From Polytrichum commune (lineage: Eukaryota > Streptophyta > Polytrichopsida > Polytrichales > Polytrichaceae), in the NCBI GenBank assembly GCA_950295325.1, contig OX485806.1, forward strand, positions 5,394,001 to 5,458,000: a stretch of DNA of 64,000 nt, written 5' to 3'. The position numbers were made by a program, and so were the translations under genes. Below the pieces are notes generated by a model that did no database searches, was not told the origin of the DNA, and worked only from the letters and a program-made list of their open reading frames with translations. Numbering within the stretch: position 1 is the stretch's first letter; every line of letters begins with the position of its first letter. This document shows positions 1-64,000 of the stretch, piece after piece.

Positions 1-2052
1 CTAAGAAGACCGGTGCTTCTTCGGAGCCGATCCCTCCTTTGAGTGACTCCCTAACCCGCTGACGGCGGATGAGCCCCCTGCCGGTGATGCCTTCTGCAGC
101 CGCGTGAGCATCCTCCTCATGTTCGGAGACGGAGCAACCTCGTCCTCCGAATCCGCTGCCCTCTCGGTCCGTGGGGTAGCGGTCCCTGGGGTTCCGGAAG
201 CTGTCCCCATTCGGATGCTTCGGACTGGAGAAGGATCGCTTCCAGTGCCCTGCTCCGGATTCCGCCCGCCCGAGAGTGAAGCCATCCGCGGATCCCTGTT
301 GGAGGCCGCCCTTGAGGGTGGCGGAGGAAAGGGACTCACCATTTGGCAGTCCCGTGGAGACGATGGCGAGGCGTGGGTCATAGGGGCCTTGCCCCTACTC
401 GGGGTTGCCTCCCGGTCGGAAGTCTGGTGCTGGATCAACGTCCTAGCACTATCCGGTGTCCGGGATCTGTCCGAGTTCCGCGGCACAGGGGACTGGCCCC
501 TTCCGGATCGGACCGACCCGGTGCTTTTCCGCCTCACCTGGGGAGAACGGACCCTTTCCGGAGCCCCTCCGGAACTACCAGGCCGAGAGCCTCCTCCTTG
601 CTGGCTGGGTCCTGCAGAGGCCGACGGATTCTGAACCAGGGCTACTTCACCAACCACCTCGTAGAGGGTTCCGGTTGGTGACCTTGGTGGACCCGGATAG
701 AGCACCCTCCGCGGTGTTCCGCTTGGCGGGACGACCCTCTGGATTTCCGCCAGGAGATCTTTCATCGTTCGTGAATACTTCACGAGGATGGGGAGGGTCT
801 GCCTGGCGGAAGCGGGATCTCCGGACTCCATCATCCGGTCGTAGAGATGTGCCTTGTTAACGATCTCCGCCGGATGACCCACCAGTTCCCGGATCCGGCT
901 GAAGAGCACTGCCTGCTCCGCATGGTACTTCCGGATCTCCTCGCTTTTCTGACTCAGCTCCTGAGTCATGGCCGCTACCTGTGCGGTGAGGTGGGCGTTC
1001 TCCGTCTTGGCCTGCTCCAGCTCCTTCCGGTCCGCCCTCTTTGCCAATTCCCGGAAAATGTTTCCGGGTCCGCAGTCGTCCAGAGCATGGTTCGCCCCCT
1101 TGACGATGTGCTCCAGTCGGTAATACTGGGTCTTGAGGTCCTCCATCCCCTCCTGGAACCGTTTGAATGGATTCTCCGGAAAGTCCCAAGCGGATAGGTC
1201 CACATTCCGCCATGGGGTCTCCCGGCTGGGTCCGGCTTCCGGATGTTGGTGAGGGGGAGGGGGAGAGAGTGGCCTCGAGACGGTTGGCGGCGGGCTTCCG
1301 GGTGACGAGGGAGGTGCTTCCGGAAGAATAGGGTCGCTGGAGGTCTCCGTCTCGACGTCTCCGGCTTCCGGAAGCAGCTTGTAGGTGACCTCATCCGCCG
1401 CTATTGTGAGCAGGTCCTCTTCCTCTGCCGTGATGCAGTCGAAATGCTGGTAGAGGTGCAAAATGAAGGGGGAGAGGAAGGAGGGTTTCCGGCCAATATG
1501 GGGGAGGGCCCGCCCCACTATCTCCTGGATAATCAGCCCCCAGTTCACCGGCCGGACTCCGGACATGGCACCGAACAGCGTGTTAGCCATGGTAAGGCTG
1601 ATCCGCTTCGGCTTGTCCGGGTTAAGGATAGGCAGGAGGAATTCCAACACCCTCCTTTCCCTTAGGTTCCGGCAGTTCCCGGGGTGGAAGCCGTCCTTCG
1701 GATCCGCGTCCCCTCTAAATTTTCCGGCGAACAAGCCGTCGCGGCGGCCAGCCCATCCTTCTGTAATCCCCCGAGGAAACCCGTAGACCCTGTTCCAAAT
1801 ATCCGGAGTCCAGTGTTCCGGATCTCTCCTCTTTGTCCCTAACCACTGATTTCCTCTCTCAAACTTAAACTCTCGGAGAGTATCTTCGGCTCGGAGGTTC
1901 CAGGGTTTGGCTAGCAACCCTGCGCAACCCATAACCCGGAGATCCTCCGCGAGCTCCTGTAGCTCCCTATCCTCCCTCGGAATTGCAGGTTTGAGGGCTT
2001 TGAGCGGAACCGGGATAGGTTCCCTCTGATCCTCTTCCCGTGCTTCCGGCAT
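1..2052 (-). CDS. Transposon-associated protein, putative plant mobile-domain type
   Basis: Complete 683-codon single-exon reading frame; the start codon is at 2050-2052 and the stop is the first three bases of the window. The N-terminal ~230 residues are globular and rich in W, F and R (e.g. GNQWLGTKRRDPEHW, SLTMANTLFGAMSG) and resemble the 'putative plant transposon protein' domains found beside plant retroelements; that assignment is from memory. Residues ~240-290 are Pro/Ser-rich, ~310-420 are predicted coiled coil (runs such as ELEQAKTENAHL), and the C-terminal ~230 residues are low-complexity Ser/Pro/Arg. No catalytic motif is visible. The DNA is GC-rich and packed with TCCGGA/TTCCGG, unlike its neighbours, which suggests a recently arrived element. 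It could instead be the gag-like or accessory gene of an LTR element extending left of the window. Confidence 0.6.
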   Translation of the reverse strand: MPEAREEDQREPIPVPLKALKPAIPREDRELQELAEDLRVMGCAGLLAKPWNLRAEDTLREFKFERGNQWLGTKRRDPEHWTPDIWNRVYGFPRGITEGWAGRRDGLFAGKFRGDADPKDGFHPGNCRNLRERRVLEFLLPILNPDKPKRISLTMANTLFGAMSGVRPVNWGLIIQEIVGRALPHIGRKPSFLSPFILHLYQHFDCITAEEEDLLTIAADEVTYKLLPEAGDVETETSSDPILPEAPPSSPGSPPPTVSRPLSPPPPHQHPEAGPSRETPWRNVDLSAWDFPENPFKRFQEGMEDLKTQYYRLEHIVKGANHALDDCGPGNIFRELAKRADRKELEQAKTENAHLTAQVAAMTQELSQKSEEIRKYHAEQAVLFSRIRELVGHPAEIVNKAHLYDRMMESGDPASARQTLPILVKYSRTMKDLLAEIQRVVPPSGTPRRVLYPGPPRSPTGTLYEVVGEVALVQNPSASAGPSQQGGGSRPGSSGGAPERVRSPQVRRKSTGSVRSGRGQSPVPRNSDRSRTPDSARTLIQHQTSDREATPSRGKAPMTHASPSSPRDCQMVSPFPPPPSRAASNRDPRMASLSGGRNPEQGTGSDPSPVRSIRMGTASGTPGTATPRTERAADSEDEVAPSPNMRRMLTRLQKASPAGGSSAVSGLGSHSKEGSAPKKHRSS

Positions 2053-2560
2053 TTTCCTCTTCTCTCAATTCCCGGCTCAATCCTCTCTTCCGGATTCCTT
2101 CCCTTCCGTCTAATTGCCACAGAGTCCCGGCAAGCCCACTGCCGGTGACTGAAAAGTGCAGAGTCCCAGCAATCCCACTGCTGGCGGCTCGAAGGAATTA
2201 ACACCTCACCACTCGTTCTCTCAACAGGTTGCCTTTTTCAGAAAAAAGTGGGAGGGAGAAGGAAGGGACCCTTAAATATCCTTCCTCCCTCTTCCTTCCC
2301 CTGTTACCGTTTGGTTTAACGGAAAACGGTTACCAACCGTTTTCCTGCGGTTCTCACCAACGGTTTTACTAACATTTTTACCAACGGCTTTCTTTTCCCC
2401 CAACCGTCATAAGGCCCGTTATAACCGCCACTTCCGGGCCGTTGGGTAATCTTGGCGCGTCCGTTACTTGGTCCGGACCAATGGTTTGGACCATGATTAC
2501 ATGGTCCGCCCATCCTATTTGACGGACCGGTCATAGTACTTATTTAGAGTCGTTTTACCG
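2053..2560 (-). promoter_or_regulatory. Upstream region of the minus-strand gene, with a perfect hairpin
   Basis: No gene. A TATA-like ATATTTAA (minus strand, plus coordinates 2272-2279) lies about 220 bp upstream of the start codon. Further upstream is an 11-bp perfect inverted repeat with a 3-bp loop (2321-2331 and 2335-2345, arm GGAAAACGGTT) followed by several CCAACGG/CCGTTGG copies to about 2450. This looks like a promoter or an LTR/terminal region with repeated binding motifs, but no target-site duplication or primer-binding site was identified. Confidence 0.35.
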
Positions 2561-3241
2561 CACAAGGCGGGGTTAGAATACTCTATTTCCTAGTACCATT
2601 AATTTTGTCCTAATAGACCCTATTATCCTCAGATAAGCAAGGTAAAATACGGAAATTGAATTCGTATTTCCGTATTTCCGTCTTTCCGTCGAATTTGGAC
2701 TCCCACAGATGCATGTAAGGTCCCGGCAATTGGTGTAGAAAATAAACCTGTGTGTCAAAATAGCGAAGACGAGTGTGCGCATTCGAGTTTTTAGAAATCC
2801 GTAAAATGATTGACAGTATGAAGCATTGAATAGTGTATAATTGAACAAATTTTAACCGAAGTTACTTAAGAACTGTTACTTACGTGTTGTAGGGTTTATA
2901 TCTGCCAGCAACCATTTCATAACGCTGTCAACCTAGTAAAAACTCATGTGTAGGTATGTGACAGATCTTATAAATTTTGGAGGTGTACACATTTCTCTGG
3001 AATGCCCCACACCCCCGCCTGTGCATCAGCCAAGCAGCTCGAGCTTTACAACAGAGTCCTTTAGTTTCGGGCTGCTATGAAAAAGGAGCGCGCATCTCTC
3101 AAGGGAAAAACCCTGAGGGAAGCCCAGAAGATGCATAGAATGTGTATTTAATGTTGCAAGAAATAGCTTTTGTGTACAAACTATTGTAAATAAGTCACCA
3201 ACCATGAACTCTAATTTCTGGCCGGCCATTAATCTTGCAGA

Positions 3242-3421
3242 ATGCGGCAAAGATTATGTGCGGCGTATCACATCGAGCGGTCTATAGCTAACCGGTTGGG
3301 ATTACCAGAATACCCCTGTGCATGCAATCGTTGTAGAGGAGCATGCATAAAAAAGGTAGAGACCGTGGCACGGCATCATATTACACATGGCAGAGATCCA
3401 TACTTGGCATACCCAGTGATG
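3242..3421 (+). CDS. CACTA transposase, exon 1 (Cys-rich N-terminus)
   Basis: Sixty codons beginning at the ATG at 3242, right after an acceptor-like TTGCAG. It carries a Cys-rich stretch (YPCACNRCRGAC) followed by a HHITHGRDPYLAYPV segment, a typical beginning for tnp2-type transposases, where it probably coordinates zinc. The donor is ATG|GTAAGT. The frame joins in phase 0 to exon 2 at 3644. Confidence 0.65.
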
Positions 3422-3643
3422 GTAAGTACTAAAATTCATGAGTTCTCCTTTTTGTAGTGCATGTCATGCAAGTATTGTACCGAATGTATGGATAAATCTG
3501 AAGGTGTGGATATATTTGTGAGTTATGCATGTTCATGAAAACATTTGCTCTATACCTATTAGGTACTATAGCATGATCATTATAAGTTAACGATTTATGT
3601 GTTTATGTAACCGTAGTAATTTAGCTAGTATAAAAATGTACAG

Positions 3644-5104
3644 ACGGTGGATGGCAGAATTGTGCGTGGACCAACAGGACTTCCACAGAGAGGAAGAGAA
3701 CGATATCGTTGTAGAAGACGTGACAATAGGGCAGATGATTTTACATGGCCAAGTAGAACCGTTGTCGACCTTGAGGACATGGCGAGAGACGCATTTACCC
3801 GAATAGACGACATACACAATGACGCCATGAACGAAGGGAACCAGGCTGCAATGGATGGCTTGAATGTTGAGGGGGACGAAGAATGGAATGCAGTGAATTT
3901 GGAGCATCTTGTACAAGAATCCACTCAAGGTGTCTTTGAAGGCAGTTCTCAAAACCGCCTTCAATGTTGCATTGTGTTGTTCTCCCTGTGTAGTCTATAC
4001 TCTGTGCCAAACACATTCTTGGATGCACTGTTGACATGGATTGCCGGAGATCTGTTGCCGACATCAAATTGTTTTCCACGAACTTCCTATGAGGTAAAAA
4101 CCATGTTGATGAAGTTGGGTCTAAAGCACAAACAGGTTCATTGTTGCCCAGATGGACACATTTTGTATGAAGGGGAATTAGAAGACCTAGAGAGATGCCC
4201 TGTATGTGATGTACCATGGTATATTGATGGATCCAATAGGGTTCCTCAGAGAGTGGTGCGCTACTTTGATGTCATTAAACATTTAGTGCGAATGTTTAAA
4301 TGCCCTGAGATAGCATCGCACATGACTTGGTATGATACTCATAGATCTAGAGATCGACTAATGAGGTCTGTAGCAGACAGTCATCAATGGAAGACTATAG
4401 ATAGCATCTATCCTGACTTTGCCCAAGTGATGACAAACCTGCGTCTCGGTCTAGTAGGCGATGGCATTATCCCGTTCAAGAATAATGCCATAAAACACTC
4501 AACGTGGGTATTATTGATTACAATATATAATCTCCCACCCTGGCTGTTAACCAAGAAGTTTTTTAAATCATTGGCGGTTCTCATTCCAGGTCCAAACTCG
4601 CCGACGGCAGATAATATAGACGTGTTCCTGAAGCCCCTTGTGCAGGACTTGCTGAAGCTTTGGACCGGCATCCCAACAATAAATATGAGTATGCCAGAGG
4701 GTGAGAAGGGATTCACACTTAGAGCTATGCTAATATGGACCGTTAAAGATTTCCCTGCATTGGGGCTTTTATCTGGACAGCAAGTTAGCGGATACAAGGG
4801 ATGTCCGATGTGTGGTCCAGAAACTTGTGCCGAGCATGCAGCGCTTTTGAGCAAGATGATATACTTGGGTTGTAGATGCTATTTGCACGCAGATCACAGA
4901 TTCCGCACGGCACGAGCGGCGTTCAATAACCACCAGGAGTGGCGTTTATCACCAGAAACACCGACAGGGGAGGAAGTATTGCTATGGGGGACTCAAAGAT
5001 TAGAGTTTTTGAACAATGGTGGTGTGGAGAACTCGAACATGGACCCTGTCAAGCTACACGGCATTAAAAGGAGGAGTATCCTTTTCGATCTTCCATACTG
5101 GAAG
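3644..5104 (+). CDS. CACTA transposase, exon 2: Transposase_21 (tnp2) domain
   Basis: 487 codons between acceptor TACAG (3643) and donor AAG|GTACGT (5105). The encoded DNA-cutting transposase domain is recognisable by a zinc-knuckle-like CCPDGHILYEGELEDLERCPVC, RYFDVIKHLVRMF, the GLVGDGIIPFKN segment and the NLPPWLLTKKFFKSLAVLIPGP block that is strongly conserved in plant tnp2 proteins. Further on are GYKGCPMCGPETC and the LPYWK that ends the exon. Translation can run past the donor to 5254 but loses similarity there, so I place the exon end at the donor. Intron 2 (5105-5855) holds nothing recognisable. Confidence 0.85.
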
Positions 5105-5855
5105 GTACGTATTGGAATGATCATAAGTGTTATTAGTATGGGTTATACAGTTCATAGGACCAAGCACACAATATTATTATATTTGCAGACTATGTCCATA
5201 ACTTCAAAATTAGAACTAGAAGTTGGCTATGTTGTATTAAGATTTGTTTTATAGGTACCATATTGTGCGATAATACCTATGAAGTGAACAGGTTGATTGC
5301 TTGGACCAATTATTGTTATTAATGACCCATACATGTGGTTATGGCTCATTTCTGAAGTGGTTTAAATTTCTGTAGGTGGTATTGAATGCAGTGTAGGTGG
5401 TATATGTTGGTCATTCCTGCACCCTGAACTTGAGTGTGAAACGGATGTTGACTTTAAAATTTCTCCACACCTGACATGCGGTACCATGGGGTCAGGATTT
5501 GTGAGGTAAACATGATTATTCGCGTTGCCGGAAGTGGATGCTTGTTGGTCAAATCCGTTTTTTTTTTCAGGAGACAATCATAGAGTTAAACTCATGGGAC
5601 CAAAAATGCGGGGGAGTAATAGCCCAAATGAAACAGAAGCAGTAGGTTGAAACAAAAAAACATTTATGAGGGTACTCCTATACCTTGTGTGAATCTTTAG
5701 GTCCCTGTATGGTTCCTCAATTCAAAACAAAGGCCCTCAAAGTATAATGTGCCGTTTCTTAAGTATACTACAACATGACAGATGAGGTATTTTTTTGTAC
5801 CAGTTGAAGGTGGACAGTAAGAGTAACTAAACTTCTGTTGTGTTATTTGTAAAAG

Positions 5856-6754
5856 GATCTTCCTGTTCGCCATGTGTTGGACGTCATGCACTGCGAGAAG
5901 AACATTGCAGAGAATATTTTGAAAACCACATTTGGAGAGAAAGACACCCCTGCAGTTCGTGTTGATTTGCAGGCACGTGGCATCAGACCGCACCTCCATC
6001 TGCAACCACTGGGGCCTAACGGAGATAGGTACTACATGCCTAACGCATCATATGTCCTTTCAACAGATGACAAAGCCAAGGTACTGAGGGTGCTAAAGTC
6101 TCTTAGAACACCCACTCATTACGTGTCTGCTTTGCACAAAAAAATCAGCAAAGGGAAACTAAGTGGACTGAAGTCACACGACTTTCATGTATTGTTACAA
6201 CAGGTATTACCATTGTGTTTTCGTAAGGTGTCAAACAAGTCCCTAGCTGGGGTTGTGATACGATTGAGCAGGGTGTTTAGAAAGTTGTGTGCCAAAACAG
6301 TTAACAGCGGGGAGAAGGATCAATTACTAGCCGATGCAGCGGAAACCATGTGCATGCTCGAAAAAGAGTTTCCTCCAGCGTTTTTTGATATTATGTCACA
6401 TTTGCCTTATCACTTGGTGGAACAATTGTTTCAGTGTGGGCCCGTTCATACGAGGTGGATGTACCCGTTTGAACACTATTTTAAAACACTTAAAGGGTAT
6501 GTTCGTAATTTAGCAAAGCCTGAAGGTAGTATTGCAAAAGGATACCAAGTAGAGGAGGCATTGGGTTTCATTACAGAATACATGACAAAGTACAACATCA
6601 CCTCTCGAAGAGTGTGGGACGACAAGGAGGAGCCAACAATGGTAGATGAGATATTGGAGGGGAAAGGAAAACCAAAGTTGTTGTCAGAGACTTTGAGGAA
6701 TGCGATGCATGATTTCGTTTTGAACATCGTTTCCCACATTGAACCATATCGCGA
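5856..6754 (+). CDS. CACTA transposase, exon 3: DUF4218-like region
   Basis: Acceptor AAAAG|GATCTT; the frame joins LPYWK to DLPVRHVLDVMHCEKN, exactly as in intact plant CACTA transposases. The hallmark VMHCEKNIAENIL is present, then a DUF4218-like segment (MSHLPYHLVEQLFQCGPVHTRWMYPFE is the conserved family block; read at residues ~190-215 of the exon). The donor is CGCGA|GTAAGT and the codon is completed by the next exon. In this family this region follows the catalytic core and may belong to the second CACTA protein product through alternative processing. Confidence 0.8.
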
Positions 6755-7481
6755 GTAAGTGCCCAAAAACCTGTACTATGAATTATATGTATAGCATGCT
6801 ACTGATTATGGATAAATAACGAGGAAGACGTTGGAGTAACCAAGAAGAACCCCACCTAACCTCTTTTTGTGTTTTCATGCTAACCTATCATTTCAGACAT
6901 GGTGGGGTTTGATAGTGTCGTGTCAGATATTGTTCCCATTTGGGTCATAAGCCCGGAGTTTTGGTAGGAGGAGTACTAGTAATGGAGTGCGAGGTGTGGA
7001 GAATAATGTCAGTCACTGGGGCTTGACTCAGATTGTCACATGACCTATCTTGAGCTAGTTCTTGCTACTAGTATATTTCAGTAGGAGTTCAAGAGGAGCT
7101 CAATAGGAGTTTGCATAAACTGTACTCTTTGAGTTGATTTTTTCGGATTCATCTGTTGAGCATGAAATTAAAAGTTGGAAGCCAGTTTTGAATTGGGGGC
7201 TGACAAAAAAGTATAGTGTGAAACACTCACACGATTATTTAATGTGGCATTAAAGCAGAGCATACGAATGATGTGAAGTAAAGGGAGTATGTGGGTACAG
7301 AGTATTTGGGAAATGTTGATTAACCTGGGGACTATATTGAGCAACTTGTTACGAAGTTAAATTATCGTCTCTGTTTTTATAGATATACAGGACACTGATG
7401 TTTACCTAAGAAAGGGAGTAATTATTTAGAAGCCATATTACCGAAATCATGTAATTTATTATGGCGTTGATCATCATGCAG

Positions 7482-8373
7482 GAGATATCAGGTGATTTGG
7501 GAAGAAAGGAGAAACGCACGCATTGAGTTTCGGAGGAGACATCCACGGAGAAATGGGAGAGCAGGGGCACCATATCCTCCTGGCATGGAAGAGATACAGC
7601 CCTTTGCTCAATGGCTTGAAGCTGATGTTCTGCAAGCAAAAGATCAAGGGATAGCGGTACCGGAGGATGTTGAGGACTCTTCCAAACCACATTCTTTACA
7701 AGCGCAAAGATTTCGTAGTATGTATTCTTATGGCTACCATTTTCGAGTGAAGAGTGCGGAGGAAAGTGTGAATAATACTTGTGACTCAGGAGTAGCTGGG
7801 ATTTTCCGTAGACCATGTCGATCAGGGGTGCGAGATCCAAACCCTGTTGATGCCAACCTTGAGTACATAGGCCAGATTTTGGAGATCGTGGAATTGAATT
7901 ACGGACGGCATTGCATTGTTTTGTTGGTTTGTGAGTGGGTGAAGGCCAACTATAGAGGGAGGAATGCTACGGTAAAGAAAGATGAATGGGGGTTTACTAT
8001 GGCTAATTTTAATGCACTTGTACCACATGGGTATGAGTCATTTGCATTCCCAATTCACTGTGAGCAGGTATTTTTCTCTGATGATGAAGATGAGCCTGGA
8101 TGGAAAGTAGTGTTAAGAACAGAGGTTAGGGGCCGCAGAATTGACAGTTCAATTGAAGAAGAAGAAGATGCACAAATATTTGCCATGGGCAGGGATATTG
8201 ATTATGAGGGACTTCGCGCACCAGCAGACATTCCCGAGACGAATCAAGCACCCCTCCCCACAGGAAGGAACATTCGAATGCCTCAAATTGTTGATCAGAT
8301 GGGGGAGGCGAATGCCGAAGCTTTTGACAGAGACGTTGGAGAATCTTCTGAAGAGGAGGATGATTTTTTGTAA
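7482..8373 (+). CDS. CACTA transposase, exon 4: DUF4216-like C-terminus
   Basis: Acceptor CATGCAG; the split codon makes Glu, giving PYRE-RYQVIWEERR in frame. The exon encodes an Arg-rich start, then RSGVRDPNPVDANLEYIGQI and the DUF4216-type block ending in FSDDEDEPGWKVVL, and finishes with an acidic tail (ESSEEEDDFL) before a TAA-type stop. DUF4216 is a domain of unknown function found at the end of plant CACTA transposases. Intron 3 (6755-7481) has no recognisable content. Confidence 0.75.
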
Positions 8374-9975
8374 TCTAGGTAAGTACCGGAATTCCAAATA
8401 ACTTGATCATTTAGAATATGTCATAATCTGTTTGATAGTAAGTAGCTGCGGAATGCTTTTACGAAGTGGACTGTGAAGTCTAAGTTGTCATGATGCAAAC
8501 AAGGTACCATAACAAGGAATAGTGATAAAGATAAATGTAGAGGTTGAAAAGGAGGTTGAATACATATTATTTCCAACACTTTAATTCCCTTTATGTATAA
8601 TTATTTCTACTTATCAGCACATGGTTGTGCATATGCTCGCATAACTAGGCTATGTTTGCAGATGAGGGACTGCGGAGGAGCAGATTATGTGATGTGAAGT
8701 TGAAGTAGGGCTTCATATGGATTGCAGAATCCGAAATGGCATATCAGCAAGAACGCATATGCAACAAAAAATATCACTTGGAGAATTGTTGTTGCCCTTT
8801 GACAGGATAGGCTGCATAGGGGATGATGTAGTGACATTTAAGCCAGGGTAGGTTGGTATGGAGGTCAGGACATAGTTTGGCAAGCCACATATGAGAGTTC
8901 CAGAGATTTTAATAGCAGATAATAGTGTTAGGTGTTTAACAAAGTACAACGTGTTGTATGGATTATGTAGCAATTTAGAGGAAGTAAGGGAGCTGCTTGG
9001 ACAGTACAGATTACATGTTCAATATAGGTATTAGGAAGACGGATGCAGCACAGTGATCGGCCTTCGATTTTTGGGCATACTCGATTAATCCTAGTTTTTG
9101 CAAGTCCCACCGCTGACATGTTGACATCATTCGGGTTCCCTCTACTAAATTGGGGTATATTCTATAAATTTCTATAAAATGCTGGGTAATTTTCCTGCAC
9201 TCTTGTTCTTCACCCAGTTTTTTCTCAAACTCAACCAGTTCATCTGGAACCAACTGCCGGTTCTACCCAATCCTGGATGCATATCTGCTTGGTAGTAGTA
9301 GTAGTGTGGCAAGGGGTTAAAATTATTGTATTTTCAATCATTACATTACAAAAGCAATTTTCAAATTTCCAACACAGCAACGGGCCATTATATTTACATG
9401 TGGTTGTAAGTACACTTTGTTTTTCAGGGAGTAGTAATTGTAAAAGAGACCAGTAGATTAGATGAAAAAAAAAAACACCCTCAAGATTTACCACATAGAG
9501 CATGTAAAGTACCCTCAACAATCCCCCACGCAAAAAAAATGAAATGATGTGAAAATTACATCTTGAAATTATCTGGACATGCCACATAAGCACATGAGGA
9601 GTTACACGTCAATAATATTGAAAATGCAAAGTACAGTACCCTAACCAACAGAAAAGAGACTAGCGTTTTGACTAGGAGAACAGAAAGTTAGAAATTCTGT
9701 TGATATGGTCGATGCAGTGCACAAACCAACAGAAATATGTTGGTTTTCTGTTGAGTTGGACTGAATTTTCTACTAGTGATGGTATTATCAAAAAGATCAT
9801 GGTGTTTAGACCTCATAGTGTTTAGACTATAGTATTTAACTTGGTGGAAGTTCATTTTGTTGGTTAATGTTCGGCCGAAGGAGGATTGGGCTACAGAAGG
9901 TTGTTGGAATTGGGTCTGCAAGGTTGCTGGTCGGGTTATGTAAGCTGGTATGCAGGTTGAGCTAGCTGCTGGAAG
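8374..9975. other. Gene-free region downstream of the CACTA gene
   Basis: AT-rich. Only short random reading frames are seen on either strand. It presumably contains the 3' subterminal part and the right end of the CACTA element, but no convincing CACTA-type inverted repeat was found. Confidence 0.4.
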
Positions 9976-10437
9976 GCTCGTCGGCTGGGCTAAGTAGGCT
10001 CGTCAGCTGGGCTAAGTAAGCTCGTCAGCTGGGCTAAGTAAGTTCATCAGCTGGGCTAAGTAAGCTCATCAGCTGGGCTAAGTAGGCTAGTCAGCTGGGC
10101 CAAGTAAACTCATCAGCTGGGCTAAGTAGGCTAGTAAGCTGGGTCAAGTAGGCTAGTAAGTTGGGCTAAGTAAAGCTAGTAAGCTAGGCTAAGTGAAGCT
10201 CGTAAGCTGGCTAAGTAGGCTAGTCAGCTGGGCTAAGTAAGCTCATTAGCTGGGCTAAGTAGGCTCGTAAGCTGGGCTAAGTAGGCTAGTAAGCTGGGTC
10301 AAGTAGGCTAGTAAGCTGGGCTAAGTAAAGCTCGTAAGCCGGGCCAAGTAAAGCTCGGCAGCGGGGCTAAGTAAGCTCGTCAGCTGGGCCAAGTGAAGTG
10401 AGTTTATTAAGCTGGGCTAAGTAAGGTAGTTGCTGGG
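9976..10437. repeat. 22-bp minisatellite, GCTGGGCTAAGTAGGCTCGT type
   Basis: About 20 degenerate head-to-tail copies of a ~22-bp unit built on CAGCTGGGCTAAGTA with alternating links (GGCTCGT, AGCTCAT, GGCTAGT). Some copies are 21 or 23 bp long. It is non-coding, and no gene overlaps it. Confidence 0.9.
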
Positions 10438-10879
10438 TTAGTTGGGTCAAACTAGTTAGGGTTAGTACCTAAATTAAGGATTGAACTTGGAAAGGAGTTG
10501 TGAGGAGCTTAAGGCAAAGGAGTTGATGATAAGTCATGTAAGTGTTTTTAAACACTTGCTTTAAAAGACTTATGTTTATCATGGAATCGACAAGTTATAA
10601 CCTTAGTGAAGTATCATGCACTAGTGAAGAATTGACCGCTAGGAAGAGAGTAGTACGAGGGAAATCCCTGAAGGCGTGCGTGGCCAAGGCGGCAGGATGG
10701 ACTTTGGAAAAAGCCAAGGATGTAACATTGCCCGAGGTCCTCATTAAATAAAATGTTATGATCTAAGTAGGAGCTCTTCAAGAGTTATGATGTGTCAATC
10801 CACAAATCCACACTCGGACTAGGACGAAATCAAGGGTGGTGGGCTTTGGCTGACAGAAGGTGGCGGCGCATTTATGTCT

Positions 10880-11010
10880 ACCACTAATTATCAAATAATT
10901 GAAAATTAGTGTTGTGCAGGATAGGGTGGTAACAACACTAAATATTATCAAACACTGAATATCATATTTAGTGTAGTTATTCATGTTGTGGCGGAGGCAA
11001 ACCCACGTAG
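10880..11010. repeat. MITE-like end repeat with ACACTAAATAT palindrome
   Basis: Contains AAAATTAGTGTT, GGTAACAACACTAAATAT and AATATCATATTTAGTGTAG. The same ordered block recurs inside A1 near 31,905-32,017 and inside B near 55,975-56,072. This is therefore the end of a dispersed non-autonomous element family. Related ends occur at about 12,192-12,215 and 12,552-12,585, so a copy may span 10.9-12.6 kb. Confidence 0.6.
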
Positions 11011-11546
11011 TTTTCACCCCTGTTAGACAATTAGAGTGGTCCACACTAATTATTTCCACTATAATTCTCCACCCGCACTAATAGGACTATTTAATGCACA
11101 CTGATATGTGCAATTAGGTTGCCTTTGTGTACATGTTGCCTATTTTTACCCATGTAAAATACCCTGGATCAAAATTAGATTGTGCAAAAACTTCTAACTC
11201 CCCATTATTCAGGTGCGTGGTTGTGTTCCATTCTATATATATCATCTAACATGGGCCTCCACTATCTTACCTTAATGGGAAGAAACTTAAAAAATTAGGA
11301 AGAACTAACATTGGAATGAATAATGAACACTGTGAACATGAATAATGCCAATAGGAATATTATGAATATTATGAATAATGTCGGCATTTTCATTGATAGT
11401 TCTACTATCAATGACAATGTCAAGGAATAATCCTAAGATGAACGTGATTCTTGTGCATAGTGTTAGTAGTACAACTCCACTTAAATTTTGAAGTTCATCA
11501 TGAATGTATGAATAATAAATGAATAATCCCACTTTTTTCGAGCGCC

Positions 11547-12115
11547 CATGGAATTCAATTCACATAGTCCAGGGTCATGAAACGTACCGACCCACATGCG
11601 TGAATAATGTTGTGAACTACGTGATTGAGTAACTTATACATCTTTGATTAGGTTAATGCCGCAATTGTGATTGCTGTGCAAGGTGAGCTACCACAAGCTC
11701 TTAAATGTTTCGAAGTTCATCCTGAATGTATGAATAATAAATGACGATTCCCACTTTGTTTCGGGGCCCCATGGAGTTCAATTGACATAGTCCAGGGTCA
11801 CGGAACCGACCCACATGGCCGAATGATGTTGTGAAGTACGTGATTGAGTAACTTATACATATTTGATAAGATCAATGCCGTAGTTGTGGTTGCCGTGCAA
11901 GAAGGGCCGCCACAAGCTCTAATGAATGTTTATTCCCACTTTGTTCGGGGAGCCATGGAATTCAATTGACATAGTATATAGGGTCACGGAACCGACCCAC
12001 ATGGCCGAATAATGTTTTGTACTACGTGATTGAATAATTTATGTATATTTGATCATGTCAATGCCACAATTGTGGTTGCCGTGCAAGGAGGGCCGCCACA
12101 AGCTCTTAGAAATTG
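11547..12115. repeat. Three ~185-220-bp direct repeats
   Basis: The block starting CCCATGGAATTCAATT and containing CATAGTCCAGGGTCA, GACCCACATG, TGATTGAGTAACTTATACAT and GTGCAAGG...CCACAAGCTC occurs three times, starting near 11,547, 11,767 and 11,950. Copies diverge by small indels. The array sits between the ACACTAAATAT ends listed nearby and may be internal to that element. Confidence 0.75.
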
Positions 12116-12599
12116 GAGTTTACTGATCGTGTCCCCAAGGCACCGAGTGGGGGAACAATTGTCTGCATGCCTAGTTTCATTCGCCTTCCTCCGACTACCA
12201 CACTAAATATGATATTTAGTATCATAAATTCTAATTGTCTTGCTCAATACAGATTGTAAACTGCAGTATAGTGTCACGACACTAAATGTTAACCCAATAT
12301 TATTTGTCATTCCTCATAAATTTTTTGGGTATTATAGATTTACAGTGATGCAGTTACTGTCACCTACTAGTGATTGTTCATCGATATCGAAATCATAATC
12401 ATCCGTGACAATATTTCATCACAAGTTGTTGACAAGAGACGGTAGGGTTATGGCCCATGGATGAACTCATCCATCGTCCATTACAGTATTTGTTCGCTTA
12501 TTCATAAGAAGCGTCATCTGAAAAGTTATCACAGTGACATTAAACACCATATGCCACTAAATATCATATTTGGTAGTGTAGTTGTGTCCGGAAGTTAGC

Positions 12600-15500
12600 T
12601 TTGCTACTGTACTTAAGTTAGAACTCCTCGCTCATGGCTTGCAAATCATTCTCCAGACACTGCATGTGATGGAGTGCGCTCTCGTTCCTGAGTGATGTCG
12701 AAAGTATTAATCATCTCAACTTCCAACTTCCTAGTGCCTGCTGTCCGCGTTGCTGGATCCATCTTTTGCATCTTAAGTGAGCACTTACAACTGAAGCTTC
12801 ATAGAGAACGCAGATTCTGTCTTCTTCCCTGGATCTATCTTTGTGCTCATGGGCGGAGGGTTTTGTTTGTGAGACTAGCTTGGTGATCTGTTGTGCGAAA
12901 TGGTAGACGAGATGTGTTGTGGTTCAACTACTTGTGCAATCCACACAGTCCATTGGAGAGGCATAGAGCATTCTCAGAAACTTGATGTTGCAGTTACAGT
13001 TGTGGATTACTTAATACGGGTTTGTTGAGGAATGAGTCGACCTCTGAGATCGGCCAACGGCAATAGAGTACCTTCAAAGGTGGCATAGCACCCTAGCCAT
13101 GCTCCTCTATTGTAGATCTGCTGGAGGGGACGTAGTGAATCACTGTCCATTTAGTTTCCCTATTTCGAATATGATGTTTATGAGTTCGACTTGAATGTTA
13201 ATGACAGTCGTGAAAATCAGGTGTGGGATCTCAACGAGCAGAGCCTTATAAGTTGAACGCTTTGGTCGTTGGTGGTCTAACTATCATTTGTTTAGAGTCA
13301 GACATGTGTGATATTTTATGTCATAATGTATGTGGATTTCATTAGAAGTCTGGTGGTGGGTTTGGAGATAAGGTCATTGAGTTTTGTGATTGAGTGTTCG
13401 TGTATGTTTGTTGTGCAAGTCAGTGAACCAAGCAGTTTTTGTACTCCAAATGGAGGAACATCAAACAAGTTAGGATATTTGTTGTAGTCTCAGAAGTAGT
13501 AGGAAATTTATCAAGCCTTTGAATTTTGTGGGTATCGAGTACGATCTAATTCATTGGAAATGTGTCTCGTGGGATCTTGAGCACGAGAACATGCATCCAT
13601 GTTGCTCATTGTTTAGTAGGCACACGATCCACTGTATGTAACAACTATTTTAATACTTGGACATTTGACAACGTTTGAGGAAACGTGATGTTTGTTGTAT
13701 TGATTCAAGGTTGTGACTATGCATCCAACATCGATGATTTCATATGTTCTGAGTGCAACTTGAGAATTGGTGGAGCCTATGGTGGTTAAGTTGGGACGTA
13801 CTTGAAGGTTTCAAAACACTTAGTTATCGTACATGGTGATGTTGTATCATTTCGAGTTAAACTTGCAATCTTTTGAAGTTTGATTCCTACCATTAAGAGC
13901 ATTAGAGTGGGCGGTTCGGTTAAGGTGGTTAGATAAGGTTCAGGATGGTGTAAGGGATGCGGGTTGGGTTGAATTTGATCCCGATTGTTGCCGATGTTTT
14001 GAAGTACCTAGAAGGTGAAATTGGTACATCTTGGTTGTGGGAAAAGACGTGATAAACTTTAGGGTCTGTGAGGAGGAGAAATGAGGGGCACATGTGGATA
14101 ATGAAGGTGCATCTATGTGGTGGCCCCACTTACCAAGTTTGAACTAAACTCAAGTGACACGCCAACATCATTAGTTTAGTCACAATTGTCTCTCTATCCA
14201 AGATTGCTGAGCCTCCAAAGGCGGCAGGTTGAACCTAATGTGTGAGGCTTGGCCCATACATGCGCCTTTGTATTTTGGTTGCTTCAAAGTGAGCTCCTCC
14301 CCGCCATCTTCGACTAATCATACATTGACCGAATGCATTGCACTTTGAGTTTCACCTTGGGCTTCAACTCTTGCCTTGGTAAAGGCGGACATTTATGATT
14401 CATTCTGAAAAGCATGAGGATCTAGACATGGTGGATTTGGAGAGGTAGGGAGTGTGAGAACCACAAGTCTACTGAGAGCTTTATGTGGCATCCAGTTACA
14501 AATCCGCTTATGGAGATCCAACGCCAGACGTGTCCAATTTCATTAGCCTCATGATTCATTTTAAGTTCCTCCTTCTTTTTGCATTATTTTGGCATTATGT
14601 ACAAGGTTGAATGTTGTATAACATCATAGGTGAAAGTCAAGAAGGACTATATGTATTGTGTCACTATCTTTTATTCCATTGAGATCCTTTGGACAATAGA
14701 TGTTTTTGGAGTGACGAGGGTTTCATTGACGCTCTCATCCTTTATCTTCACACATACTTTAGTCTTTTCTATCCCGCTATGTTTAAAGGATATGTTCTCA
14801 TTTTTCCAGCGGCATGTAGTTTTGCAAAATGCAAACTTTTTTTTTTTTTTTTTGGTGTGGTTTCCAACCAAAAGTTTGTAGTCAGTATCCGTGGTTTCAG
14901 ACCGTGCCCAAAAACTTAACTTCTGAGGTGTTCCTATATCGTGAGTTCATGAGATTTTTAGAGATTTGATGCTTAAAGGGGTTGCATTTACATGCTCTTA
15001 TGCTGAATGGAATCAATGACATATATCCGGGGGAGTACAAGTAGGTGTCGTAGTACCATGCTGCCAACTGGTTCAATCTCACATGCGTTATTAAGGATCT
15101 TTAAATGGTTAAAATCTTAGCGTTTGGATATTGATCTGAGTGGTGCATGTCATTGTTGAGCGACTAATCATACACATGGGAAGTTCATGTATATTCTTCA
15201 GTTTGAAACTTGAAGGAATTTATAAACATTTGCTTAAGAGAATGTAGAGCATCAAGAGGATGCAATTCTTTAGGAATGTTGCGTGAATGCAACTAATTGG
15301 TCGATCTGCAACAAGATAATTAAGCTATAGTTCTTCTTTGTAGGATTAGAAAGTAACTCCGTCTCATAGACACGTGGATCTCCTATAAAAAATACGACAC
15401 AACCTCTGGAAATCCTAAGGTAGTGTCTTGAACGAATATGCTTTGGTCATATTTGTGGAGCTTCTTGTCTTTTGCTTTCTTGCGTGACATTTCCTTTCAG

Positions 15501-17870
15501 ATGTTTCATCACTTAGCATTTGCAACTTTGGTGCTAGATCTATATTCTCATCCCCACATCAAGCGTCCATCCTCCATAGATGGTCATGAGTCACCTTGTA
15601 GACTTAGGTTTTTAACACCAAAGCGCCTACCTTACTCATCACCTATGTTATTAGAGTAACATTTAGCCTAGAATGCAAGGATTTTCAACGCTTTAGATTT
15701 GGGAGTCAATGTTACTTGCATGTATTTTCTGCAGATGAATAGATAGTGTAAAACTTGTACGCTTGATTTTGCACTGTTGCTTAGCAATACCTTAGAATAA
15801 CAATCCCGTCTTGCATTTTGCTAGACCAAAACACTTTCAATTGATGTTTTTGAGAAATCTACAACATGAAATTCCAACAACCTTTGAATGAGCAACACAT
15901 TGCGATAAGTGGGTAGCTTATGATATTTGTGACGTTTAGCAGTGAGTATATTCAAAAACAACAATTTGTATTGTTGAGGGTAAAGAACATCATACTCTGC
16001 TACGAGGATTTCAAAAATGACATCATTATGAAAATGTTGCAGTTTTTACGCTTGCATTGAACATAAGTCTATCAATTAAGTTGATGAGGTTCTAGACAAT
16101 CAATCTTTTTTTCAAGTTAGGAGGAACATGGGGTTGGAGTGACTACCTACAGTATGATAAGAAGCTAAACAACGGCTTTGCGAATTATGAATAGAGAAAC
16201 AAAATATGAGATTATGCAAATTTATGAAACTCTTTTACTTTTATTACAATATGTCAAATATACTAGTGGCCACGTGTGCTCATTGTGATCTTTTTGTTGG
16301 CTCTGTGTTTAGGCCCACATTGAGCATAGCTAACGTGGCGCCAACATTAATTTTTGTTGAGGAGAATATTCAAGAGTACTTCAAGGTGAGCCTATGACCA
16401 CTTTCATGTTGCATTTGTGTTTTGTCATATGGGAGTATGTGAGCTAAGTTATTTATTATATTACTTGAACAAAGTCATAGTGAGATTTCTATTTGCTTAG
16501 GGACAAAATGTCGCAAAGTATGGTCACGTTTTAAAACTTGTATTGTGGACAACGGGAGTCATCCATGCATCAAGTTTTGTGATCCACAAATCACATATGT
16601 CTTACTTTACTCTTCAATAATCATTTCTTACATCCTCAATATGAGGATGTTGGGGTCAAACTCACAAATATTCAATTTATGTTGACTTCAATAATTTTCT
16701 CATTTTTAATAGCTATGTCCGATAAAAATAATAGGGTGCCTTATATTATTTAATGGCATAATATAGTGATGTATACAACAAAAATAAGTAAGTTCATAGG
16801 TTTTATAGTAACATAGGGTTATGATTATAAGGCGCAAAGGACTTTAAATATGCTACATGGATATAGGATGCTTGATGATTGGGATGCATTAGTATTGATT
16901 GATGAATTGTATGAGGTTCAATCAATAATCCTTATGGATAATGTTTATACACCCCCTATTTTGGATGTTTTTAGGCTCCTAGCCTCCGTAGTCATCAATA
17001 TATGTCAATGAATTTCTGTCCATAACCTTGTCCTTAAATTGAATGTTTGGATTAATGTTCTTTGAAGTCCCTAAGACATGAACTTTTCTTTTCCATTTCT
17101 ATTTTACTTGAAATATTATTCTACAAAAAAATATATGCAAAAGCAACCAAACTCATTAGGCTAAGCGGCATGTAAAGCAACTTGTTAACTTATAGCTCCA
17201 ATGGACCTCTTTTCTGCATCCTCTATGATAAGAATCAATAATGCAATGAGTATTGAAATCAACATTCATTATTTGAATTATTATAGGAAATCTTTGCATT
17301 ATGTGTTTGCAAAATACTTGAGTCTTGTAACTTTGCCATGGTAGATGAGAGTACGATCTAAGTTTCTTGTTCTTAATACCATGTTTTGTCGCTTGTATGT
17401 GGAGGATGCCTATTCTACTCATTAGATTTCCTATGTCAGTCATTGTTAATGATTAGTGATGCATGCAATGAGTTTTTGAATTGCATGGGAACTCCCACAA
17501 AAGCATTTTCCCAAGCAATATAAATGAGCTCACACAAAAACATGTGGCCATGCTATGTATGTTGGGAGAATTAGAAGGAAGGGAGATTTGATTTATGAGC
17601 ACAATTAGACGAGGAGAACAAATGAAACGTGCTCTTTTGAAGGCTTATTTTCTATTGGTGTACCGTCCATCTTTTTGTGAAAATTTCATGGCTTTACCTA
17701 GATCAAGAAAATCTCAATTAGAATGAATTTTAAGATTGTGATTTGCAGAGGGGTTTAAAATAATTTGTTTGTACTAAGTGAAATTGGGAGTGCCGGATTT
17801 GTGTATGTTTACAAAAGTCATAGAATGAAATGTTGGAAAAATTGATGTAAAATGTAGGTTTTATTCCATC
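12600..17870. other. Gene-free, AT-rich intergenic region
   Basis: Both strands were read: no reading frame with recognisable domains, no tRNA or rRNA, and no tandem array. It probably contains degraded repeats and, at its right end, the promoter of the kinase-NB-ARC gene. Confidence 0.5.
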
Positions 17871-19514
17871 ATGGCCGTCGAGCTTCGGCAAGTATTGGCG
17901 AAGCAACTGTCAATGCTTTGGCAATTCATCATCACTTGGTTCATATACTTCTTGACACTTGTTCACAAAGAAGCACCGCATGCATGCAAGTTTTTGGAAT
18001 TTTTGCAATGGAAAGACGAAGAAATGATCAAAATGCAAACTATTCTCCGACAAGATGATGTATTGAATAAGCAACAATGCAAAAAACTTGTCGACAAGCT
18101 TTCTACAACCATGGATAGTATTATTGAGATGATCACATCCATCAAGCAATCCTTCGAAGTCAAGATGATGGTGATGGAGTTACATCGTATCATACAAAAA
18201 GGGGGAGCATTGGTGAATGAATGTGGGCGTAAAGATTGGTGTTGTGCAGCTATTTTCCAATTAAACAACAAAGAGGCCTTTCGGGAACTCGTGTTTGATT
18301 TGGAGTGTTGTTGGGAGGCAGTGCACGAGATATACTACTCGACAAACCATCCAAACCCACAAAATTACACAATGTGTACAAATTTGAATGTGGCTACTTT
18401 GAAGGAAGTTGAAGGCGATGAACAAGACTTGTTGAACAAACTTAAAAATGTGCATGAGGACTCCAAAGAACACAAATTAGCAAAGCATTTGTGGAAGAGA
18501 TTGGAATGTGACTTGCAACAAGTGAAAGGCGGAGAATTGGATGCTTTGGAAATACCTAAAGATTTTCCAAAACCTAGACTTGGGAAACTAATGGGTACGG
18601 GTGCATTCGGATCAGTGTACGAATCAGAATGGTTGGGATTGCCAAGTGCAACAAAAAAGTTGATTGTTCCAAAGAAATTGTCTGGTTTTCGCAAAGAAGT
18701 TGGGATCTTGGCAGGCTTGAGCCACCCAAACCTCATCAAATACTTTTGTTGTGGAATAGACGAAGAACGTAAGGAGTTGTATTTGGTGATGGAGTTGATG
18801 GACATGAGTTTGAAAAAAATGTTGGAGAAGCTCAATAAGACACTCTTACCATATGTTGTTGCAATTGATGTTATGCTTCAAATTGGAAGTGGCATGTGGT
18901 ATCTTCACGACATGCATGTTGCCCATCTTGACTTAAAGCTAGACAATGTGCTTTTAAGCTCCATGACCATTGATGGAGCAAAGGGTACAAGGCCTTCTCA
19001 TTATAATGTCAAATTGATTGATTATGGCACATCTAAAATGGAAGTTAAAAGCAAACCGCAAAAACAAAAACCTGACTATATTGTTGGTACACCAAGGTAT
19101 ATGGCACCTGAGCAAAGGGAAATAGACCTCACTCGTATGGCATGTCCTTTCCAAGCGGATGTATGGTCTTTTGCTATGACATGTTCAGAGATCCTTTCCC
19201 AGAAGGTACCATTTCATCACACACATGAAATGAAAGAAATTCTTCCAAAAATAAAGAAGGGTGAAAGGCCGGAGCTACCTATCAATTGTGGAGAGCTTAC
19301 CGAATTGATCGAGGAATGTTGGAGAGAGGATCCCTTACAAAGGCCGACATTCTCGGATATTTGCAAGAGACTTATAGGCTTGAAGAAAATGTTCATGAAA
19401 GGAACATATTTGAGTGATATGGTTCCGCAATTTGATGGAGTTAGGAATTTTTTTCACAAGTTGTCAACAACGTTGAAAGGTTGCAAAGAAGAAACGAATC
19501 ACAGTAGTCAGAAG
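17871..19514 (+). CDS. Kinase-NB-ARC (NLR-like) gene, exon 1: helical N-terminus and protein kinase
   Basis: 548 codons from the ATG at 17871 to donor AAG|GTAAAT. Residues ~1-190 form an alpha-helical region with NECGRKDWCCAAIF and FRELVFDLECCWEAV, resembling the HeLo/MLKL-like helical bundle of some plant immune proteins (inference). Residues ~235-505 are a protein kinase: glycine loop GTGAFGSVYES, ATKKL for the VAIK lysine, catalytic HLDLKLDNVLL (H-L-D in place of H-R-D), DYG in place of DFG, and GTPRYMAPE. The catalytic Asp, Lys and Asn are present, so it may be active. Frame continues in phase 0 into exon 2 at 19672. Kinase-NBS-LRR fusions are known in mosses. The role is presumably intracellular immune sensing and signalling. 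Confidence 0.85.
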
Positions 19515-19671
19515 GTAAATGCCACTTCCATTACAACGAGCTCACTATTTAAGTTGTTCTCAATTTATTAATTGCTTTGATTTATTATTGTGGATGTTTG
19601 AAGTTGAACATATTTTTTGGGTGGTAAGATATAATAGAGTTTATTGATATATTTATGTGTTGTACATATAG

Positions 19672-20591
19672 GTGTTTGATGGAACATTACTAAATGATCC
19701 AACGGTGGTTAGTCTTGAGAACAACCTTCCAAGGGTGAAAGGTCACCTCAAAGAAGTGAATACCCTGGGTATTGTGGGTATGGGTGGAATAGGGAAGACC
19801 ACATTGGCAAAGGCCATATTTGATGATGTGAAGTCCACATACGATGCATCATGTTTTGTGGGGCAGTTGAAAAGTAGGAGTTTGCTTGATATTCTACGTG
19901 AAATTTTATCAAAATTTGGGATGGACAAAGAAGCCAAGGATTTAGTACATGCGCACAAATTGATGGAGAAATCGTTGGACAAAAAGAAAGTCCTTTTGAT
20001 CTTGGACGATATTAAGGATGAAGCTCAAGTGGATGACATTATACCAACGGTCATCTTAGATCGGAGCAAGGGTAGCACACTTATTATAACAACTCGTGAT
20101 TGGGGTGCAATTAGAAATCGTGTGAAGGCGGGTGGTACAATGTTTGATGTGAGCAAGTTAGATGATGTTGCGGCAAGAACTCTCTTCAACATTCATTCTT
20201 CTTGGGAAGCATCTCAATTATCACCACAATTTAATGATATACACGACATAATTGTGGAAGCTTGCAAGGGCTTGCCTTTGAGTTTGAAAGTCATGGGGGC
20301 ATACTTACGTGGAAAGGGAAAGTTGCGAAGTTGGGAACGCGCATTGCAAAGGATGAAAAGGGGAAGAAATTTGAACGGGGAGGATGATGAGATATGGAAT
20401 ACCTTGAGAGTAAGCTTCGATGATGGTTTAACTCAACAAGAAAAAAATATGTTTTTGGACATAGCTTGCTTCTTTGGTAGAGATGTGCATCCTAGTGGCA
20501 TGTCAAAAGAAAGAGCCCTACGCATATGGACAGATAACAACATCCCTCCAATTTCCGCATTGGAGAATTTGTTCCATCGAGCATTGGTAAC
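19672..20591 (+). pseudogene. Kinase-NB-ARC gene, exon 2: NB-ARC domain, truncated by transposon A1
   Basis: Begins at acceptor ATATAG. NB-ARC motifs in order: P-loop GMGGIGKTTLA, kinase-2 VLLILDDI, RNBS-B STLIITTRD, GLPLSLKV and the RNBS-D-like MFLDIACFFG. Reading stops making sense at FHRALV, where transposon A1 begins (20,592); the last residues before the stop at 20,611-20,613 are transposon-encoded. The MHD motif and all LRRs are missing and do not reappear elsewhere in the window. This NLR is broken, although a truncated kinase-NBS protein could still be made. Confidence 0.85.
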
Positions 20592-20619
20592 AACACTATA
20601 TTCGTTAAATTGAGACTTT
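20592..20619 (+). repeat. Left terminal inverted repeat of A1
   Basis: AACACTATATTCG followed by TTAAATTGAGACTTT; mirrored at 38,070-38,097 and at the right end of A2 (43,372-43,399). A2's end matches this end for about 45 bp, whereas A1's own right end diverges after 28 bp. Confidence 0.9.
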
Positions 20620-20776
20620 TTGGGCATTTTGAGACATTCATAGAAATAAGAACAAGGATAAATGGAACACATATTGGTGAAAGTTGTAAGATGCAAACAC
20701 TTTGAAGCGGGTGTTTAGACCAAGAACCCCATTAATAACTCATATTTGTGATGGTTTAGGGTGGGCAATCGAAACC

Positions 20777-21135
20777 TTAGACCAAATTGAAGGGGACATC
20801 TTAAAACATTCATATTAATGCACACAAAATATGAGAGCTTGTATGAATATGGTTTAGGTAGGGCAATCCAAACCATAGATCTTATTGAAGGGAAAATCTT
20901 AAAACATTCATATTAATGCACACAAAATATGAGAGCTTGTATGGATATGGTTTAGGTAGGGCAATCCAAACCATAGATCTTATTGAAGCGAAAATCTTAA
21001 AACATTCATATTAATGCACACAAAATATGAGAGCTTGTATGAATATGGTTTAGGTAGGGCAATCCAAACCATAGATCTTATTGAAGGGAAAATCTTAAAA
21101 CATTCATATTAATGCACACAATAAGGCACTCCAAA
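20777..21135. repeat. Subterminal 98-bp tandem repeats of A1
   Basis: About three and a half units of 98 bp, each containing GGTTTAGGTAGGGCAATCC followed by AAACC and the phrase AAAACATTCATATTAATG. A diverged version lies in the matching position of A2 (43,010-43,260). Subterminal repeats are usual transposase binding sites in large DNA transposons; here that role is inference. Confidence 0.85.
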
Positions 21136-21301
21136 CCTTAGACCATATTGAAGGCAAAATCATGTGACACTTATATTATTGCAAAAAAAACATACAAAGT
21201 ATGGCACGTAAAATGCATAGCATGCTAACACCACACATCCATTGGATAGTGCGACCCAAAATGTTCTTGCCTATGGCCCACAACCCTACGCCTACTATGG
21301 A

Positions 21302-21619
21302 CTATCTAGCCTCGGAGACTACCTCTTTTTCTTTTGCTTCATTTTCTTTTGCTTTTTTTTCTTTTGCCTCTTTTTCTTTTGCTGCGGCTTCTTTTGCTCG
21401 CATTGCTTCAACATTCCTGAAAATCTCCGCCCCGCGACTATAGCCATTCTTGGGGTGACGGCCAACAATAACACATTTTGGATTCCGTCGGCCGCCCGAA
21501 TTATACGACGAAGAATTCGAATACGATGAAGTGGACTGTCTTGCATTTCTGGTCATTGAGTAGAAACGCTCCAACTCGACGGACGGATCATCCCGCATAG
21601 GTTTACGGGCGGGAGCAAC
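21302..21619 (-). CDS. A1 gene, exon 6: Lys/Glu/Ala-rich tail
   Basis: 106 codons from acceptor GTTGCAG to a TAG stop. Contains ERFYSMTRNARQSTSSY, a Ser/Tyr/Gly-rich stretch, NGYSRGAEIFRNVEAM and a highly charged AKEKEAKEK tail likely to form a helix. A2 has the same exon at identical length; B's version (46,763-47,071) keeps YNSG, FSRGPEIFRAMEA and the Lys-rich end. Phase 0 at its start. Function unknown; a charged C-terminal tail on a DNA-associated protein is plausible. Confidence 0.7.
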   Translation of the reverse strand, partial: VAPARKPMRDDPSVELERFYSMTRNARQSTSSYSNSSSYNSGGRRNPKCVIVGRHPKNGYSRGAEIFRNVEAMRAKEAAAKEKEAKEKKAKENEAKEKEVVSEAR

Positions 21620-21749
21620 CTGCAACGCGTGAATGCAAGAACACACGTGTTAGTTTAGGGAGGAAGACCCAAACGTGTCACACGTTCATTTTTTAAGTGC
21701 GGGATGATTGTAATGCGCGGTTAACCATGTTGGGGGGGGGGGGTTTCAC

Positions 21750-22103
21750 CTTGTCACCGGGGGCGTTCCCGTCGGAGTCGGCGAGGAGGGGCAATGCGTC
21801 CCGCAAAGGAATAGGAAGGGTTCCACTCTTCGTTGGCCGAGCGTCCATCCGCAGCCGCCGTTGAGGTGTACTACTGCCGCCGGGCCGAGAGGGGGATGTC
21901 CGGACGCATTTGCGATTTATGCCTTTGAGCGGCGACGGGGACGCAGATCGCCGGAAGATTTGCTTGGGTGGGGGGCTATCGACGACGCCGGCGTCAATAG
22001 GCTCCTTGGAGTAGTCAATGGTTGACGCGGCATCGTAAACGGTCTCGTAGAAGAAGCTCCCCAACTCTGACTCGCTGACGATGTCAATCGAGGGCTCCAA
22101 ACG
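21750..22103 (-). CDS. A1 gene, exon 5: Pro/Ser-rich tail exon
   Basis: 118 codons between acceptor GCTCCAG and donor AAG|GTGAAA. Conserved core DAASTIDYSKEPIDAGVV, then SPPPKQIFR and SPSPLKG; B's version reads DAASAVDYS and NSPPP. Boundaries are the same in A2 and, at the same places in the alignment, in B. It lies 3' of the HAD-like exon, which ends in its own stop, so it must be reached by skipping that exon (phase 0 permits this) or by an internal start. Function unknown. Confidence 0.65.
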
Positions 22104-22194
22104 CTGGAGCAAAAAAGGAAACGAAACAAAACCCAAGGGAGGAGGGTTTGATAGAGCGCGTGAAAATCAAGATACATATGAAGCATATATTACA

Positions 22195-22262
22195 CAAAAT
22201 GAACGGGCGCGCGCGCACACACACACACACACACATACATACATACACATACAAACACACGT
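22195..22262. repeat. CA/GT dinucleotide microsatellite in an intron of A1
   Basis: GCGCGC then (AC)n, then ACAT/ACAC repeats, in the short spacer between the HAD-like exon and exon 5. Absent at the equivalent place in A2. Confidence 0.85.
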
Positions 22263-22268
22263 AGTGTC

Positions 22269-23081
22269 TCAAATGAGCTTGTTAAATTTCGCGTGAGATA
22301 ACAACTCTCTGTACAAATGGTCTCGTGGATCCAAGTATCTCTCGCCTATCGGATTGTTCCTAACAAAATTGTTTACGGGCAGTCCGCTTTCGCAGAGCGC
22401 CTGGAGGTATTTACCAAGGTCTAACAAAAATCGGTCCCGGACCTTCTCGACCGTCCACGTAGGGCAAACTATGAGGTTGGCCGTCGGGTTCAACATGTTC
22501 TTTGCGGCGCTGTCGTCCACCATGAGCGTGTTCTCGCGGGTGGGCCGGACGTCGTAGGGGACGCCTATCAATGACGGACGCTGGTCCCAAAAAATGGGCT
22601 TCAAGACCTTGAGGTATTGGGGGGAAGCGGGGTTGTTTGGTTTTTTGACGACTTTGCCGTCCGGTGTGTACAATATTCTACAGGCTTCCTGTGCTAGGAC
22701 CATGCAGGGGGGCTCGATGCCCTTGAAGATGAACTCCACGACGGCATTGGTGTTCTCGGCCGTCATGGAGCTCCACACGACCACCCACCATCGCTGTTGG
22801 GCCATCTGGAGGAAGGTCCGAAGCCACGGGCGGAGGTGAACTAGCTTGCTCTTTATGAATGTGGGCGGCCCGTCGTAATTAGCATCCTCGGGCTTGCAAA
22901 AGGGCACCGTGGGGGTCCTAGGGCAATGAACGCATTGGACGAGGACCCCGTTCAGGTCTAACACCAGGAATCGTTTCTTCGGCCGCGGGGGCGGGACGGG
23001 TAAAATCGGGGGCGCCGCCGCGCTGCCCTCTCCACTCCTTGGAGAAGAGCGTCGGGGAGCCGCTACGCTATGCTCCGAGCC
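22269..23081 (-). CDS. A1 gene, exon 4: FCP1/NIF-type HAD phosphatase-like domain
   Basis: 271 codons from acceptor ATCCGCAG to a TGA after NKLI. HAD motifs: LDLNGVL (motif I), VVVWSSM (motif II, Ser), KPNNP or KVLK as possible motif III lysine, and LMVDDS (motif IV Asp-Asp). The fold resembles FCP1/SCP phosphatases that act on the RNA polymerase II C-terminal domain. The second motif-I Asp, the usual general acid, is Asn in A1, A2 and B alike, so activity may be lost or altered. Frame is phase 0 with the preceding exon (GAG|GTAATG), so it probably forms the C-terminus of the ParB/methyltransferase-like protein. The NKLI stop is conserved in all three copies. Confidence 0.8.
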   Translation of the reverse strand, partial: GSEHSVAAPRRSSPRSGEGSAAAPPILPVPPPRPKKRFLVLDLNGVLVQCVHCPRTPTVPFCKPEDANYDGPPTFIKSKLVHLRPWLRTFLQMAQQRWWVVVWSSMTAENTNAVVEFIFKGIEPPCMVLAQEACRILYTPDGKVVKKPNNPASPQYLKVLKPIFWDQRPSLIGVPYDVRPTRENTLMVDDSAAKNMLNPTANLIVCPTWTVEKVRDRFLLDLGKYLQALCESGLPVNNFVRNNPIGERYLDPRDHLYRELLSHAKFNKLI

Positions 23082-23553
23082 CTGCGGATACGATCGAGAG
23101 AAAACGGTGGGCGACTTATGTCATGCTATGTCCAAACGAAGCATTTAAAGAAACGAGTGTTCTCGGTGCAAACACAAAACCATTTGATTCATTTTGGAGG
23201 GGGTGCAACAAGGGACACAAGAGAGGCAAGAGCATACAACATACATCCAAACACAGGATACAAGTATATAGGAGTAAAAAATGGTGATTATATTGTATAC
23301 AATGCTCTATGTACATCTTGATTGGGGGGGAGCCGCGTTGAACGATGCGTTCAAACTAGCCTACTTCTACATCTAGCAAAAATTAAAGAGACGGGCCGCC
23401 GTGATGAAGACTTCGTCGCAAGCCGGGGGTATGTGGACGAATGAATGGTCGGGGGGATGTGGCGAAGGGCGCGAGTGCCGGGGGGCGCGACGTGTGCGTG
23501 AGTTTAGGGTAGCTAGGGGACACGACCAAGGCAAGAAGACAAAGACCCAGGGA

Positions 23554-23948
23554 GTTTGGGTCGACCGACCCAAACTGAGTGGGGTCAGTGCATTACCTCG
23601 CCTTGGTCGCGCCTTGACGACGTGGATGCCGTCACCGCGTGCGCTGCCCCACCTCTGTCACCGCCGCCTCCGACGACGACTTCAGCCTCAACCTGCTCAT
23701 GCAAAGGCTGACTGTCAGGCCTTTGTCCCAACCCAACCTCCGCATGCGCATCATGCATTGGTTCATCGACTGGGTTAGGAGTAGAGGTATCACCAGGCCC
23801 TTGCGGGCCTTCAACATCTAACATGGGCTCGTCCACCGGGGTCTGATCGGGGACGGGGTTTGGGTCGGCCGACCCAAACCCTGTTGCTTGGCGAGCGTCG
23901 CTCTGGGAAGCTGCAACGTCGGCACTGTTTGGGTCGGCCGACCCAAAC
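23554..23948. repeat. Three A-type palindromes, one intronic and two exonic
   Basis: Perfect 22-bp sites (GTTTGGGTCG, 2 bp, inverse) at 23,554 (centre AC), 23,858 (GC) and 23,927 (GC). The first lies in the intron after exon 3; the others are inside the coding sequence. Confidence 0.95.
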
Positions 23949-24773
23949 ATGTGGGGGTCGTCCCGCTGGTGGTGTGGGGGCAAGAGGATGGGAGGCCGGA
24001 GCGGCGGGGGTCCCAACGGGCTGGAAGCTCCGGGGACGCGCCAAAGGTTGGGGTCGTCCACCTGCTGGACAGGCGCGTAAGGGCGGGCGTGAGGCTGCAG
24101 CAAATGCGCGAAGCTGAAGGACTGCTGCGTAGCCGGCCGCGGGCGGATATCCTGTGGAGGGAAGCCTGCTGGCAAGTGAGGGAATGAACTCGGGGGAGCC
24201 ATCACCAATCCCTGCGCCAGCATGCCCTGGATCACTTGCGTGATCAGGTCCGCTTGGGACGGAGGTGGGGCCATCGCCCTTTGCCGCTCCTGCTCCAACA
24301 GGAGAGCCCTCAACTCCGCGACTTCGTTGCGGACCGAGGGCTCCTCGGCGGCGGCCTTCTGCAATCGGATGCGTTGCTCCTCGTCCCGGAGCATCTTCGC
24401 GTTGGCCTCCTCCACGGTGAGGACCTCGGGTTTCACCCTCACCATCCCGGCGAACGCTGTGGGGGAGGCAGGATCCGACCTCAGCCTCTTTGCGAGCTCC
24501 ATGTCGTCCTCGTCCTCGGAGCTTATGGCGATCGTCTCTTCCACCGCATAGTCGCTATATAATTTCTTCCCCTTCAGCATTCGCCGCTCCCTGAAGGTGG
24601 CCGTCGCGTCCCTCGAATACATGTCCTTCGCGTCGGCCACCGTGAGGACGGGCACTAGCTTGCTCTGCGGCGTGGCAGCCCGCATGGCCTTCTTCCGCTG
24701 AGGGGCCTCGGATTCTTGAGTGAATCCTGTGAAGACTTATAGGCTTATAGGAGTAGATGTTCAACCCAGACAT
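23597..24773 (-). CDS. A1 gene, exon 3: end of methyltransferase-like domain and Pro-rich coiled-coil region (frameshifted)
   Basis: Starts at acceptor TGTGCAG with MSGLNIYSY, the continuation of methyltransferase motif I. About 310 bp present in A2 (39,211-39,524) are then missing, replaced by a short filler, and the frame shifts by one. Downstream is TVADAKDMYSRDATATFRER, acidic ISSEDEDDME, a coiled coil (VRNEVAELRALLLEQERQR) and a long Pro-rich segment. Two family palindromes are embedded in codons (23,858 and 23,927), giving FGSADPN peptides. The donor GAG|GTAATG lies just before an intronic stop. Exon length is not a multiple of three, unlike all its relatives, which confirms the lesion. 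Confidence 0.75.
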
Positions 24774-24855
24774 CTGCACAATCCAAATCAATAATATTAG
24801 GATCACAAATGAAGAATAAGCAAAAATAACACCCAAAACAAAACAAGAATACTTA

Positions 24856-25056
24856 GTTTGGGTCGAGCGACCCAAACTGTGCCTGCTCTAGTTTGGGTCG
24901 AACAACCCAAACTGTGCCTGCCCCTAGTTTGGGTCGAGCGACCCAAACTGTGCCTGCCCCTAGTTTGGGTCGAGCGACCCAAACCAAGCATGCCCTAGTT
25001 TGGGTCGAGCAACCCAAACCAAGCATGCCCATAGTTTGGGTCGCTCGACCCAAACC
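24856..25056. repeat. A-type palindrome cluster, 36-bp period, in an intron
   Basis: Six palindromes about 36 bp apart, separated by CTGTGCCTGCCCCTA or CAAGCATGCCC linkers. Centres are AG (one CT, the same site inverted). They fill the intron that splits methyltransferase motif I. Confidence 0.95.
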
Positions 25057-25088
25057 AGGCATATAGATCGACGAGGTTAGTTTCTTAC

Positions 25089-26420
25089 CATTGCTGCAAA
25101 AATCGGTTTGGAGCCCCCGAAGACGTTGAAGATGAAGTCCCCCCTCTTCGTGAGGGTCCTCATCATCCGCAGGTAAAAATCCATCCGCAGCTCATCCGCG
25201 GGGTAGTTGGCGTACTTCGCCTCGTCGTACAAGCTCCTGCTGGTGCCCAACCCTTCTGGGACTTGGAAAAGCTTTTCCATCCGGGCTATAGGATGGTTTG
25301 GCACCTTCAGCAGCTCAGCTTTGTACACGAAGTACAAGCACAGCACACAGACTATCTTCGTCTTCTTGTCTTTCAATGAGCTGTACGCCCCCTCCGCCGG
25401 TGCAGCAACGTAATGAGATTTTGAGACGGCGTACTCTGGTTGCAATTTACGCACGATCTCGTACACCTGCTCCGCCCTCCTGTCCTCGACAATCCACAAC
25501 CAGACGTCGACCTCCCTGAATTTGGGGCTGGCGTAGTCCACAAACTTGGTGAAGAACGGCTCGTAAAACGGGGTGCTCATTGTCCCCTCGAATGAGGCTC
25601 CAGGAATGTTCCTGAAGTCTATCATTCCGAAGGGGAAGCGGTCCCCAGCTGCAGTCCTGATCGCCATCCTGGACTCAGAGCCCGGCCAACCTTGGATCTT
25701 TAGAGGTTCGAGGGAGACCAAGTTGAAGTGAGCTTCGCCCTCGAACCTGACGATCTTCTTCTCCTTTATAAAGTTGGAGAAGGCACGCGCGGAGTGTTCG
25801 GGAAGCGCCCGGTTCCTCCCCCCCTTCACAAACTTGGACCTGAGGAAGTCGTCTCCCGCCTCCCTCATGAGTGCCGCCATGGACGCACTAGTGAACTTGT
25901 ACTCGGCTTTGAATGCCCTCCAGTGCGCCTCGTCAACCTCTCCGTCCACGATGAGCTTCTTCTCGGGCACCAGCTTGTGCAGCTCTTGGACAATGGTCGT
26001 CTTCTTCTTCCTGTTCTCCGTCCATTCCTTCAAGGTGTAGCATGAAGGGACGAAGATCTTTGGCTTCGTGAAGACGATCTTTGGGTGAACCCAGCATCTC
26101 TTCGCCGTCGGCTCCACGTGGAGGATGTGGGACGCCGCCTTTCCCACCTCTGTCTCTGAGAGACCTTGAAGAGCTCTAAAGAACTCCCTCACTAGTGGCT
26201 TCATTTGCTTGAAGCGCGCAGTCTGGTTGTACAGAATACCGGTGTCGGGATCGATGAGGTCTCCCGTCTCGTGTTTTTCGAAGACAGTCTTCCATTTTGT
26301 CCACACGGAGTCGGACGCTGTGATCAAGTAGATTTCTCCTCTTAGCTCGTTATATTTTTTTTGCTTGTGGCTAGCGTTGTCAATAGAGGAGAATTTATTG
26401 ATCATCTGGTATTTGAAGTC
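25089..26420 (-). CDS. A1 gene, exon 2: degenerate beta-class DNA methyltransferase-like domain
   Basis: 444 codons, acceptor TGTTCAG, donor CAATG|GTAAGA. The C-terminal part has the shape of beta-class N6-adenine/N4-cytosine methyltransferases: FGMIDFRNIPG where the catalytic DPP[YW] (motif IV) would be, WLWIVEDRRAEQVYEIV like the following motif, then ELRMDFYLRMM and GDFIFNVFGGSKPIFAAM. The last continues in exon 3 as GLNIYSY, matching motif I (DPFxGSGTT..AA..GR..xGxE). The motif IV triad is absent and GSG has become GSK, so catalysis is doubtful; SAM binding or DNA recognition might remain. The N-terminal ~190 residues match no family I know. B's version (50,866-52,191) aligns throughout. 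Confidence 0.65.
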
Positions 26421-26497
26421 CTGAACATGAAGTCAAGAACATATGTTAGAGAACACATCATGAAAAAAATGGAACAGCAGTTTAAGACATGCCAATA

Positions 26498-26746
26498 GTT
26501 TGGGTCGATCGACCCAAACTTTAAATCTGATGAAGACTATAAGACATGCCAATAGTTTGGGTCGATCGACCCAAACTTTAAATCTGATGAAGACTATAAA
26601 ACATGCCAATAGTTTGGGTCGATCGACCCAAACTTTAAATCTGATGAAGACTATAAAACATGCCAATAGTTTGGGTCGATCGACCCAAACTACAAAACTT
26701 GGGAAGAAAATAAAACAATACAAGAGTTTGGGTCGATCGACCCAAA
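26498..26746. repeat. A-type palindrome cluster, 57-bp period, in an intron
   Basis: Five perfect palindromes at 26,498, 26,555, 26,612, 26,669 and about 26,725, all with centre AT, joined by TTTAAATCTGATGAAGAC-type linkers. They occupy the intron between the ParB-like and methyltransferase-like exons. Confidence 0.95.
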
Positions 26747-26755
26747 CTTACTCAC

Positions 26756-28105
26756 CTCCCATTTTGGGTTCTTGTCTTTTGCATTCTCCCTTTCCTTGGG
26801 CGGCCTGCCGTAGAACTCCCACACATCCCTCGAGGCCATTATATTCCTAATCCAGGATGCCTGATACGCCCTCTTTTTATTCCCCATGTTGAAAAACCTG
26901 GAGATGTCACTGAGGACGGTCTCGTTGTCCGACCAAACCACCAGTGCCTTCCATACCTTCAGCTTCTCCTTCTGGTTGTTGGGGTCGTCCCATTCAATCA
27001 TCAGCTGGATTTTTTTGGAGGCCTCTACACTGTGCTGGCCGTCAATCAGCCAGAAATCTCCTTTAGAAATCGCCGGCCACATATCAGCCGTAGGCATTCT
27101 TTTTAGCCCCTGGGGCATCACGACAATTGTCTACCTGTCGTCCTTGAACTGCCCTCCCAAGATTTGAGCGACCATCCAGTCGACATAGGCATCCTCCTTG
27201 GCTCGGACACACTTTTCAGGTGGCGCAAGGTGGCATTGTGCAATGTTCACCTCGAACTTGAAGTCCCTGCCCATGAAGAAGCAATGGAGGCATTTCGTCT
27301 CAAAATTGTCGTTGATTTTTTGAATTTCCCCAGCATCAACCTCTTGGCCAGGCTTGGGCATCCGCAACTCTGGCGAAACTGGCTCGGTGGTCATGACTGA
27401 TGACTCTCTTGCCCTTTTCGACGGGGTCGTCTGCCGACTTCCGGACGGGGTCGTCTGCCGGCTTCCTGAAGGAGTTGGCGTCTCGCTGTCAGCCGGAGTC
27501 GAGGTAGTGCTCGGTCTTCTAGAATCTGCCGGAACCGCCAGCGGAATCCTCACAGATTGGGGTCTGGAGGAACCTGCTCCTTCTTCTGTCTTGGCCTTCC
27601 GCCTGACAGGTTGTTGCGTTTTTGGTTTGCTTTGCAACGCTTTATTCAAAACCGTGATCGCTTGTTTCAGTTTTGTGAACCTGCTAGCGACCTTGGTATT
27701 CGATACAGTGCCATCTATGAAGATGGTCTCCGGTTTTATTATCTCCGGGTCAACGCACGTCTCCTTGGCGTATAGGGGGTCGAAAGCCTCGGAGAATTGG
27801 TGCATGAACATATGCACGTTCTGCACTGCGGAGTTCTCTAGAATAACGTCAACGTGCTCCCCGAGAGCTTGGACGGAAGCAACCTCCCATCCCGTCAGCG
27901 TTGCCCAGGTGTGTTGCTCGTGGGTCCCCACTTTCACCACGAACAAGAGCTTGTACTGGGAGGCTTTCACAACCTGAACGGACCACGCAAAAACAATCCC
28001 ATCCTTTGGGACGTATGAGTCGTCCTGTGGAGTTTCGTACTCCTCCCAAAGGTAGTCTGGGGCGAGCATGAACCACCTCTCTCCAGGTCTCTTTTTAGTG
28101 GCCAT
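26756..28105 (-). pseudogene. A1 gene, exon 1: N-terminal region plus ParB/DGQHR-like domain, one in-frame TAG
   Basis: 450 codons from MATKKRPGERW, directly after acceptor ACTTACAG, to donor GAG|GTGAGT. Residues 1-~150 are an unrecognised globular region; ~165-260 are low-complexity Ser/Thr/Pro with a repeated SGSRQTTP. From ~265 comes a domain matching B's, with FWLIDGQHSVEAS, the box typical of ParB/sulfiredoxin/DGQHR nucleases and DNA-binding proteins, and FFNMGNKKRAYQASW. A TAG at 27,131-27,133 interrupts the frame exactly where B has CAG (Gln). It probably bound DNA at the family palindromes (inference), but this copy would yield a truncated protein unless another start is used (e.g. 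at 27,121). Confidence 0.75.
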
Positions 28106-28131
28106 CTGTAAGTCCAGAAATAAAATTGTTA

Positions 28132-28240
28132 GTTTAGGTCGATCGACCCAAAGTTTTTCAACTTGGATTGAACATCAGTGCGAATTGAAGGGTGCTCTAC
28201 TGGCCATCATGAAGAGGTTTGGGTCGACCGACCCAAACCC
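28132..28240. repeat. Two A-type palindromes upstream of exon 1
   Basis: A decayed copy near 28,132 (GTTTAGGTCG, centre AT) and a perfect one near 28,217 (centre AC), in the first intron or 5' region of the A1 gene. Confidence 0.85.
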
Positions 28241-28496
28241 AAGCCTCGAATAGCCTAATCTTATAAGAATTATTGGTAGAGTTCGGGTCTTAAGAATATG
28301 AATATATTGAATATTGTGTAGTGGTCAAATTATCCAACATGAGAGCAATTTTCGGTGACCTTCTAGAGCCGCGCTGGACGTATGTGGACATGCCAGCAAA
28401 TATCAGACGATTTCAAATTATAGCCATTTGAATATAATTTCTTGTTGATGGTGGGAAGGATGTTTATCTTGGGATATTGGATTTGTAGGTTGCAGA

Positions 28497-28806
28497 GTTT
28501 GGGTCGAGCGACCCAAACCAGCTGCAGAGTTTGGGTCGCTCGACCCAAACCAGCTGCATAGTTTCGGTCGAGCGACCCAAACCAGCTGCAGAGTTTGGGT
28601 CGAGTGACCCAAACCAGCTGCAGAGTTTGGGTCGAGCGACCCAAACCAGCTGCAGAGTTTGGGTCGAGCGACCCAAACCAGCTGCATAGTTTGGGTGGAG
28701 CGACCCAAACCAGCTGCAGAGTTTGGGTCGAGCGACCCAAACCGCCTGCAGGTTTTGGGTCGTTCGAACCCAACCAGCTGCAGAGTTTGGGTCGGTCGAC
28801 CCAAAC
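28497..28806. repeat. A-type palindrome array, 32-bp period
   Basis: Ten palindromes spaced 32 bp apart and separated by CAGCTGCAGA, itself containing the palindrome CAGCTG. Centres are mainly AG; one is CT and the last GT. Three units have one-sided point changes. No gene: the peptide repeats obtained by translating it are a by-product of the tandem structure. Confidence 0.95.
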
Positions 28807-28899
28807 TAGCTGCCCAGTTAATTCTTTATGGGTTTGGGGTTTTATATAGAGGTTTCGGGCGTCTACCGAAACCGTAGTGTTTCCATATTCACCCATAAT

Positions 28900-30000
28900 G
28901 TTTTACGCTGCATATACAATGCTTATACATTGTATATGCATGAAGACCCTAAAGGCTAAGAAGCAGGTTATGTTGAATGAGATAAGTTACCTTGATGCAA
29001 GCTCTACCAATCTGATGTTGTTTTGCGAATAGGTTTTGCGAATCTGATTCTTAGAATCTGATTACACCTGAACACTCAGATATCACTAACACTCACTAGA
29101 ATTCCACTCACTAGATTTCACAAACAACTCACAGACACTTCAAAACAACAAAAACACTCTGAAATCACTACAACGGCGCACTTTAAAACAAAAACACACT
29201 CCTAACCAACAAACACACTCTGAAATCACTCAATGCTCGTATTTTTAAACAAAACAACACTCCTAAACAACAAACACACTATGAAATCACTCAATGCGGA
29301 TACTTTTACACAAAAACACTACCCTACTACAATCACTCCTAAACCCTTACAAGAAGAAGAGAGAATGAGAGACGGCGAGAAGAATGAGAGAAGAGAGAAG
29401 GAGAGTATGAGAGAATGAGAGAATGAGTGTAAGTCGAAAGGCGCCGCTTGCAGTCCTAACCAACAAACACACTCTGAAATCACTCAATGCTTGTATTTTT
29501 AAACAAAACAACACTCCTAATCAACATACACACCCTGAAATCACTCAATGCGCATATTTCTACACAAAAACACTTCCCCAACCCCTAAACACACTCTACA
29601 ATCACTCCTAAACCCTTACAAGAAAAAGAGAGAATGAGAGAAGAGGGTTACAAGAATCAGAGAGGTGGAAAGGAATGAGAGAGAGAATGTGGGAAGCGGC
29701 GTTAGGCGGAGGCGCCGCTTCACGACAAGGTGAGAAATGAGGGAGAGAAAGGAGGGAGCTTGGCGCGGAGGGAGTTAAATAGACAAAGCGAAGGGTCGCC
29801 ATGGGACCCAATCTGGGCCATGGGAGCGCCCCGAGCCCATCTACGGCTCACAAGCCTCGCGGGCAGCCACCTTGCCATGTGTCAACACCTTATTGGTGAT
29901 GGTGGCTACCCGAGGCTTCTGGGGTGCACACTTGGCGCCTAGCGGCCACCCGGCCTCCTGCCCGCCAAAGCCCGGCCCCGGCCTTCTAAGCCGCTATCTA
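28900..30000. repeat. ~61-bp repeats and GA-rich region 5' of the A1 gene
   Basis: AAACACACTCTGAAATCACTCAATG recurs at ~61-bp spacing between about 29,100 and 29,600 (written here in pieces: AAACACACTCTG, AAATCACTCAATG), followed by GAGAGA-rich DNA and GGCGGAGGCGCCGCTTC. B has a counterpart in the same position (54,500-55,400) with different repeats but a similar GGCGCCGC element. I infer this is the promoter and 5' untranslated region of the minus-strand gene. Confidence 0.5.
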
Positions 30001-30531
30001 TAGCGGCTTAGCCCAAAAATCGAAAAGCAACATAGCCTAAGGTATTGCACATAATTAACACCATCACCAACTCTGATTTTAATGGTGTTCAATTCAATGG
30101 TCCCGCGTTGGAATTGCTTACATCATAGAATGAATCCATTATTTGTTTTAGTATTTGAATAATGTAGTCATATGGAGTAAGATGAGAGCGATACAAAGTC
30201 TAAGAGGAGTATTTCATAAGTAAATTGCAATTCTCAATGCAATTGCACGGTGCAACAATTAAAATATGGTGACAATTTACATGGTCAAGGGTTTAGTGCT
30301 CTCTATTGTAATTTCTATAACCCAAGTTCGTAGAAGATAAGGCTCTAGCATACAATGGATATTACCCACCCAAGTAGCATTAAATTCAACATTTATATCA
30401 GTACATAGAAGTTGACATTTGAAGTACATGGGAGATACACAAAGATTACAAATTTATCTACTGCAACCCCATGGAGTTCAACATCATATGAAGCCATTTA
30501 AGCATTAAGCTTGATGTTCGATGATCCCTCC

Positions 30532-30572
30532 AACCTAAACCCTAAACCCTAAACCCTAAACCCTAAACCCTA
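30532..30572. repeat. Interstitial telomere-like (CCCTAAA)n tract
   Basis: About five CCCTAAA units in tandem, followed by CCCTACAC. A similar but shorter tract lies at 56,255-56,296 inside B. Confidence 0.9.
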
Positions 30573-31689
30573 CACACCGCAAGCCTTAAATGAATGGCAC
30601 ATAAGGTTAAATGACAGGGCCTTAGTGCTTGTAGTTTCCAATACAAATGTATATTGTCTTGACAACATCCTAATCATATGTGCTCACGATCATGTCAACC
30701 AATATTAAGTTATAACAATGTCTGTCTAAAAAAAAGAGTATAATAACTTGATTATAGTATATATGATCTTCATACTAGATTTCAAATGGACTTCATGATA
30801 GTTTCAAACATCCTTGAAAGAGTGAACTAAAAAGTCCTATTCGTGATGGAATTCCCATTAATGCCTTTCACATAGGTTATCCATTGCCACACTTGTATGT
30901 TGGACAATGGATCAACGTTGTGTGCACACATTACAAACGTCACATGTTCTTTTAAAGCTTTTCTCATTTTATTGTTGCAAATTGAAAGTTGGCCAATTTA
31001 TTCAAATTTTTCATGAGATCAATTCCTTGTTTTCAATGTATAAGTCCTCATGTGAAAGTCTTCATAATGACATAAACTGTAATTATTGTATTTGGTGGCT
31101 TTGGCTATATGAAGTTTCATAATGTTCCCACATATATTGTCAAGATATTATTTGAAATAAACCATAATATTTGAGTCCAAGTAGAGTAATATCCTGGAAG
31201 TACATAATTTAATTTGTATGCAATGCATCAATGTGAAGTTGTGGAGGATGGGTTCTCAAAATCACTTATCAAATATCATTTTCTTCCCAATGGTGCATGT
31301 CATAGGCACATAAAATGAGACAGTCTACCCCCATCAACAATAATTTTAATTTTTTTGACAAATATTGTTATAGGATATTGGAAGATATATTGGAGATCTT
31401 TCTTTATCATTTTTTTTTCATATCCTTACTAACACTATATTCAAACATGTAACTTCAACATATTACCATAGATAATATTGAGTGTTTGAGTTTACATTTG
31501 ATGTTACTTACTTTCATAGTGGTATTAGTATTGAGTAGATGCGTTCGTATTTATTGTATCAAACTCTAAATATGTTATTTATTGTAGGGACACTACAACA
31601 CTACATTTTTTGTCAAACATTTTTTTAAACAAATAAAGTTAACTACATTTTTTTGACAGGTCAAATCACAAATAACTTAAGTTACAAAA

Positions 31690-32017
31690 CCCAACTACAC
31701 AAAATATGATATCTAGTGTTTGATACCCTATATACAAGCGCATGCACTAAATATCAATAACCATATGAAAGTCAGTGACATAAAATGTAAACTCTCACAA
31801 TAAGTATCATCTATGGTAATATGTAGAATTTACATGTTTGCAATTAGTGTTAGGAAGGATGTGAAAAGAAAAAATTTACGTGAAAGTAGAAGGTAAGCGA
31901 CACATTTATGTGTAACAATAATTGTCAAAGATTTAAAAATTAATGTTGAGCATAGTAGAGTGGTAACAACACTAAATATAATGAAACACACACCCCATAT
32001 TTTGTGTAGTTATTTCA
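31690..32017. repeat. MITE-like element inside A1
   Basis: Begins ACAAAATATGATATCTAGTG and ends with TAACAACACTAAATAT ... TGTGTAGTT. Same order of blocks as in 55,728-56,075 (inside B) and, in part, 10,880-11,010. Non-coding; about 330 bp. Confidence 0.65.
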
Positions 32018-32920
32018 TCACGGAATTAGCAATGTCATTTGATGGTTGGCGCCACGAAGAGCCACGAAGGCCACACATTAGTAAACTTGAAGTGAACTTC
32101 AAGATGGATTCAAATATCATTAATAGATTGAACTAAAACGCCACATTGGTAGTTAGTATCCCTTTAACAACGTCCACATACGTTCCTCATTGCCACACTT
32201 GCATGCGAGATAATAGAGCAATGTTCTAGGGTTTAGGGTTTATGGGAGACAAATAAATAATTTTATTCATCACGACAATGGCCTCAAGCCTTGGAAACCC
32301 TTTCATAATTGCAGCCTCCAAATGGCCCAAACCCCACCTAAATAGGTTTACACTTGAAAGCATTGAATGGAGTTAAAATATTGGTTAAAATATACCGTCA
32401 TGACACTTGAAAAAATTAATGTGGCCGCCACCCTTCCTCCCAACGGCGTATGTCATATCCACAAAAGACAAAAAAAAGAAGATTAAATATCATAGACTAA
32501 GTCATATGACGGCTGGGGTATCAGAGGGGCATTGATAGATGCGCATTTTCCACTATAAACAAAAAACGGGGAATTATGTTAGGAGGTTTTGAAATAATCA
32601 AAATATGAGAACAAGGCGGGAAAGGCATCCAATGAGGAAGTCCGAGAAACGGAGGTGGATAGTATAAAGGGACGCACCCCCCAAAATTCAGTCCTTTTTT
32701 GCTCTTCTCCCACTCTTGAATTCGTGGAGAGAACTCTTAGTCGGAGCTATACTTCAAGGTTCGTGCATGCTTCCGTTCATTAGCACTTATCCACAACATG
32801 CAAGTTCATGAGCACCTATCCACAGCATGGAAGCCCACCGTGAACTTTGCAATGAGCTCAAAATCAACACATTTCGGATTATCCGCCGGATTTTGAGGGT
32901 TTTAGGGTGACTCTTATCAG

Positions 32921-34290
32921 GTTTGGGTCGGTCGACCCAAACCCCTCCGCTAGTGTGGGCGGGTTTCAGCCTGACCCTGATCATCTGAGGAGTCCATCTT
33001 GCCCCTCAAGGTTTGGGTCGGTCGACCCAAACCTTTACTCTCATGAGGCAGTTACTAGGGTGGACACGGAGTCCATCCTGCCCCTCAATGTTTGGGTCGG
33101 TCGACCCAAACCCACCCTCACATGGGGCAAGTACTAGGGTGCGCATGGAGCCCATGCTGCCCCTCAATGTTTGGGTCGGTCGACCCAAACCTATCCCCTC
33201 GTGAGGCAGGATCTAGAGTGGACAAGGAGCCCATCCTGGCCCTCAAGGTTTGGGTCGGTCGACCCAAACCTATCCCCTCGTGAGGCAGGGTCTAGAGTGG
33301 ACAAGGAGCCCATCCTGGCCCTCAAGGTTTGGGTCGGTCGACCCAAACCTATACCCTCATGAGGCAGGTACTAGGGTGGACACGGAGTCCATCTTGCCCC
33401 TCAAGGTTTGGGTCGGTCGACCCAAACCCACCCTCACATGGGGCAGGTACTAGGGTGCACACTGAGCCCATCCTGCCCCTCAATGTTTGGGTCGGTCGAC
33501 CCAAACCTATACTCTCATGAGGCAGGTACTAGGATGGACACGGAGTCCATCCTGCCCCTCAAGGTTTGGGTCGGTCGACCCAAACCTATACCCTCATGAG
33601 GCAGGTACTAGGGTGGACACGGAGTCCATCCTACCCCTGAAGGTTTGGGTCGGTCGACCCAAACCCACCTTCACATGAGGCAGGTACTAGGGTGCACACG
33701 GAGCCCATCTTGTCCCTGAAGGTTTGGGTCGGTCGACCCAAACCCACCTTCACATGAGGCAGGTGCTAGGGTGCACACGGAGCCCATCCTGCCCCTGAAG
33801 GTTTGGGTCGGTCGACCCAAACCCACCTTCACATGAGGCAGGTACTAGGGTGCACACGGAGCCCATCCTGCCCCTGAAGGTTTGGGTCGGTCGACCCAAA
33901 CCCACCTTCACATGAGGCAGGTACTAGGGTGCACACGGAGCCCATCCTGCCCCTGAAGGTTTGGGTCGGTCGACCCAAACCCACCCCCACGTGAGGCAGG
34001 TACTAGGGTGGACTTTGAGCCCTTCCTGCCCTATAAGGTTTGGGTCGGTCGACCCAAACCTTATCCCACAGTGGGCATGTACTAGGTTTGACCCATCCCA
34101 GTGCCCTTACATAATTTGGGACGGTCTACCCAATCCATCCCCGCTGTGTGGGTGCTCTCTGTGATGAGCCTGAACCCATCTTGCGAAAACGTTTGGGTCG
34201 CTCGACCCAATTTATCCCCACTGTTTGGATGGAATCTGGATGACCATGATCCCATCGTGCCACAAGGTTTGGGTAGGTCGACCCAAACCT
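32921..34290. repeat. A-type palindrome array, 79-bp period
   Basis: About 17 palindromes: 32,921, then 33,011 and every 79 bp to about 34,038, then three decayed copies. All well-preserved sites have centre GT. Linkers carry ATGAGGCAGGTACTAGGGTG and GAGCCCATCCTGCCCCT, or close variants. It lies directly upstream of the transposase gene, so it may act as promoter, enhancer or silencer of transposase, or as a partition-like centre. Confidence 0.95.
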
Positions 34291-34501
34291 AGACCCACCG
34301 TGTGGATGGGCTCTAAATGATAGTGTGTCCACTGGCCAACCCAAACCTTTACAGAGCCAATGGCATAGCAGTCATACGAACATGTATGAACACTGAGTAT
34401 TTGCAATATTTTTTATATAAGATGGTTTTTGTATTATTCGATTGGAACCTACAATTTTTGTGGTTTCTTGATAAGGTTCAATGTTCATGTGTGTAGGCAG
34501 A

Positions 34502-37500
34502 ATGAATGGGTTTAGTGAAAGAGGGGATTGGTCATCTGAAGATATGGCCACTTCGCCATCTGCATCTGAGGATGAGATAGACATTGTCGGGGAGGATACT
34601 TTGGCTGACAGTGCAGATGAAGATCATTTGGATATACCTTCGCCTTCCGTACCGCAATGTCCCATTGCTGAATGTACGGGACTCTCAAGGGCTTCATGGG
34701 TGAATTTGGAGGTGGTACTTCTTAATGACAGTGGAGTTGCTGTGGCAGAGGGGATTTGTCGCAACACCCATCCACAAGATTACATTGATGAAAACCCGCT
34801 TGGCACCGAGGACGTTGGGGTTGTCATATTGGAGTCGTTCGTTCATTCCGAGGTGGATCCCACTCATAGGTTCTCCCTCCGGAGGTGGCCATTGAGGAAT
34901 GTCACGATTGATGGAGTTAGTTTGTATGAACATGAGCAACGACACTTGCAAATCGAAAAAGAGCAGCAATCAAACATGCGGCCACGCAAGGGTCAAAGAA
35001 AGTACGATACATTGGCACGTCCTGCTCCGTCTGCAACTGATTGTAAACGTCAAAGGTTGCTCGGGGAGGAGTCCATTAGAGAAGTTGCCACAAAGGATTG
35101 TTGTGTGCATCGTTGTTGCCAATTGTTTCCCCGGGATAAATTGAAGGCCATCCGCGAAGAAATGTGGCTTGGTGATTTCCGTCTAAGATCCACCAAAAAA
35201 CTTGATGTGCATAGGGCGATACATGTGAATGGGGCGGGTCGCAAGGTCATCACCATTGAGAGCATAGACGTGTGTTGCAAGGCATGGTACACCATTCATG
35301 GTGTGTCGAAAGCGGACTTTTATAGACAAGCTGCTTATGCCAAGGAAGGCCGCCGGTCCCGTCACCATGGGAACGTGGGTTTAAAGAAACCTAGGGAAAC
35401 AACAAGGCAAGCAACGGCCACTCTAGCAACCATCATTGTCCCGCTTGCCGATGCAATGCCGCACAAAACACGCACACTCACAACTGGTGAAAAGGTTGTG
35501 GAGAAAGTTCTTCCCACAGGCACAAAATGGAAAGACATATTGTTGGATGTAAATGCAGTTGGCGAGAAGATTGGGTTGGAGCCAATTTCATCGTCAAAAT
35601 TGAGTGCAATCAAGAAAGCAAACTTCAGCGAATACATTACAAAAAGACGAGGGGACAAATTTGCAAGGTGCTCTAATTGCGAGAAGTTGAAGCGCCTTCG
35701 GGATGCACACACGATGGGTACCGAGTCGTTTGCGGTGCATCAATTGAACTATTTCAAGCACGTAAACATGCAAGAGGCACACCGTAATGATTACTACACA
35801 AATAGAGCTTTGTCCATCTCCAGGCCCTTGGAAGTTCTTACGGTCATCCATGACAAAATGGACCATGCCAAGACAGCCTCCCCATGTTTTGCAAAACGAA
35901 TCAAGGCCACGGATGGATTTTTTAAGTTGCATGTATCAGTTACAGGTGATCTTCGAAACAATGTTATGACATACCCTAAATATTGTTGTATTTTATTCCG
36001 TGATGTACTTGAGAACATTGATTCATTCAAAACGATTTAGACATACATAGGTACTAATCACTTTGGGTTGGCATTGTAGGAATGATTGCACATGGACACG
36101 GTGATGTCAAGTTTGCCCATTATGCTCTTGATTTGTATCCAGCAGATTCAAACCACACGATAGGGTCATTTGCAAGGCTTTTGCGTGATTTAGAGAAACC
36201 GCCAGCCTATTCTTCAGGATTGTTATTTGAAAACACGGGTTCAACACCTTTATATGAAGCAGTGATGGATGGAAAAGATGTATGCTTGCATTCGTTGCCC
36301 GAACCACCCAGTGAACCGGTGATAGCCAAGAAGTTCCCCCCCACTTTGCGTGTCCAATTGGACAATTGTGCCAAGGACAATAAAAGTAGATATGTATTTG
36401 CATATTGGTCGTTGTTGGTTGCGAAAGGCATTTTCAAGGAGGTTTTTGTGTCCTTCCTATTGGTAGGCCACACGCACGACGATATTGATGCATCATTTGG
36501 ACGGTGGAGCATGAAGTTGCGGGAGGAGGATTTTCCTACAATCCCGTTATTGATGAAGTCGTACATGGATTTGGAGAACGTTCCCGTCATCCCCCATATG
36601 ATTGAGGAGGTGCCAGACTTCAAGGCATTTATAGAACCTTATATTCGAAGTGGAGCTCATCGATTGATTGGCCATACGAAGGCACAACAATTCCGGTTCT
36701 ACATGCGTGACGATGGTGTCCCGGCCATGCAATACAAGTTGTTGTGCACGACACAAGACTGGAGCCCGCCAGAGGGTCTCCTTGTGTGGTGCGTGGATGC
36801 GGATGGGAAGACCATGTTACCGGATGGAGAGCCTAGGCCTTGCAAGCCAATAGCCATGAAGAATTTGGAGGATATTTTGAAAGGTATATCAGGCTTCATT
36901 CAATATTGGGAGAGTTTGAAGATAGCGGATGTTGGCGGATCATGTTGGCATCGTTATGGGAGTTGGATACATTATTGGACACGTGTTCGTGCGGCCTTGG
37001 CAGATCTCCACCAAGATAGCCCTCATACTTTGAGGCACGGATTTTGGCCACAAACTCGTATCGATGTACAAGCTTCGGAGGCTAGTCTTTTGAGTAATGG
37101 AGAGGTTCGCGAGGAGTTTGATATGGACGACCATTACGTTGGGCCTGCTAGTAGTCGTCCGCCACCATCTTTCCGCATTGCAGTGGATTGTCATGAAGGT
37201 TATATGCTCATTTTGCGTCTTGGAGATGAGACATATGCAAAGCCAGTGTGGGTGGCAAGAGCTTTGTCCAATCCAAATTTTGTATCTTCCAGCCCTCATT
37301 TTCGACAAATACAAGTGGAGTACTACCGACCGACAGTACGGAATGAAGATGTTGTTCGGCATTATACAGGCTGGGATACAAACCAACACTTTCGGTGGAA
37401 GGTGGATTCTGAGCACGGTCCATCTTGGGTAGATACAGATTCCATATTCATAGCATGGAAACCACGGAAAAATCATAGTGGATCAGTGTCCATCCCTCAA

Positions 37501-37566
37501 AAGTACATAACTTTTGCAAAAGACAACCTTGCTCGGATCGGAGAAGAAGCAACCCACGTTGAATGA
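34502..37566 (+). CDS. A1 transposase (RNase H-like, DUF7869-type), two exons
   Basis: Exons 34,502-35,945 and 36,080-37,566; joined they give 976 residues with no stop. The first exon follows acceptor GTGTGTAG; the intron is ACAG|GTGATC...TTGTAG. N-terminal ~60 residues acidic, then a Cys/His-rich region (KDCCVHRCCQLF; CSNCEKLKRLRDAH) likely to bind zinc and DNA. Candidate catalytic acids: IHDKMDHAKTA, QLDNCAKDNKSRY and GHTHDDIDASFGRWS, a pattern shared with DUF7869-type proteins of transposable elements (from memory). Homologous along its full length to B's transposase. It presumably cuts at the AACACTATATTCG ends. Apparently intact. Confidence 0.8.
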
Positions 37567-38097
37567 GAAGTTGGTAGGATTGTGTTAGCATGATTATAGT
37601 GTAAACTGTGATTCGACGAATATATATTACTCATATGTGTGCTCCTCAAACTTGGGGCAAAGTTTGGGTAGAACTTGCGAATGCTATATTGTTTGGGGTT
37701 GGATGAATATCCATTTACTATATTTCAATACAATTGTGAAGTTCATTTTTTTATTAAGTTTGGGACTAAATTTTCCATTGAAGAAAAATGCATTTATTGC
37801 ATGCACTTTGTATGTTGCAATGTCTATATTTTATTGACCATGCTATTAATAGAAATCATTTTATATGTTTTTTGGGTGAAACTAGTTTGGAGTGCTCTAC
37901 CCAAAGTGTTTTTGTTGATGAAGTTGGTGTTGAGTGCTCTACCATATGTGCTTATGTCCACACATAATAGATTTGGGATATTAGAACATATAATATATTT
38001 GAGATTGTTCGCAATATAGTTTCGGAACACGGAATGTTGTTTGATCCATATATTAATTTGAGACTAGAGAAAGTCTCAATTTAACGAATATAGTGTT
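37567..38097. repeat. Right subterminal region and inverted repeat of A1
   Basis: Contains diverged subterminal copies of the type GGAGTGCTCTACCCAAAGTG and GAGTGCTCTACCATATGTG, then AAGTCTCAATTTAACGAATA ending in TAGTGTT at 38,097. Confidence 0.8.
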
Positions 38098-38099
38098 AG

Positions 38100-39026
38100 A
38101 ATAGGAAAAAGAAGACAACTATAGTGCAGGAGCTGCATAAATTGGTGCCGGAGAGGAATATTGTCGTGGACGGCGAGGTTCATGAGGCTAACTGGAGAGC
38201 ATTCAAAGCTGAATATAAGTTCACCAGTGCCTCCATGGCGGTTCTAATAAGGGAAGCGGGGGATGACTTCTTGCGGGCCAAGATGGTGAAGGGTGGGAAG
38301 AACCGGGCGCTTCCGGATCACACAGCGCGTGCGTTCTCGAACTTCATCAAGGAGAAGAAGATTGTCCAGTTTGAAGGGGACGCTTACTTCAACCTTGTCA
38401 CTTTCGAGCCTTTGAAAATTCAGGGCTGGCCAGGTCAAGACGCCAGAATGGCGATAAGGACGAAAGCAGGGGGGCGTTTCCCATTCGGAATGATAGATTT
38501 CAGGAACATTCCTGGAAGCTCATTTGAGGGTACGATGAGCACACTGTTTTACGACCCCTTCCTATCTAAGTTCGTCGATTATGCGAGTCCTAAGTTCAGG
38601 GAGGTTGATGTCTGGCTATGGATAGTCGAGGATAGGAGGGCGGAGCAGGTGTACGACCTTGTCCGGAAATTGCAGCCGGAGTATGCAGTCTCCAAGTCTC
38701 ACTACATCGCCGCACCGGCGGAGGGGGCCTACACGTCGTTGAAGGACAAGAAGACCAAGGTCGTCAACGTCCTGTGTTTGTACTTCGTGTACAAAGCGGA
38801 GTTGTTGAAGGTGCCGAACCACCCTATATCCCGGATGGACAAGCTCTTCCAAGTTCCAGATGGGTTAGGTTCCAGCAAATGCCTATACGACGAGGCCAAA
38901 TACGCAAACTATCCTGCAGATGAGCTGCGGATGGAATTCTACATGCGGATGCTGAGGACGCTGACTAGGAGAGGGGACTGTATCTTCAACGTGTTCGGGG
39001 GCTCGAAACCCCTCTATGCTGCCATG
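38100..39026 (+). CDS. A2 gene, exon 2 (5'-truncated): methyltransferase-like domain
   Basis: Open from the insertion junction (NRKKKTTIVQELHKLVPE) to donor CCATG|GTAAGT, homologous to A1 exon 2 from about residue 130 onward. Keeps FGMIDFRNIPG, WLWIVEDRRAEQVY and GDCIFNVFGGSKPLYAAM, with no stop or frameshift. The lost 5' part makes the copy a fragment. Useful as the undamaged reference for the methyltransferase motif I region of this family. Confidence 0.75.
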
Positions 39027-39054
39027 GTAAGTTACATTCTTTAGCTCTTGCGCA

Positions 39055-39112
39055 GTTTGGGTCGGTCGACCCAAACTAGTCTCTCTCTTGGTTTGGGTCG
39101 GTCGACCCAAAC
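39055..39112. repeat. Two A-type palindromes in the motif-I intron of A2
   Basis: Perfect sites at 39,055 and 39,091, centre GT, 36 bp apart. The same intron in A1 holds six, also at 36-bp spacing, so the array has expanded or contracted between copies. Confidence 0.95.
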
Positions 39113-39180
39113 TAGATATTGTTTTTGGTCTTGTTTTTTGTCTTGCAAATTCTAATTTCTATATAACTTGGATTGTGTAG

Positions 39181-40665
39181 ATGTTGGGGTTGAACATCTA
39201 CTCGTACATAGAGGATAGCGATCTGCAATTTTACAGGACGCAGAAATCGCTGGCAAAGAAGATGGATATCCTCGATTGGATCCCGGGAAGCTACGTGGAC
39301 GAGGTTGTTGAGGGGGGTGAGAACCCTCTTGATAGGGCGAGGCGGATCAACCCGGAAGAAATTGCGATGAGGGCAACAACCCAATTACCCGAACCTCTAG
39401 TCGGGTTGCATCCGGGCAATCCGTCCCGTACAGGAGGTGGAGAGGTGGAAGAGGAGGAGGAAGAAGAAGAACACGGAGAGGAGGAAAAGGAGGGGGATGT
39501 GGAGGAAGGGGCAACGGGATTCACGCAAGAATCTAAAGCCCCTCAGAGGAAGAAGGCTATGCGTGTGGCAACCCCGCAGAGTAAGATGATGCCCGTCCTT
39601 ACGGTGGACGATGCGAGGGACATGTACTCCAGGGACGCGACTGCCACGTTCCGGGAGAGGAGGAAGTTAAAGGGAAAGAAGCTCTACGGCGATTACGCAT
39701 TGGAGGAGACCATTGCCATTAGCAGCGAGGACGACGACGACATTGAGCTCGCCAAACGGCTCAGATCGGATCCCCCCTCCCCAACAGCGTTCGCAGGCAT
39801 GGTTAGGGTGAAACCCGAAGTCCTCACTGTGGAGGAAGCCAACGAGAAGATGCGTAGAGACGAGGAGCAGCGCGTCCGCCTGCAGAGGGCTGCCACGGAA
39901 GAACCCTCCGTGCGGAACGAGGTCGCAGAGCTGAGGGCTCTCCTCTTGGAACAAGAAAGACTAAGGGCGATGGCCCAACCTCCATCCAGCGCCGACTTGA
40001 TATCGCAAGTCATACAAGGGATGTGGGCGCAAGGATTGGTGGTGGCTCCATCCAGCTCGTTTCCGCACTTGCCCCCCGGTTTCCCAGCGCAGAGCATCCC
40101 TCAGCACCCAGTGTCGCAAGGGTCATTCAGCTTCCAGCACATGATGCGGCCGCCCCATGTTCCGTACGCGCCAGTCCAACAAGTGGACGATCCCAACATC
40201 TGGCGCGTATCTGGAGCCTCCTACCCGTTGGGCCCTCCACCACTACGACCCCCCATAGTGATGGCGCCCCCTCACCAGCCGGACGATCCCAGGATGTTTG
40301 GGTCGACCGACCCAAACCCACCCTCGACTGTAGTGCCCCAAGGCGCCTCCCCCGATGCAAGACAGTTTGGGTCGCCCGACCCAAACCCCGGAGCAGCTCA
40401 GTCCTCCCTTGACGAACTTGTGTCTCAAAGAGACACAACCATGTTAGATGTTGAAGGCCTCCAAGGGCCTGGTGATACCTCTAATCCTAACCAAATCGAT
40501 GAACCCATGCATGATGCATATGCGGAGATTGGTTTAGGACAAGGGCCTGATGCTCAACCTTTGCATGACAAGGTCCCTGACGTAGGCGGAGAAGGCGGTG
40601 GCGAGAGAGGTGGGGCACCGGGGACGGTGGAGGCATCCACATCGTCGAGACATGACCAGGGCGAG
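39181..40665 (+). CDS. A2 gene, exon 3: motif I end, acidic and coiled-coil Pro-rich region
   Basis: 495 codons, intact. Acceptor TGTGTAG; MLGLNIYSYIEDSDLQFYRT completes the methyltransferase-like motif I (GR..xGxE..xxY..xxR pattern). Then a Glu-rich run, TPQSKMMPVLTVDDARDMYS, ISSEDDDDIE, a coiled coil (VRNEVAELRALLLEQERLR) and a Pro-rich region. Palindromes at 40,296 (centre AC) and 40,365 (centre CC) are translated as FGSTDPN and FGSPDPN. Donor GAG|GTAACA precedes an intronic TGA by a few bases. Phase 0 into exon 4 at 41,127. Confidence 0.75.
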
Positions 40666-40686
40666 GTAACACACTGAGCCCTCCCA

Positions 40687-40708
40687 GTTTGGGTCGACCG
40701 ACCCAAAC
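40687..40708. repeat. A-type palindrome after exon 3 of A2
   Basis: Perfect site, centre AC, 21 bp past the exon 3 donor. A1 has the same site at the equivalent place (23,554, centre AC), so the position is conserved between copies. Confidence 0.95.
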
Positions 40709-41126
40709 CTCCTTGGTCATTGTCTTGTTGGCGTGGTCTTGTCCCCCCTAGCTATGAGGAACTACACCCCCCCGACGCACCCAACAACGTGCTCCCCCCA
40801 CGATCCCCTTCGTCTCACCTCACTCGACTACACTCAACCTTGGCGGCGCGCAACCAATTTTGTAGATGTACAATTAGGATAATGTGAATGCCCTCGTTCA
40901 CCGCGCCCCCCCCCCTCAAATTGTACATAGAGATTTGTAACAATAAAATTATTATTTTTGGCGCCCATATGTTAGCATCCGTGTCCCAATGTATGTTGTT
41001 CCCCTTGTATGTTTTTGTTGCCACCAATGGTCCAATTCTTCTTGTGTTTGCACAAAATTTCCGTTCTGCTTGAATTAAACATAGCATAACATAGTCCTCG
41101 CCACCTTCTCTCGCTCGTCGCCGCAG

Positions 41127-41939
41127 GGATCGGAGCATAGCGTCGTGGCTCCCCACCGGTCCTCCCCGAGGAGCGTGGAGGACAGCGCGGTGGTCCCCCC
41201 GATTTTGCCCTCCCCGTCTCCGCCGCCCAAGACACGGTTCCTGGTGCTAGACCTCAATGGGGTCCTCGTCCAGTGCGTGCACTGTCCCAAGGTCCCCACG
41301 GTGCCTTTCTGCAAGCCCGAGGACGGGAACTACGATGGTCCCCCTGCGTACATCAAAAGCAAGCTAGTGTACCTCCGCCCGTGGCTTCGGCGCTTCCTGC
41401 AGGTCGCCCTATCCAAATGGTGGGTGATCGTGTGGAGCTCCATGAAGTCCGAGAACACCCAGGCCGTCGTGGAGTTCATCTTCAAGGGACTCCAACCCCC
41501 GTGCTTGGTCCTAGGACAGGATTCTTGTAAAACATTGTACACCCCCGAGGGCAGGGTTGTGAAGAAGCCCAACAACCCCGCCGTAAACCAATTTCTTAAG
41601 GTCTTGAAGCCAGTCGTATGGGACCAGCGTCCGACCATGGTCGGCTGTCCCTACGACGTTCGCCCCACCCGTGACAACACGTTGATGGTGGACGACAGCG
41701 CTTCCAAGAACATTTTGAACCTGACCTCCAACTTCATAGTTTGCCCCACGTGGACGGTCGAGAAGGTCCGAGACCGCTTTTTGTTAGACCTACTTAAGTA
41801 CATTCAAACGCTCGTGGGGAGCGGACTACCCGTGCCCCGGTTCCTTAGTTGTAATCCGATAGGCGAAAGATACATGGATCCGAAGGACTATATGTACAGA
41901 GAGTTGTACGCTCACGCGAAATATAATAAACTCATTTGA
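41127..41939 (+). CDS. A2 gene, exon 4: FCP1/NIF-type HAD phosphatase-like domain
   Basis: 271 codons, the same length as A1's, intact. Acceptor CCGCAG; GSEHSVVAP start; motif I LDLNGVL, motif II VIVWSSM, motif IV LMVDDS, C-terminus NKLI then TGA. The motif-I general-acid Asp is Asn. Similar DLNG-type HAD proteins occur in plants (from memory), so this domain may have been captured from a host gene. Confidence 0.8.
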   Translation, partial: GSEHSVVAPHRSSPRSVEDSAVVPPILPSPSPPPKTRFLVLDLNGVLVQCVHCPKVPTVPFCKPEDGNYDGPPAYIKSKLVYLRPWLRRFLQVALSKWWVIVWSSMKSENTQAVVEFIFKGLQPPCLVLGQDSCKTLYTPEGRVVKKPNNPAVNQFLKVLKPVVWDQRPTMVGCPYDVRPTRDNTLMVDDSASKNILNLTSNFIVCPTWTVEKVRDRFLLDLLKYIQTLVGSGLPVPRFLSCNPIGERYMDPKDYMYRELYAHAKYNKLI

Positions 41940-42058
41940 GATACTACATGGTGTGCCATTGTGTGTGATATAGTATGCCTCAATTGTATATCGATTTTCT
42001 CATGCTCCCCCCCTGCCCCCCTCCCCTTGGGTTTTGTTTGTTTTAATTTTCCCATCAG

Positions 42059-42412
42059 CGTTTGGAGCCCTCGATTGACATCGTCAGCGAATCAAACTTG
42101 GGGAGCTTCTTCTACGAGACCGTCTACGATGCCGCGTCCACCATCGACTACTCCAAGGAGCCTATTGACGCCGGCGTCGTCGATAGCCCCCCACCCAAGC
42201 AAATCTTCCGGCCATCTCCGTCCCCGTCGCCGCTCAAGGGCATAAATCGCAAATGCGTCCGGACGTCCCCGTCTCGGCCCGGCGGCAGTAGTACACCTCA
42301 ACGGCGGCTGCGGATGGACGCTCGGCCAACGAAGAGTGGCACCCTTCCTATTCCTTTGCGGGACGCATTGCCCCTCCTCGCCGACTCCGACGGGAACGCC
42401 CCCGGTGACAAG
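42059..42412 (+). CDS. A2 gene, exon 5: Pro/Ser-rich tail exon
   Basis: 118 codons from acceptor CCATCAG to donor AAG|GTGAAC, nearly identical to A1 exon 5 (RLEPSIDIVSES, DAASTIDYSKEP). No stop or frameshift. See A1 exon 5 for the problem of how it joins the transcript. Confidence 0.65.
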
Positions 42413-42543
42413 GTGAACCCCCCCCCCCCAAAACATGGTTATCCGCGCATTACAATCATCCCGCACTTAAAAAATGAACGTGTGACACGTTTGGGTCTTC
42501 CTCCCTAAACTAACACGTGTGTTCTTGCATTCACGCGTTGCAG

Positions 42544-42861
42544 GTTGCTCCCACCTGTAGACCTATGCGGGCTAGTGCGTCCGTCGAGTTGGAGCGTTTC
42601 TACTCCATGACCAGAAATGCAAGACAGTCCACTTCATCGTATTCGAATTCTTCGTCGTATAATTCGGGCGGCCGACGGAATCCAAAATGTGTTATTGATG
42701 GCGGTCACCCCAAGAATGGCTATAGTCGCGGGGCGGAGATTTTCAGGAATGTTGAAGCAATGCGAGCAAAAGAAGCCGCAGCAAAAGAAAAAGAGGCAAA
42801 AGAAAAAGAGGCAAAAGAAAAAAAAGCAAAAAAAAAAGAGGTAGTCTCCGAGGCTAGATAG
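42544..42861 (+). CDS. A2 gene, exon 6: Lys/Glu/Ala-rich tail
   Basis: 106 codons from acceptor GTTGCAG to TAG. Same length and sequence type as A1 exon 6, ending in a repetitive AKEKEAKEK helix and SEAR. Confidence 0.7.
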   Translation, partial: VAPTCRPMRASASVELERFYSMTRNARQSTSSYSNSSSYNSGGRRNPKCVIDGGHPKNGYSRGAEIFRNVEAMRAKEAAAKEKEAKEKEAKEKKAKKKEVVSEAR

Positions 42862-42999
42862 GCCATAGTAGGCGTAGGGTTGTGAGCCATAGGCAAGAAC
42901 ATTTTGGGTCGCACTATCCAATGGATGTGTGGTGTTAGCATGCTATGCATTTTACATGCCATAATTTGTATGTTTTTTTTGCAATAATATAAGTGTCAC

Positions 43000-43399
43000 A
43001 TGATTTCCCCTTCAATATGGTCTAAGGTTTGGATTGCCCTACCTAAACCATCACAAATATGAGTTTGGAATATTTTGTATGTTATATTATATTGGTTCAC
43101 ATATTTCCCCTTCAATATGATCTATGGTTTGGATTGCGCTACCTAAACCATATTCATACAAGTTTTTGTGCGATAATATAAATGTTTTAAGATTTCCCCT
43201 TCAACTTGGCCTAAGGTTTGGATTGCCCACCCTAAACAATCCCAAATATGAGTTATTAATGGGGTTCTTGTTCTAAACACCCGCTTCAAAGTGTTCGCAT
43301 CTTACAACTTTCTCCAATATGTGTTCCATTTATCCTTGTTCTTATTTATGTGATTGTCTCAAAATGCCCAAAAAGTCTCAATTTAACGAATATAGTGTT
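43000..43399. repeat. Right subterminal repeats and inverted repeat of A2
   Basis: Three diverged copies of a block carrying GGTTTGGATTGCCCTACC followed by TAAACC, then AAAATGCCCAAAAAGTCTC and the terminal CGAATATAGTGTT ending at 43,399. Matches A1's left end. Confidence 0.85.
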
Positions 43400-44584
43400 C
43401 TTTATGTGGAAGTCCAATATATGGGTTTCGGGACCGAAACCTTCCTTTGGAGGTCCCTGGGTGGCCTCATTTCAACTTAGAAACGAACACTTTGAAGCCT
43501 CGGCTCCACTTTGAGATTTCGGGTGCTCACTTTATGTATGTCTTGTTGGCCTCATTTCAGGTTAGAATCTTGATTTTGAAGGTGGCCTATAGGCTAAGAT
43601 TTCAGGTTCTCACTCTATGTTGATTTAGTTCGCCTCATTTAAGGTTAGAATCTAACTCTTTGAAAGTGGCCTATAGGCTTAGATCTCTGGTAGTCACTTT
43701 ATGTGGGTGTCCAATATATGGGTTTCGGGACCGAAACCTTCCTTTTGAGGTCCCTAAATGGCCTCATTTCAAGATAGAATCTTACACTTTGAAGCCTCGG
43801 CTCTACTTTGAGAATTCGGGTGCTAAGTTTATATAAGTCTAGTTGGCCTCATCTCAGGTTAGAATCTAACACTTTGAAGCCTCGGCTCTACTTTGAGAAT
43901 TCGTGTGCTCACTTTATATATGTCTAGTTGGCCTCATTTCATGTTGGAATCTTACAATTAGAGGCCTCCTCTCTAGGTTCAGATTTTAGGTGAATCATCA
44001 ATCTATGTTGTCTTAATTGGCCTCATTTCGGGTTAGAATCTAAGTTTTTGAAAGTGGCATATAGGCTTAGAGATCAGGTTATCACTTTATGTGGATGTCC
44101 AATATATGGGTTTCGGGACCGAAACCTTCCTTTGGATGTCCTGGGTGGCCTCATTTCAACTTAGAATCTAACAATTAGAGGCCTCGGCTCTACTTTGAGA
44201 TTTCGGGTGCTCACTTTATATATGTCTTGTTGGCCTCATTTCAGGTTAGAATCTTGAATTTGAAGGTGGGCTATAGGCTAAGATTTCAGGTTCTCACTCT
44301 ATGTTGTTTTAGTTGGCCTCATTTCTGGTTAGAATCTAACTCTTTGAAAGTGGCCTATAGGCTTAGATTTCATGTTATCACTTTATGTGGATGTCCAATA
44401 TAAGGGTTTCGGGACCGAAACCTTCCTTTTGAGGTCTAGAGGGTCAGACCCTGAGATCTCGGCGTCAAGGTTCAAATTACAGGTACTCACTTTATATAAG
44501 TCTAGTTGGCCTCATTTCAGGTTAGAGTCTTAAGCTTTGAAGCTTTGAGGATGGGCTCTAAGCTTAGATTTCATGTTCTCAGAT

Positions 44585-44800
44585 TATGTGGCTGTCCAAT
44601 ATATGGGGTTCGGGACCGAAACCTTCATTTGGAGGTCCCTAGGCTGTCCAATATATGGGGTTCGGGACCGAAACCTTCCTTTGGCGGTCCCTAGGCTGTC
44701 CAATATATGGGGTTCGGGACCGAAACCTTCCTTTGACGGTCCCTAGGCTGTCCAATATATGGGGTTCGGGACCGAAACCTTCTTTTGGAGGTCCCTAGGT
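44585..44800. repeat. 60-bp tandem array in element C
   Basis: Four units beginning GGCTGTCCAATATATGGGG, each with one palindrome, here as GGGTTCGG GA CCGAAACC (one arm changed), and differing by single bases. Confidence 0.9.
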
Positions 44801-45029
44801 GGGTTCATTTGAATTTAGAGACTAACACTTTCAAGCCTCGGCTCTACTTTGAGATTTCAAGTGCTCACTTTATATGTGTGTAGTTGGCCATATTTCAAGT
44901 TAGAATGTAGAATTTGAGGATGGGCTCTAGGCTTAGATTTCAGGTTCCCATATTATGTCATTATCCAATATATGGGGTTCGGGACCGAAACCTTTTTTGG
45001 AGGTCCCTAAATGGCCTCATTTCAAGTTA

Positions 45030-46300
45030 GAAACTAACACTTTCAAGCCTCGGCTCTACTTTGAGAATTCGGGTGCTCACTTTATATATGTGTAGTTGGC
45101 CTCATTTCAGGTTAGAATCTCACACCTTGAAGGAGGGCTATAGGCTCAGATTTCAAGTTCTCACATTATGTGGCTGTCCAATATATGGGGTTCGGGACCG
45201 AACCCTTCATTTGGAGGTGCCTAAGTGGCTTCATTTCAGGTTAGAAGCTAACGAATGAAGCCTCGGTTCTAGGTTCAGATTTTGGGTGCTCACTTTATAT
45301 AAGTCTACATGGCCTCATTTCATGTTAGAATCTCACACCTTGAAGCCTCGGCTCTACTTTGAGAATTCGGGTGTTCACTTTATATATGTCTAGTTGGCCT
45401 CATTTCAGGTTAGAATCTCACACCTTGAAGGAGGGCTATAGGCTCAGATTTCAAGTTCTCACATTATGTGGCTGTCCAATATATGGGGTTCGGGACCGAA
45501 CCCTTCATTTGGAGGTGCCTAAGTGGCCTCATTTCAGGTTAGAAGCTAACGAATGAAGCCTCGGTTCTAGGTTCAGATTTCGGGTGCTCACTTTATATAA
45601 GTCTACATGGCCTCATTTCATGTTAGAATCTCACACCTTGAAGCCTCGGCTCTACTTTGAGAATTCGGGTGCTCACTTTATATATGTCTAGTTGGCCTCA
45701 TTTCAGATTAGAATCTCACACCTTGAAGGAGGGCTATAGGCTCAGATTTCAAGTTCTCACATTATGTGGTTGTCCAATATATGGGGTTCGGGACCGAACC
45801 CTTCATTTGGAGGTGCCTAAGTGGCCTCATTTCAGGTTAGAAGCTAACGAATGAAGCCTCGGTTCTAGGTTCAGATTTCGGGTGCTCACTTTATATAAGT
45901 CTACATGGCCTCATTTCATGTTAGAATCTCACACCTTGAAGCCTCGGCTCTACTTTGAGAATTCGGGTGCTCACTTTATATATGTCTAGTTGGCCTCATT
46001 TCAGATTAGAATCTCACACCTTGAAGGAGGGCTATAGGCTCAGATTTCAAGTTCTCATAATTATGTGGCTGTCCAATATATGGGGTTCGGGACCGAACCC
46101 TTTATTTGGAGGTGCCTAAGTGGCCTCATTTCAGGTTAGAAGCTAACGAATGAAGCCTCAGGTCTAGGTTCAGATTTCGGGTGCTCACTTTATATAAGTC
46201 TACATGGCCTCATTTCAGGTTAAAATCTCACACCTTGAAGCCTCGGCTCTACTTTGAGAATTTGGGTGCTCACTTTATATATGTCTAGTTGGCCTCATTT
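45030..46300. repeat. 298-bp tandem array in element C
   Basis: Four units of 298 bp, nearly identical (reading-frame starts recur at 45,061, 45,359 and 45,657). Each has one palindrome in the form GGGTTCGG GA CCGAACCC, in which both arms carry the matching change. Confidence 0.92.
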
Positions 46301-46357
46301 CAGGTTAGAATGTAGTATTTGAAGCTGGGCTCTAGGCTTAGATTTCACGTTCTCAGA

Positions 46358-46374
46358 TTATAACACTATATTCG
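46358..46374 (+). repeat. Left target duplication and terminal repeat of B
   Basis: TTAT (46,358-46,361) then AACACTATATTCG. The matching pair is CGAATATAGTGTT and TTAT at 62,372-62,388. Confidence 0.88.
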
Positions 46375-46762
46375 GTATTTGGAGACTTTTTGTTGATTAT
46401 GAGACTATATAAGGATGCACATTTCAAAAATGGACCAGTAATGACGACTAAAAATCCCATATGTATAATGGTATGCTACTATTATTATACATAAAGGCAT
46501 GGAAGTGAACAAAAATGTGAGGCATACATGAAAATAGTTGCGTATGAAATGACAACTCGTTATGAATGGAAGGGAAGATGCGAAGAATGAATGGAGTTGA
46601 ATGAATTAATTGGGATAGAAATACAATTATAATGGAAATACCATCAATGTCTTGAGTAACTTGGAATAGCATAGAAAGTAAACACTTAAATATGTTCTAC
46701 ACCTAAGCCCATTTAGGGAGTCCGTCCCACTAGTACGCTTCTAGTCACACTAGTCCGACCCA

Positions 46763-47071
46763 CTATTTTTTTTTTGCGGCTAAGTCCTTTTTTTTGGCGG
46801 CCTCCATGGCTCTAAAAATCTCAGGCCCACGACTGAATCCTTGTGTGTTGCCTGGATAGGAATATGTGTCGTTCTTGCATGTTTCAGGACGCGCTCCCGA
46901 ATTGTACGAGGTGGTATTATAAGTAGAGTACGAGGGCGTTTGCGAAAGGGAACGTCTTGCGCTTCTCCGGAGGGCCAGACAACGATCGGACTCGGAAGAT
47001 GCGGCCTTGAGGGCGTGCCTATCCAAGGAGGACGTGGAGGAGGGCCGGGCACCAAGCGAGCGGGTAGCCAC
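46763..47071 (-). CDS. B gene, exon 6: Lys-rich tail
   Basis: 103 codons from acceptor TTCGCAG (VATRSLGARP) to TAG. Retains YNSG, FSRGPEIFRAMEA and a Lys/Ala end, aligning with A exon 6. Same splice position as in A (after SK or DK), in phase 0. Confidence 0.65.
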   Translation of the reverse strand: MATRSLGARPSSTSSLDRHALKAASSESDRCLALRRSARRSLSQTPSYSTYNTTSYNSGARPETCKNDTYSYPGNTQGFSRGPEIFRAMEAAKKKDLAAKKK

Positions 47072-47223
47072 CTGCGAAACAACGTCATAGGAAGATAAGA
47101 ATAGGAATGGAGTGGGGAAAATAATGAGGGCGGTTTGGGATGGGCGCTCGTAAAGAGAACGGCACGCAAACGGAAGACAAGGAAAGCAAAAGCGGGAAAG
47201 GGGTTTAGGGTTGAGGAGGGCAC

Positions 47224-47736
47224 CTTGGATTTGGGGACGTCCATGCGGGGAACGGTGGGAACGAAGGGGGCGTCGACGGGAGCATCCGGAGCCGATGGAA
47301 CTATTGCAATGTTGGATGGCGGGGGGGAGTCGAGGCGTGGAGGGCCCACGATCGCGGAGGACGTTGCGGGGGGAGGAACGGAGTCGGCGGGGGAGGTGTG
47401 GCAACGGGGGCCTTCCATGCGGAGACGGCGGCTCGGCCCGCGACGAGCGACGGCGTCGTCCCTCGAGGGCGAGAGGTGTCCCAAACGAACGAGCGTCCGT
47501 TTCTCCTTGGAGAGGGGGGAGGGCGACAGGGCGTACGCGCGGGGGACAAGTGCTGGGGGCGGGCTATTGACGACGCCGACGTCGCAGGAGTAATCCACGG
47601 CCGAGGCCGCGTCGACCGCCGAGAAGTGGTAGAGGGATGGCATTTGGAAGTCCGTGACGTCGCGGGAAGGGGATGCGGGGAGCGAGAGGGGACGGGAAGA
47701 GCCGTCGACCACAGGGGCGTCGCATATGGGGGCAGA
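47224..47736 (-). CDS. B gene, exon 5: Pro/Ser/Arg-rich tail exon
   Basis: 171 codons between acceptor CCATAG and donor AAG|GTGCCC. Conserved DAASAVDYS, GVVNSPPP and SPSPL align with A exon 5; the rest is longer, Pro-rich and low in complexity. Phase 0 at both ends. Function unknown. Confidence 0.6.
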
Positions 47737-47847
47737 CTATGGGCAAGAACAAGAACAACAACAATCACAACAACAAAAGACATCCAAAAACGGGGCAAGC
47801 ATTAGATATGTGAACCACATGATAACAAGCAAAGACATGGAGGCATT

Positions 47848-48615
47848 TCAAATCAATTTATTGAGTTTGGCGAGCCTCATGATGCTCTTATATACATTAT
47901 CGCGGGGGCTTAGCGCCGCATTGCCGAAGGGGTTGGACCTAACAAAAAATGGGATGCTACCGGCGTGGAGCACGAGCCTTCTAAGGTAGGGGGCTAGCCT
48001 ATCGACCAAAAATGTGTCTTGCCTATCGCCGGTCCAAGTGTCCGGGAAGATGACGTTTCCCGGGGGGTTCAAGACGCTCTTGGTGGGGCTGTCGTCGATG
48101 AGGACGGTGTTCTCTGGAGTCGGCCACCACCCGTGCGGCGTCCCTTGCAGACAGGGGACGCCTCGCTAGAGTCTCGAGCGGAGGACCTTGAGGAACTGTT
48201 GTCCTCCGCCTCGACCGCCAAACTTGGGCACCGGTTGGCCCTTCTCGTCGAGCAGCTCGTCGCATTCCTCTTGGCCGAGGACGAGGCAAGGGCGCGGGAG
48301 ATCACGGAACAAGAAGTCGACGATGGGCTCCGTGTTGTCCATGACCATGGAGCTCCACACAACGACATGGGCGAACTCGACCACCTCGCGAAGGAAGTCG
48401 CGCAGGCCGGGACGGGCGCGGACAGCCTTGCGGTTTATGAGGGTGTCGAGCTCGCCGTCATAGTCCCTTTGGTCGGGGTGACGGAAGGGACGCGTGGGAA
48501 CCCTGGGGATGTGTTGGGTGTGACACAAGACCCCGTTGAGGTCAAAAACTATGAAAGGCTTGTTCCGGGTTCGAGGTCCACTGGTCGAGGGGTTGCGACC
48601 TATCTCCGGGGGGTC
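47848..48615 (-). pseudogene. B gene, exon 4: FCP1/HAD-like domain with one in-frame TAG
   Basis: 256 codons from acceptor CATCACAG. FIVFDLNGVLCHTQ (motif I, again D-x-N), VVVWSSM (motif II), VLIDDS (motif IV), and the final LNKLI then TGA. A TAG at 48,166-48,168 sits where A1 and A2 have TGG (Trp, in the DQRP region), so it is a probable nonsense mutation. Everything downstream stays open and conserved, which points to a recent lesion. Protein identity to A is modest, showing that the motif-I Asn has persisted through long divergence. Confidence 0.75.
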
Positions 48616-48746
48616 CTGTGATGAACAACGCGACTAGTTTAATTCTATGATCCAATAATGAAATTTTTGCGTTCAAAATAAAGACGATGCATTATGGGAA
48701 AAGAGGAGGAAGTAAGGAGGGTTCAAGGAAATATGCACAAGGGCAC

Positions 48747-49270
48747 AATTGCGAACGAGCGTTCGTGAATGAAGGCTGCGGGGGCGGTGCGCATCATTTA
48801 CGAACGCTCGTTCGTGAGCGCGGATGCATACATATACGAACGCTCGTTCGCGAAGGAAGTTGAGAGGGGGTCGCACAGTTTTACGAACGAGCGTTCGTGA
48901 GTGAGGTGTGTATGCAAAGAATGCAAAGACGCGCAAGAGCACAGACAACACAAGACGCGAGAATATGCAATAAGTTGTGGTGATGCGAGCAGAGATCGTC
49001 TGCTCATATATTAATTCGGTGAATATGTACAATTGTCTCGCGTGATAATCTATCAAAATTTCCTAAGGAAAAAATTCAGTGTCCTACAAAATTGATCGGC
49101 CCAAGGGATCACGTAGAAAAAGGCTCGCGCGGGCAACGTGATGTCGATGGAGTTGAAGCGCCAAGAACACAACGCGGGGGTTAGTGATGTTACGAACGCG
49201 CGTTCGTAAAACATTTGGCATTCTCAGAGATGAGTTACCTCTTTGGTTAACGAACGCGCGTTCGTAATAT
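48747..49270. repeat. Six B-type palindromes around the intron between exons 3 and 4
   Basis: ACGAACG-N2-CGTTCGT type sites near 48,749, 48,798, 48,836, 48,880, 49,190 and 49,247; centres AG, CT, CT, AG, CG and CG. The first and third carry one-base changes. The intron also holds no other recognisable content. Confidence 0.9.
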
Positions 49271-50642
49271 CCATTGGGGCAGCAGCCTCTGGATCCATGA
49301 CCTCCGCCGGACGCTCCGCCTGAGACGACTGGGTCTGTTGGATGAGCTCCACGTCGTCGTCCCCGCCCAGGTCGAGTCTCTCCATGCGGACATCCTCCAT
49401 GTGCGCGGATGGATGTCGTTCCTGTTCAGGGCTCTCCACGACCATCCCACGCGGACCTGCCGAGTCATTGGGGCTCCCCTGCGTTTCCTCCACAATGACC
49501 ATGTCAGTGTGTTGCGCAGTGTCATCGCCCCTCCTATCTACAACCCTTGGGACGACGGTGAAAGAGGTCGTGTCCGTGTCTGTGGGCAGTCCTACCCTTG
49601 AAGGGGGAGGGGTGAGGACTGCCGGACCTGAAGATTCACGAACGCGCGTTCGTAAATCTTCATCCTCCCTTAGCGCCGCCGTGATTGCATCGTGGGAGGT
49701 TGAGGCGGTCGCCGTCACCTCCGGGGGCAATGGACTTCCCGCCGGCGTTGGGTGTGGCGCTGTTTGGTGGGAAGGCCCTCCTTGGTACATGACTGGAGGT
49801 GGGGGCTGTGAGGGGTATCCTCCAGGGGGGAAGGGGTAAGGTTGCTGGACCGGCGCAGAGAAGCTCTGCATGTTTCTGAGCATCTCGAAGATGGCGTCAG
49901 TTTTGGCCGCTGATTCCCTCAGCTGCTCTTGCAGCCTGGCCATATGCTTGGCGCTCTCCTCCTGGGCTGCAGCCATCTCCTCCTTCATCTTCGCCTCCAG
50001 CTTGGCATTGAGCTCAGAGACGGTAAGCGCCTCCTCCTTCACCCGCTTGTTCTTGTCGTAGTCCACCCCAAGCTCGGCCATGATGTCCATGTCCCCCTCG
50101 TCCTCGTCGGAGACCTCGATGATTGCTCCCGGCGGCAACTCCACGTAGGGAGTCTTCTTCATCCTCCTCCTCGTGTTGCGGAAGAGGTCCAAAGATGGAC
50201 GCGAGCGTTGGTCGAGGATGTCCAGGGTTTCCATCTTCGGAACCACGGCGGGCCTTGGAGACTGTGACGTCGAGCATCCGCCTGGCGTTCCGAAAGGCTC
50301 CGCAAGAGACGTTCGCGCGGGGAGGAGGTCCAGGGTTGTCCCCGCGGACGACCCTGTATAACCACCCGGAGTCCCTTGAGGGTCGGGAAGATCTGTCGTT
50401 GGCGGCAAGATCCGAAGAGGGGGTACGTCGAAGGACTGCAGAATGGCGTCCACGTTGGCGGAGGGGGCGGGCTCGTCGTCCTCTGAATCGTGGAGTGGTA
50501 TGCCCTCGTCGGCGGGCATACTGAAGTCCATCCTTGGGACAGAGATGTCCTTGAGGTCCATCGTCGACGCCTTCGCACGGTGGAACTTGAAGTCTTCTTC
50601 GTCGATAGCGTCAACGAAGGTGTTGACTACGAGACCCATCAT
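49239..50642 (-). CDS. B gene, exon 3: end of methyltransferase-like motif I, coiled coil, Pro-rich
   Basis: 468 codons, acceptor CTCACAG, donor GAG|GTAACT. MMGLVVNTFVDAIDEEDF replaces A's MLGLNIYSYIEDSDLQF. Then Pro/Asp-rich sequence, acidic IEVSDEDEGDMD, TVSELNAKLEAKMKEEMAA coiled coil, and a Pro-rich tail. One B palindrome (about 49,636) lies in codons and encodes LRTRVRES; another at about 49,247 lies at the exon's 3' end. Intact frame. Confidence 0.7.
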
Positions 50643-50671
50643 CTGTGAGAAGAGAGCAATAAGGTCAAAAA

Positions 50672-50848
50672 ATACGAACGCACGTTCGTAAACATCAAAG
50701 CGTGGCGTGCAACGAGTTTCAAGCATTACATTACGAAGGGGGTTATGTTTACGAACGAGCGTTCGTAAACATCAATGCGTCACGTGCAGCGACTTTGAAA
50801 CAATGCGTTGAGAAGTTGGTTAACTTTACGAACGAGCGTTCGTAAATG
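50672..50848. repeat. Three B-type palindromes in the motif-I intron
   Basis: Sites near 50,672 (centre CA), 50,749 (AG) and 50,826 (AG), about 77 bp apart. The same intron of A1 and A2 holds A-type palindromes, so the placement is shared while the sequence is not. Confidence 0.93.
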
Positions 50849-50865
50849 GAGTCTGGACAACTTAC

Positions 50866-52191
50866 CATGGCCGCATACATGAATTTGGAGCCTCCACATA
50901 CGTTGTATACCGTCTCTCCACTTATAACCAGACTCTGCAATATAGAGACGTAGAACTCCATCCTGAGTTCCATGGCGGGGAAGATGGTGTAGAGGGTCTC
51001 TTGCAGCAGATCCTTGGGAGGGGGATGCGGGATGCTGTAGATTTTCTTGAACGTGTTGTTCGCCTTGATAGGCGGTCGCCCATCCCTAAGCTCATTGTAC
51101 GTCAAGAAAATCAGGCTGACCGCTCCCACTTGCTTGTTGCCCCTGGCCTCGTTGATGGCCACGATCCCCTCCGTCTTCGCTGGCACGTACGTGCTGTGGA
51201 AGATGCTGTACTCGAATTTGATCTTCTGCTCGTACAGCTCTGTGACGACCGACAGCTTCTCCTGTTCGACTATCCACAGCCAAACGTGTGGCTCCCTCAT
51301 GGCCGGCGATTTGAACTCCATGAACTTGGCCATGAAGGGGTTGTAGAAGGGAATGTCCTTCCCCCCCTGCCTTGACGCACCCGGGATCCCCCTGAAATCG
51401 ATCAGGGCAAAAGGGCAACCCCGTCGATCCTCCCTCACCTCGGCCCTGCTTATGGTGCCGTCCCACTTGGAAAATGTGACCCTCTCCACGCCGGAGGTCA
51501 TCACGCAAAACCTTACCACCCCTTCGAATGTGGCGTTCCTCTTCCTCTCCAAAAATTGTATGTACAACATTACCTCGTGGGGATCCGTGTCGGTTTTCTT
51601 AGTCCTTTTGTTCCCCTTCAACTTCAAAACCGAGGCGTGCTCCTTGACCAGACTGCGCATGGAGGCTCCGTTGATGTTGTAGTCGACCTTTAACAATTGC
51701 CATTGCGGCCAGTTGATGTCGCCGTCGACTTCAAAGATTTTGTACTCTGGTGCGAGTACGCTCAATTCTCTCATGGCAGCAGTCTTCAGCTTCCGGTGGT
51801 CACACCACTCCTTGATAGAGTACGTGCCGGGCTTGTACTTTGGCCTCTTCAAAAAGATCTTGGGATAAGGAAGGTTTCTTCCCACGGTGTTCCCAAGAAC
51901 ATGAATCGCACACTTCTTCAGCTCTGACTCCGTCAATCCCTGGGGGTGTCTAAAGAACTCCCTCAGTAGTGGGGGCGCCTCACCGGTTTTTTCCGTGCTG
52001 TACTTCTCCTCGGTGTCGGGATTGACCAAATCGCCCGAGCTGTGTGCATCAAAAAACTGTGTCCACAAGTCCCAGGTGTCCCTGTTGCAGCAGATCAGTC
52101 TGAGCTCACCCTTCAGCTCAAGCACTGACTTGGTGGTGGTGGACTTCATATCGATGGAAGAGAACTTGTCTACCATCGCGTCGCAAAATGC
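50866..52191 (-). CDS. B gene, exon 2: degenerate beta-class DNA methyltransferase-like domain
   Basis: 442 codons, acceptor TGTGCAG, donor CCATG|GTAAGT; intact. Aligns with A1 exon 2 from MVDKFSSID onward. Landmarks: FALIDFRGIPGAS at the motif IV position, PFYNPFMAKF, VWLWIVEQEKLSVVTELY, ELRMEFYVSILQSL, GETVYNVCGGSKFMYAAM (motif I). As in A, no DPP[YW] and GSK in place of GSG. Conservation of these substitutions across two distant families argues for a retained non-catalytic role rather than decay. Confidence 0.65.
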
Positions 52192-52219
52192 CTGCACAAA
52201 ACAAGATGTCAGTGTTGCA

Positions 52220-52303
52220 CATAATACGAACGCACGTTCGTAAATTGAGTATGTAATTGAAGTTTTCATGAATCTAACACTTTACGAACGTTCGTTCGTA
52301 AAC
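52220..52303. repeat. Two B-type palindromes in the ParB/methyltransferase intron
   Basis: Sites near 52,224 (centre CA) and 52,282 (TT), 58 bp apart. In A1 the same intron holds five A-type sites at 57-bp spacing. Confidence 0.93.
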
Positions 52304-52307
52304 TCAC

Positions 52308-53600
52308 CTTCCATTGGGGAGACTGGTTCTTGGCGTTCTCCCTTTCCTTTGGTGGGCATCCGTGTGCCACCCAGACGTCTCTGGCAGCCACTATGTTAGC
52401 CGCCCACGAAGCCTCGAACGCCTTGATTTTGTTCCCCGAGTTCAGGAAGGTTGAAATCTTGCGCAGCTTGTCCCAATCGTCCGACCAGACCAAGAACGCC
52501 TTCCAGTACCGCAGGTCAGCCTTCAGCTCGTGCTGGAAGTTGTCGTCCTTGAGGATCTGTTGCGACGCCTCCAAGCTGTGCTGACCATCTATAATCCAGA
52601 ATTCTCCATTCTGGATTCGCGGCCAATCCACCTCTGTCGGTCGGGATGTCAGCCCCTTGGGCATGACGCAGACTGTCTGTCTATCCCACTTGACGTTATT
52701 CATGAGGTTGTTTATCTGCCACTTCACCCCACCGCTCTCGCGAGACCTTACCACCCACTTGTTGGGTGACTTTTCGCACTTGAAGCAGTCCACGTTGAAC
52801 GTGAAGTGGCGCCCCATGGGCCAGCAATCCTTCGAGTAATTATTGAAATCTCGTAGGATCTTCGTTGCCTTCACCGCATCTGGATTCTCACCCTTCTTTA
52901 AAGGGGTTGGCATCACGGGAGGAGAGCTCACCTCAGCGCCCTCTGTTACCCCAGACCTCTCCATTTCGTCCCGGGACCTCTTCGATGGCGTGGAATGTCA
53001 GCTGGGACCCTCCGTCACCCTGCTCGCGGAAGGCACCGGCTTGGGTGCACTTCTCGATCCTCCTGCCCCGGATGCGGATGGTTTCCGTGGGCTCTTCTTC
53101 TTCTTGTTGGCTTCCGCGACCGCGCTATTGTACTTGGAGATATTCAAGGAGAGCGCGGCCAACTTCCTTGCTGTCCAGTACGAGCTCAGGGCGTACTTCG
53201 TGAAGAGGTCCTTGAGGAAGTGTTTGGCATCAGCCACTACGTTATTTTCCGCGTATGTGTAGGAGAAACTATGTCTCCTGTACTCTAACAATAGGTTAAT
53301 GTGATCCTTCTTGTTTTTCATGTCTAGAATCACATAATCTCCTTGTGCCTCAATTGATTCTACTTCCCAAGTCTTCATCTGCACCCATTGCTCTGGCTGG
53401 TCCGGCGTCGTTTCCAGCTCGTATGTGAAGCGAAGACAGAAAAGACCGTCTGATGTCTTCTCTGGCAGTGCCGTCCATTCCCCTATGAAGTCCTCTTTGG
53501 GGACATAATTATCGTTTCCGTTGGGGTCGGACACTGACTCTGGTAGTTGATCTATCTGCACTGCGAACATCTCAATGGCGCTTCTGCTCAGTCTAGCCAT
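52308..53600 (-). pseudogene. B gene, exon 1: N-terminal region plus ParB/DGQHR-like domain, one in-frame TGA
   Basis: 431 codons from MARLSRSAIEMF, directly after acceptor CTCTGCAG, to donor AAG|GTGAGT. N-terminal globular region (WTALPEKTSDGLFCLRFTYE) unlike known families; basic low-complexity linker; then the ParB-like domain from LRDFNNYSKDCWPMG with FNVDCFKCEKSPNKW, FWIIDGQHSLEAS and TFLNSGNKIKAFEASW. A TGA at 52,998-53,000 in the linker corresponds to an Arg in A1, consistent with CGA to TGA. The second part (from 52,964) could still be translated alone. Proposed role, by inference: binding B-type palindromes. Confidence 0.75.
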
Positions 53601-53624
53601 CTGCAGAGCACATAAACATTTAGT

Positions 53625-54205
53625 ATTGTGTTTACGAACGAGCGTTCGTAATTGACAAAGCAAATCATATACACTAATCATTGAACTCTGGCTATGGATA
53701 CCCGTGAGAAGTTGTAATGATGTCTTCGCTGATTTTATTTACGAACGATCGTTCGTAAAGAATGTGGTTGCTAAGGTGTATTTGACACAAGTTTACGAAC
53801 GTGCGTTCGTATTGTTTCTAAACAAGTCCACGAGTTGTCCAGGGTTATCTAATTTCCACGAGGGTTGTTCGAATTTCCATGAGCATCTTCTAAATAGGTG
53901 AATTAATACTTTAGTTCTTATTTACGAACGTGCGTTCGTAAATAATGCTACTTGGAAATGCAAACAATTACCATGAAGGGTTTGGTATATTGTTATAGTT
54001 TGTGATTACGAACGTTCGTTCGTATTTTTGTATGTGTAATTGGATTTGAGGATTTTCTGATGTACAGGGTATAGACGAATATACGAACGTGCGTTCGTAA
54101 AAATGGAGGGTGAGGTGCGTATTTACGAACGCACGTTCGTATATGTTTGTGGGGTAAGGCATGTATTCACGCCACATTTACGAACGAACGTTCGTAAATG
54201 TGGTC
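53625..54205. repeat. B-type palindrome cluster upstream of exon 1
   Basis: Eight or nine sites near 53,632, 53,738, 53,793, 53,921, 54,006, 54,081, 54,122 and 54,177. Centres AG, AT, TG, TG, TT, TG, CA and AA. Flanks are symmetrical in some: 13-bp arms at 53,921 and 15-bp arms at 54,177. Confidence 0.93.
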
Positions 54206-54469
54206 ATCTGGGATTAGGAAATGGTATATTTATTTATGTACATATATATCCGTACATATACGTATAAATGTTGGTATGAATGTTGCAATCTGCCATTGTT
54301 CATGATCCTGCAACTCGTGATCAGATTGATGAAACACAAGTGAAAAATGGAATCAGAACAAAATTGCGAGTCAGTGATTGATAGTTCAGAATGAAGAGGA
54401 AAGTGTTATTTCATACAAAACATGACATACCTCATAATGCAGAAAACAAATCACAAGGAATTCATCAAA

Positions 54470-55340
54470 CAACAATTTCAGATTGTGAAGGAGTGATTTG
54501 TAAAGGAAACATGTACTCACATTGAATTGTTGCACACAAATCCTCCTGCCTTCACTTTGTCACACTCTCAAGCCTTCACAACTTATATGCAAATCCTACA
54601 CAAACCTTGATGTACACAACTCACAAGCTTCACAAAACTCAAGCTTTCTGAAGCTCTCAAGCTCTCAAGCTCTCAACCTTTCTGAAACTCTCAACCTCTC
54701 AACCTCAAACTCAAGCTCTCAAGCTTTCTAAAACTCAAGCTCTCAAGCTTTCTAAAACTCAAGCTCTCAAGCTTTCTAAAACTCTAAACCTCTCAAGCTT
54801 TCTAAAACTCTCTACCTCTCAATCTTTCTAAAACTCAAGCTCTCAAGCTTTCTAAAACTCTAAACCTCTCAAGCTTTCTATAACTCTCAACCTCTCAAGT
54901 TTTCTATAACTCTCAACCTCTCAACCTTTCCTACTCTCAAGCTTTCCTATTCTCAAGGTTCTGACAACACAACAAAACAACATTCACAATGAGGCTCTAA
55001 AATTGGCAAGGGCTTCGCCGCACCTAAGAGCTCCTCTCCTCCTCTGCTCCAAATGACAAATGAGGAGGAGAGAGAGGGGCGCGGGGAGGTAGCCGGCGCC
55101 GCTAGGGTTTCCAAGCGGCGGCCACGTGGCTAGTGGCCACTGGCGAGGGCTGGGATGGGGGAGGGGGATGGGGATGTGGGATGGGGAGGGGGAGGGGGAG
55201 GGGGATGGGGATGGGGATGGGGATGGGGAATGGGAATGGGGATGGGAAGGGGAGGGGATGGGGAGGGGATGGGATGAGGATGGGATGGGAGAAGGGGAGG
55301 GGGAGGGGATGGGGATGAGGGGATACCATGGGGACATGGA
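54470..55340. repeat. CT-rich ~25-bp repeats and GGGGAT satellite 5' of the B gene
   Basis: 54,600-54,950: repeats of CTCAAGCTTTCTAAAACT. 55,040-55,120: GA-rich and GGCGCCGC, as in A1. 55,140-55,330: (GGGGAT)n/(GGGGAG)n on the plus strand, with many runs of four G, able in principle to form G-quadruplexes. I infer the promoter and 5' UTR of the minus-strand gene here. Confidence 0.6.
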
Positions 55341-57600
55341 GGGATGAGGGTTCAGGAAAAATGAAATAGGAGATGGGAGGAGCTTAGTTTAGGGACATAA
55401 ATTTGACTTTCCGTATCCCCTTAGTACCTCGACATATGGATTCCTTGTAAACATATTTTAGAAAAGTATGTTCAGATAATTTGTATTTAACAATTCATGT
55501 CATTTAGTAGGTTTTCGATGAAGAATCCACCCCCAAGATGCAAATGTCGTTTTCATGAACGAGACATCTTTAAAGTTCTTCAATGGTTCCTCAAATAAAT
55601 ATTACATATATAAATGACTCAATTTAAATTGTGGAGAGGGGCTATCTGATTCTCCACAAGAGGTGGATGAAAATTCAATTTTCAATACGATGTCATTAAT
55701 TTCATGAGGTTTTAGCTTGAACCACCCTTAATATGATATTTAGTGTTAGATACTCTAAATACAAACGCATAGTACACTAAATATCACTAACCCTATGAAG
55801 GTAACTACTATTCATTGCGAACTCAAACACTTAATGTCAACTATAATGGTAATATGTGGATGTCGCATGCACAAATTTTGTGTAAGGAAATTAATATGAA
55901 AAAAACAATTAACAATGATAAAAGCATAAAGGACATGGTAGTAGGAAATGTGGTGGCCCATTTAATATGTCCAACACTAATTATCAAAGAATTGAAATTT
56001 AGTGTTGACCATGATAGCGTAACAACACTATATTATACAATCAAACACTAAATATCATATTTAGTGTAGTGTATTTTAGCCATGTGGTCGCATGTTTTGC
56101 TAGTAGTATCAATTGATAGTATGAGCTTCCCATAAATTAAGTTAGTGCGATATGGATTATTTAGGAGTCGATATTGTTTGTGTATATAATGCATTGAAGT
56201 AACGATCTAAACCCTAAGCCCGCAAACCACATAGACAACTCTTTCACAAACTCTATACCCTAACCCCAAACCCCAAACCCTAAACCCTAAACCCTACATC
56301 TTTTTATCTTACCAACCTTTCTTATATATGGCCATGTTGTGGTCTATGCGCATCATGTCAAAATGGTCTACCAATGTTGGTTCGATTGGAAATTGCTTTA
56401 TTTGGGTCATAGCAACTATAATAATCTAGACTCATGCCAATAATTGTCATTTTGATATAAAACATTGGTTTAGGGGGTGAAGAGTGAATTTTGAAATGCT
56501 AGCCCTTTCACCTTAATAGTTTTGAGTGCAATTTGATCACACAATACACACTTAGTCTTATTATAACATGAATGGTATAAGACTTCAACTTAAATCAACA
56601 GTTAAGCTATGGTCATGCACATACTTCTTGTTGCAAATAATACAAATATATAATTGTAAGTGCATACTATTGTATACACCATTCCAAATTCGTTATCCAT
56701 TTCCACACCATGGTGGACCTAAAGTGAATTTCCAATAGGACGTCAAGTCATTTAATTAGGTGTCAACTTGAACTAACGATCGAATACTAGTGCATTAAAC
56801 TTTAATTTTCACCAATGATGAATTGTAACAATGATTCATATTAATATGGGCCGATGTTTGGTGAGCCTCCAGTTCCAAATGTCCTCAATCTACCTAGCAC
56901 AAGCCATTATGGATTAAGCGACTTTTTATTGGTATTCATGCACTTGGTGACCATATTACAAGCATTTTTTTTATGTGAATCATATGATACCTACAATTTT
57001 AGGGGATTCCACAATATGTTCTTAGCCACTCTTACCTCATTGTGTGTGTGAATATATATATCACTTAGACCTTCATCAATTCACTTGGACTTCACACCTT
57101 AGTCGCAAATAATTTAATACTCAATGTTAACCCATCAACCTATATATATATAATATAATAACCCATATATAAAATAGTAAACTAATAAACTAGTAAAATA
57201 TACATATATAGACATATAAATATAGACATATAGACATATAGACATATTTTCGTGCGACCTTGGTAACAACTAAGGTGTGCGACGGATTTATAGATTTATA
57301 ATATGTTGCGTGCACGCAAGACATGTTCCATACATAATGCTATTTATATATTGCGCATGGATGGAATGGCATATTGTTAGGTCAAAGTAGGCGGCGGGAA
57401 TCCGCTTTTTAAATAGCATCCAAGGGATTTTGAACCATCGGGGGGAAGGTACTTAAAGCTCTTCCCCCCCACATAAGAGCTCTTTTCTGCGGCACATCCA
57501 AGTGTGCGCTCCACAGACCTGACTGGAACGCGCTCAAACCATTTTCTTGTGCGCCAACCCTACACCACCCAGGTCCACTACAGACTGCACATACCCGTAT
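55341..57600. other. Gene-free middle of B
   Basis: AT-rich. Contains a MITE-like copy (55,728-56,075) and a CCCTAAA tract (56,255-56,296), as does the matching part of A1; otherwise nothing recognisable. Confidence 0.6.
55728..56075. repeat. MITE-like element inside B
   Basis: Starts AATATGATATTTAGTGTT and ends AACACTAAATATCATATTTA GTGTAG. Same internal order as 31,690-32,017 (GATAC..., ACTAAATATCA, AAATTTAGTGTTG, TAACAACACTA). About 345 bp. Confidence 0.7.
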
Positions 57601-57614
57601 ATACCGCCGCAAAT

Positions 57615-58705
57615 ACCGGACGTTTACGAACGCACGTTCGTAAACGTGAGTTGGTAGCACATGTACAATAGGTACATCGATATGATATGAGTTGTTTACG
57701 AACGTGCGTTCGTAAGTTGATCGCAACCGTACTCGACATTGAGTTCCTTATAGACAGAACTAGGCACGAAAATTGTGTCGATGATATACGAACGTACGTT
57801 CGTATATCTACCTTCAAGACCCAGACGCGCATGAGTTCCCGTGTAACCGTTTTCTCCAACGGAACATCTGGTGATGGGATATTTACGAACGTGCGTTCGT
57901 AAATATCACCTGGGATTATTTTTCAAGAATCCAAAAAACATTCCTTAATTTATACACTTCAGTGCATTGGCCACGTTAACAATATGCAAGTTAAATACGA
58001 ACGAGCGTTCGTATTTCTCACTACCGTTTGTGTCCGCGGAGAATTATGTTAGTTGAATTTTACGAACGCACGTTCGTAAATACCACATGTCCACCGTCCA
58101 CGCATCCACCAACAGGCCTGTTGACGCAAGCATGTGTAGAGGACTACACCGTGTTTATGATAGATACGAACGCTCGTTCGTATCTATGCAATCATGATTT
58201 AGTGATAGATTTCGACTGTCATTTTCCACTGGTTATTGGATAACATGTTTCCCTGTAACGTGGCTATAGATACCTCTATTCGGACGTGTCCAATCATTTT
58301 TTCCAAACACTGTCGCGGCTGTGACATACAGATGATCGGTCGTTTGCATCCGCCCCTAAGTTTCGGCTGGAACTTACGAACGATCGTTCGTAAACACTCG
58401 CCCATCAAATATGATGCTTACTGCATGTGGATAAAGTGGCAAGTATATTTTAGGTGCTCTTATAATATGTCCCATTTAGATTTTACTGTATATTGGGTTG
58501 ATATTTTCGTCCGCACGTTCGTGAATATATGTGCTTGTGTTGTCCCTTGGTGGTGGACAACCCTTCCAATGTTTTATTGGCGACTCGATCCAAAGCCCTT
58601 CACGGGTAATATATATCGGAATGGGGTTCCGTTGTGCAGGGACGTCTGAGTCCCGTGTAGGATTTGCATGTCATCGAGCTGTTGTCGAACGCACGTTCGT
58701 CTTCA
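57615..58705. repeat. B-type palindrome cluster upstream of the transposase
   Basis: Sites near 57,623, 57,695, 57,786, 57,882, 57,995, 58,061, 58,163, 58,375, and two decayed ones near 58,508 and 58,684. Spacing is irregular (66-210 bp), unlike A1's 79-bp array in the same position. Many have symmetrical flanks beyond the core (arms up to 14 bp at 57,882). Confidence 0.93.
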
Positions 58706-58844
58706 TATGTGAGGTCCCGCAACGGTGTGGCGAGAGTTGTTTGTGATTTTTGAGCCATATATGTAGGCATATCTCGTATCCACTTTTGTATGCATTGCGG
58801 TGGTTGTTGTGTTGGTCATTTTATTGGTGGTTTGTTTAGGTTGG

Positions 58845-61800
58845 ATGGCGATGCACGTTGGATATAGTTCATTGGAGTTGTCCACAAAAGCTTCCTCTTC
58901 CGATGATGACTGTAAACTATCTTCGCCATCGGCGGGTAGTCATGGCATGGCAAATGCCATGGGTGGGTTTGTGGATGCATCCTCCCACGAATCATTTGAA
59001 GCGCACGAACAATCTATACGTTCCGGGGATGACAATGATGACATTCCGTTATGTGCCGGTTTCGGTAGGGAGCAATGGGTGGGCCTTGATGTTGTTCTTT
59101 TCAACGATGTTGGTGTCCCCGTGGCAGATGGCATATGTAGAAACTCTGATCCCCGTGATTGTGTTGATGCCAACCCCCTTGGTCCCGATGATGTGGGTGT
59201 GTGCATCTTGAATTCTTTGCTTCCGCTTGACGTCCCGGTGACATGGAGATTTTCCTTGCGTCGATGGCCTCTTTGTCGGGTTCTCCATGACGGAGTAAGC
59301 TTGTTGGACCATGAGCGCCGCCATAATCAAACGCAATTAGCTTTGTTGACCAAAATACGTCCTCGCAAAGGCCTACGCAGATATGATTCTAACCGTGTGC
59401 CTCGTGGAGATAAGGAACGTCGACGGGATCGCATATTGGGAGACGAAACTATCCGTCTTGTGTCCGCCAAAGACTGTTGCGAGAGGAAATGTTGCCAATT
59501 TTTCCCGTGGGAGAAAATTAAGTCCCTACGTCAAGAGATGTGGCTTGCGGATTTCCGTATGAGATCGGCAAAGAAACTCGAGGTCCACAGAAATGTCCAC
59601 ATTGACACCCATGGGCGTAAGGTGGTCACACTTGAGAATGTGGAAGTGTGTTGTACTGCGTGGTATACCATCCACGCCGTGTCAAAGTCTGACTTTTATA
59701 GGTTTCAAAAATATTCATTGTTCGGTCGCCGCTCTCGATTTCATGGCAATTCGGGCACAAAGAAACCTAGGGAGGCTACACTCCAAGCCTCCGCGACACT
59801 CTCCACCATCATAGTCCCATTGGCCGATGCAATGCCCCACAAGACGAGGACATTGTCGTCAGGGGAGAAAGTTGTACAAATGGTATTGCCCACGGGTACA
59901 AAATGGAAGAACATATTAACGGACATCAATGAAGTGGGTCGCATAGCGGGATGTGGGCCTATTTCTTTGTCCAAGTTGAGTGTGATTAAAAACCAACAGT
60001 TTGCCGAATACATTTTGAAGAGACCTGGGGACAAGTTCGCTAGATGTATGACGTGTGAAAAATACAAAGGTCTTCGAGACGCCCACCCCATAGGCACCGA
60101 ATCCCACACTAGACACCAAGCAAAATATATTGAACATGTCAACAACCAAGAGGCTCACCGTCAAAATTACTACAAGAACCGTGCTCTATCCATAATGAGG
60201 CCTACAGAGGTTCTAACAATCATCCATGATAAAATGGACCACGCCAAGACCGCATGCCCTTGTTATGCACGCAAAATTAAGGCCACGGATGGTCTCTTCA
60301 AGTTGCCCGTATCTGTCACAGGTTTGTATTGAATCACAAATATGTATTCAAATTCTCTCAAATTTTACTGGGTGTGTTTGCCAAATGTCCAATTTCATAC
60401 CTCCGTTTGGAGTTGTCGTTGTTATTGTTGTTGTTCAAGCATCGTTTGTTTTTTTTCGCAGGGATGATTGCCCACGGCCATGGAGACGTAAAGTATGCCC
60501 ATTATGGGTTGGATTTTTACCCTGGCGATGCTAACCACACAGTGGGTTCATTTGCAAAACTCTTGCGCGATCTGGAGAAGCCACCGTTACATTCATCACA
60601 TGCACTTTTTGATGGTTGTGGAACGACACCCCTTTACGAAGCAGTGCTTGCGGGAAAGGAGGTTTGTATGTCGTCATTGCCAGAACCACCGGGAGAACCT
60701 ATTTGTGCAAAACCATTGCCTCCAACTCTTCACGTTCAACTTGATCATTGCGCGAAAGACAACAAATGTCGATACGTATTTTATTTTTGGTCATTGCTCG
60801 TGGCGAAAGGAATCTTCAAGGAGGTGTTTGTGTCGTTTTTGATGGTGGGACATACACACGACGACATTGATGCATCATTCGGACGGTGGAGCATGAAGTT
60901 GCATGAAGAAGATTTTCCAACCATACCTCTTCTTATGAAATCGTATATGGATTTGGACCATATGCCAGTAATTCCGCACATGATTGAGGAAGTACCAGAT
61001 TTCAAGGCCTTCATCAAGTCATACATGTTGAAGGGAGGGGACCGTTTGGTGGGGCATACCAAAGCACAACAATTCCGATTCTATATAAGGGATGATGGTC
61101 TCCCAGCCATGCAATTCAAGCTTTTGTGCACATCTCCTAATTGGGGACCGGATGATGGTATACTCGTATGGCGTCAAGACAATGATGGGAAATGTTTGCT
61201 CCCGGATGGGGATCCAAAGCCTTGCAAACCCGACCCCATGAGGAATGGGCCGGAAATCATCAAAGGCATATCCGGATTCATTGAATATTGGAAAGAGTTG
61301 TGTGAGGAGGACATCACTAGACGTGTTAGAGATACTCATGAACCTTTGATTGCGTATTGGGATCGCATTCGCTCGGCCCTAATGACACTTGGTGGCGACA
61401 CCCGTACAACTTTAACACAAGGATTTTGGCCACAAAGTCATTTGACGGTTGTCGAGTCCGACACCATGGTTTTTAGCAATGGAGACGTTCGTGAAGAGTT
61501 CGCAATGGACGAGCATTACGTTGGCCCTGCCCGCAAACGACCGGCACCGTCGTTTCGTGTAGGTGTTGATTGCCATGAAGGTTATTTGGTCCTTGTACGA
61601 GCAGGGGATGAGGAACATCCCAAGCCAATTTGGTTGGTGAAAGCATTGTCTTCACCCAATTTTGTTCGAACTAGCCCCAACTTTCGTCAGATTGAGGTGG
61701 AATATTGTCGTCCAAGTACTAAAGACCAGAACGTGCTACGCACTTATTTAGGTTGGGACACCAAAAAGAATTTTAAGTGGACAGTGGACTCAGCGTACAC

Positions 61801-61981
61801 ACCGGTTTGGATAAACACGGATACTATACTTTGTGCTTGGAAGCCGCGCAAAGGTTCCAAAACAGAAACAATGACCATCCCCCAAAAACATATAGATTTT
61901 GCCAAAGACAACTTGGCACGTATTGCAGCTGCGGAAAATGACGCCGAGAATGGATATGAAGCGGAAGACGGAGATGTGTAA
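58845..61981 (+). CDS. B transposase (RNase H-like, DUF7869-type), two exons
   Basis: Exons 58,845-60,321 and 60,462-61,981, joined to 998 residues without a stop. The intron is ACAG|GTTTGT...TTCGCAG, at the same codon as in A1 (SVTG-MIAHGHGD). Acidic N-terminus, Cys/His regions (KDCCERKCCQFF; CMTCEKYKGLRDAH), candidate catalytic acids in IHDKMDHAKTA, QLDHCAKDNKCRY and GHTHDDIDASFGRWS. The second-motif Asn of A (LDN) is His here. The start chosen is the first ATG after acceptor TTTAG. Likely responsible for mobilising B; looks intact, so B may have been mobile recently. Confidence 0.8.
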
Positions 61982-62384
61982 ACATAACATAGGTGGGAGT
62001 TCATGGCGAAAAACATGGACGCTTAGTAGACTTGGTTTTTAATAGACTTCATGGACTTGTCACACTCCATTGTGGTATACGTTTGGGATGTGCCATCCAA
62101 ATTCATAAGAGCCTTACTTATGGGATGCGCACCCCAAACTCTATAATGACATAAACCATTTGTTTTTTTAGATTCGATTGTTATTTTCCACATGGAACTC
62201 ACGTTTGCATTTTAATTGACATTCTCTATTTTTAGAAATAAGAATATTCTTTACGTGCAACTTTTTAAATCGTTATATTCTTGATGTTCCCAATATTTCG
62301 TATGCCCACAATATTGGCATCCCAAACTATGGGCAGATTTTATTTTGAGACTTTCGAAAGTCTTCGATTAACGAATATAGTGTT
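61982..62384. repeat. Right subterminal region and inverted repeat of B
   Basis: Carries GTTTGGGATGTGCCATCCAA, GGGATGCGCACCCCAAACTC and GCATCCCAAACTATGGG, short mirrored blocks like those near the ends of A1 and A2, then GACTTTCGAAAGTC (a 14-bp palindrome) and the terminus CGAATATAGTGTT. Confidence 0.75.
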
Positions 62385-64000
62385 TTATATGGCTGTCCAA
62401 TATATATGGGGTTCGGGACCGAAACCTTCCTTGGGAGGTCCCTAGGTGGGCTCATTTCAACTTAGAAACTAACACTTTCAAGCCTCGGCTATACTTTGAG
62501 ATTTCAAATGCTCACTTTATATGTGTGTAGTTGGCCTCATTTCAGGTTAGAATGTAGTACTTGAAGATGGGCTATAGGCTAAGATTTCAGGTTGTCACAT
62601 TATATGGCTCTAATGGTTAGAGGTTAATTACAAAGCAACATTATCAATTTGGGTCAAATGATACTTACTTTTATCTACAATGTGTTGACTCTTTGGTAGG
62701 TGCATGTTATATCTTCGCCACCTTCGACACAAGTATCGGAGGGAAAGCTTCCAGATATGGATATACTAGAGGACGAGCATGAGGTAGAAGAAGAGTCTCT
62801 TGGAGATGATGCTCATTTTCTAGGTAGTGAGGATGAGATTCGGACCAGGCAAAAAATTAACTTTGTGGCCACGATTACAAGTTTGAGATTTCAACCTAAT
62901 AGTTCTTCGCGATTTAATATTCCGTTGTGCAGATTGATGGCAATGCCAATGGTACGGCCAACTCTGGCATCCAATCTTGCTAAGCTCGAGCAAGAATTTG
63001 TCCACGGATACAGGGAAAGCGCTTCGGTCTTTTATGTTACAATCACCAATGAAGACGAAAATACCCATGAAGTGACGGAAGCTGATAAAGCTTCTTGGGG
63101 TCCTATTTGGGATGCCAAAAACGCCATTTTCAACTCATTTCTCCTCTCGGATCCAGCGTTGGCTCCATTCACAAATTTGATATTTTTTGTGTGCGACGGC
63201 AACCATAGGCGTCAAGCTTGGTTAAATCACATTGACAGACTTCACCGAACTGATGAGGATTGGCATTATTTGGTGGATTCAATTCTCCTTGATACAAAGG
63301 GGAAAAATGGACTTGTTATGCAAGTCATGCACAACATAAACAAGTATGTTCATTCTCTTTTGATATATAATCTTTCATTGAAAATTCAATATGATTTCAC
63401 TTTCTTTCTTACTACGATAATCTAATATCTTCCATTTGATTTTTGTATTTAGACATACAGAGGACTCTCATGTGAAGACCAACATTGTCTATACCCTCTT
63501 CAAGGTTCAGAAGTATGGTCTTATGTCAATTGAACAATTCAATGACATTTTGAGTCCAACTGACCTAAAAAATGGCAAGAAGTCTCAGAAGACTTGGTAT
63601 TCGTTACCATTACATGTATTTACAAATTTCATATTTCAGGTGCATCACGGAATAGTCCTAATGATTTTGTAAAATATGTGAACTTTGATGGTGGGCTATA
63701 GGTTAAGATTTCAGGTTCTCACATTTTGTGGATGTCCAATATATGGGGTTCGGGACCGAACCCCAATTAGAAGGTCCCTAAGTAGCCTCATTTCAGGTTA
63801 GAATCTAACACTTTGAAGCCTCGGCTCTAGTTTGATTTTTCACATGCTCACTTTATGTTGGTTTAGTTACCTTCATTTCAGGTTAGAATGTAAATCTTTG
63901 AAAATGGCCTATAGGCTTAGATTTCAGGGTCTCATTTTATGTGGGTGTCCAATATATGGGTTTCGGGACCGAAACCTTCCTTTGGAGGTCTAGAAGGTCA
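62385..64000. mobile_element. Element C, right visible part, with a ParB-like gene
   Basis: Resumes the C tandem units (palindromes near 62,410, 63,745 and 63,963) after transposon B. Between them lies a ParB-like gene (62,700-63,672). The element runs off the window. No AACACTATATTCG end of C itself is seen, so its class is unknown. Confidence 0.8.
62700..63672 (+). CDS. Element C ParB/sulfiredoxin-like protein, partial gene of at least two exons
   Basis: Exons 62,700-63,343 (acceptor TTGGTAG, donor AACAA|GTATGT) and 63,453-about 63,600 or 63,672, joining in frame at K-HTEDSHVKTN. An acidic N-terminus is followed by a ParB-N-like domain: FNIPLCRLMAMPMVRP and LAKLEQEFVHGYRE, then FFVCDGNHRRQAW (ParB box II G-x-x-R-R), WHYLVDSILLDT and MHNINK. 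This parallels A/B's DGQHS and FFNMGNK or FLNSGNK positions. A later acceptor-like TTTCAG at 63,637 suggests a further exon; the C-terminus may be lost to the array. Upstream exons are likely. Proposed role, by inference: binding the GGTTTCGG palindromes of C. Confidence 0.65.

Follow-up and report, generated by a model that had tools for sequence, protein, structure and literature searches.

Why should a plant transposon carry tens of copies of one short palindrome, and what reads them? This question is raised by a 64,000-nt stretch of the Polytrichum commune genome (GCA_950295325.1, contig OX485806.1, positions 5,394,001-5,458,000 of the forward strand), here called the window and numbered from its first letter. 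An earlier note described three element families between positions 20,592 and 64,000, the region considered here, each with its own palindrome and its own ParB-like protein, and proposed that they carry a ParB/parS-like system whose protein-site pairs have diverged.

Transposons A, B and C and their genes

The elements and genes of this region are as follows.

20592..38097: element A1, complete, with termini AACACTATATTCG...CGAATATAGTGTT
22269..23104, minus strand: A1 NLI-interacting-factor-like phosphatase (NIF, PF03031; Pfam E = 2.5e-13)
23585..24730, minus strand: A1 ORF3, an open reading frame of no protein family, homologous to A2 and weakly to B, with homology to 24730
25077..26405, minus strand: A1 ORF2, a conserved open reading frame of no assigned family
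26750..28105, minus strand: A1 ParB-like protein with DGQHS box (reading frames)
34481..37566, plus strand: A1 DUF7869 gene (frames 34481-36040 and 36082-37566; PF25273, E = 3e-40)
38098..43399: A2, inverted left-end fragment of a different A copy, with ORF2', ORF3', NIF' and 5 palindromes
43400..46361: left part of C, tandem arrays with palindromes GGTTTCGG.GA.CCGAAACC / GGGTTCGG.GA.CCGAACCC
46362..62384: element B, complete, inside C, with 4-bp target duplication TTAT
47839..48444, minus strand: B NIF-like segment, homologous to A1 NIF (tblastx)
49224..50726, minus strand: B ORF3 (open reading frame and homology)
50749..52269, minus strand: B ORF2 (open reading frame)
52266..53681, minus strand: B ParB-like protein with DGQHS box, interrupted in the window copy
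58800..61981, plus strand: B DUF7869 gene (PF25273, E = 3.6e-38)
62385..64000: right part of C, running on into the next 10 kb (locus L005)
62700..63422, plus strand: C exon with DGNHRR box (open reading frame)

Among the 57 other matches listed for the left border of A1, 26 start at window positions 20588-20592, the remainder start further inside and none further left. An exact right terminus was found at 38085-38097, and A1 therefore spans 20592-38097. No target-site duplication flanks it (TAAC on one side, AGAA on the other). The same terminus separates A1 from A2, which rules out the earlier reading that the two formed a single element flanked by 1.6-kb terminal repeats. For B, 37 of the 39 further long matches start at query positions 256-267 (window 46355-46366), and all 39 stop at 62384-62391. 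C DNA lies on either side, indicating that B inserted into C, and the 4-bp target duplication was found in seven of eight testable B copies, including that in the window (read by eye). The termini AACACTATATTCG are common to A and B, and shared termini with a target-site duplication are the marks of a DNA transposon. We read the families as large DNA transposons. The window contains C only in part, the element extending beyond position 64000.

Homology of the A1 NIF gene to A2 and B reaches about position 23104. The A1 ParB-like gene has an in-frame stop at 27131-27133 in the window copy, and the A-type frame is open, over some 494 codons, in many other copies (e.g. locus L035); the B-type protein forms a single 490-aa frame in locus L001. 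The DGQHS boxes of A and B and the DGNHRR box of C, which the earlier note had assigned to the ParB/DGQHR type, are present in the sequence as it described. For the C exon, 150 genome matches were scored out of 1236 candidates. The DUF7869 gene at 58800-61981 is assigned to B, correcting an earlier annotation. We infer that DUF7869 is a candidate transposase; a literature search found no paper on it. A1 ORF2 is possibly methyltransferase-like, going by a motif alone. When the A and B proteins were scanned with Pfam, PF25273 and NIF scored above cut-off and no Mutator or DUF1985 match appeared at E up to 1; no ParA-like Pfam match was found among the scanned element proteins.

Family-specific palindromes, mostly in noncoding DNA

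The A, B and C palindromes have the forms GTTTGGGTCG.NN.CGACCCAAAC, ACGAACG.NN.CGTTCGT and GGTTTCGG.NN.CCGAAACC, with 39, 26 and 5 exact copies in the window, respectively. Exact sites of each type are restricted to their own element: 34 of the A sites lie in A1, 5 in A2 and none elsewhere in the window, and all 26 B sites fall inside B. Chance expectation is about zero, and one shuffled window held no site of any of the eight palindrome types now recognized (see below) at up to two mismatches, which bears out the family-specific palindromes with 2-bp centres of the earlier note. Over-represented centres with family-specific cores were of even length only, namely 2 bp, together with 0, 4 and 6 bp, which are those 2-bp sites read further out or further in.

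The sites form the following groups in A1 and B.

23554..28806: 19 exact A palindromes, within and next to the minus-strand gene cluster
32921..34059: A palindromes upstream of the A1 DUF7869 gene, 15 exact, 14 of them in a 79-bp tandem array
48800..54195: 18 exact B palindromes, in gaps of the minus-strand cluster and on its upstream side
57626..58391: 8 exact B palindromes, on the upstream side of the B DUF7869 gene

The first group comprises one site in the gap between NIF and ORF3, two within ORF3, four between ORF3 and ORF2, five between ORF2 and the ParB-like gene, and seven upstream of the latter. Coding segments cover 44% of A1 and 48% of B, and hold 2/34 (p = 1e-6) and 3/26 (p = 1e-4) of the exact sites. 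No exact site lies within 2.4 kb of an element end, the outer 2.4-4.1 kb being avoided; a one-mismatch B site occurs at 47485, 1.1 kb from the left end. A1 and B each contain tens of sites. These lie ahead of both of the divergent transcription units and in the gaps, probably introns, that separate conserved reading frames. Within the 79-bp A array, identity is 1.00 in palindrome columns versus 0.87 in the spacer (p = 7e-6). Symmetric double changes account for 13 of the 27 two-mismatch sites and represent five distinct sequences.

Palindrome type follows protein subfamily in the loci sampled

The genome contains 9,231 exact A palindromes, compared to none for a permuted and none for a reversed control. 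Sampling yielded five further types, D (ACGGACG), F1 (ACGGGTG), F2 (ACGGGCG), E (GGTGAGGCA) and C' (TGTCTCGG), and all eight are 2-bp-centred. Some are separated by a single base per half-site. Palindromes were present in 15 of 16 sampled DUF7869 loci, the exception being L021, and in four of eight sampled C-like loci, or five when the near-palindromes of L030 are counted; L029, L031 and L032 had no repeated palindrome. Nearly all single-element loci carried one type or its sister type, and six of the eight types were seen beside a ParB-like or DGNHRR gene.

The earlier note had called for a check of whether palindrome and protein co-vary, and the arrays do track protein subfamilies. All 12 loci examined with a D-type ParB gene (77-100% identical; chosen among 106 listed) had exact D sites and no exact B sites, and the four B loci had exact B sites and no exact D sites.

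A predicted ParB/Srx fold in the B protein

The structure and profile searches suggested by the earlier note gave a divided answer. Residues 312-440 of the B protein, which include the DGQHS region, are predicted to adopt a ParB/Srx fold; the best VIA-align match was 7bnr_A (Z 9.8, rmsd 2.7, 95 residues), and the top 21 rows were ParB, Noc, KorB, PadC, SbnI or Srx, 11 of them at Z 8 or more. Confidence in the model is low, with a mean pLDDT of 44.9, rising to about 65-82 across the ParB-matching part. Foldseek returned nothing significant with the same model (best E 0.6), with no ParB among the matches listed (50 of 216), and the ParB-like, ORF2 and C proteins found no convincing family in Pfam, PHROGs or PDB sequence searches. 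The A protein is a homologue of that of B (36% identity). For the C protein the model had a pLDDT of 38.9 and profile comparison gave a weak E of 0.061. The ParB rows stop near residue 440, and no helix-turn-helix was identified in the B model, whose helices past residue 434 are of low confidence. As to CTP binding and hydrolysis, the DGQHS or DGNHRR box is the one ParB feature that can be seen in the sequence.

Three other matches were set aside: PF20608 in one of nine C members (E 5.6e-4, judged to be chance), DUF6551 at the box of the D protein (E 0.18, under any cut-off), and a PH/FERM-like match at about residues 54-210 of the B protein (Z 6 or less, too weak for use).

What may bind the palindromes

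We propose that an element-encoded, probably ParB-like, dimer binds the sites of its own family and keeps the copies active or regulated, a reading we hold tentatively, at somewhat less than even odds. A homodimer of fixed geometry would bind the family palindromes. We infer that the ParB-like protein is the site binder, most likely as the ParB/Srx-fold protein encoded alongside the sites, or else as part of a larger product. Binding across the internal noncoding DNA would mark the element's own copies and keep them transcribable, and the outcome would be sequence-specific self-regulation or, by analogy with VANDAL/VANC, anti-silencing.

Another element protein (DUF7869, ORF2, ORF3 or NIF) could instead bind the palindromes in transposition control or autorepression, leaving the ParB-like domain a different job; we regard this as rather unlikely. 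In A, B, D, E, F1 and F2, palindromes occur together with DUF7869. The copies of F1 and F2 that were examined are interrupted or incomplete; they had palindromes, but no complete ParB-like gene was found in them. F1 and F2 have DUF7869 sequences about 90% identical and palindromes one base apart per half-site. The divergence of DUF7869 parallels that of ParB, so the sites could be following either protein. However, no DUF7869 match was found in 22 kb around one C copy that has arrays and the DGNHRR gene, and DUF7869 may therefore not be the common factor. Moreover, a transposase must act in the outer 2.4-4.1 kb of A1 and B, and no exact site lies there; these positions rule out transposase end-binding. 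The diverged ParB/parS-like pairs of the earlier note gain from the subfamily tracking and the predicted B fold, and lose from the F1 and F2 copies.

The palindromes might also matter as RNA hairpins or DNA cruciforms rather than as protein sites, which we consider improbable. B and D sites do have additional symmetric flank bases of varied sequence, with perfect arms of up to 27 bp, but this signal was not found at A, F1, F2 and C sites. Furthermore, the half-site sequence does not vary within a family, a constancy that a purely structural role would not require, and long palindromes lacking a family core show no preference for a 2-bp centre. Mismatched pairs on the sense strand were not biased (18 G-U versus 21 A-C, p = 0.75, strand being uncontrolled for C loci), and Rfam gave no match at gathering score over positions 20000-64000.

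Passive expansion of tandem repeats could also have multiplied a functionless motif, and many sites do lie in tandem arrays, whose periods are 32-97 bp. This is quite improbable, as one core turns up in unrelated contexts, palindrome columns are conserved above spacers in five of six arrays, and A and B sites combine fixed arms with variable centre dinucleotides. Genuine ParB/parS-like partition or clustering, in which the protein spreads from its sites and clusters copies or aids segregation, is very improbable: the closest folds are ParB, Noc and KorB and clustered palindromic sites adjoin the gene, but chromosomal elements need no partition, a ParA-like match is absent among the scanned proteins, and the box reads DGQHS.

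Symmetric changes may spread inside one site through hairpin-templated correction and from site to site through tandem duplication, so that site and protein could drift jointly and new families emerge. A bolder version, which we think doubtful, is a plant counterpart of ParB/parS, in which ParB-fold proteins would load at family-private palindromes, spread over the element and exclude silencing. Hairpin-templated correction would copy a half-site change to the other half and could therefore split protein-site pairs into mutually blind families.

Should the proposal be true, a ParB-like fold would be placed in a eukaryotic mobile element. The recognition code would be legible, with eight palindrome types and a single genome holding thousands of A sites. 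The system would offer a test bed for the splitting of DNA-binding specificity and for transposon escape from silencing without harm to the host genome, and possibly sequence-addressed epigenome tools.

Comparison with known systems

The moss elements resemble bacterial ParB/parS, Noc/NBS and KorB/OB in the predicted ParB/Srx fold of B residues 312-440 and in clustered palindromic sites near the gene. They differ in being eukaryotic transposons, in their DGQHS or DGNHRR boxes and in 2-bp-centred sites that differ between families; relative to ParB/parS, the scanned proteins also showed no ParA and no identified helix-turn-helix. Sulfiredoxin, which is present in plants, belongs to the same fold superfamily, but it matches more weakly than ParB (Z 6.4-7.0 among the VIA-align rows; Arabidopsis Srx 6.7) and has another context. 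Fungal DNA transposons with TET/JBP dioxygenases likewise carry a gene whose presumed targets are epigenetic marks of the host, but the available text describes enzymatic demethylation and no palindromic self-sites (PMC12730594).

No title or abstract opening among the papers listed in our literature search describes a ParB-like/palindrome system in plant or moss transposons, in keeping with the earlier note's view that none was known in plants. The functional arrangement, however, is known from VANDAL/VANC (PMC5735166).

VANDAL elements encode a Mutator transposase, and VANC carries DUF1985. Neither was matched by the moss A and B proteins scanned, and the moss elements instead have DUF7869 as candidate transposase, terminal repeats AACACTATATTCG and a 4-bp target duplication. 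The VANC21 motif, YAGTATTAY, is non-palindromic and arrayed in one orientation (PMC5735166, PMC10398659), in contrast to the palindromic moss sites. VANC is also located in terminal noncoding DNA, whereas exact A1 and B sites are absent from the ends, and the available text of these papers mentions no ParB fold, the fold predicted for the moss B protein (PMC5735166, PMC10398659). VANC causes loss of methylation, as shown in Arabidopsis (PMC5735166, PMC10398659). According to the available text, tandem repeats of the VANC21 motif are intronic in both VANC21 and VANB21, and others lie upstream of VANA21 (PMC5735166). Both systems have short family-specific motifs, often in tandem, in introns (probable ones in the moss), intergenic DNA and upstream of the known or candidate transposase gene, several proteins per element, and motifs that diverge jointly with the family (PMC5735166). 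If our reading is correct, plant transposons have evolved sequence-specific self-recognition on two or more occasions, using unrelated proteins.

Element borders and gene layout

Alignment to other genome copies fixed the borders of the elements. At 20592, 26 of the 57 other matches listed start within 20588-20592, and the remainder start farther in, with none farther left. Among 39 other long matches at 46362, 37 start within 46355-46366 and the other two at 46344 and 46405; at the opposite border, 62384, 39/39 stop at 62384-62391. The terminus AACACTATATTCG is common to A and B, with exact right copies at 38085-38097, 43387-43399 and 62372-62384. Together, these borders and termini delimit the following elements.

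Elements in the window
20592-38097, A1, whole element between termini
38098-43399, A2, part of another A copy, inverted
46362-62384, B, lying within C

Seven of the eight testable B copies, including that in the window, are flanked by a 4-bp target duplication (read by eye); the pair L048/L049 lacks one, and L050/L051 was excluded for its truncated left end. A1 has no target duplication. A and B follow the same plan: NIF phosphatase, ORF3, ORF2 and the ParB-like protein form a minus-strand cluster, and the DUF7869 gene is divergent from it. The ParB-like gene is broken in both window copies and is a single frame in many others, of about 494 (A) and 490 (B) codons.

Several further features of the window were recorded. 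A1 starts right where an NB-ARC reading frame (19672-20613) ends, and the element seems to have interrupted a resistance-type gene preceded by a kinase gene (17871-19571). A1 and A2 share 1.1 kb of noncoding sequence close to their left ends (21125-22201 and 41957-43038) that is 93.8% identical; the genes are 76-79% and the outermost 0.4 kb 85.8% identical, an unusual order that raises the question of recombination or conversion. Telomere-like CCTAAAC repeats occur within A1 (30534-30572). Observed/expected CpG is 0.96 in B and 0.78 in A1, compared with 0.46 for the C arrays left of B and 0.64 for positions 1-20591. Coding remains with DUF4218 and DUF4216 domains (3647-8373) belong to what we take to be the CACTA-like class.

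Each palindrome is largely confined to its own family

The window contains 39 exact copies of the type A palindrome (GTTTGGGTCG.NN.CGACCCAAAC), 26 of type B (ACGAACG.NN.CGTTCGT) and five of type C (GGTTTCGG.NN.CCGAAACC), all with a 2-bp centre. As the earlier note had proposed, the words keep to their families: all 39 A sites lie in A DNA (34 + 5) and all 26 B sites in B. The centre dinucleotide varies in A and B sites. C arrays, both in the window and in the 10 kb that follow, have a constant one, GA (TC as its complement). Across the searched genome (408 Mb, 64 contigs; window at G000:C4:5394001-5458000) exact A sites number 9,231, and permuted and reversed A half-sites each gave 0 sites.

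We then surveyed further families, sampled from the top of match lists and partly by our own choice; copy numbers are lower bounds because the genome searches score best candidates only. Sixteen DUF7869 loci were fetched from 150 matches listed. At least three copies of one 2-bp-centred palindrome were present in 13 of them, and allowing up to two mismatches raised this to 15, L021 being the sole exception. These loci carried types A and B and four others.

Further palindrome types at DUF7869 loci
Type D, TTACGGACG
Type E, GGTGAGGCA
Type F1, CCACGGGTG
Type F2, CCACGGGCG

Eight C-like loci were likewise fetched from 150 matches listed. Sites of type C occur in L026 and L033 and those of type C' in L028 and L027, and L030 has three near-palindromes with a TCTCGG end, outside every named type; no palindrome is repeated in L029, L031 or L032. 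Lone long palindromes of unrelated sequence (arms 10-11 bp, 2-bp centre) occur in L031 (1098, 2449, 2924) and L032 (1071).

When loci were scored against all types, nearly all single-element loci held one type or its sister (B/D, F1/F2, C/C'). L058 combines A and F2 because it covers an A end plus an F2 element; L060 has two F2-like sites plus one A-like site, and L021, L022, L029-L032 and L063 have no site of any type. Loci chosen by their ParB-like gene gave the same association between protein subfamily and palindrome that the earlier note had anticipated. Exact B sites were found at 4/4 B loci and 0/12 D loci, and exact D sites at 12/12 D loci (77-100% ParB identity with the query; six best and six chosen by us of 106 listed) and 0/4 B loci. 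A and E sites were present at 2/2 A and 2/2 E loci. This set includes the window's own copies as L002 and L034, and L036 and L064 overlap L024 and L023.

Most sites lie outside coding segments, and most arrays conserve them

Exact sites avoid homology-supported coding segments: 32 of 34 lie outside them in A1 (where coding segments make up 44% of the element; p = 1e-6) and 23 of 26 in B (48%; p = 1e-4). They occur upstream of both transcription units and in each gap between cluster frames, gaps that we take to be putative introns. The exact site closest to an end of A1 or B is 2.4 kb in, and a one-mismatch B site (47485) is 1.1 kb in. In five of six arrays, conservation is higher in palindrome columns than in spacers (p between 0.02 and 4e-8), the exception being the 32-bp array (p = 0.12).

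Symmetric change and the 2-bp centre

In B and D, symmetric flank bases exceed those of randomly dealt flanks (B, p = 2e-4 to 4e-4) and lie above all 2,000 shuffles. The shuffle test gave no excess for A, F1, F2 or C; a p of 0.001 for A in the other test is due only to the base adjoining the core. Some D sites have perfect arms as long as 17-27 bp whose outer sequences are unrelated (L071 837, 27 bp; L073 496, 22 bp; L070 417, 17 bp), and in L070 a copy of the L071 site has a single change in one arm. Among 27 two-mismatch sites, 13 are symmetric double changes, representing five distinct sequences, many from one array or one repeated site. These features fit hairpin-templated correction of quasi-palindromes, a known mechanism.

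The palindromes could also have been selected as RNA hairpins. Pairs broken by one change speak against this, showing no G-U bias over A-C on the sense strand (18 vs 21, with 30 of other kinds; 189 distinct sites, of which 123 are perfect). Among long palindromes without a family core, 2-bp centres are not over-represented, and the 2-bp centre is therefore part of the recognition word. A dimer of fixed geometry on the sites would account for it.

Candidate site-reading proteins

The ParB-like, ORF2 and C proteins were unrecognised by Pfam, PHROGs and PDB sequence searches. A model of the B protein (L001, 490 aa, 7-row alignment) had a mean pLDDT of 44.9, with about 65-82 at residues 311-430. 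Foldseek gave no significant match, and the 50 of 216 rows listed contained no ParB. VIA-align 2 placed residues 312-440 on Myxococcus ParB (Z 9.8, 95 residues, 2.7 A), and its first 21 rows were all ParB, Noc, KorB, PadC, SbnI or sulfiredoxin, 11 at Z of at least 8; SbnI has the ParB/Srx fold. The A protein is 36% identical to B. A predicted ParB/Srx fold, suspected from the box, is thus supported for the A/B kind, a claim carried by one structure model of moderate local confidence. The C model had a pLDDT of 38.9, and the profile comparison with C was not significant.

The proposal that every family encodes its own ParB-like protein held in part: A, B and C each have a box gene, that of C (DGNHRR) adjoining palindrome arrays, and no complete ParB-like gene was found in the F1 and F2 copies read, where palindromes lie beside DUF7869. 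A fragment matching the ParB-like N terminus lies 1.1-1.7 kb past the F1 DUF7869 gene (24% to B, E 7e-8); it may be a stray D piece. A 22-kb stretch of C, possibly less than the whole element, has no DUF7869 match, so neither protein is shown for every family. Because ParB and DUF7869 diverge together, the survey does not separate which of them reads the site. We consider it likely that an element-encoded protein reads the palindromes, and lean slightly towards the ParB-like one.

Other element genes

ORF2 (B 50749-52269; A1 25077-26405) has a conserved (I/F)DFR.IPG segment followed by (Y/F)NV.GG(S/T)K, which to our eye resemble motifs IV and I of permuted DNA amino-methyltransferases; following the ParB box, they strike us, as a motif impression, as reminiscent of phage ParB-methylase proteins. 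A C exon with LDLILADIPEGLP...DDGAIILFHPF (L005 6477-6848, plus strand; copy at L062 3339-3731) looks methyltransferase-like and has no Pfam match. The C region of L061 (266-3989, minus strand) holds divergent frames of 488 and 755 codons, possibly the C transposase gene, with no convincing Pfam match. The NIF phosphatase is a host-type gene aboard transposons; in A, D and F2 elements it reads D-[LV]-N-G (window 22269-22964 and 41145-41939; L023 9041-9820; L025 1569-2390), where FCP/SCP enzymes have DxDx.

Comparison with VANDAL elements

Excerpts of Hosaka et al. 2017 (PMC5735166) describe VANC21 bound to short motifs in intron, intergenic and terminal noncoding DNA of VANDAL21, with motif-bearing tandem repeats upstream of VANA21 as well as within VANC21 and VANB21 introns, and VANC proteins changing together with their targets. 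The same regions are tied to RNA-directed methylation in excerpts of Sasaki et al. 2023 (PMC10398659). Pfam scans of the A and B proteins gave no Mutator or DUF1985 match, and the moss elements are therefore not VANDAL members. Judged from those excerpts, they differ in their palindromic sites, candidate transposase and ParB-like protein, whereas their site layout is much alike, element ends excepted. By this analogy the moss elements probably work like VANDAL, and we tentatively suggest anti-silencing or maintenance of expression as a possible role.
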